A stretch of 64,000 nucleotides of DNA, taken from the NCBI GenBank assembly GCA_964017235.1, contig OZ024936.1, positions 91,486,537-91,550,536 of the forward strand, in the 5' to 3' direction. Below, piece by piece: positions 1-64,000 of this stretch (positions within the stretch are counted from its first letter, which is position 1; every line of letters begins with the position of its first letter). The DNA comes from Sabellastarte sp. h YS-2021. Taxonomy: Eukaryota > Annelida > Polychaeta > Sabellida > Sabellidae. The position numbers and the translations under genes are program-made. Below the pieces are notes generated by a model that had not been told where the DNA came from, made no database searches, and saw only the letters and a program-made list of their open reading frames with translations.

Positions 1-631
1 GGGAAAGTGGCTTTCATTTGTGCCATTGTTTTTGTAAAAGTTTAACAAAATGCATCATGAAAGGAAAGCTTACTGAATCAGGCCAACTGATTATTGCTTT
101 GGTACCTTCTCAGGAAGGAAATCCAAAGACTTACTCCACATTTTATCACTTAAATGTATACTCGGGACCCCATTCATTCTTATTATTATTATTTCATTTT
201 ATATTCTTAATTTTAGGAGTTTCTAGCTTGGAGTTTTTCAACATCACACCTGGAGATTATCTATGGTTTTGTAAATACTTTTGGATATTTAATCTGGGGA
301 TTTTCAATGTATACCCTATCTATGACTGTACCTGGGTCAAACCCGAATAGGTTCCCAGTGTTCAGAGACATTTTATACACAAGGTTATGGCGACATCCAA
401 GATAGATCAGGAATATCCCAATTTTGGCCATCTTGGATCAACCCTACAAGTACCCACAGGCTATCTTCTATTATAATCCAGCATCATCCAGGGTATTTTT
501 CAGGATGTCTAGGACAAAATCTGGCATACAGGAAAGTGCTGAACAATGTTTACAATCTGTTTTAGTTCTCAAATGCCACCTATTGCTCCCAGCATCATTA
601 GGCTTCTACCCTTATTTCTTCTTCTTCGTCT

Positions 632-633
<2 letters not shown>
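1..633. other. No feature recognised
   Basis: AT-rich sequence. The short open frames here have no motif, codon bias or splice context that I can support. Confidence 0.5.

Positions 634-692
<59 letters not shown>
634..692 (+). repeat. T29-G30 homopolymer pair
   Basis: 29 T (634-662) followed directly by 30 G (663-692). It is one of four mono-G/C tracts of 30-35 bases in the window. It is either a real slippage expansion (possible G-quadruplex) or an assembly artefact. Confidence 0.9.
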
Positions 693-696
<4 letters not shown>

Positions 697-739
697 TCTC
701 GGATGCTGGGTGCTTCACTATACAAACTAAACTTTGGGA

Positions 740-810
740 GTATTCAATGTCAAGTCAGATCTTCACCCACGAGTAACCAAGCCCAATTATTTGTTATCGT
801 CACACCCTTA
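740..810. mobile_element. hAT-like MITE, right-end fragment
   Basis: The segment resembles the right end of the MITE at 38294-38686: a gagtaa-rich stretch, then AATTATTTGT, then a terminal CGTCACACCCTTA. No left end is found; the T/G tract lies just upstream. Confidence 0.5.
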
Positions 811-1873
811 GACCCTATATATATGCACAAAGACATTTCTATATGCCTTAGGCACACTGTATTGTAATTTGTAATTTATACAATGCAACTGTGAAGTACC
901 AGTATATGATTTATTTGGATTATTTGAGAAGCTCACCCATACAATAGATTACTTTTGTTTGTCTCTGTCAATTTTCCTCCTATGATAGCAAGATACGACC
1001 CTAGCTGTTGATTAGTACACTAAGCCCTAACCTTGACCATAATAATTTTAAGGCTTTAGGAAAAAAGTGCATTATAGAAGGAATACCCAGATTCTTAACA
1101 TCTAGAGTAAGTAGAGTCACTCCCTTACAGCCTTAATAAAGACTAGTGCTCACTTGTCAGTGGTCAGTGTGTCCATTCTGCTATTACTTGTTGACCAGTG
1201 ATGAGAGATGTCACTGTCTTATCATGTCTGTACACTACAGTTAGCCTTATCTATAGGCTCAATGACATAGCTTGTTTACATATTACATATTTTATTTTAA
1301 AACAAAATCTTGATTTGATTTATGGAAGCTTTGACAAGTGTCCTTCCAACACGTTGTATACCTCAGATTACAGATGGCTAAGGGGTGGAGGAAACCAGGG
1401 CTTCAGACTCACTGGTCAAAATTCACTGTTTAAGCAAGTACTACATTTCTAAGGCTGAACACAAGTAGCTAAACTGCCTTAGTGTAGAGAGAAAACCCTG
1501 CAATTTTGGCACCCGCAGACATAAGCCCTAAATCACTATTTTAGACTATGGCGAGATATTCTACATTAGATTTACTGTAGGTGGTAGCAGTGTGGTATAT
1601 ACTTGTACATACAGAGTTCATGCCCTAGTATACAAGGTGGCTTGTTTACACTACAACGGGTCCAGATATGATAAATTAACACTGTATGCCTTATATATAT
1701 AACTGAAAAAAATATGTCAGAATTATGTATTTCACAAATTGTTGCTTCATTATTTAAAAGAGGGCAGAAGTATTACAGAAGCTACTTATCACCTTCTATT
1801 TACCTGACCTTAAGTACTTATCCAACTTACCTACACTCTACCACTACCCAAGCTCCAGAAATATATATAACAA
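811..1873. other. No feature recognised
   Basis: AT-rich, apparently unique sequence. I see no motif, repeat pair or splice-bounded exon. Confidence 0.4.
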
Positions 1874-2068
1874 TCAAGTACTAGAAGCTAGATGGTGGGA
1901 ACTAGCTCTTAACTGGATAATATCACCTTCCCCTATGTAACAACTAGTGCAATCAGAGTAAATGTCACATGGAGATTTAAGAGTAACACAGGGATCATCT
2001 CCTCTATTTGCATCTCTACAGGAAGGGCAATAATTGTCATTATCAAATGGGAGACAAAATGCCGGCAC
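1874..2068 (-). pseudogene. Cys-rich fragment, possibly the gag-like finger of an old retroelement
   Basis: The minus-strand frame reads YCPSCRDANRGDDPC followed by a spaced CDIYSDC. A Cys-pair pattern of this kind (CPxCR, DPC, CxxC) is common in gag-like proteins of tyrosine-recombinase retroelements. No other part of such an element is visible nearby. Treat it as a possible fossil scrap; chance is not excluded. Confidence 0.25.
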
Positions 2069-2159
2069 TTCAAAGATCTAGGTTTATCTTTGCTTGTTCT
2101 TTGGGTATTGGAGGATATTTTTACTGCAATAAAAAAGCCTGAACCGAGAAAACTCACAA

Positions 2160-3110
2160 ATCACAAAAATTAAAGAAATACTTATCCTGTCAAAACGGAA
2201 GTTTCACAGAATAGTCTATATCATTAATAAAGTAAAATAGCCAAGTAACATCCAACAATACGTAAAAACTGGGAAATAGAGTAAATTATGAATGCACAAA
2301 GCAAACGCTTCCAAATCACGCGGCCAACGAGAAAAGGAGGAAGAGTTCCACGAGAGTACAACCTGAGGCTACAGCCAACACTAAACGTCTATTTGTCTTG
2401 GACGTTAGCCGGATGCCTGCGGCCTCCCGAGATTAGCATTCAGTTCCACATGGTAAGCTATTGTAGCGCAATAAAAGTGTGTGTTTACGTCAAATGTTTG
2501 GCAAATACAAAAATGAAAAAGATACGGCACCATATTATTCATTACTTGTTTATGAAGAACTCAATAAAGAACTCCTGTTATTTTTACATCTTACTAAAGT
2601 ACATCGAACCAGCAAAGAGTTATGTTATTACAAAATTAAACCTTGTCCAGGCTAGCTGGCAGAATGTGCCCTGAGGAAGACAGCTAACCCTGTTGTATCC
2701 AATGATCCCAGGGGGGCACAGGTACTGACCAGTGGGGCCTGAATATCTCACTACACTTATCTCTGCACTGACACAGATCAGCAAGATTTAATTAACAGCA
2801 ATCCCTGGCTCAACAATCCACTGATGGATACAAATCCACAATGTGTCAATCAAATCAATGGCAACAGCCAATGAAATCACTGGATTTTTGTAAAATAATA
2901 ACATTAGTAATATCAGTAACCAGCTGATATTAACACATTTATTTTTATTAAACAGATTATTATACATATTATTATTACCATCAATATAATCATTACTTGA
3001 ACAATCTTATTAGCACTTTAATTTATTTAAGTAATGTATCTGTGTATCATACAGTGTGTGTGTGTGGGGCGGAGTATCAAAAAAAAAACTATACATGTAT
3101 TTTTTTCAAG
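2160..3110. other. No feature recognised
   Basis: AT-rich sequence including a short (TG)n run near 3055-3066. No supported gene or repeat family is seen. Confidence 0.4.
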
Positions 3111-3159
3111 ATATGGCCCGGTCGTTAATTATTTTCAAATGGCATCAGAGCAGGCGTTA

Positions 3160-3290
3160 AATTGAACCAGGCGTTCTTTTGAAATACAAAAAAACAGTGT
3201 TATAAATTGTAAACAGTGTGCTTGGTACCAGGTGTTAATTTGAACCAGGCATTTATTTGAAACTGGGCATTATTTTGGAAATTTACGGTA
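3160..3290 (+). repeat. Degenerate ~20-bp tandem repeat (accaggcgttwatttgaa)
   Basis: Variants of ACCAGGCGTTTATTTGAA occur about five times in 130 bp: gcaggcgttaaattgaa, ccaggcgttcttttgaa, ccaggtgttaatttgaa, ccaggcatttatttgaa, ctgggcattattttgga. Spacing is uneven. Confidence 0.65.
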
Positions 3291-3299
3291 TCTTTGTTG

Positions 3300-4480
3300 T
3301 GCCTCCTCACGAAAATATGAATTATTTGTTTTCAGTTCCTCAAGTTATAGCGATAAATAGCACTAAATACACAACTGTTTAGACAACTACTGATGCTTTT
3401 TTTTTACAAGGTCATAAATATTTTATGCAATTAATGTTATGAAAGTCAAAGGACCCTACAAAGTTTTACAGATGCTTGTAAATTGTGTCAAAAGATATCT
3501 ATGCAAAACATTTCCAAGAATTTATCGGGCTTACTAAAACTCGAACTCTCAAGACTTAGCTATAAAGAGATGCGACTATGAGGAAAAAATAATTGTTAAA
3601 AATTTAAAAGAAACTTCACAATTTTGGTTAGTTTGTCATTCATTTTCCCACCTTTAAACATTTTGTTTTCCCAAAAAAGCTTACAACATATAAACAACAG
3701 AAACAAAATACTAAAGTATCTTTTTGTCCTTCCACGTGGCTTAGAGTTTTGGTTATAAATTTATATGAAAGTTATGAAAAGCACAGACACTGTCTAAGGT
3801 TTTCAGCAATAATTCAAAGAGAGGGAAGTATCACAAAATTATGACGGTCTTATAAAATTTGCCACTCACTTTAAGCTTACTGGAAAAAAAACACAAAAGT
3901 ATTTGAATTAATCCTCCACAAATTTTGATAACTTTGCCAATATAATTGGACAATAATTACCAAATATTAGCAAACTGTCCTGTTCATTTTGAGAAATGTT
4001 TAGTGCCAGCATTTTGTGGCATAATTAACTAAAATACCAAGGAAAACTTGCCGTAAACAATTGCACTTTAAAAAACGATAAAATATGATGCCCTACGTTT
4101 TCCAAATGCTTGCTGCTTTGCCTCTTGCTAATTGCTGCAGCCATATATAATAGTTGAAAATCATTAGGCAAATGTGGCCCAAATGTTTTATTTCATAAAG
4201 TATTGATAGAAGCAGAGATTTTCCAAGATGAAATATATCCTTAAAAACGAACACAAAACCCATGACAGAAACGTAAAAAAAAAATTTGATTGTCGGTAGC
4301 CGAAAGCAATAAACTATGTAACGGCAATTGTCCACAGCCAAGTCACTTTGTTTAATTTTTCTGACTGAGCATCCTGCCAGTGGGCCCAGTCAATTGGGAT
4401 AACACTAAAACACAACTTTTTTAAGCGCAAGCTCTGGTGAGGCTCACGCTTCAAGGAATCACTTTTTTTTTGGTCTCACG
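3300..4480. other. No feature recognised
   Basis: AT-rich sequence without a recognisable repeat or gene. A VDNC match on the minus strand near 4320 was examined as a possible CAP exon and rejected. Confidence 0.4.
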
Positions 4481-4487
4481 ACTTTCA

Positions 4488-4620
4488 CGGATTGTGGCAT
4501 ATTGTGATGAGTATCCGTCTCCCCACTGAAGTTAAGCGGCAATGGGCTACCTTATTTTTGTACAGGGATGGGTGACCACTTCAGTGCACTACTGCTGTCT
4601 CTAATGGCTTTGCAGCTCAC
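4488..4620 (+). mobile_element. 5S-rRNA-headed SINE-like repeat, copy 1
   Basis: The head resembles a 5S rRNA gene: a GTGGCATATTGTGATGAG start, a box-A-like GAAGTTAAGCGGCAATGGGC, and a box-C-like AGGGATGGGTGACC. The A-to-C spacing is about 13 bases too long for a true 5S gene. The tail (agtgcactact...tctaatggctttgcag) is shared with the copy at 13361, which marks a repeat family rather than a lone 5S pseudogene. 5S-headed SINEs (SINE3 type) are known in other animals. Confidence 0.7.
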
Positions 4621-4767
4621 ACTAGTAGACCGAAACCCCTTCAGGCCTCGTTTGTATTCCAAAATGAGAATTATTTGGCTCTGACTGAATACCAACCACG
4701 AAACTGTGGTTTCATTTTAGACTTACTACAATCTGAATTGCATTTAAAAATGCACTCACTAACCCTC

Positions 4768-4768
<1 letters not shown>

Positions 4769-4803
<35 letters not shown>
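4769..4803 (+). repeat. C35 homopolymer
   Basis: 35 consecutive C, followed by A9 and a short (TA)n. Confidence 0.9.
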
Positions 4804-4805
<2 letters not shown>

Positions 4806-4809
4806 AAAA

Positions 4810-5229
4810 AAATATATATATATATATTAAAAGCCGAGACTTTGGCAAGGCTATCTGGCTAAATGTATATGTTTTAAAAGAATTTAAGGCAACGAAAAGT
4901 CAAAACACAGCACTTAAATCACCGTGAAACATATGGATATAAAGTTAGAACTGATTTATTTTTGACAAAAGAATTTGCTCCAATGAGTGCTTTATATATT
5001 GTCGTTTTACCGACATTTTGGCTTTTGGTTCCAAAACAAACATACATAACTACACCGTATACTGAAGTAAGCAATCCTGGGGCACTGTAGTCTGCTTAAG
5101 GCCCTTTATTATCTCTAACAGGAAGTTATATTTTTGGGTCCCTTTCTCCGTCTGTCTGTCTGCATTCTCATTAACTCCAATAGTAAAGAACTAATCTTTC
5201 TGGTTAAGTTTTACTTGGGCAGGACCTGA
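4810..5229. other. No feature recognised
   Basis: AT-rich sequence. Nothing supported. Confidence 0.4.
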
Positions 5230-5371
5230 TCAAAGGAAGAAGAAACTAAATTTAAATTTAGGGAAAGACCCATACTCAGGATACAAAAAAAAATTCAAAT
5301 TTTCAATGATTTCATTTTCAAATGTATTATCAATGACTATGGCTTTCTGGTAGAAAATACTGCAAAAGAAA

Positions 5372-6421
5372 TTAGACCCACGCATCCGAGAACCAATACA
5401 AATTTGTATCCACCGGAAAGACAACTCACCAAAGTCAGTGAACCATCATTTGACCTTGAAGGAGGGGCCCAAGGTCAAATCTGGCCACATCAGTAGATTC
5501 CAGCCCATGATATCCCACAAGTTGGTTTCACATCCCAAACCTCTAGGATCAATAATAAGCGAGTTATAAGCACTTTTAAGTTTGGCTATCTTCGTTTGAC
5601 CTTGAAGGAGGGTTCCAAGGTCAAATCTGACTACATCAAAAGATTCTCAGCCCACGATTTCCTATACGTTGCTTTCACATTGCACACCTCTAGGACCAAT
5701 AATAAGCCAGTTATAAGCACTTTTAAGTTTGGCTGTCCTCATTTGATCTTGAAGGAGGGGCTCAAGGTCAAATCTGACCACATCAGGACATTCCCAGCAT
5801 ATGATTTCCTATACATTGGTTTCACATTGCAAACCTCTAGGACCAATAATAAGGAGTTATAAGCACTTTTAAGTTTGGCTATCCTTGTTTGACCTTGAAG
5901 GAGGGGTCCAAGGTCAAATCTGATCACATCAGAAGATTCCCAGCCAATGATTTCCTATAGGTTAGTTTCACGTTGCAAACCTCTTGGACCCTTTTTAAGT
6001 CAGCTACATGGGGTACTTTGGCACTCCGTGGACGACTTTGAATTAAGAGCTTCAAGGTCAAATGTCTGCAAACCTCTAGGACCAATAATAAGGAGTCAAG
6101 GTCAAATGTCTGCAAGGTTGTAGAGGACATGTATATCTGTTATACATATCACCTATGAAGAGATTCAACCTTCCACCTATGAGAAGCAGCCAGTAGAAAA
6201 AGGTAGATTATTTTCAAAGAAATGCCCGTGGCAGCCATCTTGTTTTTCAGAATGAGGCTAATTTCAGTGCTAGAGAAGCTGACACCCCGCAATGAAGATA
6301 TCTTGCAAATTTGGTGTAGCTTTCCTCTGAGAGTGTTAATGTCAAGAATCTCTCTACGCACCGTGGTGGTAGCGTAGCAAATGCTAAACCAAAGTATCCA
6401 CCGGATGCTTCCGGTGGATAC
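5372..6421 (+). mobile_element. Helentron-like non-autonomous element, 147-bp family (copy E1)
   Basis: It starts TTAGACC (family form CTAGA) after AA and has subterminal GTATCCACCGGA at 5406-5417. The core holds about four ~147-bp repeats (5450-6110). A unique 3' segment follows, then the terminal hairpin 6394-6421: GTATCCACCGGA, loop TGCT, TCCGGTGGATAC. The last arm is the exact reverse complement of the subterminal motif. AA follows, so the target is AA. No coding capacity. The plan matches Helentron-associated elements (asymmetric terminal inverted repeats, 3' hairpin, tandem core). Confidence 0.85.
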
Positions 6422-6424
6422 AAT

Positions 6425-6799
6425 TAGGGACGTGAACGAGCAGTCACCACTCATCAAATGAGACAAATTTCATGAAAATTTGATCTCAATTTTAAGGGTT
6501 GAGTACTCATACACATGTCACCACCTATTGAACTGATTACGTTTTTAGGTAGTAAAACATAAATGACACACCTTACTTACATTAAATGGCATAATCCACC
6601 ATATGTACATTATCTGGTGATATCAGCTAATTCAAGTGACTCAATTAGCTCTTATCTTTAGCTTTTTTCATTTACGGGAGCCGCCATATTGGATGTTTTT
6701 TCCTTGCAAGGTGGGTACTAAACTTCATGAGGGCTCGAAAAGTTGAATTTTAACACGCGGGCAATTGATTCCGAATTATTTGTACTCATCACACCCCTA
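6425..6799. mobile_element. hAT-like MITE (375 bp) with E1 inside its left target duplication
   Basis: Ends are TAGGGACGTG and CACACCCCTA. The right 8-bp duplication AAAGTAAT (6800-6807) is intact. The left one is split by E1: aaagaaa before 5372 and aat after 6421. The body matches the MITE at 38294-38686 (ttcatgaaaatt, aattttaagggttga, gccatattggatgtt). Confidence 0.85.
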
Positions 6800-6962
6800 A
6801 AAGTAATGTGCAGAAATATTTCATGTGGGTAAGAGCCTGGCAAAAAGAAAGTGATAATATTTTGGAAACTATTTGGATCATATTCTGGATATTAAAAAAT
6901 CCAGAAGTTTCTAGCTTACCATAATTTTGGTAGTCATCAGTTGATGTCATGGAAACTAGGGG

Positions 6963-7310
6963 TCCGACTGTACCAGATTTACTAGTTCAGGATTCCGCCA
7001 ATGCAAAACCGTCCTAATTTCAGGATACCAAAAAAGTTGGAGTTTTAAGCATTTCCCTTAAAGCAAATATACCTATAAACAAGAAGTGATTTTCCATAAT
7101 CCAAAACATGCCAGATTTTTTCAAAGAAATCTCTAAAAATGACTTAAATACTAGTGAAATATGAGATAATATTTTATAATTTATTCAGATTCAGGTTTGG
7201 CATTTAATATTTCATGTTTTCCAATAATTATATAAGCTGACATTTGAGATTCCGGTCGTAAAAGTGATCACACTATTTCAGTAAAATTGTCTCAATACCG
7301 TTTTGCCATC
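6963..7310. mobile_element. hAT-like MITE, second family, incomplete right end
   Basis: Left end TAGGGGTCCGAC, then TACCAGATT, CCGCCAATGCAAAACCGTC, and a right half with gacattyragattccggtcg and ctcaataccg. Related copies lie at 15015, 17040 (inverted), 36705, 41836 and 47969. No clean target duplication. Confidence 0.65.
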
Positions 7311-7319
7311 ACAACCGAA

Positions 7320-8085
7320 TAACTGGCCTAATGGAACCACCCACTAAATACAGCTGAAAGTCTTTTTGGCTGTACTTTTCAACATAAACGTATAGTTGAC
7401 AAAGCATGACCATGTGAGAAATATGGAAAAGCCACAGCAATGTATCAAGGAAAAGGGAGAAACAATGCTACTTAATCTTTTAAAACAATAAACCATTCTT
7501 GTCACAGAAATATTTAACACAAGTGTAGGTTACAAACACACTTCACATTAAAAAAAAATAATTTCAGATTATCCTCTCAGCAAGCGTCTTTTTCTATGGA
7601 TAAATTATAACAAGAAAAATATTTCATCAGGCATTTAACCCAATTGAACTTTTTTCTACATGGTTAGTCTATACTTCCACTAAGCTGATCGCTATGATGT
7701 CTATTTGACAAATAACTCGAAACGTTATAGACAGAATTTGACTAAATTTTCATGAAACATTGATAATTTCAGAGATCATTACATTTTATTGCCAGTCCGG
7801 ATCACCATCTGGATCCAGGAATTTTTGAAAACTTTTTATTGTTACACTCATAAGCAATATGGGAGGTGTTGGGCCTTGGCAGAGGTATGCACTCTCCCGA
7901 GTGCTCCTGTTATATACGTTATATTTTGTATGGCAATTACAAAATCCTTACTTTTGGCTAGTAGCTTACAGTGAGTTTGTATCACAGCCTAAATTTCAAC
8001 AAAAAAGGAAGCAACTACCAACGGTCCCACTTCAGTTTACTCAGGACTCTATGGTTACTGTAAAACGAATATTCCACTAGGGTCT
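7320..8085. other. No feature recognised
   Basis: AT-rich sequence without a supported feature. Confidence 0.4.
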
Positions 8086-8086
8086 A

Positions 8087-9036
8087 ATACCCCATTCACG
8101 CTACAGGCGGTACATACTATGGTTATAGGTAGGGCTGTAATCATTAGTGATTTCTGTAGATCGAGGATCGCCTGTTAGATGCGAGTTGAACTCGAGTTGA
8201 ACTCTGAGTAAATGACACAAATATAAATAAAATAATGTCCAAATATTGTCATTAAGGGATCCGCCATTACGTACAGATATATATGAGCACTTTATGGAAC
8301 AGCCACGTAAATCAGGAAAATAAAAAAACGACCATTGCTCATTGATTTTTACGTCTTTATGGTTAAAAAAATTGCAAAAGTGGTAGTTTGTAACAAGATT
8401 AGTATATCATTATATATTTCTTAAAAACTCGAGTTTAAATTGTGTAAACCGATGTTATCCCCAAATATCGCCCATCGAGTTACGACTCCAGTTTCGGTCA
8501 ACTCGTTACAGCACTAGTTATAGGCGTTGGACAAAACACCCCTGTTCTTCAACTACCATCTGAGGTTTGTATGCAACCTAACCTGGCCTTCCAGGCTGTC
8601 TGAATCATGATGCAAACATGAAAATATTTTTGCCATAATGCATTCTGTATTTAGAGGCCTTTCGAGTCTGGGAGACAGTTCTCCTCAGCAAGCTAGGCTA
8701 AGTAAGTGTAAGAGAACATTATGAAAAATACTTATAATGCAGTCAGTTGTGTCTATACTATATGTACAAATGCCTATATGCAACCTTGTGACACATTGGC
8801 GAAATGTCAATTACCTTGCGCATTCTAGAGAGTTTCGAAATGTTTAAATTTCTGCCTTTGGGCATGCATAGACAAATGTGAGCAAATGCATTTCTTTCTA
8901 CCTTGGACGGTAGTCGAAGGACAGCGCCATTTTGCCCAACGCCAATACCCGCAGGTTATACCACCTATAGTGGGAATACCAAGTAAAACCTCTTACCACA
9001 GGACATCCACCCTGTAGTATGAATGGAGCATTAGTT
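8087..9036. mobile_element. MITE with TTCACRCTACAGG termini, carrying a nested hAT MITE
   Basis: Left CTAATACCCCATTCACGCTA and right (read inverted) CTAATGCTCCATTCATACTA form imperfect ~27-bp terminal inverted repeats. A related element lies at 60977-61352 (acccctttcacactacaggc). The superfamily is not clear and no target duplication was fixed. Part of its body (8580-8770) recurs at 16925-17030. Confidence 0.65.
8130..8516. mobile_element. hAT-like MITE, 387 bp, exact 8-bp target duplication
   Basis: Ends TAGGGCTGTAA and TTACAGCACTA are imperfect inverted repeats. The flanking 8-bp duplication GTTATAGG is exact (8122-8129 and 8517-8524). It sits in the TTCACRCTACAGG MITE; the related copy at 61005 reads ggttataggcg without the insertion. 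Confidence 0.9.
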
Positions 9037-10365
9037 CGGCGGGGCAGTAGGGCGTAAATTAAAAAAAAATCACCCAAAGCGATAGTACAAACATTGGCAA
9101 TAGGGCCTATGCGCTGTGGAAACAGTCTCTTACTGAATACAAAACTGTTTTTCTCTGCTTAACTGAACTGAAAGGCAACTTTGTACAAGATTCCACACAC
9201 ATTTTCCTGGCAGTAAACATATGGTAATTTTAGGCACTGAGAAATACAGTGTTTACTATGCAGTAATCTTTCTCATACAAACTTAAACTATCTCATATAA
9301 TTTACCATTTGAAATAATGTACAAAAAGTGGCATACCAGATTCATCTATTTCTACAGGATTTGTTGGGCACTGTCTTTGTAACTTGTAACATAAAAATTC
9401 CATCTAATACTAAACTGTTTATGGGTTGTAAACAAATGAAATGATTGGGCTTTAAGAGTTCAACAACTTTGGGTCAAGAAGTGTTACAGTATGTTGTGTG
9501 TTTTGTCAAATGCTTTTCTTTCTTGCAAGCCACAAACAAAAGATTTCTGCCCTTGTACTTGTAAACAGTGAGTGAAAACCATTCAATTTCTCTTCTTTTT
9601 TTCTTCTTGCAACAGAGTAAACTGGTGGTTCCAAGTTTAAGTCGGTACATATACCACTGCTGGGAAGGTGTGTATAAACTTTGTTATTATCACTCACAAA
9701 CTCGTTTCTGATCCATGATCAGTAAATTTTAAGTAAAACCTAGTTTTCTAAACTCACTAAGAATTTCACAATAATAGAAAATTTGTGAAAATTCAATACT
9801 TTTACTAATTTAAAATGACAGAACTAGCAGTAAATGCAAAGATATAAACAGAAAACACTGGGTTTTCCCACTGTTGTCAAGGTGACCATAAACTCAGCCA
9901 ATCACGAGTGAGATTACGTAAAGTATGGTATGGAGTGACAGATACATTAGCGAAAAACTTTTAGGTTTTATTTTATTTTATATTTGTGCAGCTTTTTATG
10001 TATTATCCTCGTTTTTATTTAATATTTGATTTGAATCTGTTGAAACTCTATCATCAGCAATAATCAATCTGTGCTTACATTTTTATGATATGAACATCGA
10101 CAGATAATCACCCAGCACTACTTAACAGTCACAATAATGAGATTCTCTGTTCATTTAATTGTGACAGAACGAAGAGAAAACATAGCATGGTCTATTCTGG
10201 ATTTTACTTGTTTCAAATGATTCCAGAAAACTGGCACCGAATTTTGGCCAAAAATACCAACCCTCTTCAGCCCTGACCACCAACACTTGATTCCCTATGG
10301 CAGATGTCAATGCTAGTGTAATAATTCCAAAAACACCAAATCTTTCAGGCTTATCTTGTACATTT
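9037..10365. other. No feature recognised
   Basis: AT-rich sequence. Short open frames lack any family signature. Confidence 0.4.
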
Positions 10366-10602
10366 ATAGAGTAAGAAATCTAAAATTCGGCACATATCTG
10401 AAATTGGCCACATGTTGAAATACTAATAAAATTAATTAATTGAGGTGGGATTTGTTAAATGTACAGTACATTTAGGCTTTTTGAACTGAAAAAATACCAA
10501 ATTTTGAGACAAAACATCATTTCCTTTATAAAACTAACTAGGGCTTTAGAGGTGGCGAATATTAGATTCCTGGCGAATTTTAGATTTCTTACTCTATAAC
10601 AA
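10366..10602. mobile_element. Small MITE with AGAGTAAGAAATCTAAAATT ends, copy 1
   Basis: A 237-bp unit whose ends are near-perfect inverted repeats of about 24 bp (AGAGTAAGAAATCTAAAATT...). TA lies at both borders, as expected for a Tc1/mariner-type target. A second copy in opposite orientation is at 30238-30478. Confidence 0.75.
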
Positions 10603-10609
10603 AAGCCTT

Positions 10610-12770
10610 AAATTTTCATTTTTATACCATTACTCCTTAACCCGGATTCTGTTCTTTCCAAGGCCCTGGTCGACCAGTTTTGACTTTTGTAAATACACCA
10701 CCATTAGAGTAGTGACGTCAAAACTGGAGGGTCTACAATTATGTCAGAATTTACTGAGGCTATTAGTGAGGTTTAGAGATCATCGTTAATTGATATATCA
10801 TTTGAAATTGTGAGTTCCCGATTGTCTGTTATCTACTCCAGATTATGTGACTCGAAAGTGAATTTGTTGAATAGGTCTGTTTAAAAACTGCGATATCTTG
10901 GGTACACAAGATAATCCACTTTTCAGGCAAATATTATACATACAGGTAATAAACGCAGCAAAATTAGCATAGAGACATGAGAATTATTGCACAAACACAG
11001 CCTCAGTCATTGAAAATCAAAAGACCAAAGTTCAAAGAACTTGGGTTAAAACCACACCAGAAAGATCCCAAAGTTCACCATATGAATTTACCCGACAAAA
11101 AGGGCTTAAGTCAAATATCCTTTTAGATCACTTATACACCCTTATGAATTTCAAAAATGGCTGCATGCCATTTAACAGCTGTGGTCCAAGAAATGAGTGA
11201 TGGATCCCAATATATTTTCAAAATCTGGACAATCCCTTTTCACTGTTCATGTTATTCTTTGATTATTAATTACTGTACTTCTCGGCATGTGGGTAAACAA
11301 AGTGGGAAAGGGGACTACACAGAGTGATAAGGCATGTATCTACAGACTTCTTCAAAAGCATTGGAGTTATTTGCCAGAATTCAAAATTGTTTTTGAGTGC
11401 AAGAGCACTGAGAAAGTACAGATCTGGATTTTTCCATTTACTTATTATAATGTGCCTCTGCCATAGCATGTCATAATAAGGAAATGGGAACATCCAAATT
11501 ATCTTTTTATATATGGATGGTTACCCTGATAACTCTCAAAATTTAATGGGATCAAAGTTGGACCAAAATCCATCATCTGAATTTTTAATTTAATAAAGTT
11601 CCAACCAGAAGTATTTGCGTAAGCCTGCTAAAAACAGAAAAAAAAAGGTCTTGAAAATAACACCTCCTTTGCTGAGGTAATCATTTCGCCAATGTATGTA
11701 TAGTGTTGGGAATCGGTCTCAATTTTCTAGGTCAATGAATTATTCACTTTTTTTAACAATTCTATTCATTTTAATCCATGATAAAAGTTTGTGCATATTT
11801 GGTTAAACTGACTTAGGCAAAGAACTGGTTAAAAATTGTATGTTTAAAACTTGCAATGATTGAATACAATTATGTTTTATCTATATTCAAATTACTTTCA
11901 TTCTGTAATCAATTCACATACAAGTGGATTTTATAAAACTATCATCACAAACACTGAGGTTACAGTTAAATTGATTTAATTTTTTCGTCATTTTAGAATC
12001 TACAGATAAATCATCACAGATAACATTATTATTGCTTGATTTATTTTTACTCAAACCACAATACATGAGATTGCCAGAGATATAAGAACTATGAGTAAGT
12101 CAGTGGGACATTCTAGCCCTTTGTTTGTCTTAATCTATGCCATTTATAACAAAGATCAGTCAGAATTCCAGGAAACCAGATATATGAAGCCTTTTATCTG
12201 GATTGTTGTTTAATAATGATTATTAGAGGATGATTTACGAGTATATACCACTGCGATGGTTAAGTCATTAAATAAATACAGAAAAACCATATTCAATCAA
12301 TAATATATGCGCTCAAATGCAGCAGACTGGCGATGCCTGGCTGCAAATTGTACTCTTTTATTTTATTTTTTGACTCATAAATTGCTAATATATTATCGTG
12401 AGGTAAACTTTCTCCATTTAACAGATCTAATTTGATTATTTTATACATGTATTTATTTTCAACAAAATTTCCCTTATTTTATAAGTTATATAAATATTTT
12501 TAATGTGGAGAGAAATAAAGTTTATATCAACCGCCCATTACTTCCAGTTCGTGTATGCTGCAAAATTGTGATATAGAATGTGTGTACAAAAATACATACA
12601 TACAAACAAACCGACTGACCAACATTACTTCGAAATCTTTGAGATATTTTGAAGTAATAAAGAACAGCAATGTGGTCATAGTTTGTTAGTCCGTAGGCAG
12701 GCCCGAATCTGTATAACACCACCAAGAAAACTGAATGATGATGAAAATGTAACCTTACTTACCCTTGCCA
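10610..12770. other. No feature recognised
   Basis: AT-rich sequence over 2 kb. No gene, RNA or repeat pair seen by eye. Confidence 0.4.
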
Positions 12771-12784
12771 AGGCGTATTTTCGG

Positions 12785-13345
12785 GTGCATTCTAAGGCAC
12801 ATTCGTTTTGAAAAAATCGACTCGGACTCGGTTAATCCCTTGATTATCGCCCATGAAATAAACGTCATCTTATTTCGACATATTACACCTTATGAAATGA
12901 TTAAAAGGCACCCACCAGGAAAGATTGTTGATATTTCAAGGAATTTTGGAATAAAGAAGCATTTATAATGCAAAATACAGGAAACTTTATCCATCTTGAT
13001 TTTGCGTGATTTGAGGCATCTTCGAAATATGTTATATTAAAATGCCATCTTATAAAAGCATTGTTACACACATTTAACGTTTGCAAATGCTTAAACGAAA
13101 AAACTTAAACTCAATACAAGTATCTTACTAGTGGGAGTTTAAGGTCACCATACTATACAGCACACCCTGATAAGCAGTTACATCCACATGTAAACAGAAC
13201 CATCTTATACTAGAAAAATAAATGAATATATTCATATATTTTAAAGAAAAATAAAATTTTGTAGTAGTTTTTACGTCTATTTTTAGGTGTTTTCGAAGAC
13301 CCGGTTCACTTTTCTTGACTCGAGTATTGAACTTTTTTCGTCTTG
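12785..13345. mobile_element. hAT-like 0.5-kb element, truncated copy
   Basis: About 550 bp similar to the complete element at 19349-19882: gactcggactcggttaatc, gattatcgccca, ggaattttggaataaag, aatgcaaaatacaggaaact. Both ends differ, and no target duplication is seen. Confidence 0.7.
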
Positions 13346-13360
13346 TTTTTGTCATGAAAA

Positions 13361-13560
13361 ATGTGGCATGATGTGATGAGTACCTGTCTCATCAGTGAAG
13401 TTAAGCAACAGTGGGTGATATAACAGGGATGGCTGACCCAAGTGAGCTTTAGGCCAGGTATGGGATATATCTAACTCAGAATTTGTGTTTGTGGCAAGAT
13501 TTTCACAAATTCTAGTGCACTACTTGTACCTCTGATGGCTTTGCAACTTCTGCATATATA
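13361..13560 (+). mobile_element. 5S-rRNA-headed SINE-like repeat, copy 2
   Basis: Box-A-like GTGAAGTTAAGCAACAGTGGG, box-C-like CAGGGATGGCTGACCC, and the same tail as the copy at 4488 (agtgcactact..tctgatggctttgca). Its middle holds about 70 extra bases. Confidence 0.65.
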
Positions 13561-13614
13561 GACAAAAACATTTTTCTGCCTTGTTCTGTTTGTTTATCTA
13601 ACTGGGCGTTCAGA

Positions 13615-14352
13615 CTAGTGATTCAACCTGGGTCAACACAGAATTTGAACAAGATTGAAGACTAGTCTGCATGCTCACAATCAGGGGGTGACAAGGATAA
13701 ATCTTAACCATACCCAAGAGGTGGATTGAAGCAGATTGAAGCAGATTGGCTCAACCCCCTTTGTAGCGTGAACCCTCTCAATCCGGGTTGACAAGGGTTG
13801 GGTTTGATGGTACTGTAATGAATTGATTTACTGCCATGAAACAATTGGATAACTTGATATTTATATATCTATATAGCCTAATCCTTTGTAGGCAGACACC
13901 CAATTAACACATAGGCCACAAGGCATGATTGTTGCGTGATTTCTGTATGGTTGCAATTTGGTATAAAATGTATGAATATTTGTAATTGTAGTGGATGATA
14001 AGAACAACTATTTCAAAGGATTGTAATTAGTCTGTCACTGAAAAAGTGGCAAAATCTAAAAAATATAACATCCTCTTTCATTAATGATAAAAACTTAAAA
14101 AGCTATTTATCTGTGTGAAAGCTAATATAAATTGGGATCTTTTATAGTTTTGGAAATGTTTGAAAAATAATTGTCATTTAAACAATTTGCATTAAGCTAT
14201 ATTTGGAGGCATTACTGTACCCAATTTTTAAGACTTTTCAATCCAGATTAAACTCTATAGTGAGGACACTCAACCCGGATTGAGATGAATCTGCTTCAAT
14301 CTGCTTCAACCCTCAATCCTTGTCAACCCGGATTGTAGTGTGAACAGGTTAT
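13615..14352. mobile_element. MITE with GTTCACACTACAATCCGGGT termini
   Basis: The left end (gttcagactagtgattcaacctgggtcaac, degenerate) is mirrored by the inverted right end GTTCACACTACAATCCGGGT near 14350. Both ends also carry gaagcagattgaagcagatt, inverted. Length is about 740 bp with an AT-rich middle and no coding frame. Confidence 0.7.
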
Positions 14353-14359
14353 ATGTTTG

Positions 14360-15010
14360 TGATGAATCCAAATCTAATGAATGCATCTTTGCAAAATCTT
14401 TTTATTCTTACCACAGGAAAAAGTTGCTAAATTTTAGGAATGCTCTGGATCAGACTATTGATACAAAAGAAAATCAGAAATTTTCAACTATCCAATTTTT
14501 TAAGGATTTTGTGTGACTTTAGGTGAAATCCATCAAAGTCGCCAATCGGCTAAATGAAAACATCCACACAAAGCTAGAGGGAGGTAAAAATGCTTAAAAC
14601 TTCACATAAGAAATTGATCTCTGTAAACAACACACAAGACCAAAAATTAATCATTCAAAAAACAACACTTTTCAACCTCCAATAATGTCCAAAATGCAGA
14701 TATTTTTCATGGGATCACAAAGTAATATAGAAAAGATGTCAATTACTGAGGAAAGGGCCTTGAATGATGTCATAGCCGAAATAACTTACACATAATCCGT
14801 CTTGTTTCCTTGCATTAAACGATGCTGACTGTGTCTCATCTTTAGCAATTCTTCATCTTCTTATAATATTTATTTATAACCACATTACTAAAGCCATAGG
14901 GTACATGGGTTCAAGACATTTCTGAAAACTTAAGTTGTTTTTTTACCACATCCAGAATATCATCAAGGTATTTCCTACAATTTAACTATTTCTTCCTTTC
15001 TCCAGGCCTG
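14360..15010. other. No feature recognised
   Basis: AT-rich sequence. Nothing supported. Confidence 0.4.
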
Positions 15011-15014
15011 ACAT

Positions 15015-15365
15015 CAGGGGTGTGAGGGTACCAGATTTTCTTGTATGGTATTCCGCCAATTCAAAACCGTCTCGATTTTCAGATACCAAACAAGTTTGAG
15101 TTTAAACATTTCCCAAAGCGAATAGACCTACAAACATAAACTGATTTTCTGTAATAAAAAATATTGCAGTTTTTCTCAAAGAAATTGCTATAAATGCATT
15201 AAAATCTGGTGAAATATAAGAAAATAGTTTCTTCCGATTCAGGTTTGGCATTTCATATTTCATATTTCTCAATAATTGTATTAGCTGACATTCAAGATTA
15301 AAGTTGTAAAAGTGTTCAAGATATTTCATTAAACTTGTCTGGATACCAGTATACCACCACTACCG
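15015..15365. mobile_element. hAT-like MITE, second family
   Basis: Begins CAGGGGTGTGAGGGTACCAG, then ccgccaattcaaaaccgtc, and ends near accgactctcccctacccta. Internal similarity to 6963 and to inverted 17040 is clear (gaatagacctacaaac, gattttctgtaat, ttcagattcaggtttggcat). Confidence 0.65.
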
Positions 15366-15369
15366 ACTC

Positions 15370-16920
15370 TCCCCTACCCTAGATACATAAAAAAATCTTC
15401 AAAGGTCTGTTTATTACATTAGGAGTAACCGCAAACACTGACAAACAAATGAATAGACCGAAAAACATAGCCTTCTTGGCTTGCGTAATAAACCTTGGAC
15501 AAACGGAAATGTAGATGTACAAATGTTATGGGTTAATTAAATGTACATCCATTGGTGACTGGGCTACAGAGTTTGGAAGGGTGGAAACAACCGCATAAAC
15601 AAAACAAACATGAAATTTATTTCTTAAAATATATTTAAAGATACACAGTGATTTAGTAACCAGGTTAAAAAGTGTACCATCTAAACAAAAAGTAAAGATA
15701 CAGCTTTGTTATCAAGCAAGTATTGGCGGAGAAAAATCCGAGTAACAAAACTTTCCATTTACTTTTCATCTTTATGAAGTGCCATGATCGTCAATGGCAA
15801 CATAGATTGTGAACACTTGTCAACCAAAAAAATGCTAATCATGATAACAGTACTGTTCAGTGGTGTGTATTGTTGTATAGCGCCCACTGGGCTAAAAGGT
15901 TTATTTATATTATTACCAGTATATTTAATTGACTGATTTGAGTGGGTTTTAGGCACGTTTCCATGCAGGCAACGTATAAGACCTAAAATTCAGCAGTGGT
16001 GTTTGACAGCAACAAATATTGGACTTAATTTAATTACTTGGAAACCTCATATGTTCATTTTCTTTGTTTCTATTTTTATAATATTTTTTTACTAATATTT
16101 ATTTATTATCAACCGAAAGCTGTATTTGACCCATATATATATCCGTAGGATATACGGAGCGGGATATATTTTATTTTGTTTACAATGCCGCCTCCGTACC
16201 ATGGATAATAAGCGTCAGTAACTTCTGGCTTTTCAAAAATATCCCAGAAACTGTGCAACCTACAAAGATGTATTATATATCACTAGAAAGGTCTTTTTAT
16301 AGTGCTCCTGCTTGTGTTTGTTGCATAAATATCCATGCAAAAATGGCAGAGAAATCGCAAGTTAAGGATTGAAGTTTTTATTTTCACTGTTGCCCATGCT
16401 TTTTGACAGTATTTTTTCACATTCTCTCATTAAATATTCATGTTATTTAACTCACAGAGCATGCAAAATGGTGGATAATAATAAAGTAAAACATCCCTGA
16501 TCAGACAAAAACAGAAAAAATACATCACTCATGAAGATTAACAATATAATACTCTTGCTATGCACTGGTATAAGACTGTTATCTTCATTCGTGATATATT
16601 ATTTATGTATATGTCATTTGGGAAGTTTTATATACATAATATTTATTGTTCTGCATATTTAAGTATACTCATTGCAAGATAAACACGAGGAAAAATGTTA
16701 GGTTATATTTTGCATAGGTTTACAATGATCCATAGGCTGTGACTAAGGTTTCTGAGAGAGATTGTTTCCTTGGTTAATGATTTCTTATGAGAGAATGCCT
16801 CAGCAATTAAGGAAAGGAATCAACAACAGCCCAGACAATTAAAACTCATGTATCTTACACCAGGTTAATAAGCCACTTTGTTGCTATCTGAAACCTTCTC
16901 CTTTTTACCACTTGATAGCA
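15370..16920. other. No feature recognised
   Basis: AT-rich sequence with a small TCCGTA/TACGGA inverted repeat near 16142-16158. No supported gene or element. Confidence 0.4.
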
Positions 16921-16924
16921 CTCT

Positions 16925-17030
16925 GTAGCTTGGCCTTCCAAGCTGTCTTCATCGCAATGCAAACGTAATATTAGAACATAATGAAAAATAATAATAATGC
17001 AATCAACCTGTTGTGTATACTATCAGTGAG
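16925..17030. repeat. Fragment matching the interior of the 8087-9036 MITE
   Basis: ttggccttccaagctgtct, gatgcaaac-like, and aatgcartcarywtgttgtgtmtactat are shared with 8580-8770. Borders are not defined. Confidence 0.45.
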
Positions 17031-17031
17031 T

Positions 17032-17325
17032 CGGTAGTGCCGGGATATTGGTATCGATACAATTTTACCGTGACCAGTTTAACAACCAGAATCTGGAATG
17101 TCAGCTTATATAATTATTGAGAAACGTGAAATATTAAACATCAAACCTGAATCTGAAGAAACTATATATAAACTATTACCTCATATATTTTGCTAGATTT
17201 TAATGCATTTATAGCGATTTATTTTGAGAAAAACTGCCATGTCATGGATTACGGAAAATCACTTCCTGTTTGTAGGTCTATTGGATTGGGAGAAAATCTA
17301 GTACTGTCACACCCCTAGTGAATAC
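17032..17325. mobile_element. hAT-like MITE, second family, inverted copy
   Basis: Reads inverted relative to 6963 and 15015: gacattcyagattctgg complement, tttgtaggtctatt, and a right end GTCACACCCCTA. The left end cannot be fixed. Confidence 0.6.
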
Positions 17326-17339
17326 TATACATCTTTTAC

Positions 17340-18435
17340 ACCTGTGGCAAGGCTAACCACCCTCTCCCCTTCTTCCAACCTGACTTATCTCTCTGGATTT
17401 GCCTAATCTAGCAACCCATTACTCCATACACAGCTAGTGATGCTGGACCTTTGTCCATGGTACATTCCACATTGTCCTAACAGGAACAAAGAGGCAGTTT
17501 TGTGATGCGGGTAATTAAAGTTTTGCCCAGATACCTCAGCCACTTCCAATCCCCTATCCTACACTGCTCTCTCCTTCTTTCTACAAACCTATATTCTTTC
17601 CAGACCATAGACATTCCTCAAGTCGTTTTGTCTAAGGTATTATATGAGGACTGAATGACTTTTTTACCAGAATGTGGGCTGACAAAAGTTTGCATTTCAG
17701 ACAAGTCATTGTATGGATTCATAATGATTCCATGAATGTCAGATTTTACCTTTATTAGCAATTTATAAGCGATATCATAAGATTGTGGAGGGGCCCTTAC
17801 CAAAGCATGGGAGATAGAAGTCATAGGAAAATATCAAATTTAATTACTTTTAAAGATTATGGACATATATTTTCAATTTATTTCATATGTTTATCATTTT
17901 CATTGTCTTTCTGAATAGGAAGCTTAAGATTTTTGGTAGTTATTTGGTGTTGACACGAATAGTACTTGGTGATTAGCTGGCCTGAAATATTTAGAGTTGT
18001 GACATCCTTAATAATATAGGGTATGATATTCAACATCCAGATTGAAAACCTGGAAAAATATTCTCAATCTACAACTGGGCTATTAATTACTAAGCATGGT
18101 TTGCTTAAATTTCTGACCCTTAGTCATTTATGTAGGGTGATGTAAAGAGGGCATAAGAGGGAGAGCATTTATTTCAGAAATTACGGTATTTCAAATAAGA
18201 TAATCACATTTTCTTGAATTTTCGCCAAATTTGTTTCTGAAATATTTTCTTGAAGTGGCTTTTTGCAACAATACAATTTGAGGAACAAAAGAAACATATA
18301 TACAAACATACTTTTCCCAGAACTAACAGCAGGTTAAAAGGTTACTGCCCAACTAATTAATGTTACAGCCTAAGTGGCCAATAAATTAGATAACAGGGAA
18401 GTTGGTGTTTGCAGCTCTGATAAGTTGATAATCCA
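17340..18435. other. No feature recognised
   Basis: AT-rich sequence. Nothing supported. Confidence 0.4.
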
Positions 18436-18439
18436 GTGG

Positions 18440-19340
18440 GTCGGTGAGGTAAAAGAATAATGACACTGATGACATGCCACCAGAGCCAGAACGGTGAATC
18501 ATACACCATCTTTCACACTTGTCCAGTAAGCCACCGACTCAGGTGAAAACTATTTAGCCGCGACAGATTTCCTGGTTACCTGAAAATGGTTGGACTTTGT
18601 TGAGAAACCGAGTGCCCATACAAGGTACTGGAAAAACTAAAAGAATATGGTTGTGGTGTGAATCATAAACACATTACTAGCACTGGTATTGTTTATCAAT
18701 ATTGATATATTTATCAATTCATGCTGAATATAACGATATCAGTAATGTAAGGTACAATATCTATATCGAAACATACTACTTAATAGATCCATTTGTGTTG
18801 TCTTCCATTAAAACAATGAAACAAAATTCGAAGATTTTATGCCTTTTTACTTACCGCGAAAACGGAACTGCCATATTTGTTTACGTTTCAGGATATTACT
18901 AAACCTCGCAAAAAAGTTTGGAAGGTCTCATCCAGGAAAGCATCTCATGCCCCAATATTTCAATATCGATCGATACAGAAGGTAAAAATATGGTTTGATA
19001 TCGATATAGATATTTTTATTTGATACCAACACCAAGACATTACATTGCTTTTTAATTTGCTTAGGTAGAAATGACAAAATCCGTAAAGAATATGCAAGTA
19101 CCGATTATTGAAAATATCACTATTTCCGGGTTTCTTTTTCTTCATACTTTGTCAAATTGATAAAAAAAACATATGAATTTGAGGAAAAATCTCACATTTT
19201 ATGCATATTGCAAATGAAGTTTATAAGCATTAATATAACTCACAAATACAATTCCTGTCTTAAACTATGGCTCATGTATGTTCACGGTTGATTTTCACCA
19301 TACAAGTGACATGCTCATACGAAACCCCGGTTTTCGTTCA
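18440..19340. repeat. Old interspersed repeat R1, copy a, with nested MITE
   Basis: Flanks 18440-18677 and 19044-19340 resemble the copy at 19891-20260: gaatatggttgtggtgtgaa, gtagaaat.acaaaatcc, aaagaatat. A MITE at 18678 splits it. Further pieces flank 22058/28875 and lie at 40800-41050. Confidence 0.55.
18678..19036. mobile_element. MITE, probably hAT-like, ACATTAC duplication
   Basis: Ends TAGCACTGGTATTG and (inverted) CTTGGTGTTGGTATC. ACATTAC flanks both sides (18671-18677 and 19037-19043), a 7-base match within an 8-base window. The body is rich in TATCGATA. Confidence 0.55.
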
Positions 19341-19348
19341 GTTTTGCA

Positions 19349-19882
19349 TAGGGCTCCAAATGAGCACGAAAATGCGCCTCGAATCCTTGTTTATGAAGAA
19401 CCGACTCGGACTCGGTTAATCGCTTGATTATCGCCCACAAAATTACCTGTATCATATTTTAACATATTATACCTTATAAAACGCTTAAAATACGTACGAG
19501 AAAGAATGTTGATAATTCATTGAATTTTGGAATAAAGATGCATTAATAATGCAAAATACAGGAAACTTTAGCCATTTTCATATTGTGAGATTTGAGGCGT
19601 CTTCAAAATATGTTATATTAAAATGCCATCTTACAAAAACATTGTTACACACACACTTAAAGTTTGCAAATGCTTAAAAATTATAAAATTGAAAACGGAC
19701 ACACCTGGAATTAGAAAAATATATGAATATATCCATATATTTAAAGAAAAATCAAATTTTGTAGCAGATTTTATGTCTATTTTCAGTTGTTTTCGAAAAC
19801 CTGGTTCAGTTTTCTTGACTCCAGTCAAGTATTAAACTGAATCGTTTCATTTGCGAGTAACCAAAGAATCGTTGCAGCCCTA
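19349..19882. mobile_element. hAT-like 0.5-kb element, complete, exact 8-bp duplication
   Basis: Ends TAGGGCT and AGCCCTA. The exact duplication GTTTTGCA lies at 19341-19348 and 19883-19890. No transposase is visible, so it is non-autonomous. The related copy is at 12785. Confidence 0.9.
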
Positions 19883-19890
19883 GTTTTGCA

Positions 19891-20260
19891 GCCCCAGAAA
19901 GCAGTTTTGACTTTCAGAACCGGTCCAACTACTGGAATATGGTGGTGATATGAACAGGAAAATAAGAATGCTGCTTATGGTTAAGTTGTGGTAGAAATTA
20001 CCAAATCCACAAAGAATATTTGAGAACTGGTTACTTTCTGCATTTTAATGTCTAATACGTCATCAAAGTGACAATACTGATACAAATGTGAGGACGTATC
20101 TCTCATTATTACTATATACTGGGTAAAAATTAAGTTTTATTAACTTCAGAATATCTCGCTCAGAGATTTCATGTTTTTATAATTATGGCTCACACATGTT
20201 CAACGAACTGGCTTGTATCAAGTGCCATCCTTGCTTCACCAAAACATGCTAACCTGAGAT
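19891..20260. repeat. Old interspersed repeat R1, copy b
   Basis: Matches copy a over ggaatatggtggtgatatgaa, gtagaaattaccaaatccac, tatggctcacacatgttc. It directly follows the hAT element, which therefore sits between two R1 stretches. Confidence 0.5.
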
Positions 20261-20615
20261 TTATGACAGTTTTTGACATAGGAACACCAATACCTGTAAT
20301 ATACATATTTAACTCATCATTATTTAAATTATTAATTATCATAGATATTGGGAATACGGTCTCAATGAGAGGGATTATATAAATACCTGTTTAGTTTTTT
20401 CTAAAGCTCTTTGTCTTTTTCTACTCTTTGTAATTTTCCTTACTATGTGTGAACAAAAGCTTTAAGATATAAGGCGAGGGATCAAGTACTTCTGTTTGAT
20501 AAGATTAAAATTGTGATTTTCTACTTAATGAAGAAAACTATCAATGCTATTTTTGTACTGAATACTTCTTGTACTGAGTTTTTTAATTCCAGAAAATATA
20601 TTTTTACAAATAAAA

Positions 20616-21226
20616 CTAGATGAATGCTTTTGCTAACAAAAGCGAAGCGTCCCTGAGAGTTTAAAATGCCTTGTGGTCTTAATAAGCATGCTGTAAAGCT
20701 AAGAATGCACAAAGCTGCACCGTACTGTTACATAAACCAACCCCCTTAGTGATATCATGACAGGGAAAATCCTACAAAGGTCTTCTTTAATTAACATAAA
20801 CAAGTGTTGTAGACATAGACAAGCTGGAGAAAGTGTTGTACATTGGATGTACAACATTGGATGTAACTTTAGTAAATTTTGTGTAAATGCTACAAAGCAT
20901 TTCAGTAATGAGTATTCAATTTGATAACTTCATATATAATCATGTGTGCAAGTATGTATTGCTATTTAGATTGTCCACAGGGTTTTGCAATAGGTTTTAA
21001 TACATTGTGAAAGCATAAAAGCAACAATAAAGGCAAAAGCTATTTCATGACCCTAGTTTGACCCATACAAGGGGGTCAGGAGGTAAAACTAACCGGCTAT
21101 TTAGACTGTCCAGATATGGTTTCCCAATACCTCTTAATACATTCCGAAGCTATAAAAGCAACAATGAAGGAGATATCAGGTAAAAACTCCAAAACAGCTA
21201 TTTTTTTACCCCAGTTTGACCCATAA

Positions 21227-21257
<31 letters not shown>

Positions 21258-21931
21258 CAGGCAGTAAAACTGACCAGCTACTTAGACTCTCCACATATGC
21301 TTTCCCAATACCTCTTAATACATTCTCAATCTATAAAAGCAACATTAAAGGAGATATAAGGCAAAAACTCGAAATCAGCTATTTTATGACCCCAGTTTGA
21401 CCCATAAGGGGGGGGTCAGGGGTAAAACTGACCGGCTATTTAGACTCTCCACATATGGTTTCCTATTACCTCCCAAAACATTTTATGGCTCTAAATGCAA
21501 TACCTAAGAAGATAACAGGGGGGTTGACCTAAATTTAAGGCTTTCAGATTGGAAGGTGTGAGAAAATCACCCATAAATGAGACATTTTTCTAGGGATTGC
21601 TCCCAAAATCTAATCAGATCGCGTTTTCGATAGTATGAACAGGTCTGTTAAATTATAAGGCTGTGTAGCAAGTAGTTTTTCCTGAACTGCGATGACGGGG
21701 GTGGCGGGGTGGGAGGTGTACTTAAAAAAATTGTTTTTGATCATGTGACCTTGATAATGGTCAAAGGTCAAATTTAAGCATGGAGAAAAATTTTCCCACG
21801 CCTGAGGTATATAACTGCCAAATATGGTTTGAAACCTTCTAATAATAAGGGAGATATTCAAGGGAGACCATAATGCGGCAGTGGCAAGGAAACTGAGGTG
21901 AAAACAAAGAAGCGCCCTTTCAGGGACGCTT
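20616..21931 (+). mobile_element. Helentron-like non-autonomous element, AAGCGTCCCT family (copy E8)
   Basis: Starts CTAGATGAATG after AA. A small hairpin follows (GCTTTTG, loop CTAA, CAAAAGC), then subterminal AAGCGTCCCT. The core has three or four degenerate ~150-185-bp repeats (20930-21490). It ends at a hairpin closing with AGGGACGCTT, the exact reverse complement of the subterminal motif, then AA. One core unit holds a G30 tract where its sisters have 5 and 8 G. No coding frame. Confidence 0.82.
21227..21256 (+). repeat. G30 homopolymer
   Basis: 30 G inside a core unit of the element at 20616-21931. Sister units carry 5 G (near 21070) and 8 G (21408-21415) at the same spot, showing expansion by slippage. 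Confidence 0.9.
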
Positions 21932-22492
21932 AAATATTATATTTGTTGGTGCTGTGTGAAATGGTAAACCAGCATACCGCATTTTGTTTTTGTTCTGTAA
22001 GAAATGAGGAAATCCACAAGGAATATTTAAGTACAGGTAACTGAAAATATCATTATAGTGGGCTTTAGTGCTGTCGCGACACTCGCTACTTCCGATACTA
22101 TCGTTTGCTAGGTCTATTATCAGATGCGTTTTTTCAAATCCGATTGCAAAGATATTGGCATATTTATATAATAAAGACAGAATATCTTTTAAAAGTGAAG
22201 GATTATTCAGCATTATAAATTGCAAATTTAATAAGTAAATTAAATTTTTATAAGTTAATACCCTATCCAATGGACAATTGCTAATCCGGTCGGCGCAGAC
22301 CGGCCCGCCAAACGCCAGAAAAAGACGTCCTGTGTTGCCACCGGCTGGCCGGTCCGTAGTACTGTGCACTCCCCAGATGGCGCCTCGTACTTCCTTCCTG
22401 TCTAGACAACCTGACGTCATAGCATCTTTTTCGTTGTCTAAACCTCTTAGACCCCTAGTAAGCTGATAGCGGGGTCGGTGGGAGGGTCTTGT

Positions 22493-22590
22493 GTGTCCAT
22501 TGGATAGGGTATTAACTTATAAAAATTTAATTTACTTATTAAATTTGCAATTTTATTGCGTTAATACATCCTATCCAATGGACAATTGCT
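22493..22590. repeat. DIRS internal complementary region, copy 1
   Basis: Two joined segments. The first is complementary to the element's outer 3' end (22220 onward, ...AAATTTGCAA). The second is complementary to its outer 5' end (TTTTATTGCGTTAATACATC...). In DIRS elements this region is thought to bridge the two ends during circle formation. Confidence 0.85.
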
Positions 22591-25500
22591 GAATAACTAC
22601 CGCTTGGTCGGCGGGTAAGTTACTAGGGACTTATGTGAACTCACAAGTAATGGCAAATTTTAACCTACGGTCTAGGCCGACTTCGTCAGGAGACCTATAG
22701 GTCCAGGCCTGGGTTGACTTTAAGGTCAGGAAACCCTGCAAGGCCATGGTCGGTTGCCAGCAGCCGGTTACCCGGGGCTATACCGCCGTCGCCCCCCCCC
22801 TTTTGTAGACCTGCTCTGAGGTAGGGGAAGAGAGGGATGAGTTCAGTCCCAGAATGGAAATAAACCTCCCGAAGGAAGCACGACACACTTAAGTTTTATG
22901 TACATGAAGAACTGTTATGTACATATACAAATCTCCTCAATCCAAAGGCCACTTGTGGATCTGCTGAGCAGCCACTACCTAGCCCAATTGGTAAAGCTCT
23001 GAATCAGCCCAAGCCCCGCCCTTTATATAGAACTGTGTGAAGGTATTGTGACTTCAGTGGCGGGCTGACAAGATTGGATCTAAGGTGACTCCCGACTGGA
23101 AGATCTTAGAAGCAGCAAAGGCCCTGACATCATGGGCTTTAACCTGATGTTAAAAGTGGGCCTCCTGGTCAGAGAGCTCATAATATAGGATCACAGTCTG
23201 TTTGATCCAAGAGGAGATAGTGGCAGGTGAGATGTCTTTGTTGAAAACTTTCTCAAAGGAGACACAAAAACCACCTCCTATTCTGCCTGATGTCTGAGGT
23301 CCTGTCCAAATAGTAGCACAAGGCTCTGACCGGACAGAGGGACCTGTCAGACTTGAGGGATCTATCCAGAGTCGGGGCCAGGGCTGTTATAACCCCAGGG
23401 GCCACACTGGACACTCTATGGCCAGCTGATTCTAGGATAGAAAGCTGGGTGATGGATACAGGGACACCTTTGACCAATTGGATTGGCGTCCAATATATCA
23501 GTTTGCCAGGCATGAATCTCACTTTTGCACTTGCCCGACCCAAAGGCCAAGAGGAATACTGTCTTGAAGGTCAAACGCTTCAAGGGGGCCTCCTTGATTG
23601 GATCAAATGGAGTCTTAGCTGGTGCACGGCCCATAAGAAGTTCCAGGAGGGTATGCCACTCCTGCCTTTATGTCTGTCTCTGAGGAAACTATCCAGGAGA
23701 CGAGCGAGATTTCCGTCCTTACTGATGTTGAAGGGTGAATTTCCCAGTTTATCAACAATGGGAGACCTATAACCATCAATGGTGCTGGGCTGTTTGCCAA
23801 GCAAGTATCTCACTTCTACGCTTGCCCGAACCCAGGGCCAAGAGGAAACTGCCTTGAAGGTCAAATGCTTCAAGGAGGCCTTCAATTGGTTCAAAAAGAA
23901 CCTTGTCAGCTGGTGCAAAAACCAGGGAGAGGTTCCAGGAGGGGGTTCCCCTCCGGCCTTTGGGTCTGTCTCAGTGGAAGGTATCCAGGAGACGAGTGAG
24001 ATTTTCATCCTTACTAACATTGATGGGCAAATTTTACAGACTATCAGCAATGGCTGACCTGTAACCATCAATGGTACTGGGCTGCAACTTCCTGTCCTGA
24101 AGCAGGTACCTAAGGAAGTCAGCAACTGACTTTACAGGTGGTGCCCGAAGTCCACCTGATGAATGATACATCACTTGGTAAAAATGACCCATTTGCCTCA
24201 TAGACTGATCTGACTGACCCCCCTTTTTAGGAGCCTCAATTCTTGCTGCCACTGCCTTAGACAAGTCCTGCTCCTCGATTGCTGAGGCTCTAGGAACCCT
24301 GCATGGAGATTAAGATTTGTCAGATTTCTGTGAGGGATCTGATCGAATGGCTGTGAACAGGCTGGGCAGATTGTGCAGGCTCAGAGGGATGTGGCTGGAC
24401 ATGGCCACTAGATCCCAAAACCAAGGCATGTTGGGCCATCCCGGAGCAATCAGAATGATTCTCTTACATGGGGAGTCTTGTGACTTCTCCACCACTTTGC
24501 CCAATATGGCTGATGGTGAGGAGGTGTATCCTTTAAGATCCTACCATGGCCGACAGCACATCCACTGCTGTGGCCAGGGGATCCGGTACCGGTGACACAA
24601 AACAGAGGTGACTTGTTGTTGAACCTTGTGGCAAATAAGTCTATTTGGGCCGGTGCCACCTACTGCATAGAGTGGAAGACCTCTGGAAGGAGAAACCACT
24701 GTTTTGATGGTCTGGCCTAGCCTGGACAGCCTGTCTGCTACCACATTATGCCGGCCTGTAATGTGTCGTGCTTTAGAGTCACTTGTTTCCTGGTACACCA
24801 GGTCAAGATTCCCCATAGTAGGGCACAAAGTGGGCCCGACCTCATTTCTCCTTCCTTTATGTATGACACTACTGTGGTGTTGTCAGTTGCTACAAGTACT
24901 ATCTTGCTTGAGCAAAGGTCTTAGAACTCTTAAAGTCAGAAAAACTGCTTAAAGTTCTAGATAGTTAATATACAACCTGCTTCCCGGAGGGGACCAGGTT
25001 GCTCTTGCCAAGTGCTCATCTAAGTGAGCGCCCCACCCTTCTATTGAAGCGTCTGTAAATATTCGCAGAGCATGTTTAATTGGGTGTAATAGTTGGCCTG
25101 TAAGAACATTGTCTTCCTTCAGCCACCATTGTAAATGGGGGGTGCAGGGACCTGGGGACTTGGATCACCTTTTCCAGTGATTCTGGTACCCTCCAGTTGT
25201 TTTGAGATGCCACTGTATGGGTCTCATATGGAGTCGACCTAGATTAACTTGCTTTTCTGTAGCCGTCAGTAACCCATCAAGGACATGAATTCCCGGACCG
25301 GGCAAGCCGGTAGGGATAGCAGTTTTAACATAGTCTCTTGAAGGTTCTGTCACCGGTCCAGAGTCGGTCGGAACCGATCAGACCTGAAGTCGAACTGGTA
25401 GCCTACAAAATCAAAGTCTTGTTTGGGCTCCCGCTCTGATTTCTGTAAGTTCATCAGCCAACCCAGTTGCTGACACACTATTTACTAGTTCCCTTTGTAT

Positions 25501-26329
25501 CTTGGAGACAAGCCTGGGATCTGGCTCTCACCAACCAGTCGTCTAGGTACTGGTGGCTTCTTAAGTCCTTGTGTATGGTCACAAATTTCACCTCCTTTGG
25601 TATCACAGTGAACTCCAAAGGTGCTGTGGACAAACCGAATAGCAGGCTGGATTGTCCTTGTATAAGTATATGGGAGTAGGTATCCCTCCTTGAACATTTA
25701 TAATACCTAGGGTCCAGCCCCCGAGGCTTCCTAAGTTCCCGAAAAAGGGCTTAGTCTGGAACCTACAGGCAGATTGTGTGCCACATTTGGGACATTTGGT
25801 ATTCTGACAAACATTTTCTGTCCCTCCGGACACTGGTCCGGTCTGGTGACAATGATCCAGGTTAACAGTCTCTCTGGTCTTATTGTGGTACTGGTGGGAC
25901 TGACACAACTTTTTATATTAATAGACTCTTCGCCCCGGGCCAGCAGCCTGCAAGGTGCAGCATTTACAGAGCAATTGTTATTCGTGAGATGTCTGACCCC
26001 TGGCCGGACCTGATGACAAAATTTATTATCTCTCCAGCCAAGTCCAGCACTGATAACGGATTGTTGAGAGATGTGATAAGGGAAGGTTACCTGGCAGTAG
26101 GTTGGGACACTGTCATGTCACATCACCAAGACCATTGACAGGTCTAAAATTCTCTGTAACCAAATTAACCGTAGGCAACTCTGTCCGGTACCAGGACTCC
26201 ATACCCGGTACTTAGCTGTAACCAGCAATTCTCTGTAACCGGCAAAAAACTGGCAGTCTGGGGTCACCAATCAATTTTGACAGCTACTGGTCTATATTTA
26301 GCCAGCTTTTTTTTTTTTTTTTTGTAGGC

Positions 26330-26920
26330 AATACCAGTCGGTACACTCTGTAACCAGTTGTTGAAGCAAGTGTACTAGGCTGTGTAGCCAGTACCAGCCG
26401 GTACACTCTGTAACCTGTAACCAGTTGTTGAGGCAAGTGTACACGGCTGTGTAGCCAGTACCAGCCGGTACACTCTGTAACCAGTTGTAGCCAGTAATAA
26501 AAACTGTAACTGGCAAAAAACTGGCAGGCTGGGGTCAACAACGAATTTAGACAGCCACTGGTCTATATTTAGTCAGTTTATGTAACCAGTTGGGTGAAAA
26601 ACTGTACAGTAAGGACTGTGTAGCCAGTACCCTGCCGGTAGACTTGTAACCGGTAGGTTGAAGCCATATGTAGCCAATTGCTAAAGCAAGTGTACAAGGC
26701 TGTATAGCCGGTACCGGTCGGTACCCTCTGTAACCAGTTGTTGAGGCAAGTGTACAAGGCTGTGTAGCCGGTATAGGTCGGTACACTCTGTAAACAGTTC
26801 TTGAGGCAAGGGTATAAGGCAGTGTAGCCGGTACAGGTCGGTACACTCTGTAACTAGTTGTTGAGGCAAGGGTATAAGGCTGTGTAGTCGGTGCACTCTG
26901 TAACCCATTGCTAAAGCAAT
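26330..26920 (+). repeat. ~60-bp GGTACC-rich minisatellite inside DIRS copy 1
   Basis: Units contain ctctgtaaccagttgttgag and gctgtgtagccggtac, at about 60 bp between 26690 and 26920 and about 67 bp in the related block 26330-26500. It is not seen in DIRS copy 2. Confidence 0.8.
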
Positions 26921-27059
26921 TTTACAACTATATTTTGTGTTGAATTCAGCTGGCTGTAGGTTTCCTCCATTAATAAAAGTATTTCTTGAACGCACGTCTT
27001 AATTGTAGATTTGACAGTTGCTGGGAAAGCCCTTGTGAGCTATATTTAGAAACAAATGT

Positions 27060-27440
27060 TGGTCGGTGTATCACGTGACCAGCTTGCTGGTCGGAGGGAC
27101 AACGTGATTGGCTGATGAGAGATGACGATCAGCTTCGTGACCTGGTCGGTGAATCACGTGACCAACTTCGGGGAGATGCCCTCACTAGACGAGTTCTTTC
27201 CTTATATCCCAGTAAACGTAAGCTTACTGGTCGACTGATGTCTGTAGCAGAGAAATCTGTATCAGTACGCTGGAGGTGGATTACAGGAACTAAAACTGGA
27301 ATCACAGTAGACGTGAGTGCAAAGAACGTACTACCGACCTTGTTCGGTGAATTCCGTGATAAACTTCGTGACTGGTCGGTGAAAACACGTGACCAGTTTC
27401 GTGAAGACACGTGATTGGCTGACTGGATATGACGTCAGAG
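27060..27440. promoter_or_regulatory. Cluster of CACGTG boxes, ATTGG and TGACGTCA in DIRS copy 1
   Basis: Four CACGTG E-boxes (near 27071, 27157, 27386, 27409), two ATTGGCTGA motifs (inverted CCAAT) and one full CRE palindrome TGACGTCA near 27431 fall within 380 bp. The segment lies on the 5' side of the element. A regulatory role is inference from motif density only. Confidence 0.35.
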
Positions 27441-28973
27441 GTCGCGTTCTTTTAGCTGGCCGGCCGGCTGTTGCTTTAAAAGCAGAGAAGCCTGGGCCAG
27501 AGCACTCTGAAGATGATATTCCTGGCCGGTCTGAAGTCGGTTCATCTTCTCTGCCGGCTGTACACTCAAACCAGTTTCCTGGCCATCCACTGCCTTTACT
27601 ACCGACACAAGTGCCGAGAGTGTTCTGAAGAAATCTGCAGAATTCATCTCTTGCTTCTGATGAAAAAATACTCGAGCTAGGCTGGGGTGACTGATGCTTT
27701 ACAGCAGAGAAGTCGGTACCAGTGCGCTCTGAAGAATGCACCTGTGATGGGGAATTCCTTCCATTCACAGTTTTCAACTACGTAGACTGAAGCTCTCGTG
27801 TAGTACTAGGAGACGTTTCTATGGTGACTGTAGCTGGAAGGTTATAGATGAAACATTCAAACAAAAGACACGGATAAAAAAACCTGTTAGAAGTATATCC
27901 ATAATTCCTCAAGATTGTTGATCCGCCCCTAACAACACAAAGGTTGAATGGGAGGAAACTAGCAAAATGGCTGCCTTCATATATCTCGTCGATTACTGCC
28001 CTATCATCAAAAGTAAATTGAGTCAGCTAGGGAGCGTTTCCAGCAGATTTCTAAATGTATATCCGTGCTTGACCAGTTGGTAACACTTTACAAAGAAACT
28101 CTCCACATATAAGGTTCAAAATCCGTCATAAAGCACACTTTTCCTTTAATAATCTGGAGATGTTGAAAACACGTCTGCACAGTACACGCGCCAAACGAAA
28201 AAGATGCTATGACGTCAGGTTGTCTAGACAGGAAGGAAGTACGAGGCGCCATCTGGGGAGTGCACAGTACTACGGACCGGCCAGCCGGTGGCAACACAGG
28301 ACGTCTTTTTCTGGCGTTTGGCGGGCCGGTCTGCGCCGACCGGATTAGCAATTGTCCATTGGATAGGATGTATTAACGCAATAAAAATAAATTTTCGGCC
28401 TTTTGACAACACAGACCGTACAAATCTAGTCACATGACCTATCAGGAAAGCATTAAACCATTGCTCGAATGTAGTTTCGGAATTGTATCTTTTTCACACT
28501 TGGTAAGTCAATTTAATTGACATAAAGCTTTCAAATAATCTTTAAAAACACTGTAGTTCTGTTTATTTGAGGCGTACATGATATTATATAATCATTATGC
28601 AGCACTTTATAAAGTCGGAATTAGATAATTATTTTAGTATACTGACAGTTTTCAAAGTGTTCCTACATTTGACAATGCATAAACAACCGAAATAAAAGGA
28701 CAAATATGACCCTAAAAGTATTTGGGTGGGAAACAATATATTATTTTACATTTTAATTAAATAGTTTCGTTTTGAGATGACTTTATGAAGTCGACATATG
28801 TCGGTACTCGGTCAGCCAACGTGGGCAATATTCGAGCTTAATTTGCACTAGCGAGTGACAGCACTAGTGGGCTTTCAACTGATTAATACTTCATCAAAAC
28901 AAGGAACATACGAATTTGAGGAAATATCTTACATTTCTAATTTACATTCATGATAAATAGAAAAACTTCATAA

Positions 28974-29348
28974 TATCCCAGCTCGCAGGTACAGTTAAAT
29001 GGCCAACAACATTGAGATTTGGGAAAATCTTAGGAACAACTTCTGTTGTGAGAAGTATAGAGGACCCACAAGATGTTCTACAAAAGATTCATAGGCTATG
29101 ATTTCTTACAAGTAGTTTTCATATTTTGAAGCCCAAGAAACAATTATAAGGGAGATATACTAAATATGAAAAGTGTTGCCATGGATACCCCCCAAAACGT
29201 AATCAGCTCTAGATCCTCTTGGGGTAAACATACCCGCAAAATTTGGTGAAAATCCATGCAGGGGTTTAGTCTGTGAATACCCACAAGCTTTATGCCTGCC
29301 GCCCAGCACAGGGGACGACTATAACCCCAGCCTTTATGGGCTGGGGTT
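28974..29348 (+). mobile_element. Helentron-like element, CCCCAGCC family, short copy (E4)
   Basis: About 375 bp, starting near TATCCCAGCTCGCAGG after AA. It ends in the hairpin 29323-29348: AACCCCAGCC, loop TTTATG, GGCTGGGGTT, followed by AAAAA. It aligns with both halves of the longer copy at 31626-32777, so it is a deletion form without a tandem core. Confidence 0.78.
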
Positions 29349-29349
29349 A

Positions 29350-29525
29350 AAAATGGGTATGGACACTTCACAATACATTCTAATATGTCAGAACTATAAT
29401 AATCTCTCGTTTCTATTGAGGTAAAAATTTTACCGAAAAACAGAACTTATCCGTCCACAAAACTACAAAGGTCAGACGTCAGAGCTAAGGTTTCACTTCC
29501 CTTTAAACAGCTCAGGTCATATCAG
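29350..29525. other. No feature recognised
   Basis: Short AT-rich spacer. Confidence 0.4.
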
Positions 29526-29705
29526 TAGGGATGGGTCGGTAGGCCCGGTGTCTCCATATCGAGAGCATTTTACTGAAATACTGTAACACAATTTTAAAAC
29601 CGCCACTTCACAACATATGTAATGGAAGGAAAAGTTAAAATATCAGAAACATACCCAAAATCTGAAGAAATTCTTGTTTAGATCCTCGGTTTTAATTACA
29701 AATGT
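29526..29705. mobile_element. hAT-like MITE, left half only
   Basis: TAGGGATGGGTCGGTAGGCC, then ccggtgtctccatatcgaga and aaaaccgccacttc. A matching left half is at 39141-39300. No right end found. Confidence 0.55.
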
Positions 29706-29709
29706 AACT

Positions 29710-30237
29710 CCAATATTAAGAAAAGAAAATTTATAAAAATATAAGAAATCTTCCCAACTTAAATAACTGAAAAAGTTTTAAAATGTGCCAAAAATATTTA
29801 AGTACTTATTTTCTTTTAAAAACTATTCTTATTTAGGATTTCTTACTTTAACTTTTACCAAAATTTAAAAATAAATACTGGAAAATAAAAGAACTTAAAA
29901 ACTACAACTAAAACAACAGATTTGAAACTGCTATTTTTCTTTGCTTGTCTTTTTGAAAAGATATTCTTGTTGCACCCCCAATTTCCAGGTGCAGTACTGA
30001 CAGGATTCATATAACAGAACTGTTATATCCCTGACTTATTGACAGTTTTATCCATATGTCAATGGGTCAAATCACCATGTATTGACAGTTATTGCCATTT
30101 ATTTACAGTTGCCTTTCCAGCAGATAATCTCAATAACAGCATTTCATATCACAAGTTCTCACTCACTTCATTGAGTGTGAAATGACTCAATGATATTTTG
30201 ATGTCTCTTGTACCCACAGAGGAAGTTGAAAAGTGGA
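29710..30237. other. No feature recognised
   Basis: AT-rich sequence. Nothing supported. Confidence 0.4.
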
Positions 30238-30478
30238 GTAGAGTAAGAAATCTGACATTCACCAGGAATCTAAAATTCGCCACCTCTAAAACCTCAGTTA
30301 ATTTTACAAGAAAATGATATTTTGTCTTAAAATTGGTATTTTTCAGTTCAAAAAGCCTTAATTTACTCTACATTCAACAAATCTCACCTCAATTAATTTA
30401 TTTTATTAGTATTTCAACATGTGGCGAATTTCAGATATGTGGCGAATTTTAGATTTCTTATCTAATACACATGAAAAT
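30238..30478. mobile_element. Small MITE with AGAGTAAGAAATCT ends, copy 2 (inverted)
   Basis: Same family as 10366-10602 in reverse orientation. AGAGTAAGAAATCT begins it and AGATTTCTTA ends it. Interior tracts such as ttttcagttcaaaaagcc and atttcaacatgtggcgaatt match the complement of copy 1. Confidence 0.75.
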
Positions 30479-30725
30479 TTGCCACAGTGTAAGAAATCCT
30501 CAACAAAGGAAAAGACAACCTGTACTGCGGCTCTACAGTCTATCTCTATACCCTGGATAGGATCATGCTAGTTATCAGAAATTACCTTCAGTGAGGCATA
30601 TACCAAAGTCCCCTCAAATGAATCAACTACACCAATTAACACATAATACAGGCATGTATAACAGACCAACATGCGCTATTTGGAACCCTGGGTATTTTTT
30701 ATACCACAGCAAAACATGTGCTTAA

Positions 30726-31620
30726 CAAGAGGGTCAAAGATGCCCCAAAAGGCGGGTTGCGCAGGCAGCAATAAGGTTAGCGACTGCTGTAATTACATCT
30801 AGAAACAAGGAAAGAAATGTTAGGTCACCCAGTTAAGGTGAATGTGTCAGATGTGCTAAGAAATGTAAACTTGTAATCTAGGTTACATAATTGTATCTTT
30901 ACTATAAACGGACAAACGAAAGGACGGAATTACACCAATTTCGAAAGCAACTTAGCTATGATGGTGATGTATCTCCCTGTCAAGTTTGAATTTGATTGGA
31001 CAGAGCGTTTTCGAGTTACAGTCCAGAAACAGAAATGTTGACGGACAAATGGACAAACAAACAGACGGAATTACACCAATTTCAAAAGGAACCTCCGGAA
31101 ACTGAAATTTTTGAAGGACAGACAAACGGACTAAACACAGACAAACGAATGGACGCAATTACACCAATTTTGAAAGGAACCTAGCTATGATGGTGATCTA
31201 TCTCCCTGTCAAGTTTGAATTCGATTGGACAAACCGTTTTCGAGTTAAGAGTCTGGAAACAGAAATTTTGACGGACAGACAAATGGACAAAAAACAGACA
31301 CCAATTTCGAAAGGAACCTAGCTATGATGGTGATCTATCTCCCTATCAAGATTGAATTCGATCGGACAAACCGTTTTCGAGTTAGAGTCCGGAAATGGAA
31401 ATTTTAACGGACAAACGGACAAAAAACGGACAAACAAACGGACAGAATTACACCAATTTCGAAAGGAACCTAGCTGTGATGATGATCAATCTCCCTGTCA
31501 AGTTTGAATTCGATCGGACTGTTTTTGAGTTAGAGCCCGGAAACGAAAATGTGGACGGACAGACAGACAGACGTCGGACACATCAAACTAATAGGCGGGT
31601 TGGTTACACGCAACCCGCCT
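30726..31620 (+). mobile_element. Helentron-like element, AGGCGGGTTG family (E7)
   Basis: Starts near CAAGAGGGTCAAAG after AA; subterminal AGGCGGGTTG at 30750-30759. The core has four or five ~140-bp repeats (30930-31560) with caccaatttcgaaaggaacc and atctccctgtcaagtttgaa. The terminal hairpin is 31593-31620: AGGCGGGTTG, 8-base loop, CAACCCGCCT. The last arm is the exact reverse complement of the subterminal motif. AAAAA follows and the next such element starts at once. Confidence 0.82.
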
Positions 31621-31625
31621 AAAAA

Positions 31626-32777
31626 TAGCCAGCCTTGGCAGGCAAGAACCCCAGCCCGCAGGGGTAACTAAATGGGCAACCTTGATTTTTGGGAAAATCC
31701 TACAAACATCTTCAGTCTGTTGTAAGAAGTATACAGAATCCATGAAACGTCAGATGTAAGATTCACAGGCCATGATTTCTTACAAGTTGTTTTCATATTT
31801 TGAAGTCCTAGAGCCAATTATGAGGGAGATATATGGCCCCTTTAGCATGACGAGCCTACATGACCTTGAAGCAGGTTAAATTTGACCCTTGCAAAAGATT
31901 TGATGACCACGATTTCCAAGAAGTTGTTTATCATTCCAAATCCCTAGGACCAATGACAAGGGAGAGGTTAGGGCTTTTGATATCCCCCCATTTGACATAA
32001 AAGATGTCATATGGCAGCCATTTTGCTTTCAAAACAAGGCCAAAATTACTCTCAGCCAAGCTTTCCTAGGCATTTACATTTTGTCCAAATCTGACAGAGC
32101 TACCTGTAATATTTTAAAGTTTAGAACATATCAATGATTTTCGAGTAATCGGGTATGGCGGCCATGTTGATTTGTTTTTAATTAGTACCGGAATTTTTTA
32201 TGCACATGTTTTCACAGCCATAAACATTCTCTGCAAATTTGATGAAGATATCTTCATAACTGAAAGAGATATAAAGCTTGATTTAGAAATGTGACAAATG
32301 CACACATGCATGCACACACATGCACGCACAGGAGTTTCAGGCCAACGCCTGCCTTGGCCAGTGGGAGATTAAAATGCAACTGCTGAAATATCAGTTAAAT
32401 AGCGCCCTTTTTTCAATTAAGAAGTTTAAGACCGAAAAGTATCTAAAGTGTTGCTGTGGCAACAGGTGTCAGATACCCTCCCAAACCTACTCAGCTCTAG
32501 TTCCTGTTTCGGTTAACATATCCTGAAAATTTGGTGAAAATCTGTGTATGGGTTTAGGCTGTGGAACACCCACAAACTTTGAAACCCAAAAATCTCAAAA
32601 CCTAATCACCTCTACAACCTCTTGGGGTAAACATACCTTGAAAATTTGGCGAAAATTCGTGCATGGGTTTAGGTTGTGGAACACCTACAAGCTTTATGCC
32701 TGCCGCGGCCGCCAATGCCACCGCCGCCCGGACAGCGCAGAGGACAACTATAACTCCAGCCTTTATGGGCTGGTGTT
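31626..32777 (+). mobile_element. Helentron-like element, CCCCAGCC family, long copy (E5)
   Basis: Starts TAGCCAGCC after AAAAA. Subterminal AACCCCAGCC lies at 31647-31656. The core is degenerate repeats of about 130 bp (gaaaatttggtgaaaatc, ggtttaggctgtggaacacc). It ends in the hairpin 32752-32777, AACTCCAGCC and GGCTGGTGTT with one mismatched pair, then AA. Its start is separated from the previous element only by AAAAA. Confidence 0.8.
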
Positions 32778-32934
32778 AATAAATCTGTAACTTATTAGAA
32801 TTAATCATTGAGAGACTTGATTTGTGTCTTCGTCACCAGAAAACCCTGTGCACAAATAAACTGCATCTGATGACCTCAGGGTGTTGTCACCTCCACTGTA
32901 AAACTTTACCATACTGTGACCACATCTGACCTTG

Positions 32935-32935
<1 letters not shown>

Positions 32936-32968
<33 letters not shown>
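32936..32968 (+). repeat. C33 homopolymer
   Basis: 33 C directly after CATCTGACCTTGA, at the end of a short tract resembling the TGACCTTGA-containing repeats elsewhere in the window. Confidence 0.9.
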
Positions 32969-33039
32969 TTTGTGGGGAAGATATTGCACCTACACAGCAG
33001 TAGATTACCTACACACTATCTGTCCAAAATATTAATATA

Positions 33040-33381
33040 TAATTCTACATGTTCCTCAATACCAACCATCTATTTACAAATCCACAAAGCAGTTTGGTCT
33101 AAGCTTTGCATATGATGCTCCCAAAATATGGAATGAACTCCCGGATGATGTACGATCTGCCACTTCTATTGCTTCCTTCAGAAAAAAACTTAAGGCATAC
33201 CTATTCTGCCAAGCTTATCCTCCTTAGTATTTTCCACCCCATATGGCGTTCTCCGTGATGTCGACCATTGCTATGGATAAGGAGAATGATTCTTTGTGAC
33301 TATGCTTATGATGTTACGCCTTAGAGTCTGTCACTTTAGCAGAGATTAAGCGCTATAAAAGTTGAATTGGAATTGGAATTT
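33040..33381 (+). mobile_element. LINE 3' end (CR1/L2-like group)
   Basis: A 5'-truncated non-LTR retrotransposon. The open end 33075-33227 gives YKSTKQFGLSFAYDAPKIWN, ELPDDVRSATSIASFRKKLK and AYLFCQAYPP, then stop. This APK-W-ELP-R-SFRKKLK-YLF pattern is typical of the C-terminus of LINE reverse-transcriptase proteins. The 3' UTR ends gttacgccttagagtctg...cagagattaagcgctataaa followed by (GAATTG)n rather than poly-A, as in CR1/L2-type LINEs. The clade is inference. Confidence 0.8.
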
Positions 33382-33632
33382 AGATTCGATTAGATCTTAG
33401 CATCTCAGGATTAGAAGGGTTCATACAACACGTGTTGTGTTAGGCTATTCTAATGTACTTCAATCCCACACTTGAGCAGGGTTTAAGGCTGACCGGAGTA
33501 AATTCACTAGTGCAAGGTATGTCACAAGACCAGATTTCTTTCCACTTCCACAGGATTCAAAACTACTACTTCACATTCTTGTGGACCACACTCCACTAGC
33601 TAGATTATAAGGGAAACCTGACATCTGAAGTA

Positions 33633-33918
33633 GTCTAATGTAATCTAATTTAACTTTTATGGCGCTTAATCTCTGCAGATTCTAAGGCATAACACATCCA
33701 TATATTTTTGGGGCATTTATCGTCGCTCTGTAGGTCATGTCACGACAGGTAGTTTCATGATCGGAGGAAACCAGTACATACAGTTGGTCAAGGTTCTGTA
33801 CTATAAACTGCCAACCATCAGAAAGAAACTGCCATCTTTCCCACACAGGGATCGGGGTTTGAAATGCTGACCTCAGAGGTGGGAGGCAAGTGTGTTACCA
33901 CTTCACCACCGTGGCCCC
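33633..33918 (-). mobile_element. tRNA-headed SINE with the LINE's tail
   Basis: On the minus strand it starts GGGGCCACGGTGGTGAAGTG. The A box is TGGTGAAGTGG; a B-box-like TTCAAACCCC lies about 40 bases on; about 140 bp of body follows. The tail (GTTATGCCTTAGAATCTG, CAGAGATTAAGCGCCATAAA) matches the 3' end of the LINE at 33312-33381. Sharing a tail with a partner LINE is how such SINEs are mobilised. A tail remnant of the same type is at 45078-45150. Confidence 0.8.
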
Positions 33919-34047
33919 AACAAATCTATATAATACAGTTTTCTAAATTGGATATCTGGGGACATAAAGAGGTCACTGGCTCATGGATATGCTGTGCCTG
34001 AGAATCTATAGTGATTTTACCACTTGTGATAATTTAGTCTCACATAC

Positions 34048-34153
34048 CTTTGGGTTCCAGGTGATTCCCGTTGTGTAGTACTGCTTGATGTAAGCCTGCA
34101 AGGCGGTCAAGGTCTTGTTCCAGGCTTGAACCCACTCCACATGCAAGGCATCC
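34048..34153 (-). CDS. CAP: CAP exon e (latest found)
   Basis: 106 nt between TTACAG and GTATGTG. One base completes the Lys codon of exon d, followed by 35 codons: DALHVEWVQAWNKTLTALQA then YIKQYYTTGITWNPK. This is the end of the helical-folded domain. The next exon should begin the proline-rich linker in phase 0, and I could not find it. Confidence 0.95.
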
Positions 34154-37100
34154 CTGTAAGCCAATCAAATTGTTCCTTACAAAAAGGTCTGTTCAAACAA
34201 GTCAATCAACTGACAGGTTGTCATGAAACAGATAGTCTCATCAAACAAACCATCAAATCACAGTTTGCAACACAACTCACAGTCAGTTCAAGCAAACCAA
34301 TCAAATCGCAGGTTACAACACAGAAAACAGGAAATCTGGAAGACAAACATATCAAATCACAGGCCCTAACACAAGTAACAGTAAGTGTCTTTAAACAAAC
34401 CAATTGAATCAGTCAATACACCAAGTTTGCATTTTACAAACATAAAACTCAGTCTTTTCTTAAGTCATCCTTTATTTAACAATATTGTAATTCCGCAGAA
34501 GATATTTTGCAAAATTTGCACAAGTCATGTCACACATACAGCTTTGTCTTCATCTTGTCTTTCATAAAAGATTTTGAATTATGATATTTTGATTAAAAGA
34601 CTTGCTAGAATTTTTGCCTTAAATGGCTGACATCAACAACTGGCAAAGGGATTGTTTAAAACCATAGAATTTTAAGATATATACTTGAGTGTTATGGATT
34701 GCGGTTAGTAAAAAATCTTTCTTTGGTAAATTTTAAATGTATAAACACGGCATTACTGCAAAGGCTGAAGTAAATGAGCAAAACTATTTCATTCTTTCTG
34801 ATTGGCTGATCAACTTACTTCCTCTCCAATTTAACCAATGAAAATACAGTAAAGAACTCACTTGTCTTTGAAATCCTTCAGCACCCGGTTGGAGTAGAAC
34901 TGGCCAGCATCTGACATTTCCTTCACAAAAGGCCCAGGGGTTGGGCTCTGTAATATTAGTATAAGAGCAGTATTTGATAGGGTCATATGCTGTAGAAATG
35001 GACCATCTTCTTTGTGTATCAGCCTGAATTAATAACATTGATTTGAACTCTATAAAGTTGATTTCCGATTGATTGGTCAAATAATTTACTTCAAACTTGA
35101 AACTTTTTAAAACCTAAGGTCTAATACAGAGTACAAAAAAATGTAAACCTTCTCTGTAATACGGTAAATTATAACAAATTATGCGACATACGTACGATAT
35201 GAAACGTATAGTTATTTTTTATGGCTGTGTGTGTTTAAACGAACTATACAAAATTTTTGCTATTATTTTAGCATCATGCAATACATTAGACAGCGTAAAC
35301 AATTCAAATTAATAGCATTTTTGAAAAAAAAAATTGTAAGTGCTGTAAATTCTAGAAATTTAAACAAAGTGGAGGCAATAATTAAGAACTGCTATTTTAA
35401 GTGGTTAACCTTGTCACTATGCATCTGCTTGTATCTGGGTTTGAACCCATGTTTTCTATGTCCACAGAAGAGTGTGTTAGCCACTAGGCCACAGTTCACT
35501 GTTGCTGGTTCTTACAAAAGAAGCTATAGATATCCAGATCAAACCAGTTTTTTTAAAGGCTGTGACAAGTGGTTCAAACCCACTCCAATATCTGAGATAC
35601 CTAAATTTGTCTCGCAGTTCGGTATTCACATGTCTTAGTATACACATTTTTTCTATAAACAAATCAGTAGTTTCTAGAAATGATGTCTTTGCATTAAAAT
35701 AGTGTTGAAAGGTATTCAAAACTTATTATATTGTTATAAAATGAGTATTATATAAAACTTCCCAATATACAAAGAATTCTGATATTTTGCAATGTTGTCA
35801 TGTTTTGTCATCCTAAGAAACGCGACCAAGTGGGCGACAACATAATATATTGTAGTAGTTAACGACTATCGAGTGGACCAGAAAGCACTCGAGATCTTCC
35901 CAAATCAACCACAATCGTGAGTACCAACCATCCGGTTCACAGCCTTAGTTTTTTATACACAATCTTTTCCTTGGGCCTACTCACCACGGTCAGCCAGCCT
36001 AGAGCTGGAATGCTCTCTGATATGGTCGACAGATGGTTGAAATGGTCACTTCTCCGATTCTCTTCACGAAAGTTCCCCACCTCTGTGATGGCATCAGAAA
36101 GTGGCTTCAACAGCTTGGTCAGTACATCCTGGAAAGTCAGCAAAACAAACAAGATGAACTTGTCCATTGTCAATAGTCATATTAGGGTTGTCAGTCAGGG
36201 TGAAAACACATGGCAAGGTATACTACTGAATCTAACAATTAAAAAGCATAGGACCTATTTGGATGCTTAGAGTCAGGTCACATTAAAAAGATGTGACACT
36301 GGTCTCAGTCAGTTTGTGAATACAAAGCTGACAAAGTTAATCCTGCCATAAACTTAGATTTCAATACAAAATATATTTTCTTCATTCTAATTTCTGAAAA
36401 GCAAGCAATATGCTGCTGCAATAGGTTTTTTATAAAATTTTCAGTTTTTTAAAATTCAAAATATATTTTCTTCTTTTAGTAGTTAATTTTTTTTCACTTT
36501 TTCTACTGGATACAAAAGACAGGTTGCCATTTATTCCATATAAAATTTTTTTTTTCCGCCTGAAAATGTAGCCATTATTTTTCTTCTTAATGTAGTTGAC
36601 GGAGATCATATTTTAAAATTTCAATGTTGAAAATTTGATATTTGCGGCTAATATTAAATATATATATTTCTTTGTCACAACCATTAGACTAAGTGCATTA
36701 TAGGTAGGGCAGGGTCGGTAGCATATTTTTCATTTCGGTATCCCGCCAGTGTAAAACCGTACCGATTGTGTTCTAACATATCCCCAATCGAATAAGCCCA
36801 CCAACCGGAAGTAGGTTAGCGAAAAGAAAACATTGCAGTTCTGAAAGAAATCACTATAAAAATGCTAAAATATATAAAAATATGGGGTAAAAGTTTGTAA
36901 TTTCTTCAGATTTGAGGTTTGTTTCTAATACTTTACGTTTTCTCACAATATTATACACTGACATTCGAAATACCGGCTGTAAAGTGTCACCACGGTGTTG
37001 AAGTGAATTGGTCCCGATACCGAGATACCGGTGTTACTGACCCTGCCCTAATTATAGGTACTTATTCTAATAAACGCCCCCTCCCTATTAAAAGTCCCTA

Positions 37101-40100
37101 CTCCTCTCTACTTTTGCAATTCTAGGACACTGAAAAAAGACGTGTTTCAGTCCCAATCCAATAACTGAAAACAGGAAATGAAGTTCATGACACAAAACAT
37201 GACACGCCCTGGGCTGGACATTGACATTTGCCCGTTTGCCTACGGAAAGTGAATTTCCAGTCAGAGAAAGTGGATTATTTATCTTCAAAGTTAGGGGTTG
37301 GTTTCTAATGCTATAAATTCTCCCACAATTACATGTGCTTACCATTAGGGCTTTGTATTATCGTCCACGTAATGAAACGTTTGTGTAAAATATGCTGCAT
37401 TTCAGCATTTCCGTCACATAACATCAATTAAAGTTGTTGTTTTCGCTTGAAAACCTATAATTTACTCCATAATCTCTAATATCTGGTTAAATAGGAGACA
37501 TTTTTCTTCAAAAGTTTCATTGCCAGAATCGACTATTTGTTTACAGAAGACTTCTAATGGTGGGAACTAAATCCTGCGGTTACTCAAATTCGGGCCGGTT
37601 CTCAGAGGGCGAGTACTCAATGCCGTTTTTCAGCACCCATCACAGCCCTACTTAGTGTTTGCAAATGTTGGGGATTGGCGTTTACAACAATGAAAACCAG
37701 GTTTTTCCCAAAAAATAAAAACCCAAATTTCAGCACTAGCATTTTAGCATACACCAACTGCAAGTTAAGTACAGTTGATGTAAACAGATCTCTCTGCAAT
37801 AAAATAGCATCAGAGATGCCCGTACCCCACAGCCTGGGGAAATAGTTTTCAACACCATGACATATAGAAGTAGTGAAACAGTGCAAAGACTGGGATACTT
37901 TCAGCACAGTGTCACTTCTATAAAGGTCCAAATAATGTTTAAGTGGAGAAAATAACATCTAAGAGATAGAAAATGTATATAAAGATAGAGTACCAAAACA
38001 AGACAATTCAATAGCAAGATAACAACATTAATCAGTAAACTAAAAATATGAAGCTATAAAATTAAAGGTCAAGGTCACTACAGCAAGGTCAAAGGTCAAA
38101 CCAAGGTGAGACCATGACATTGCACACCTACACCTCCTAACCAATGTCCCTACCAACTATCAACTTCCTACACCTTATGGTTTCTGAGGTACAGCCCAGA
38201 CAAACTTTTTCCTGCCGCAAGTTATTAGAGATACCAAAAGATTTGGGGAGGGTAGCTTATGAAAGCAATACAGAGCGTGGCACTGGTATAAATTAGGGGT
38301 GCGACCGAGAAGTTGATACTCGCCGAGCAAGGCAAATTTCATGAAAATTCAATCCCAATTTTAAGGGTTGACTACTCGTGTGCATATAACAAGCTATTGA
38401 AGCGGTTACATATTTTAGGAAATAAAAAATAAATAACATACCTTGCTGGCTTTAAATCGCATAATCCACCATTTTTAACATAATATTAAGTATACTATAT
38501 GATGACATCAGCTAATTCAAGCGATTCAAAGCTTTTTATCTTTATATTTTTGTTGTTTATGGGAGCTGCCATATTGGATGTTGTTCCCTGTAATGGTGGG
38601 TACTAAACTTCACGAAGGCTCGATGTTGAGTCGATTTTTTGTCCGCGAGTAATCAACCCAAATTATTTGTACTCGTCACACCTCTAGTATAAATCAGAAA
38701 CAATATTTGTCACCATTAACATCCACCTCGTCTGCAAATCTATTGTGACGTGTACTGTTGATGCAAATTAATTGAATTTCAAATTCAAAAATTGGGTTCT
38801 ACTTTACACTGGAAACGCAAATCCCAGACAGTTATCATTCATTCGCAAGCAATACTATTCAAATATCACTTGACATAAATATTTGGCTAATGCAACAGTG
38901 GGAAATACTCAAAGGTTTGTCTGTTGACATTATATATTTGCTTTTTGGGATAGCATTATGATTTTAACTGGTGAATATAAAAAATTAGACAAAAAAATAG
39001 GATTGTAGCCTGGTTGAGTGTTTTAATGTGACAAACAAGCAACAGATAATAACTTTAGAAATTCAAGTACACTAAGTAAGTGGCTAAATAATAAACCATC
39101 AGTCTCACAAAACCATTAGCTGACCACAATTATATCTAGGGATGATTCATTAGGCCCGGTGTCTTGGTATCGAGAGCATTTTACTGAAATACTGCGAGGA
39201 GATTTTAAAACCGCCACTTCGCTTGTCAACACATATAATGGAAGGAAGAGTTAAAAATATTAGAAAAATACCCCAAATCTGAAGAAATTTTACGCTTTTA
39301 TCCCAAATTATCATGTATTAGCACACTTTAGTGGCGATATATTGAGCAAAAGTGCCATGTTTCTGCTTACGACATTGTATAACCTGAATCTCGCTCGTCA
39401 ACACACAAAATGGAAGGAAAACTTAAAATACTGCAAACAAACCAGTAATCTAAAGAAACTATAGACATTTATCTCATATTTAGAATTTACTATATTACAC
39501 AGACTGTTTCAGCCTCTCTACTGTACACACCGTGGAAGGTTGTTTGGCTTTGGACGCCTGTTCCAGAAACACTCTCTGGGCAGCAAAAGCCGTCTTTGCC
39601 AGTTGTCCCTGAAAGTAAACACATAAACAAGATTTGTACTCACAACCTCTGATGCGTAAGGTTAGCATGTGTTCACAAGTGGTGGAGCAATTAGCCGTGT
39701 GGTCAACTAATTGCCATTGAAATTGTATAGTGGATGATCGCAAAGTCGATCACTTAAGGGAGACTTTTTAAGAGCAATTGTTCTCACTTAATAAAATTCA
39801 AATCAACCTCAAAATATTAAGGTACATTGAAAAATACGACTTCAAAAAGCAAATAAACTAACAAACTACTGCAAGACTTCTAGGATTTTTTTTCAACAGA
39901 AACTTCAAACTTGGGTTTGAAAATGCAGAAAAAAACTGTTATTTGTAAGATTGATCATTAAGTCGATCACCTAGTACCACCACTTTCATTGGGATCAACA
40001 AGATGAAAGGTTTGTTACAAGATGATCAGTAATATCTATCAAACAAAAATTTGTACACAGATTTTATATTAGTTGTATTATAATAAACTGGATAGTTGAT

Positions 40101-41636
40101 TTCTGTATTGAGGTAATATTTTAGTGTTTATTTCAAAAAATATAAAAATATATCTACTTGGGACATATTGCATGAGTATTTTGTGGAATATATTCAAGCA
40201 AAGGGTGCTTGTTTATTTGCAAATTCAAATGAAGTTTGCTATGTGCAGTAAACCAGTTAATGTCGACCGATCGACTTAATGAGCATATCGACATTATCAT
40301 CATCTACTATACCACTTGGTGATCACTGAAAATTTCTCATTTGTAAACACTGTAATAGCCAAAAAATATCAGGGAAGTGTAGCAACAGGACCTTTACTAG
40401 AACAAAAACAACAAAAACAGCCAAGTCTTTTAGATTCATGCTGTGATAATTTTCATCAATTTTAAACATCTGGAGATACATTTTTTTTCACAGATGCAAG
40501 GACAAACATTTTATACACTATATAGTAGAACACTAACACAGCTTTTAAACAATGTGTGACATGGGCACTCAGAGACAGTATACCTCTGTGGAGGCCCAAC
40601 ATCTCCAATATTACTTATGAGTGCAATGTTGAAAGGTACTTTACCAAATTCCTGGTTCTAATCATCCATTCCTTGGGCAAAATTTCATCAAGTGATGTCC
40701 TTAAGTTTTTGAGTTGTTTTACAAACAAACAGACAAATAACGCTGCCAATGACATCACAACCTTGACTAAGGTAGATACTACTAATATAGAGACTACGAT
40801 GTGAATGGCTAACCAGTGTTCCGATTTTCTTTTTATTGCAGTAAAATGACAAAACACACACAGAATATTAAAGTACCACTTATTGAAATTCTCATTGTTT
40901 CAGGTTTTCTATTTCTTGAAATTGTCATTATTTCAGGCCTTCTACTGGCTAGTATACAATCAAGGGAATAACAGACTTTCAAACCGAATGAACTATGGTA
41001 TTTCATATGCTTGTCACAGATGGTGAAACTTGAACGAGATCATGTCATGATCATCTCAATGTGACCTATGTCATAATTTAAAACAGAAATTGCCTTCGTA
41101 ACATATTTTGAAGTTAAAGAACCTTATTTATAATGAATATTAAGTAAAAAGTGAAATACTATTTCAAATTTATACATTTTATGCTGTGTTTTGACACAGT
41201 AAACGTTAGGAGAAAACCGAAAATGATGATGTTTTTAATATAGCCTGCTCTAAACTTTATGAATTTCATTATTTTTAACAAAACGAAGCAAAAAGCAGAA
41301 TACTAGTGTACCGTTCACACAACTACCAATGGCAGGTATATTGAGGCATTTTAGGGGTTTCATTGCATTCAACAGACAGGGTTGCACTGCAACCTGTAGG
41401 AGTCGAACCCATAGCACTACATACAGCCTGTCACTAGATGCCACACTTGTTAAGTACTTGGCCACCAAGGACTTGCCAAAAGAATGCAATCAAAGTCTCT
41501 TGGTTGGAAAGGAATAACTGAAATATTACCACTTTGTCCACATCGCCGCCAATCTTTCCACTCTTGTCCACAAAAGCAGACAGGGAGTCGTTTGTCATGT
41601 CATCATACGCTGTAACTGTCTTCGCTGTCTCTTCAG
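34048..41636 (-). CDS. CAP: Cyclase-associated protein (CAP), partial gene, five internal exons
   Basis: CAP binds G-actin and cofilin and recycles actin monomers in the cytosol; its N-terminal helical-folded domain speeds filament severing. Five minus-strand exons (41636-41530, 39608-39531, 36128-35985, 34947-34862, 34153-34048) join in phase with AG acceptors and GT donors to give about 173 residues. They match the CAP order: IGGDV near the start, then FREENRRSDHFNHLSTISES, ALGW, FVKEMSDAGQFYSNRVLK, and the end LQAYIKQYYTTGITWNPK. Family knowledge puts a RLE coiled coil before this part and a poly-Pro/WH2 linker and C-terminal beta domain after it. I found neither, so the gene is incomplete here: other exons are either too short to recognise by eye or outside the window. 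Introns carry SINE, MITE and old repeat sequence. No break is seen in the exons, so it is probably a working host gene. Confidence 0.93.
34154..34861. other. CAP: CAP intron, no further feature
   Basis: Intron between exons d and e. A segment at 34190-34400 repeats caaatcacag/caaacaatcaaatcrcagg about four times at roughly 48 bp, a weak tandem repeat. Confidence 0.5.
34862..34947 (-). CDS. CAP: CAP exon d
   Basis: 86 nt between TTACAG and GTGAGT. It reads SPTPGPFVKEMSDAGQFYSN then RVLKDFKDK, matching the CAP segment PFVKEMNDAAMFYTNRVLK. It ends two bases into a Lys codon that is completed by the first base of exon e. Confidence 0.95.
35425..35495 (-). mobile_element. tRNA-like SINE head in a CAP intron
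   Basis: Minus strand: GTGGCCTAGTGGCTAACACA gives an A box TGGCCTAGTGG, and GGGTTCAAACCCAGAT gives a B box. Spacing suits a tRNA. The acceptor stem does not pair well, so a SINE head or tRNA pseudogene is more likely than a tRNA gene. Confidence 0.6.
35985..36128 (-). CDS. CAP: CAP exon c, helical-domain core
   Basis: 144 nt, 48 codons, between TTTCCAG and GTGAGT. It carries the best conserved CAP stretch: LLKPLSDAI, then FREENRRSDHFNHLSTISES, then ALGWLTV. Vertebrate CAP1 has FREKNRGSKLFNHLSAVSES at this place. The exon is phase 0 at both ends. Confidence 0.95.
36130..36696. other. CAP: CAP intron, no feature recognised
   Basis: AT-rich intron sequence upstream of exon c, without a supported element. 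Confidence 0.4.
36705..37050. mobile_element. hAT-like MITE, second family, complete, exact 8-bp duplication
   Basis: Ends TAGGGCAGGGTCGGTA and TTACTGACCCTGCCCTA. The exact duplication ATTATAGG lies at 36697-36704 and 37051-37058. This is the best reference copy for the related pieces at 6963, 15015, 17032, 41836 and 47969. It lies in a CAP intron. Confidence 0.92.
37345..37650. mobile_element. hAT-like MITE, 306 bp
   Basis: Ends TAGGGCTTTG and CACAGCCCTA. The flanks CTTACCAT and CTTAGTGT agree in only part of the expected 8-bp duplication, so it is older or the ends are slightly off. Confidence 0.65.
37660..38285. other. CAP intron; one tract of AGGTCA-type repeats
   Basis: Mostly unique. 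38066-38105 holds aaggtcaaggtcactac and caaggtcaaaggtcaaacc, a scrap resembling the TGACCTTG-containing repeat families. Confidence 0.4.
38294..38686. mobile_element. hAT-like MITE, first family, complete, exact 8-bp duplication
   Basis: Ends TAGGGGTGCGACCGAG and ACTCGTCACACCTCTA. The exact duplication GTATAAAT lies at 38286-38293 and 38687-38694. Homologues are at 6425-6799 and 740-810. It lies in a CAP intron. Confidence 0.92.
39141..39480. mobile_element. hAT-like MITE left half with internal duplication
   Basis: TAGGGATGATTCATTAGGCC, ccggtgtcttggtatcgaga, and then two copies of a cgtcaacacayaaatggaag tract about 160 bp apart. It ends just beyond the donor of CAP exon b. Confidence 0.55.
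39531..39608 (-). CDS. CAP: CAP exon b
   Basis: 78 nt, exactly 26 codons, flanked by a TTTCAG acceptor and a GTGTGT donor. It reads GQLAKTAFAAQRVFLEQASK then AKQPST, matching the helix before the FREKNR-type motif in CAP proteins. Both ends are phase 0, so skipping it would keep the frame. A duplicated old MITE fragment (39130-39480) lies only about 50 bp beyond its donor. Confidence 0.88.
39615..41385. other. CAP: CAP intron with an R1 repeat piece
   Basis: Between exons a and b. 40800-41050 matches repeat R1 (aaaatgacaaaacacacaca, gaatattaaagtaccactta). The rest shows no supported element. Confidence 0.45.
41388..41470 (-). mobile_element. tRNA-like SINE head next to CAP exon a
   Basis: Minus strand: TGGCCAAGTACTTAACAAG fits an A box and GGTTCGACTCC is a perfect B box, about 50 bases apart. 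No SINE tail is identified. It lies 60 bp downstream of the exon a donor. Confidence 0.55.
41530..41636 (-). CDS. CAP: CAP exon a (earliest found)
   Basis: 107 nt between a CCAG acceptor and a GTAATA donor. It begins with the last two bases (CT) of a split codon and then reads 35 codons, including TAYDDM, SAFVDKSGKIGGDVDKV. IGGDV is the conserved signature at the start of the CAP helical-folded domain. It ends on a codon boundary, in phase with exon b. Confidence 0.9.
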
Positions 41637-41835
41637 CTGGAAAATACAACAAATATGTCCCTTGTGACAAGTGTCTTCCTCTCCTCGGTGTTTGATTAAA
41701 TGCAAGTTGGTGTTTATTACTCATTAATTACATTGTTTATCAGGATTGCAGTTTCTTGTAACAGAATTTCGGATGTTGTCTGCAGAATTTGAAATTCTGT
41801 CACTGGAATCTCCAATCCTGATAAAAAGTAGGGCA

Positions 41836-42165
41836 GGGTCAGTAGCAGAATTTCCATTTTTTTGTATCCTGCCAGTGTCAAATTGTCCGGATTCTGGGAT
41901 AATGTAATTGCATTCTAGCATACCTGCAATTGAATAGACTTAACTAACAGGAAATGAGTTTATGAACACAAAATGTGGAATTATTCCCTAAAAGAACTTG
42001 CTATATAGAATGTAAAAACATATAAAAACACATGATAAAAGTTTATATTTTCAGTGTACCCGTATTTTACATTACAACCAGGACAGCCTTGACACTGCAG
42101 GATGAACCTAATTGATCTGAGAAGCTACCTGGTACTAGTTGTCAAGATACTGATATCACTAAAAG
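41836..42165. mobile_element. hAT-like MITE, second family, degenerate copy
   Basis: Left end TAGGGCAGGGTCAGTAGCAG matches 36705. Interior tracts (gccagtgtcaaattgtccg, gaatagacttaactaacagg) match too. The right end is not clear. Confidence 0.65.
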
Positions 42166-42169
42166 TATC

Positions 42170-43351
42170 CCATTGTCTTTCAACAGTTGGCTTACTGACA
42201 CAGATACAATAGTTTAGAAATAAACAATTTGAAAGTACATACCTCAGTAAAGTTTGTCAATCAGAAAAATAAACTTTTACAAGTTACAATCTTAGTACCA
42301 GTGTTTGCGAAACTTTTGTGAAGTCTTACATGAACCGTTCGCCGGGGCAATTTTTGACTCTCAATTGACAGGAACTAGAATAATTCTAACATAAAATTTC
42401 AGTTTTCCCGTCATATAGTCTTGATGAATGAAACATAAATGTACATTACAGTTGCTCATCATTAGTTATTGAAAACAAATTTTGTTATCAATTGCAATAC
42501 GAAGCATATTTGACATGTTAAAATGGAAAAAAATAAAATATTTTATACTAGCAGTAGAAGTCAATCCATACTTACGCTTGGTATATTTGGCCATATAGCC
42601 TTTTTTGTCAAATTAAATGTGTATGAAGCTATTGAAGAGAAGTGTGTACACTGAAGCTATTACTACATAGTACATAACTCTGTTTTCAGTATTCAAGGAA
42701 ACAGATTTTTTTGTGTTAGAAACCGAAAGTGATGATTCAACTTATGAAAATAAAAAAGTTCTGACAATATTCCCAATGAGTTTTTAATTAGTTAAAACCA
42801 TAAGTTTAAACTATTGCTCATATAGCTATCAACCTAGATCTGCAAAAATAACAAATTTAATAGAGAACACAAAAAACTCAATAAAATTATTTAAGCACAA
42901 GATGCCGTAGCCCTTCACTTTAGAGAAAACTGCACGTCACACACACGCAAAGATGCTCATAAAATGGGAATTTTTTTAACTTCCCAACTGGCAAGACAGA
43001 ACTATTAGAAAATTCTCATAATATACAAAATTAAAATTTTTGAATATTAAATATAAAGTAATTTCAAACCACAACATTTTTTTTTCAAAAAAATACCACT
43101 TTGTGTGTCAAGGGAAACAAAACTGAAACTGATAATCTTAATATCAACATTAAAATCCCGTAGACTCTATTGTTCAATACTGAAATAGCGATGGTACAAC
43201 GGAAAAAGTTCCGTTTTTTCCCTGAAGGAATTTTCAGCAGAAAATACTCTATTCAAGGAAATACAGGGTGATATGGGCAATATGATCAAATATTTACAAA
43301 AGCTCAGGATGTTCGATTACTGCGCTAGGTGTTCCAAAGAGGAAACTAGCT
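42170..43351. other. No feature recognised
   Basis: AT-rich sequence upstream of CAP exon a. A missing first CAP exon could lie here, but none is recognisable. Confidence 0.4.
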
Positions 43352-45030
43352 CATGGTTTCCTATAGGTTGTTTTTTTATTGTAAACCTCTAGGACCAATA
43401 ATAAGCGAGTTATTAGCACATTTAACTTTTTTATCCTCGTTTGACCTTAAATTAGGAGCCCAAGGTCAAATCTGGCCACATCAGAAGATTCGCAGCCCAT
43501 GATTTCCTATAGGTTGGTTTTACATTGCAAAACTCTAGGACCAATAATAAGCGAGTTATAAGCACTTTTAAATTTGCCTATCCTCGTTTGACCTTGAAGG
43601 AGGGGCCCAAGGTGAAATCTGACCACATCAGAAGATTTGCAGCCCATGATTTCCTATAGGTTGGTTTTACATTGCAAAACTCTAGGACCAATAATAAGCG
43701 AGTTATAAGCACTTTTAAATTTGCCTATCCTCGTTTGACCTTGAAGGAGGGGCCCAAGGTGAAATCTGACCACATCAGAAGATTTGCAGCCCATGATTTC
43801 CTATAGGTTGGTTTTACATTGCAAACCTCTAGGACTAATAATAAGTGAGTTATAAGCACTTTTAAATTTGCCTATCCTCGTTTGACCTTGAAGGAGGGGC
43901 CCAAGGTGAAATCTGACCACATCAGAAGATTCCCAGCGCATGATTTCCTATAGGTTGGTTTCATATTGCAAACCTCTAGGATCAATAATAAGCGAGTTAT
44001 AAGCACTTTTAAGTTTGGCTATCCTCTTTTGACCTTGAAGGAGGGGCCCAAGGTTTTGGCTATCCTCGTTTGACCTTGAAGGAGGGGCCCACGGTCAAAT
44101 CTGACCACATAAGAAGATTCGCAGCCCATGATTTCCTATAGGTTGGTTTTACATTGCAAACCTCTAGGACAAATAATAAACAAATTATAAGCACTTTTAA
44201 GTTTGACTATCTTCGTTTGACCTTGAAGGGGGCCCACGGTCGAATCTGACCACATCAGAAGATTCCTAGCCCATGATTTCCTACAGGCTGGTTTCACATT
44301 GCAAACCTCTGGGACCAATAATAAGTGAGTTATAAGCACTTTTACTTTTGGCTATCCTCGTTTGACCTTGAAGGCGGGTCCCAAGGTCAAATCTGAGCCC
44401 ACATAAGAAGATTCACAGCCCATGATTTCTAATAGGCTGGTTTCACATTTCAAAACACTGGGACCAATAATAAGCGAGTTATAAGCGCTTTTAAGTTTGG
44501 CTATCCTCATTTGACCTTGTGGGGCCCAAGGTCAAATCGCACCACATCAGAAGATTCGCAGCTCATGATTTCCTATTGGTTGGTTTCACATTGCAAACCT
44601 CTATGACCAATAACAAGGGAGATATAAGCACTTTTCATGGCTAAAAAGAAATGCCTATGGCGGCCATCTTGTTTTACAAAATGAGGATAAAAATACTTCC
44701 CATCAAGATTTTGTAATTGTGAACATATCCTGCAAATTTGAGATCTCTATCTATAATACTCTTTGTTCTAGAGGGCCAACAAAACTCATTGCTGAAAGTC
44801 GAAAAAACACCAGTGGCAGACTGGCAGTCATCTTTTTTTTCAAAATGAGGCCAAAAATATTCCCAGGCAAGATTTTATGGTTATGAATATATCCTGCAAA
44901 TCTTAGAAGTCTATCTATAACACCCTGGCCTCTAGAGGGGTAATGAGAAAATCTCTACACATTGTGGTGGCGGTGGCATACTCATGCATAATCCATAGTT
45001 ATAATCCACCAGATGCTATTCGGTAGATAC
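43352..45030 (+). mobile_element. Helentron-like element, 147-bp family, 5'-truncated copy (E2)
   Basis: Begins inside a core unit and holds about nine ~145-bp units to 44640. The same unique 3' segment as the copy at 61418 follows (ggcggccatcttg, aaaatgaggccaaaaatatt). It ends at a decayed hairpin at 45001-45030 (TAATCCACCAGA, TTCGGTAGATAC), followed by AA. Confidence 0.82.
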
Positions 45031-45077
45031 AATAAGCTAAATGATGGCAAATCTAGTGACCCTAATAATTTCAGTGT

Positions 45078-45150
45078 ACACCAATCTAATCTTATCTACT
45101 GTGGACTTTTATAGCACTTAATCTCCATCAATTGACAGACTCTAAAGTGC
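45078..45150 (-). mobile_element. LINE/SINE tail remnant
   Basis: Minus strand GCACTTTAGAGTCTGTCAA and GGAGATTAAGTGCTATAAAA match the shared tail of the LINE at 33040 and the SINE at 33633. No head is recognised. Confidence 0.55.
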
Positions 45151-45450
45151 AACTGAACAACATGATACCAACTGGATATTAATTGCTGTTGATCTAAACA
45201 AATCTACCAGAAATAAAATGTAAAAAGATTGTAAAATAAGGGGAATGAAGTTAACAAATATACGGCAATCAAATCTGGCATATTATTATTAGCTTTTAAT
45301 GCAGTTATGTCGGAATGACTGATTAGCAATCTTTGGGCAATAAGACAAGATTACAGGGTGGGGCTTTTATACAGACATGGGCCTTTCAGAGCATATTTGG
45401 GAAAGCAGTTGAAAACTTATATTTGGGACAACAAAAATAAGTTACCCTAC

Positions 45451-45533
45451 CACAACACTCGTTCAAATTATTTTCATTATCCAAAATGGTGACTTCACTG
45501 TTATGCCCATTGGACACTGATCCATTTAAACTG
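45451..45533 (-). CDS. Possible upstream CAP exon (weak)
   Basis: A Ser/Asn-rich open stretch on the minus strand (SLNGSVSNGHNSEV, LDNENNLNECC) ends at a possible donor TGTG|GTAGGG. That leaves one base to pair with the CT at the start of CAP exon a, giving an Ala codon. The phase fits, but the acceptor side is purine-rich and poor, and the peptide has no recognisable CAP N-terminal motif such as RLE repeats. It may be chance. Confidence 0.2.
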
Positions 45534-45534
45534 C

Positions 45535-46730
45535 TGGACTTTTTCACTTGAAACTCAACTTTTCGGTATTTATTGATTTTATTTAAAAACATTTTTTTTT
45601 CCCAAATAATCCCTCTAGTTTACTCCAGGCTATTTGAATTTTGCTTTGCAAATCTGTAATGTCTATTGTATTCTATGCTTGTGCACACTCTTTATGACAC
45701 AGGACCAGCAACACTTTTTCTTATGAAAAATTTCACACCAATCGTGGTGGCAATGTACTCCAAAGATGTTAATTTCAAAAACCGATTGAAAGTATTGTCA
45801 TTTAATTCATCTATATACTCAAGATCTATAAAGTTGGCATAGTTATGAACTTTCAACTAATTGAATATAGTTGAACACCTTTGCTAACAAAATGATTGAT
45901 ATTTGTCTCTCCACTCTGATTATGTCAACATTGTCAAATGCCCAGTTCTGGCTGACTATATGTAAAAATCAAGACTGTCAAAAGAAACTCCAAATGATCA
46001 CAAAACTGTATCACTTTTATGCCTTTCTAAAACTGAAATCAAAATACAGTCTACACACAAAACATTCTGTTAATAAGTGGCCGCCCATTGCTAAAAGACT
46101 GAAACACAGCAAAAAAAACTGCTTCAAGTGTGTCAAATGCCTTCTAGAGGTCTATAAATGGCTTCAAGCTGCCACCAACAGTTTATGTGTACACAATTCT
46201 ACAGCAATTTCTGTCACCCACTTAAACTTGCATATAACTTCATACAGATGCAATATTGTCATGTTTCAATGGTTTAAATTTGAAAGCTAAAAGTGGTCAT
46301 TCTTTTGAAATTACTGTCATGGTTGGAAGTGACTTAAATACTTACATTATTAAGTAAATAAGTAATCAATTGCTGAAGTCTTACACAAAATGCACACTGG
46401 TTCCTTGAAGTGTCCTTAAGTTTATCTTTTTTAAGTATCAGATATATGGCTGTAATTACTGTGCGGTAGTTTGTGAGAGGTAACTACACACACTTTGTGT
46501 GATATCACTCAACAGTTTAATCAACTAACATGGTAAGAGCTGCATATTTACTGGAGTTTACCATAAGCACTGAATATACTAAATATCTGTTCAACTTCTA
46601 TTACATTCACTACCTCCACCGAGAGACTATAATTTTGAGGTCATTCGTTTGTATATGTTTGCAAATAACTTTAAAAGAAAATGAACGGATCTTTCTAAAT
46701 TGTTTTGAATAGGAAGGCCTTACAAAAAGG
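45535..46730. other. No feature recognised
   Basis: AT-rich sequence. The 139-codon open frame at 45871-46290 (+) has no family signature and looks like chance. Confidence 0.4.
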
Positions 46731-46734
46731 AGAA

Positions 46735-46990
46735 ATATTAAATTTGGGAAAGATTCAAACCATACTCTGGATACAAAAACAAAATCTTTAATTTTCAAGG
46801 TACCAAAGTCTCTTTCGATTCCTTTGGCTTTCTGGTTGACTTTACTCCAAAAGTAATGAGTGAATTTTCATATAAATTTTTGTGGGTGAGACCTTGCCAA
46901 TGGAGAAAGTGATTACACTTTGGGACAGGTCCAGTATAGTCTGGATACAAAGTAGTCCCAAATTTTCAGAAACAGATCCAATCCAAAATG
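46735..46990. repeat. Old interspersed repeat R2, uninterrupted copy
   Basis: Contains ctttactccaaaagtaatga at 46845-46864. This is the undamaged counterpart of the site where the MITE at 6425 and element E1 inserted in the other copy. Confidence 0.7.
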
Positions 46991-47119
46991 TATAGAAATT
47001 ACCAACGTGGCACAAAACACTCTATTTTCACCCATCTATAAAATGAAAGCATGTGTGAAATTATAATGAATTTAAATTTATTTAAAATATGCATGGAAAA
47101 AATATGAGTCCCAGTATAT

Positions 47120-47704
47120 GAGTCCAACACCTGGCCTTTGGCTGACAAGAGATCAAAATGTAAGCGTAGTAACATTGGTTTAAGAACGTCTTTTTTGCTA
47201 TTAAAAAGTTTAAGACCGACAAGTATTTAATGCATTGCCATGGCAACAGCTGTCACAGATACCCTCTAGAAAGCTAACCAGCTATAGATCCTCTTGGGGC
47301 TAACATATCCTGAAAATTTGGTAAAAGCTGTGTATCAGTTTTGCCATAGCAACAGTTGCTGCTGGATAACCCCCCTCAAAAAATAATCAACTCAAGATCC
47401 TTTCAGGGTAACTACAACCTGAAAATTTGGTGCAAATTCATGTACTGGTTTAGGCTGTGGAACACCCACAAACTTTAAGACCCAAAAATCTTAAAAGTGT
47501 TTCCATGGCAACAGTTGTTGCCAGATACCCCCCAAAACCTTATCATCTTTAGATCCTCGAGGTAAACATATCCTAAAAATTTGGAGAAAATCCTTGCATG
47601 GATTTAGGCTGTGGAACACCCACAAGCTACCCACAAGCTTTATGCCTGCCGACGCCACCGGGAGCAGGAGATGACTATAAACCCAGCCTTTATGGGCTGG
47701 GGTT
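47120..47704 (+). mobile_element. Helentron-like element, CCCCAGCC family, copy E6
   Basis: Matches 32339-32777. Three degenerate units contain tcctgaaaatttggt and ggctgtggaacacccacaa. Ends in the hairpin 47679-47704 (AAACCCAGCC, TTTATG, GGCTGGGGTT), then AAAAA. The 5' end is not found. Confidence 0.75.
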
Positions 47705-47968
47705 AAAAATTCTAAGAATAAGAATCATAGTGAATACAGGCCCTGGAGAGTACTAACTGAAATTATGGTTTTCTACTTTGTCAATAACATATCAAGTGTT
47801 TTTCACTTATCATCTGTGGACTATCTGTACATGGCACGTATTCTTAAGTGACTGTTGTTTCGAAAAATACTAACAACACATGTACAGGCCAGCTTTGTGT
47901 AGTAACCATTATGCCTACCGTAAATGTTGCAAATAGCTCCAGGTTTTAAATTTTATGCCTGTCTCAAC

Positions 47969-48168
47969 TAGGGATGCGTCGGTATCAAAAATGTGTACAT
48001 TGGGAGGTCGCCAATGCATAACCGCACCGATTCTGGGACTCCGCGTTTTAGTACACCCCAGTCACATATGGATGTTTCCTCTTAACGACATTGATATAAA
48101 AGTCCCCAAATGGACAAAATATGGGAGAAACCTGTATAATTTCTTCAGATTTCTTGTCTGTTCCCAAT
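47969..48168. mobile_element. hAT-like MITE, left part, cut by the 133-bp array
   Basis: TAGGGATGCGTCGGTATC, then gccaatgcataaccgcaccg and aatttcttcagatttc match the MITE at 36705 until about 48166, where the minisatellite begins. Confidence 0.6.
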
Positions 48169-48172
48169 ATTG

Positions 48173-49490
48173 GCTAAGTACAATACTTTTAAGAGATAAT
48201 TCTCATTTACTCATTTTGAGTAGGTGAGTAATTATCTACGGGTCTGAAACTTCACCATGTGAAAGCTCTCCCAAAAGTAGATGAAGGAGTTATTTGAGAA
48301 AAATTGGCTATCTGCAATACTTTTACAGATAATTCGCATTTACTCATTTTGAGTAGGTGAGTAATTAGCTATGGGTGTGAAACTTCACCAAGTGAAAGTT
48401 CTCCCAAAAGTAGGTGAATGAGTTATTTGAGAGAAATTGGCTATCTGCAATACTTTTAGCGATAATTCGCATTTACTCATTTTGAGTAGGTGAGTAATTA
48501 GCTATGGGTGTGAAACTTCACCAAGTGAAAGTTCTCCCAAAAGTAGGTGAATGAGTTATTTGAGAAAAATTGGCCATCTGCAAGAGATAATTCGCATTTA
48601 CTCATTTTCAGTAGGTGAGAAATTAGCTATGGGTCTGAAACTTCACCATGTGAAAGCTCTCCCAAAAGTAGGTGAACGAGTTATTTGAGAAAAATTGGCT
48701 ATCTGCAATACTTTTAGCGATAATTCGCATTTACTCATTTTCAGTAGGTGAGTAATTATCTATGGGTCTGAAACTTCACCATGTGAAAGCTCTCCCAAAA
48801 GTAGATGAAGGAGTTATTTGAGAAAAATTGGCTATCTGCAATACTTTTAGAGATAATTCGCATTTACTCATTTTGAGTAGGCGAGTAATTAGCTATGGGT
48901 CTGAAACTTCATCAAGTGAAAGCTCTCCCAAAAATAGGTGAATGAGTTATTTGAGAAAAATTGGCTATCTGCAATAGTTTTAGCGATACTTCGCATTTAC
49001 TCATTTTGAGTAGGTGAGTAATTAGCTATGGGTCTGAAACTTCACCAAGTGAAAGCTCTTCCAAAAGTAGGTGAATGAGTTATTTGAGAAAAATTGGCTA
49101 TCTGCAATACTTTTAGAGATAATTCGCATTTACTCATTTTCAGTAGGTGAGTAATTAGCTATGGGTCTGAAACTTCACCAAGTGAAAGCTCTCCCAAAAG
49201 TAGGTGAATGAGTTATTTGAGAAAAATTGGCTATCTGCAATACTTTTAGCGATAATTCGCATTTACTCATTTTCAGTAGGTGAGTAATTAGCTATGGGTC
49301 TGAAACTTCACCAAGTGAAAGCTCTCCCAAAAGTAGGTGAATGAGTTATTTGAGAAAAATTGGCTATCTGCAATACTTTTAGAGATAATTCGCATTTACT
49401 CATTTTCAGTAGGTGAGTAATTAGCTATGAGTCTGAAACTTCACCATGCGAAAGCTCTCCCAAAAGTAGATGAATGACTTAAAAAGTAGA
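48173..49490 (+). repeat. 133-bp tandem repeat, about ten units
   Basis: Units start at about 48173, 48307, 48439, 48572, 48697, 48830, 48963, 49095, 49229 and 49362 (132-134 bp; one of 125). Each has gcatttactcattttsagta, ggtgagtaattagctatggg, gtctgaaacttcaccaagtg and gttatttgagaaaaattggc. Units are very similar to one another, so the array is young or homogenised. Confidence 0.95.
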
Positions 49491-51209
49491 TGAACAACTT
49501 ATTTGAGAGAAATTGTGTAGCTGCAATACTTTTGAAGATATAAGGCATTTACTCATTATGGTTATCATTAAAAATTGACAAAGTAGCTATTACGGTTTGC
49601 GAGATATTTGTCATTTTTCACATTTTCACCAAAAGTAGCAATAAAGTAGCCATTACTCACTTGTACATTGAGCAACAGTTGTGAAACTTAAATATGTTAC
49701 AGTTCACAAAAAAGTAGATGAACAACTTATTTGAGAGAAATTGTGTAGCTGCAATACTTTTGAAGATATAAGGCATTTACTCATTATGGTTATCATTAAA
49801 AAATTGACAAAGTAGCTATTACTCACTTAGCTATGGAGATACACTTCCAAACTAGTGACCATGTTGTAGCTGTGGAGATAGTAGCTGAACAACATATTGG
49901 AACAAAATTGTGTAGCTGCAATACTTTTGAAGATATAAGCCATTTACTCATTATGGTTATCATCAAAGTAGCTATTACTCAGTTAGCTATGGAGTTACAG
50001 CTGTGAAAATTCACAATACAGTATATCCAAAAGATAGGTGAACAACATATTCGACAAAAATCCTCTATATTCAATAGTTTTTGAGTTATAAGTGACTTGC
50101 TCAATGGTCAAATGTTAAACTTAGTATAGCTATTACTCAGTTAGCTATGGTGCTGCACCTTGGACACCTCACCATGATATAGTACATGAAGGAGTTGTTG
50201 AACAACATATTTCAGCCCAATATTGTAAGTAACAGTTACAAAGACAAAATCAATTTACTCATTTTGCTCATTGTTAATAACAGAAAATAGCTATTACTCA
50301 CTTAGCTATGAAGATAGAACCCTAAAAATGGTACCATCTTGTAGGCATGGAGAAAGTAGCTGAACAACGTCTTTTACAGAAACACTGTAAATGCAGTCAT
50401 TTTGGAGTTATGAGCACTTTACTCAAAGTAGCCACCATTGCTATTACTCACTTAGCTATGGTCCTAGGTGTGAAATAAAAGCATCAAATGAAAGGACATA
50501 AGCAATAAGGTCATAAAAAACATTGAAAAGGCCAAGGAGAAACAACCAGTGTGATGTACAGCCCTTTATAAAAGCGTGACACACACTCAATAGCATTTAC
50601 TCATTTTCAGTAGGTGAGTAATTAGCTACGAGTCTGAAACTTCACCATGTGAAAGCTCTCCCAAAAGTAGATGAATGACTTAAAAAGTAGATGAACAACT
50701 TATTTGACAGAAATTGTGTAGCTGCAATACTTTTGAAGATATAAGGCATTTACTCATTATGGTTATCATTAAAAATTGACAAAGTAGCTATTACGGTTTG
50801 CGAGATATTTGTCATTTTTCACATTTTCACCAAAAGTAGCAATAAAGTAGCCATTACTCACTTGTACATTGAGTAACAGTTGTGAAACTTAAATATGTTA
50901 CAGTTCACAAAAAAGTAGATGAACAACTTATTTGAGAGAAATTGTGTAGCTGCAATACTTTTGAAGATATAAGGCATTTACTCATTATGGTTATCATTAA
51001 AAATTGACAAAGTAGCTATTACTCACTTAGCTATTGAGATACACTTCCAAACTAGTGACCATGTTGTAGCTGTGGAGATAGTAGCTGAACAACATATTGG
51101 AACAAAATTGTGTAGCTGCAATACTTTTGAAGATATAAGCCATTTACTCATTATGGTTATCATCAAAGTAGCTATTACTCAGTTAGCTATGGAGTTACAG
51201 CTGTGAAAA
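49389..51209 (+). repeat. 1.2-kb tandem segmental duplication
   Basis: 49389-50588 is repeated as 50589-51209 plus 53257-53850, with near identity over long tracts. The second copy is interrupted at 51210 by a 2-kb element. The first copy keeps the uninterrupted site (gctgtgaaaattcacaatac near 50000-50020). Confidence 0.9.
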
Positions 51210-53256
51210 CTAGAAATAGGACGCCCTGTTGATAGTAGACACGAATAGAAACAGGATAGCATAGAAGAACACACATTATCATGTGTAATGTCCACCCCAT
51301 GAACCTTTTGCCAAAATTGTACAGTAGTCTTACAAGATCCTGTTTCATTTGTAAAATATATCAATGATGCTTAAATATTTATTAGTGTAGATGTAAATTA
51401 TTTCAGCTTCATGCCTTTTTGCATTGGTTGGGTCGAAAATTTTGACGAAATCACTCTATCTCGCACGGTTTAGGAGATAGAAGCAAATTTGTGTTTTGCC
51501 ATTTTTGGCAAAAATTCGAAAATTCAAAATGGCCGCCATTTTGGGGGAGCGGAAAATTTTTTGAAAATTGCAAAGATTACATTCCTTAGATACCCTGTGG
51601 GTCGAAAATTTTGACGAAATCGCTCTATCTCGCACGGTTAAGGAGATAGAAGCAAATTTGTGTTTTGCCATTTTTGGCAAAAATTCGAAAATTCCAAATG
51701 GCCGCCATTTTTGGGGAGGGGAAAATTTTTTGAAAATTGCAAAGAGTACATTCCTTAGATACCCTGTGGGTCGAAAATTTCGACGAAATCGCTCTATGTC
51801 GCACAGTTAAGGAGATAGAAGCAAATTTGTCTTTTCCATTTTGGGCAAAAATTCGAAAATTCAAAATGGCCGCCATTTTTGGGGAGGGGAAAATTTTTTG
51901 AAAATTGCAAAGAGTACATTCCTTAGATACCCTGTGGGTCGAAAATTTCGACGAAATCGCTCTATCTCGCACGGTTAAGGAGATAGAAGCAAATTTGTGT
52001 TTTGCCATTTTTGGCAAAAATTCGAAAATTCAAAATGGCCGCCATTTTTGGGGAGGGGAAAATTTTTTGAAAATTGCAAAGAGTACATTCCTTAGATACC
52101 CTGTGGGTTGAAAATTTCGACGAAATCGCTCTATCTCGCACGGTTAAGGAGATAGAAGGAAATTTGTGTTTTGCCATTTTTGGCAAAAATTCGAAAAATC
52201 AAAATGGCCGCCATTTTTGGGGAGGGGAAAATTTTTTGAAAATTGCATAGAGTACATCCCTTAGATACCCTGTGGGTCGAAAATTTCGACGAAATCGCTC
52301 TATCTCGCACGGTTAAGGAGATAGAAGCAAATTTGTGTTTTGCCATTTTGGGCAAAAATTCGAAAATTCAAAATGGCCGCCATTTTTGGGGAGGGGAAAA
52401 TTTTTTGAAAATTGCAAAGAGTACATTCCTTAGATACCCTGTGGGTCGAAAATTTCGACGAAATCGCTCTATCTCGCACGGTTAAGGAGATAGAAGGAAA
52501 TTTGTGTTTTGCCATTTTTGGCAAAAATTGGAAAAATCAAAATGGCCGCCATTTTTGGGGAGGGGAAAATTTTTTGAAAATTGCAAAAAGTACATTCCTT
52601 AGATACCCTGTGGGTCGAAAATTTCGACGAAATCGCTCTATCTCGCACGGTTAAGGAGATAGAAGCAAATTTGTGTTTTGCCATTTTTGGCAAAAATTGG
52701 AAAATTCAAAATGGCCGCCATTTTTGGGGAGGGGAAAATTTTTTGAAAATTGCAAAGAGTACATTCCTTAGATACCCTGTGGGTCGAAAATTTCGACGAA
52801 ATCGCTCTATCTCGCACGGTTTAGGAGATATGAGCACATTTGCCTTTTTCAGTATTCAAAATAGCTAATTACTCATTTATTTAATTAATTACTCACTCAT
52901 CTATGAAGCAATTCCCCCCAAAAGCAATCACATACAAGCTATTAACCCAATGAACCTCCATACCAAATTTCAGAAAGCTAGGCTTAATAGCATTCCTTAA
53001 AATGTCTGGAAACCAAAGAGCTACTCAAAAGTAGCAAAGTAGCTATTACTCAGTTAGCTATAGAGCTATCATCACCCAAAGCAATCCCATACAAGCTATT
53101 AACCCAATAAACCTGCATGCCAAATTTGGTAAAGATAGGATAAGAACTGTTGCCTAAAATGTCTGGAAACCAAGTGGGACGCCGGACGCCCGACGCCGGA
53201 CACCGGACGGCGGAAAAAGCAAAAATAATATGTCCACCCCCCAGTGGGGTGGACAT
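51210..53256 (+). mobile_element. Helentron-like element with 169-bp array, nested in E9 (F169)
   Basis: Exact ends are set by the empty site in the first copy of the duplication. Starts CTAGAAATAGG after AA. A hairpin ACACAT, TATC, ATGTGT lies at 51271-51286, then subterminal ATGTCCACCCC at 51288-51298. An 8.4-unit 169-bp array fills 51430-52840. The 3' part has a GC-rich gacgccggacaccggacgg stretch. The terminal hairpin is 53229-53256: ATGTCCACCCC, short loop, GGGGTGGACAT. The last arm is the exact reverse complement of the subterminal motif. AA flanks both sides. No coding capacity. Confidence 0.92.
51430..52845 (+). repeat. 169-bp tandem repeat, eight units plus a partial
   Basis: gggtcgaaaatttygacg recurs at 51430, 51599, 51768, 51936, 52105, 52274, 52443, 52612 and 52781. 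Each full unit contains aaaatggccgccatttttgg, whose minus strand AAAATGGCGGC resembles the YY1 motif. The frames stay open, giving repeated ~74-codon ORFs, which I regard as by-products. Confidence 0.95.
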
Positions 53257-53906
53257 AATTCACAATACAGTATATCCAAAAGATAGGTGAACAACATATT
53301 CGACAAAAATCCTCTATATTCAATAGCTTTTGAGTTATAAGTGACTTGCTCAATGGTCAAATGTTAAACTTAGTATAGCTATTACTCAGTTAGCTATGGT
53401 GCTGCACCTTGGACACCTCACCATGATATAGTACATGAAGGAGTTGTTGAACAACATATTTCAGGCCAATATTGTAAGTAACAGTTACAAAGACAAAATC
53501 AATTTACTCATTTTGCTCATTGTTAATAACAGAAAATAGCTATTACTCACTTAGCTATGAAGATAGAACCCTAAAAATGGTACCATCTTGTAGGCATGGA
53601 GAAAGTACCTGAACAACGTATTTTACAGAAACACTCTAAATGCAGTCGTTTTGGAGTTATGAGCACTTTACTCAAAGTAGCCACCATTGCTATTACTCAC
53701 TTAGCTATGGTCCTAGGTGTGAAATAACAGCATCAAATGAAAGGACATAAGCAATAAGGTCATAAAAAACATTGAAAAGGCCAAGGAGAAACAACCAGTG
53801 TGATGTACAGCCCTTTATAAAAGCGTGACACACACTCAACACACGAACACACGCACACACATGCACGGAATGCGTTTTATAATCTCCCGCCCGGTCGGCG
53901 GGAGAT

Positions 53907-54091
53907 AACAAAACCAGGTCAAGTCTGGCGCCATCTTTGTTTACACTGTCAGTGACCTACTTCCTGTTTCACAGAAGAGATACAAAACCTGACAGCTTGT
54001 ACACAGGAAAGCATGAAAAGTCTCTTTTTATGTGAGTTTTGTTCATTTTATTTTATTTTATATTGCAGAAATGTATTTTTTGTTGCATAAA
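53907..54091. other. Spacer between E9 and DIRS copy 2
   Basis: No element recognised. Confidence 0.4.
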
Positions 54092-54310
54092 TTGCAAATT
54101 TAATAAGTAAATTAAATTTTTATAAGTTAATACCCTATCCAATGGACAATTGCTTTACCGGTCGGCGCGACCGGTCCCGCCAAACGCCAGAAAAAGACGT
54201 CCTGTATATACTACCGGCAGGACCGGTCACAGAGTGTGCATTCGCCAGGTGGCGCATCGTACTTCATTTCCTGTTTACCTATTGACGTCATAGCATCTTT
54301 TTCGTGTCTA
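54092..54310. repeat. DIRS copy 2, 3' inverted terminal repeat
   Basis: Carries ccgccaaacgccagaaaaag, cctgtatatactaccggcag and the CRE palindrome in attgacgtcatagc. Pairs with 60096-60296. Confidence 0.9.
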
Positions 54311-54365
54311 ATCCTAGTAAGACCCCTAGCATGCTGATAGCGGGGCCGGTTGGGTGGGCCTTGCC

Positions 54366-54462
54366 TGTCCATTGGTTAGGGTATTAACTTATAAAAATTT
54401 AATTTACTTATTAAATTTGCAATTTTATTGCGTTAATACATCCTATCCAATGGACAATTGCT
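54366..54462. repeat. DIRS internal complementary region, copy 2
   Basis: Complement of the outer 3' end (tgtccattggttagggtatt..ttaaatttgcaa) joined directly to the complement of the outer 5' end (ttttattgcgttaatacatc). Same layout as in copy 1. Confidence 0.88.
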
Positions 54463-54865
54463 GAATAACTACCGCTTGGTAGGCGGGTAAGCAGCTAGGG
54501 ACTTATGTGAACTCATAACAACAAATTTCAACAGGCCCATTTGACCAAGGCCAGAGAACCCTGAAAGGTCAGGGTCGGCACTAACTCACCGGTTAACCGG
54601 GAGCCTACCGACGTTGCCCCCCCCCCTTTTTTCTTTCCTTTCAGCTTTGGTCTGAATTGGAAAGATAGAGAGAGAGAGGGGCTGAGTTCAGTCCCAGAAG
54701 AAATAAACTTCCCAAAGGAAGCAAGTCACAGTTTTTTTTTTTTTGGTTTTTTTTTTTGTTTTTTTTTTTAATTTTTAAACATATATGTCTATTCAACATA
54801 TTTACATTATGTACATGTCTAACATATTTACAATATGTACATATTCACATATATACAACATCCCC

Positions 54866-57016
54866 TCACTTCTGGGCCTGGTGGTGCACCTGCTGGGCAG
54901 CCACTACAGGTCCCAGGTGGAAAAGCTCTGAGTCAGCCCAGGCAACATCCTTCAAATAGAATTGGGTGAAGGTGTTGTGAGATTTCCAGTGGCAGGCTGA
55001 CAAGATCTGATCTAAGGAGATCCCTGATTGGAAAGCCTTAGAAGCAGCAAAGGCCCTAACATCATGGGCTTTAACCTGATGTAAGGTGAGGGCCTCCTGG
55101 TCAGAGAGCTCATAGCACAGAACCACAGTCTGTTTGATCCATGAGGAGATGGTGGCAGGCGAGATGTCTTTATCAAAACCCTTCTTGAAGGAGACAAAGA
55201 CTAACTCCTTATTCTGCCTGAGGTCTGCAGTCCTGTCCAAGTAGTAACGCAGGGCTCTAACTGGACATAGGGACCTGTCACCCTTGAGTGACCTATCCAG
55301 AGAAGGTGCCAGGGCTGGGATGACCACTGGTGCCACACTATCTGGACCTTCCTTAGCCAGCTGGTTCTTGGATAGGAAGCTAGGTGAGGGATACAAAGAC
55401 ACCTTAGACCAGTCTGACTGGTGTCTGATGTTCTTATGTAACCAAGCATGGATCTCACTCCTGCGTTTACCTGAACCCAAAGCCAGCAAGAAAACAGTCT
55501 TGAAAGTTAAATGTTTCAAGGAGGACTCTTTCAGGGGTTCAAAAGGAGCCTTTGTGAGCTGATGTAAAACCAGTGAAAGGTTCCAGGAGGGGATGCCCCT
55601 CCTGCCCTTAGGTCTGTCTCTATGGAAACTATCCAGGAGACGAGTGAGATTCTCATCTTTGCTGACATTAATGGTGGAATTGCCCAGTTTGTCAGCAATG
55701 GCGGATCTGTAGCCATCAATAGTGCCTGGTTGTAACTTCTTGTCTTGAAACAAGTGCAGGAGGAAGTCAGCAATGGCCTTCAGAGGTGGTGCCCTGAAGT
55801 CCACCTGATTACTGAGGCACCACTTTGTAAAAATGGTCCACTTTGCCTCATAGACAGATCTGGTTGATCTTCTTTGAGGAGCCTCAATTCGTGCTGCCAC
55901 TGCCTCAGAGAAGCCTTGCTCCTTGATTGCTGAGGCTCTAGGAGCCAGGCATGTAGGTTCAGATTCGACAGGTTCCTGTGAAGGACCTGGTTGAATGGCT
56001 GAGACACAAGGTTGGGTATGCTGGGCAGACAGAGTGGGATCTGGCTTGACATTGCTACCAGGTCCCAAAACCAGGGCATGTTGGGCCACCCTGGGGCAAT
56101 CAGGATTATTCTGTTGCAGGGGTAGTCCTGGAGCTTCTCCACCACTTTGCCCAAGATGGCTGCCGGTGGGAAGGCGTATGGGTCCAGGTACTCCCAGGAG
56201 AGACTGAGTGCATCCACTGCCCAAGCCTGGGGGTCTGGCACCGGTGACACAAACTGAGGTAGTTTGTTGTTGAACCTGGTGGCAAACAGGTCCACTTTTG
56301 GCTGGTGCCACCTTGCGCATACAGCTTGGAATACTGCTGGATGAAGTGACCACTCTGTTTGAATGGTCTGGCCAAGTCTGGATAGCTTGTCTGCTATCAC
56401 GTTCAGCCGGCCGGGGATGTGACGTGCCCTGAGGGTTACCTGCTGTCTGGTGCACCAGGACAGGATTCTCCACAGTAGGGCACACAGTGACCCCGACTTC
56501 ATCCCCCCTTCTTTGTTGATATAGGCAACCACTGTTGTGTTGTCTGTAGCTATCAACACAGTCTTGTTGCAGACCAGGGTTCGAAACTCCTTTAGAGCTA
56601 GAAAAACTGCTTTTAGTTCTAAGTGGTTTATGTGCAACTTGCTTTCTGGAAGGGACCAGGTTCCCCTTGCAGTATGGTCGTCCAAGTGAGCGCCCCACCC
56701 TTCGTTTGATGCGTCTGTAAAGATCTGCAGAGCATGTTTTAGAGGGTGTAATGGTTGACCCAGTAGCACATTGCTTTCCTCCAGCCACCACCTTAGATGA
56801 GGGTGGAGGGACTTGGGGACCGGTATCACCTTTTCCAGTGACTCTGGGACCCTCCAATTGTTTTTCAAGTGCCACTGTATGGGTCTCATGTGGAGTCACC
56901 CTAAGTGGACTTGTTTTTCTGTTGCTGTGAGGAGACCTATGAGGGACATGAATTTCCGGACCGGACAAACCGGATCCGACATCATTGATCTGATCTTGTC
57001 TGTCAAGGCCTGCCAA
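54866..57016 (-). CDS. DIRS copy 2: tyrosine recombinase ORF
   Basis: 716 codons. The C-terminal ~350 residues are the recombinase: an N-terminal core-binding part (LQPGTIDGYRSAIADKLGN), the first Arg region ALGSGKRRSEIHAW, then HDVRAFAASKAF (H-x-x-R), a CHWKSHNTF box and FTQFYLKD with the nucleophile Tyr. It acts on circular DNA copies for integration. The N-terminal ~370 residues overlap the RNase H/methyltransferase region in another frame and show no domain of their own; the true start may be further in. Part of a fossil or recently active element. Confidence 0.88.
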   Translation of the reverse strand: MAGLDRQDQINDVGSGLSGPEIHVPHRSPHSNRKTSPLRVTPHETHTVALEKQLEGPRVTGKGDTGPQVPPPSSKVVAGGKQCATGSTITPSKTCSADLYRRIKRRVGRSLGRPYCKGNLVPSRKQVAHKPLRTKSSFSSSKGVSNPGLQQDCVDSYRQHNSGCLYQQRRGDEVGVTVCPTVENPVLVHQTAGNPQGTSHPRPAERDSRQAIQTWPDHSNRVVTSSSSIPSCMRKVAPAKSGPVCHQVQQQTTSVCVTGARPPGLGSGCTQSLLGVPGPIRLPTGSHLGQSGGEAPGLPLQQNNPDCPRVAQHALVLGPGSNVKPDPTLSAQHTQPCVSAIQPGPSQEPVESEPTCLAPRASAIKEQGFSEAVAARIEAPQRRSTRSVYEAKWTIFTKWCLSNQVDFRAPPLKAIADFLLHLFQDKKLQPGTIDGYRSAIADKLGNSTINVSKDENLTRLLDSFHRDRPKGRRGIPSWNLSLVLHQLTKAPFEPLKESSLKHLTFKTVFLLALGSGKRRSEIHAWLHKNIRHQSDWSKVSLYPSPSFLSKNQLAKEGPDSVAPVVIPALAPSLDRSLKGDRSLCPVRALRYYLDRTADLRQNKELVFVSFKKGFDKDISPATISSWIKQTVVLCYELSDQEALTLHQVKAHDVRAFAASKAFQSGISLDQILSACHWKSHNTFTQFYLKDVAWADSELFHLGPVVAAQQVHHQAQK

Positions 57017-58428
57017 CGTTCTTCTGTTGGTCTGACCTTGCCCTCTTTCAGGTCGAACTGGTAACCTACAAAGTTGAAGACCTGTTTGGGTGCCAGTTCT
57101 GACTTTTCCTTATTCACCAGCCACCCTAGTTCCTGACAAAGTGTGACCAGGGTTTGAGTATGCTGGAGACAGGTGTGGAGGGTAGAGGCCCTCACCAGCC
57201 AGTCGTCTAGGTACTGGTGGATTCTTATACCCTGTCGTAAGGCCATGAGCTTGACCTCTTTGGCCACCACTGTGAACTCCATGGGTGCTGTGGAAAGACC
57301 AAAGGGCAGGGCCTTGAACTGGTAGGAGTGGCCCTGAATGTGAAAACGCATGTACTTCCTTGACTGACTGTGAATTGGTATGTGGAAGTAAGCGTCTTTG
57401 AAATCTATGGATGTGACCCACTCCCCTGCCTGTAGGGAGGTTCTTATTGTCTCTGGGGTCTCCATCTTGAACGACTCTGTGTTTAAAAAGGTGTTCAAAG
57501 TGCTCAAGTCCAAGATAGGTCTCCACCGGTTGTTGGGTTTGGGAACCAAAAATAGCCGGTTGTAAAACCCTAGGGAGGTCTGATTTGTTACCGGTTCTAC
57601 TGCATTCTTGTTTGTTAGCTGAGTCAGTGCCTCCAAAAGGAGGGACTGTCTTTGGGGGTTTACATATTTGCTGATGACCATTGGTGACCTGGTTAGGTTG
57701 GGTCTGAACCGGAAGGGAAGGGTGTAGCCCTCTCTCAGTATTCTGATAACTTTTGGACTCGCACCCAGAGTTTCCCACTTCTCCCAAAACTGCTGAAGTC
57801 TTGCCCCTACAGGAAGATTTGTGACAACAGTTTGGACATTTGTGACAATTTTTACAAAACTCAAGTGATCTACACAGGAAACATCTTTCACATGGTTTAT
57901 TTCTCTGATAGATTGACAATAAACGGGATTTACACCTTTCTTTTGCGGTGACCCGCTGGCAAAAGGAACACTTGCAACAAAAGAGTTTACATGTGGAAAC
58001 ACAGTCTCGCTCTTGTTTGTCACTGGTGGTGGTGGGTTCAAGCCCTCCATCTTGTCGGATACATTTACAGAGTTCACCAATCCGACCACATTTGCAAAAC
58101 AGTGATTGTCATTTATGCTTTTTAAATCCCCTGGCCGGCTTCTGGCTGAAGTTTGAGGCTTTACCACCCCCTTTCTGAGCAGTTTGCCGGTCTCTAATCT
58201 GCTTCCATGCCGGAGTAGTGGGCTTCCGGTCCGGCTGGTGAGGGGTTCGATTGGAGGAGACGTATGGATGAAAACGTCCAGGTTTCCTTGGTGTGGTACC
58301 AGCAGAACGCCTCTCTTCACTACGTAAGATTTCCTCTTCAGCTTTGACCAGTAAGCTGTCCGGGAAGAGTGATAGTTGGTGAACTGGAGACGTACGTAAG
58401 GCAGACAAGGTGTCCGGTTTAATCCCAC
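55780..58428 (-). CDS. DIRS copy 2: reverse transcriptase / RNase H / methyltransferase region
   Basis: Reverse transcriptase part: WRPILDLSTLN, SIDFKDAYFHIPIHSQ, FKALPFGLSTAPMEFT, and the catalytic YLDDWLVRA. RNase H part: FTDASNEGWGAHL (D), LELKAVFLAL (E), IATDNTTVVAYI (D), ADKLSRLG. Then a region with DLFATRFNNKLP and DALSLSWEYLDPYAFPP, the methyltransferase-like domain often found in DIRS elements. RT copies the RNA; RNase H removes the template. Its 5' end overlaps the gag-like ORF in a different frame. Confidence 0.88.
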
Positions 58429-59680
58429 CCCTTATGAACTCTAAATAACTGTCCCGACGGGCCAGGGTGAGATTAGCCATGCTGATAAAGACTCCCTCTG
58501 ATAAATCCTGCATGGTACGCTGCATAGCCTGTGAAATTGACCGGTTAAACGTAACCAGATATTCCAGTTCTTCAACAGCTTGTTGTTGTTTCTCAGCACT
58601 TTTGCCCTTTGAGGAATCGAACCTGAGGGACTTTAACTGGGTGACCATGGAGTCCTGTACTTTGGTGAGGCATCTAGAAAGGCCAGCAGCGTGATTACAC
58701 ATCACTGATTGTTCTCTGAAGGACCTCTCCCACCTTCTAAGGGTGTCCTGGCTGAAGGTCCTGGAAGCTGGAGCAGAAGGTAAACTGCGCCTTGCAACTC
58801 TAGAAAACATACTGTTAAGCTTTGCCGGTTCCGGAGACCAGTCACCAACAGCCTGGGTAGACGCATCCTTCTTAACAGCTTGCATGTTGTACCACTTTGA
58901 AGTACGGGGTGTCTTGACAAATTGGTCACGCAGCAGACCACTGGTTTCTGTATTCCTGGAAGGATAACCTTCAGCAATAGTTATATTTAGTTTCTCCAGC
59001 TTTTTACAAAGCCATTCATCCACCGGCAATTTTACTGACACTTTACCGGTAGTCTTCACTCTAGAACCAGCAAAGGGATTGTCATCCATAGATGCAGCTG
59101 AGGTGTCATAATCCGGGATTTGATGCCAGCCCATGAAACTCCTCACCCCTCTCAAGGTTTCCCGGTAATTGGCATCTTCAGATAGATCCTGGTCAGTGTT
59201 AGTTTCCGGTACATCACCCTGGTAGTGAACACTAGCCGGTGAAGCCGGTTCCGCATCCACCTCAGCCTCACTGTCAGATTCCCTAGCAACCTCAGAATTC
59301 TGGCCAATGGGAGGCGACTGGTTAGACAGCGTAGTTTCATAACCGGAAGGCAGAACCTCAGGACCCGCACCGGGAGCCTGTGGAGGCTGGGTGGCAGTCC
59401 CTGCACCGGGAACCAGTAAAGGTTGGGTGGCAACAGTCTCAGAGGTACCGGGGCCCTGAACAGGGTGGGTAGCACTCTCATTCCCTTCCTTCACAGCTTG
59501 TGTACCGGGAACCCCCAGCGGAGGTTGGGTAGCCGTCAACTGCGTAGCAACGTCACTAGTGCCCTCAGAAAACCTAACACTTGTAGAAGCACCCGGATCA
59601 AAGAAGGGGTGTTCTCTGGGCACCACAGAAGCAGAATTCACCGGTCTCACAGGGACAGCAAATGACTGCTTAATCAGCAT
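58109..59680 (-). CDS. DIRS copy 2: gag-like ORF
   Basis: 523 codons. The first ~170 residues are low-complexity and rich in Pro, Gly, Thr and Gln (GAGTATQPPQAPGAG). A helical middle follows (MTQLKSLRFDSSKGKSAEKQ-like region and LEYLVTFNRSISQAM), then a basic C-terminus (RKPGRFHPYVSSNR, KPARGFKKHK). No zinc knuckle is visible. Its position upstream of RT makes it the expected nucleocapsid-like ORF of a DIRS element; function is inferred from position. Confidence 0.7.
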   Translation of the reverse strand: MLIKQSFAVPVRPVNSASVVPREHPFFDPGASTSVRFSEGTSDVATQLTATQPPLGVPGTQAVKEGNESATHPVQGPGTSETVATQPLLVPGAGTATQPPQAPGAGPEVLPSGYETTLSNQSPPIGQNSEVARESDSEAEVDAEPASPASVHYQGDVPETNTDQDLSEDANYRETLRGVRSFMGWHQIPDYDTSAASMDDNPFAGSRVKTTGKVSVKLPVDEWLCKKLEKLNITIAEGYPSRNTETSGLLRDQFVKTPRTSKWYNMQAVKKDASTQAVGDWSPEPAKLNSMFSRVARRSLPSAPASRTFSQDTLRRWERSFREQSVMCNHAAGLSRCLTKVQDSMVTQLKSLRFDSSKGKSAEKQQQAVEELEYLVTFNRSISQAMQRTMQDLSEGVFISMANLTLARRDSYLEFIRGGIKPDTLSALRTSPVHQLSLFPDSLLVKAEEEILRSEERRSAGTTPRKPGRFHPYVSSNRTPHQPDRKPTTPAWKQIRDRQTAQKGGGKASNFSQKPARGFKKHK

Positions 59681-60095
59681 TGCTTCCAGACGGGAAAATC
59701 TCTCACTCCACTTGTCATCAAGGGACTTGAGGTCGTCTGAAGTGGGCTTACTGCTGTGCTTCCGTTTACTAGACCATCAGAACGCTTCTTCTTCTGCTTG
59801 GGTGTAGAATCAACTGCGTCCCTGAATTGACCGGACCCAGCAGTGAAACCTCAGACGGATCAACAAGCTTGGGAGACGTACTTGTCAATTCTTCAGATTT
59901 CTTCTGGCTAGAGCGTTCTTTCCGTTCCTTGTTGTCGAAAAGGGTGCCCGCAAGAACCTCGTTTCTGTCCAGGAGACGACATAATGATCAGGAACGTTGT
60001 AGAATTACTCCGTACTAATAAAAAACAAGAAACTTGGAAGAGTTCGTTGTAAAACTTCAAAAACATATCTCTGAAGAAAATCTTCTGCACACTCT

Positions 60096-60296
60096 TTCGC
60101 GCCAAACGAAAAAGATGCTATGACGTCAAGAGGTAAACAGGAAATGAAGTACGATGCACCACCTGGCGAATGCACACTCTGTGACCGGTCCTGCCGGTAG
60201 TATATACAGGACGTCTTTTTCTGGCGTTTGGCGGGACCGGTCGCGCCGACCGGTAAAGCAATTGTCCATTGGATAGGATGTATTAACGCAATAAAA
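60096..60296. repeat. DIRS copy 2, 5' inverted terminal repeat
   Basis: Reverse complement of the 3' repeat over about 160 bp, with a TGACGTCA near 60120. As the 5' terminus it should contain the promoter. Confidence 0.9.
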
Positions 60297-60299
60297 TAG

Positions 60300-60976
60300 T
60301 ATGTTTTGATAATTTTATGAATTATCATGTGCATGTTTTCAAAGAACCTACATTATCGCCTATGGCTTATGTTAACGGTCCTGATATTAAAATATTGATC
60401 AATCAATCACCCTAAATTTTCAATTGATATTGATCCCCAACATGGCACCAGATCTTTCTACACTACGTAGTGTATTGATGTGTTACTTACCATATATCTG
60501 TTACAGTGTTTAAAAGTTTATCTGAATTATTATTTTTAATGTACTTTGACTTCTCAGCTTTTGGCTTTAAGAAATGTCTGGAAGTATATATACCAGTCAA
60601 TTTTTGTTTATACTTAATAACATGAGTTTGTTATGACACGATTTGTTAACACAAACCAGAAACACTTATTTCCAACAGATTTGTTACATCAACCGTATTT
60701 TACTTCCAGTTGGCATACATTGAACTATGGATTCTGGTCATTCTTTTTGAAATACCCTGCCAATTTTCCTTGTAAAATTTGTTGTGGCGGCCTGTACAAA
60801 AATGTTGCAAATATTTCTTACCATAGCCAATGGGTGTTTCTCACAGTGGTAATTATAAGTGGTTTGGTGATTAGATGTAGGATCCATTAATAGTAGGAGA
60901 CTGTGCATTATCATGGTTATTCAGTGACAATTTCAAATGAACAATTATTCAACAAAAGTTTTAATTTTTTTTATAC
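60300..60976. other. No feature recognised
   Basis: AT-rich sequence downstream of the DIRS copy. Nothing supported. Confidence 0.4.
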
Positions 60977-61352
60977 CCCTTTCACACTACAGGCGGTATC
61001 ACCAGCGGTTATAGGCGTTTGGTGAAATGTCGATGTCCTTGGATCACCGTCGAACATCTGTTTGCAAACTTCGACTCGTTGCGAGTCAGTGGCAAACTGT
61101 CCATAACCTTGCGCGCCCAACAGAAAGTTTTAAAATGTTTTAAATTTCCACCTCTGAATTTGGTACCGTGAGTACGCGCAGACGATTCCAAGCATGCACA
61201 GATGAATATAAGGTAGTGACTCGGTCATTTTTCGGTGTAAAATAGTGACATAAGGCCACATACAAATCTTGAATGGTAGTTGAAGGACAGGTGCGTTTCG
61301 CCAAATGGCTAAAACCGCAAATTACACTGCATGTAGTGTGAATAACTCGGGA
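60977..61352. mobile_element. MITE with CCCTTTCACACTACAGGCGG terminus
   Basis: Left CCCCTTTCACACTACAGGCG; the right end, read inverted, is TTATTCACACTACATGCAGT. About 375 bp. Related to the MITE at 8087-9036; its ggttataggcgtttgg is the site occupied by the nested hAT MITE in that copy. Confidence 0.65.
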
Positions 61353-61417
61353 CGAAAAGGGACAACATGAGAGGCGGTTCCACTTCTGAGAACACAGATG
61401 CAAAATTGCAAATTTAA

Positions 61418-64000
61418 CTAGACCTATCGCATCGGAGAACCGATGCAAATTGTATCCACCAGAAGAAAACTCACCAAAGCCATTCTAACATTGCTTAACC
61501 TTGAAGGAGAAGCCCAAGGTGAAATCTGACCATATCAAAAGATTCTTAGCCCATGATTTCCTATAGGTTGGTGTGACACTGCAAACCTCTAGGAATACGA
61601 ATAAGCAAGATATAAACACTAATTTTGGCAATCCTCATTTGACCTTGAAAGAGGGGCCAAAGGTCAAATCCGATCACACCAAAAGATTACCAGCCCATGA
61701 TTTCCTAGATTTTGGTTTACCATTCCAAAGCTCTAGGACCAATAATAAGCGAGTTATAAGCACTTTTAAGTTTGGCTATCCTCGTTTGACCTTGATGGAG
61801 GGTCCAAGGTCAAATCCGACCACAGCAATAGATTCCCAGCACATGATTTTGTGTACTATCCTCATTTGACCTTGAAGGAGGGATCCAAGGTCAAATCCGA
61901 CCACAGCAATAGATTCCCAGCCCACGATTTCCTATATGTTGGTTTACCATCCCAAACCTCTAGGACCAATAATAAGTGAGTTATAAGCACTTTTAAGTTG
62001 GGCTATCCTCATTTGACCTTGAAGGAGGGGTCCAAGGTCAAATCCCACCACACCAAAAGATTCCCAGGCCATGGTTTCCTATAGGTTGGTTTACCATCCT
62101 AAACCTCTAGGACCAATAATAAGTGCGCTATAAGCACATTTAAGTTTGGCTGTGCTCGTTTGACCTTGAAGGAGGGGTCCAAGGTCAAATCCGACCACAC
62201 CAAAAGACTCACGGCCCATGATTTCCTATAGGTTGGTTTACCATCTCAAACCTCTAGGACCAATAATAAGCGAGTTATAAGCACTTTTAAGTTTGGCTAT
62301 CCTCATTTAACCTTGAAGGAGGAGTCCAACGCCAAATCCGACCACACCAAAAGACTCCCAGCCCATGATTTCCTGTAGGTTGGTTTACCATCCTAAACCT
62401 CTACGACCAATAATAAGCGAGTTATAAGCACTTTTAAGTTTGGCTATCCTCATTTGACCTTGAAGGAGGGGTCCAAGGTCAAATCCCACCACACCAAAAG
62501 ATTCCCAGGCCATGGTTTCCTATAGGTTGGTTTACCATCCTAAACCTCTAGGACCAATAATAAGCGAGTTATAAGCACTTTTAAGTTTGGCTATCCCAGT
62601 TTGACCTTGAAGGAGGGGTCCAAGGTCAAATCCGACCACACCAAAAGATTTCCAGCCCATGATTTCCTATAGGTTGGTTTACCATCCCAAACCTCTAGGA
62701 CCAATAATAAGCGAGTTATAAGCACTTTTAAGTTTGGCTATCCCCGTTTGACCTTGAAGGAGGGGTCCAAGGTCAAATCCGACCACACCAAAAGATTCCC
62801 AGCCCATGATTTCCTATATGTTGGTTTACCATCCCAAACCTCTAGGATCGATAATAAGCGAGTTATAAGCACTTTTAAGTTTGGCTATGCTCGTTTGACC
62901 TTGAAGGAGGGGTCCAAGGTCAAATCCGACCACACCAAAAGATTCCCAGCCCATGATTTCCTATACGTTGGTTTACCATCCCAAACCTCTACGACCAATA
63001 ATAAGCGAGCTATAAGCACTTTTAAGTTTGGCTATGCTCGTTTGACCTTGAAGGAGGGGTCCAAGGTCAAATCCGACCACACCAAAAGATTCCCAGCCCA
63101 TGATTTCCAATAGGTTGTTTACCATCCCAAACCTCTAGGACCAATAATAAGCGAGTTATAAGCACTTTTAAGTTTGGCTATCCTCGTTTGACCTTGAAGG
63201 AGGGGTCCAAGGTCAAATCCGACCACACCAAAAGATTCCCAGGCCATGATTTCCTATAGGTTGGTTTACCATCCCAAACCTCTAGGACCAATAATAAGCG
63301 AGTTATAAGCACATTAAGTTTGGCTATGCTCGTTTGACCTTGAAGGAGGGGTCCAAGGTCAAATCTGACCACACCAAAAGATTCCCAGCCCATGATTTCC
63401 TATAGGTTGGTTTACCATCCCAAACCTCTAGGACCAATAATAAGCGAGTTATAAGCACTTTTAAGTATGGCTATCCTCATTTGACCTTGAAGGAGGTGTC
63501 CAAGGTCAAATCTGACCACACCAAAAGATTCCCAGCCCATGATTTCCTATAGGTTGGTTTACCATCCCAAACCTCTAGGACCAATAATAAGCGAGTTATA
63601 ACCACTTTTAAGTTTGGCTATCCTCGTTTGACCTTGAAGGAGGGGTCCAAGGTCAAATCTGACCACACCAAAAGATTCCCAGCCCATGATTTCCTATAGG
63701 TTGGTTTACCATCCCAAACCTCTAGGACCAATAATAAGGGAGATATAAGCACTTTTCATGACTGCAAAGAAACGCCTGTGGCGGCCATCTTGTTATTCAA
63801 AATGAGGCCAAAAATATTCCCAGTCAAGATTTTATAATGAGGAACATATCCTGCGAATTTGAGATCTCTACCTATAATACCCTTTGCTCTAAAGGGCCAC
63901 CAAAAGTCCTTGTTTAAAGTCGAAAAACGCCCGTGGCGGCCATCTTATTTTTCAAAATGAGGCCAAAAATATTCCCAGGCAAGATTTTATGGCTATGAAT
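61418..64000 (+). mobile_element. Helentron-like element, 147-bp family, long copy (E3), runs off the window
   Basis: Starts CTAGACCTATC after AA. A perfect hairpin GCATCGG, AGAA, CCGATGC (61429-61446) follows, then subterminal GTATCCACCAGA. About 15 core units of 146-147 bp fill 61490-63740, followed by the family's unique 3' segment, where ggcggccatctt occurs twice (63781, 63936). The terminal hairpin is beyond the window. Because 147 is divisible by three, single frames stay open across units; these ORFs are not taken as genes. Confidence 0.87.
61490..63740 (+). repeat. 147-bp tandem repeat array, ~15 units
   Basis: gaccttgaaggaggggtcca recurs at 62456, 62603, 62750, 62897, 63044, 63190, 63336, 63483 and 63630, plus more divergent units before. 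Each unit has the inverted pair TTTGACCTTG and CAAGGTCAAA with about 11 bases between. The same unit forms the cores at 5450-6110 and 43360-44640. Confidence 0.95.

Follow-up and report, generated by a model that had tools for sequence, protein, structure and literature searches.

Probable non-autonomous Helentron families sharing one end fold in a 64-kb stretch of Sabellastarte sp. DNA, with a gene-carrying partner for one of them

Non-autonomous relatives of Helentrons, the HINE or DINE-1 elements, were described by Thomas et al. (2014, PMC4067079) as having a palindromic 5' subterminal repeat, which lies 2-4 nt from the end in mite families, an inverted copy of it inside the 3' end, a 3' hairpin, a TT target and a tandem core, and as derivatives of an element with Rep, helicase and endonuclease. 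Asymmetric terminal inverted repeats with 5' and 3' hairpins were described for Helitron2 by Bao and Jurka (2013, PMC3627910), who also reported compensatory changes, a proposed switch in 5'/3' pairing and an occasional reversed Rep gene. In the Pacific oyster, 11 Cg_HINE elements with satellite-like cores were published from one genome (Vojvoda Zeljko et al., 2020, PMC7492417). According to their description, they share with the elements below the many families per genome, motifs of 11-12 bp with a complementary arm, a GTCC-type microsatellite after the 5' hairpin, the satellite-like core and a 3' palindrome.

The window, a stretch of 64,000 nucleotides from Sabellastarte sp., holds several small rolling-circle families that keep one end fold and change its letters. 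The kind of element is already known, and the published oyster families make the number of families here no surprise in itself; what is found here is the gene-carrying partner of one element, E7. A tandem-core HINE is thereby tied to an endonuclease-bearing Helentron of the same genome, whereas the oyster authors reported that they could not relate their elements to autonomous ones (PMC7492417). The elements are very probably non-autonomous Helentrons, that is, HINEs with Helitron2-type ends. This is indicated by their anatomy and borders, by the TT target, by four sites that are also known empty and, for E7, by an endonuclease-bearing Rep-helicase partner. A Helentron-type origin had been proposed in a sequence-only reading of this DNA; its blueprint observation is partly confirmed, and its interpretation as a whole is partly supported.

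That reading had placed a CTAGA-like start at one end and a final hairpin at the other. The direction is the reverse: the hairpin is the 5' end and CTAG is the 3' end. Along the minus strand, the plan consists of TT, a 5' hairpin of the motif, an inverted motif copy, a small hairpin, CTAG and TT, as published for Helitron2/Helentron elements and their non-autonomous HINEs. The 5' end is TT plus the palindromic motif, the inverted copy is located approximately 22-34 nt from the 3' end (78 nt in F169), and the second small hairpin lies between this copy and the 3' end. The five proposed motif pairs and their terminal hairpins were present where they had been placed. The plan had been attributed to all of the listed elements, which held at both ends for E1, E5, E7, E8 and F169, at one end for E3, E4, E6 and E9, and at neither end for E2. 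The 5' terminal hairpin was built from the subterminal repeat in E1, E5, E7, E8 (bulged) and F169 and also in E4, E6 and E9, and the inverted copy was found upstream of the 3' hairpin in 5/5 complete elements, the hairpin being weak in E7 and decayed in E1. The 3' end was CTAG in E3, E8, F169 and five E1-type loci, and CTTG in E7 and its partner; the CTAGA-like border was inexact in some elements (TTAGA in E1, CAAGA in E7 and ATAGC in E5). Compared with HINE/DINE-1 elements as described in PMC4067079, the differences are that most families here end in CTAG and that F169 has its 3' copy 78 nt inside, followed by two hairpins. The listed elements covered 15.2 kb, or 23.8% of the window, in agreement with the earlier estimate of about a quarter.

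All of the elements lie on the minus strand. E1 (5372..6421) is a complete HINE with its 3' end at 5372 (TTAGA instead of CTAGA), a 5' hairpin GTATCCACCGGA at 6394-6421, a 147-bp tandem core from 5449, the 3' inverted motif copy at 5406-5417 and the decayed 3' hairpin at about 5382-5399. Seven relatives of E1 were fetched, of which L002-L005 and L007 ended in CTAG followed by TT, as did L006 without the small hairpin; the end of L008 was not recovered by the pattern. E3 (61418..64000) is the 3' end of an E1-type HINE with the 147-bp core, and its 5' end is beyond the window edge; CTAG is at 61418, the 3' hairpin GCATCGG..CCGATGC at 61429-61446 and the motif copy at 61452-61463. E2 (approximately 43340..44760) is an E1-type array of the 147-bp core without recognisable ends. 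E8 (20616..21931) is complete, with CTAG at 20616, a 5' hairpin with one bulged base at 21910-21931, a 181-bp tandem core, the motif copy at 20645-20654 and the 3' hairpin GCTTTTG..CAAAAGC at 20626-20643. E7 (30726..31620) is also complete, with the 3' tip CTTG, a 5' hairpin AGGCGGGTTG at 31593-31620, the motif copy at 30750-30761 and the weak 3' hairpin at 30731-30746.

E5 (31625..32777), whose 3' tip adjoins E7 directly, has both ends, with the 5' hairpin at 32752-32777, the motif copy at 31647-31656 and the 3' hairpin at 31632-31643. Its relatives are E4 (28960..29348; 5' hairpin 29323-29348), in which the 3' end is decayed and similarity to E5 starts inside the motif copy at 28977, and E6 (47140..47704; 5' hairpin 47679-47704), in which a 3' end was looked for and not found. 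F169 (51210..53256) is complete, with CTAG at 51210, a 5' hairpin ATGTCCACCCC at 53230-53256, an interior of GTCCGGC-type microsatellite and 8.4 units of a 169-bp tandem core, the motif copy at 51288-51298 and hairpins at 51271-51286 and 51225-51255. It splits E9 (48166..53906), a HINE with a tandem core of 133 bp, a tandem duplication of 1201 bp and the 5' hairpin ATCTCCCGCC at 53882-53906; the left coordinate of E9 is the start of the core because its 3' end was not found. E9, earlier listed as a probable member, is a real family with a hairpin and a border of its own.

The borders were evaluated from genomic copies. Among the 40 best-scored matches of each search, all 39 non-self copies of F169, E8 and E9 stopped within 0-16, 0-23 and 0-12 bases, respectively, past the hairpin-side AA. 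On the 3' side, the 40 scored copies, self included, started 0-8 bases before the CTAG-side AA for F169 and 0-14 bases for E8, with extra rows in both searches corresponding to tandem units. Whole-element searches with E1 and E7 gave many partial matches inside the cores and were left out of the border evidence. The flank was TT at the 3' end of F169 in 30/30 loci (window copy included) and at its 5' end in 11/11, in 20/20 for E8 and in 20/20 for E9 with the strand of L119 corrected (19/20 as scripted). The empty-site search covered the 11 F169 loci with both flanks, three of which gave joint-spanning matches in the genomic DNA sampled. In 4/4 empty sites, the insertion had gained exactly TT in a T-rich site. 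One of these clean empty sites is inside the window, at 50008..50009 in the first unit of the 1201-bp duplication, where GTGAAAATTCAC corresponds to GTGAAAA/F169/AATTCAC. Copies with ends off the CTAG and hairpin borders, or with longer target duplications, would have spoken against the blueprint; there were none of the former among the best matches of F169, E8 and E9, and no duplication longer than TT at the four F169 empty sites.

The occurrence of the plan by chance was assessed with a scan that required arms of 11 with at most one mismatch, AA beside the hairpin and the motif upstream near an AA-CTAG-like start. E1, E7 and F169 were recovered in the window, and the remaining matches comprised one spurious pairing at the E4 hairpin plus hairpins within the 147-bp tandem core; E8 was absent because of its bulge. 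No match arose in any of six first-order Markov reshuffles of the window. With arms of 10, there were 0-3 matches per reshuffle and many more in the real window, mostly in the 147-bp core. A wider scan of 348 kb of genomic DNA (68 sources) gave 43 places, where three reshuffles gave 0-2; almost all of the 43 belonged to known families or were hairpins of the cores, and no new family was taken from them. In a 10-letter test, each family's 5' arm agreed with its own 3' copy in 9-10/10 letters and with the ends of other families in 4-7/10, except that E7 and its partner agreed with each other in 10/10. The cores had been described as sharing no sequence, which requires correction for E3 and E5, distantly alike at 67% over 321 bp (E=4e-20), and for E1 and E2, likewise distantly similar to E5.

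A search for a Rep-helicase element with the same ends, as suggested earlier, succeeded for E7. The genome also contains a Rep-helicase-endonuclease element of 12.5 kb whose ends and 5' core are 76-88% identical to those of E7. Its copies on two chromosomes are 99% alike over the parts read in both and finish at E7's ends. The domains were Helitron_like_N (1.2e-25), Pif1_2B_dom (1.2e-5) and Exo_endo_phos (1.6e-5); in the C3 copy (L066), the latter two share one frame of 422 aa, and its join to the Rep frame is putative. The Rep motif is RGSPHLH, with S between G and P as described for Helentrons in PMC4067079, and the endonuclease makes the partner a Helentron, in difference from Helitron2 as described in PMC3627910. 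Given the shared ends and 5' core, E7 is most simply read as a deletion derivative of the 12.5-kb Helentron, whose motif it shares. Both partner copies have a second, inner 5' hairpin, and the outer 5' end may therefore derive from a captured neighbour. The Helentron signature RGSPH was seen in the Rep.

Long tandem cores would also be expected of satellite-array fragments with accidental end hairpins, but the borders are fixed, the flanks are TT and empty sites exist, which makes this origin scarcely credible; for F169 it is already refuted by the empty sites. In the older reading of pearl-like elements, these would be MITEs of the cut-and-paste type that carry tandem repeats inside. They are indeed short, non-coding and abundant, with inverted terminal motifs and TT on both sides; nevertheless, such an origin is highly improbable, since the inverted repeats are placed asymmetrically, with one copy in the hairpin at the tip and the other 22-78 nt inside, and E7's partner is a Rep-helicase-endonuclease element. 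Canonical Helitrons (Helitron1) start with TC, lack a 5' hairpin and inverted terminal repeats, end in CTRR with a hairpin some 11 nt upstream, and insert between A and T. E3, E8 and F169 resemble them in the CTAG end and in a hairpin that stops 10-15 nt from the tip, and F169 has 5' flanks of ATT in 11/11 loci and four empty sites that can be parsed as A^TT. Membership in this group is very unlikely, because the 5' end is TT rather than TC, every complete element has the 5' hairpin and the inverted motif copy, and E7's partner has an endonuclease. Proto-Helentron-Pi is described in PMC4067079 as lacking the endonuclease and as having 5' TT, 3' CTAG and insertion between A and T, a plan by which F169 can also be parsed. 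Several points tell against the Helentron reading: the ends in CTAG, like the A^TT site of F169, recall canonical Helitrons; the motif copy of F169 is at 78 nt versus the 20-60 nt published; the 3' flank of one partner copy is TA and not TT; both partner copies have the inner 5' hairpin; and E1, E5, E8 and F169 gave no intact partner in the search of the Rep loci.

One replicase serving many end sequences had also been suggested; a single Rep shared by all families would imply that the letters of the ends are irrelevant. The Rep search gave few matches (24 from 36 candidates) in comparison with 1325-11788 first-look candidates per family search, as would suit such sharing. A common Rep is nonetheless unlikely: the Rep loci split into several divergent DNA groups, and the ends of other families agree in 4-7/10 letters in the 10-letter test. 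In the sole testable case, the partner carries E7's motif at both ends, which speaks against a single replicase for all ends, for that pair only.

As non-autonomous Helentrons, the elements would be mobilized by a Rep protein of such Rep-helicase-endonuclease elements, which would nick at the T-rich border, after which one strand would be peeled off and copied. Replication would stop once the 3' motif copy had paired with the 5' arm and so opened the hairpin at that end, as proposed by Bao and Jurka (2013, PMC3627910). If the match among the three arms is what must be kept, the letters could change from family to family under a constant fold. The bridged form won the junction folds of E7 (input without the last three bases), its partner, E8 and E4/5, and the local hairpin won in E1 and F169; fold energies alone thus do not decide. 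The 5'/3' complementarity extended 1-2 bases into the 5' hairpin loop in every family examined, a pattern noticed post hoc. Its uncorrected, post hoc chance probability is ~0.001 for five families at one in four each, or ~0.004 for four families without the E4/E5 hybrid. Tentatively, and with doubt prevailing, end recognition might be a strand switch with a toehold, in which the extra 1-2 bases of the 3' copy pair with the loop, allowing the 3' end to invade the 5' hairpin and open it. Whatever its letters, a sequence that keeps the three-arm match could then act as an end, which would account for many unrelated end sequences with one fold, and the published proposal on how replication ends becomes concretely testable through the loop.

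When the 24 Rep loci were compared with the window by BLAST, no intact partner came to light for E1, E5, E8 or F169. An E1-type array near one Rep locus, L029, was not counted as a partner link because it has the opposite sense and gave no match in the sister locus L028, which is 98% alike over about 1.05 kb. Links by the core only were seen for F169 and E9. Upstream of a decayed Rep (L025) there is a core resembling that of F169, but no end hairpin was found at that place. A second Rep-helicase family (L010/L016) has endonuclease-like frames and shares the 133-bp core of E9 at 88-90%; its gene would run against the orientation of E9, and this core-only link is a lead.

The repeat elements E1–E9 and F169, all lying on the minus strand, jointly spanned 15.2 kb of the window (23.8%). 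Both ends were present in E1, E5, E7, E8 and F169, which were thus complete elements. E3 had a single end within the window, the hairpin end alone was still recognizable in E4, E6 and E9, and neither end was recognizable in E2. The pairs of family-specific 10–12 bp motifs described in the sequence-only reading were found where it had placed them. The 5' arm agreed with its own 3' copy at 9–10 of 10 letters and with other families at 4–7 of 10. A scan for motif, terminal hairpin and AA borders with 11-base arms gave E1, E7 and F169 as true matches; the rest were one spurious pairing at the E4 hairpin and 147-bp core hairpins, and six reshuffled windows gave 0 matches. The description of the cores as unrelated failed for E1, E2 and E3, which were distantly like the E5 core (67–68%, 321 bp at best); hence, the families are not all unrelated internally. 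Single-base runs of 29–35 bases occurred at 634–692 (T then G), 4769–4803 (C), 21227–21256 (G) and 32936–32968 (C).

Along the minus strand, TT and the 5' hairpin came first, then the tandem core and the inverted copy of the motif, and lastly the small hairpin followed by CTAG and TT. This order corresponds to the Helitron2 and Helentron/HINE ends described in the available portions of PMC3627910, PMC4067079 and PMC7492417, and the Rep gene of the partner Helentron of E7 had the same sense as the minus-strand reading of E7. The orientation proposed from sequence alone was therefore reversed. A GTCC-type microsatellite followed the 5' hairpin in F169 and E7, as the available part of PMC7492417 reports for oyster HINEs. 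The elements are HINEs (non-autonomous Helentrons), members of an already known kind, and the earlier Helentron-type assignment was upheld.

The main gains were the partner of E7, clean empty sites and a rule for the ends that can be tested; the ends, the target of F169 and the E7–partner relation are shown by the sequences. There were 24 genomic matches to Helitron_like_N, of which L012, L014, L015 and L017 formed one group of near-identical Rep loci. Two members were extended, namely the copy on chromosome C2, which was read through, and that on C3, which had two unread internal gaps. Both terminated at the ends of E7, the C3 5' arm differing by one letter, so the search for a Rep-helicase element with the same ends succeeded for E7. 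The last 183 bp of E7 and this 12.5-kb partner were 88% alike, and the 5' part 76–81%. The idea of one replicase serving many ends was unsupported for E7, whose ends matched the partner at 10 of 10 letters, the exception to the between-family range. Pfam assigned Peptidase_C48 (21.2 bits; cut-off 20.7), DUF6570, Helitron_like_N, Pif1_2B_dom and Exo_endo_phos to pieces from either copy; the helicase GGAGVGKT was present in a part outside the scanned pieces. The last helicase part and the endonuclease occupied two frames in the C2 copy and one in the C3 copy. A second 5' hairpin lay several hundred bases inside both copies, which thus had an outer and an inner end hairpin each (L067:342 and 1110; L068:2692 and 3292). 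The letters upstream of the inner one were identical in both, so the partner seems composite, resembling the composite Fusarium Helitrons in the portion of PMC5148889 available. A TTTTT flank preceded E7 and the partner. E7 directly adjoined the 3' tip of E5 (31620–31625), an insertion at the end of another element, and the terminal CTAG of E5 was ATAG.

For the borders, only the 40 best of 1325–2035 first-look candidates per search were scored. E1 and E7 were searched whole and gave many partial core matches, which were left out of the border evidence. Among the best 40 at the F169 5' end, 39 of 39 non-self matches stopped at query 169–185 (AA at 168–169); at its 3' end, 40 of 40, self included, started at query 1–9 (AA at 9–10, CTAG from 11), two additional rows being tandem units. 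For E8, 39 of 39 of the best-scored matches stopped at 194–217 (AA at 193–194) and 40 of 40 started at 1–15 (AA at 15–16, CTAG from 17), six additional rows being tandem units. For E9, 39 of 39 of those scored stopped at 239–251 (AA at 238–239). Borders displaced from the CTAG and hairpin were thus looked for in F169, E8 and E9, and none occurred among the best 40 per search. The F169 3' flank started with TT in 30/30 fetched loci, including the window's own copy, and the 5' flank ended with ATT in all 11 readable loci (TT, 11/11). TT was found at 20/20 fetched E8 5' ends (ATT in 19/20) and 20/20 E9 ends, L119 being counted after strand reversal. The E8 ends were not all independent because six of the 20 (L088, L089, L090, L095, L096 and L103) had the common flank CTCCCTTAATAATT and a seventh, L097, differed from it by one letter; this E8 copy seems to have been carried along within another repeat. 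The letters before TT varied by family, mostly TAATT in E8 (L085–L104) and ATT in F169, and T-any-TT preceded E9 in 18/20 5' flanks (L105–L124).

F169 was inserted in the second unit of the 1201-bp tandem duplication of E9, the first unit being uninterrupted. Comparison of the uninterrupted site GTGAAAATTCAC with GTGAAAA–F169–AATTCAC gave a net gain of two bases. Both flanks were available for 11 more F169 loci, three of which had uninterrupted relatives among the fetched sequences: L041 (relatives L025 and the window), L056 (its own tandem units) and L060 (L045). The gain was exactly TT in each; the best relatives matched the flanks at 77–90%, which makes individual bases close to the joint less certain. 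Judged from sequence, the four empty sites all fit an A^TT site and an element that would run TT...CTAG, the two T being either a duplication or element-borne. A longer target duplication was absent in 4/4.

In published accounts, a Rep-helicase copies such elements by rolling circle, and the available part of PMC3627910 suggests that terminal-repeat pairing opens the 5' hairpin and fixes the replication end. The end-to-end match and the uninterrupted 5' stem measured, respectively, 13 and 12 bp in E1, 12 and 5 in E8 (9 stem pairs across a bulge), 12 and 10 in E7, 11 and 10 in E4/5, and 12 and 11 in F169; hence, complementarity goes 1–2 bases beyond the stem into the loop. E4/5 was a hybrid with the 5' arm of E4 and the 3' end of its relative E5, whose own 5' arm had one mismatch with its own 3' copy. 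Pairing beyond the outer edge occurred in E1 only. Joined-end folds took the bridged form in E7 (folded with its last three bases missing), the partner, E8 and E4/5; for E1 and F169, the local hairpin was retained. The loop extension and bridged folds hint at a switch, short of proof. The 3' motif copy would pair 1–2 bases into the 5' hairpin loop as a toehold. We consider this account of end recognition rather unlikely; the short extension of 1–2 bases and the presence of the E4/E5 hybrid among the five cases lowered its probability slightly. Among the papers searched, none contained both 'Helitron' and 'toehold'.

A second Rep-helicase family with endonuclease-like frames was located at G000:C2:115874500-115892000 (L075, L016, L071, L073, L078) and G000:C1:175352000-175370600, 97–99% alike between the two chromosomes. 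The 133-bp core of E9 lay near one side of it, and a nested E8-type start was present. One copy had a GTATCCCCG hairpin end, and one had an insert with reverse-transcriptase-like frames. At L025, with L069 and L070 (G000:C6:140228000-140238600), a core resembling that of F169 lay immediately upstream of a decayed Rep gene; this locus is possibly a remnant of F169's own partner.
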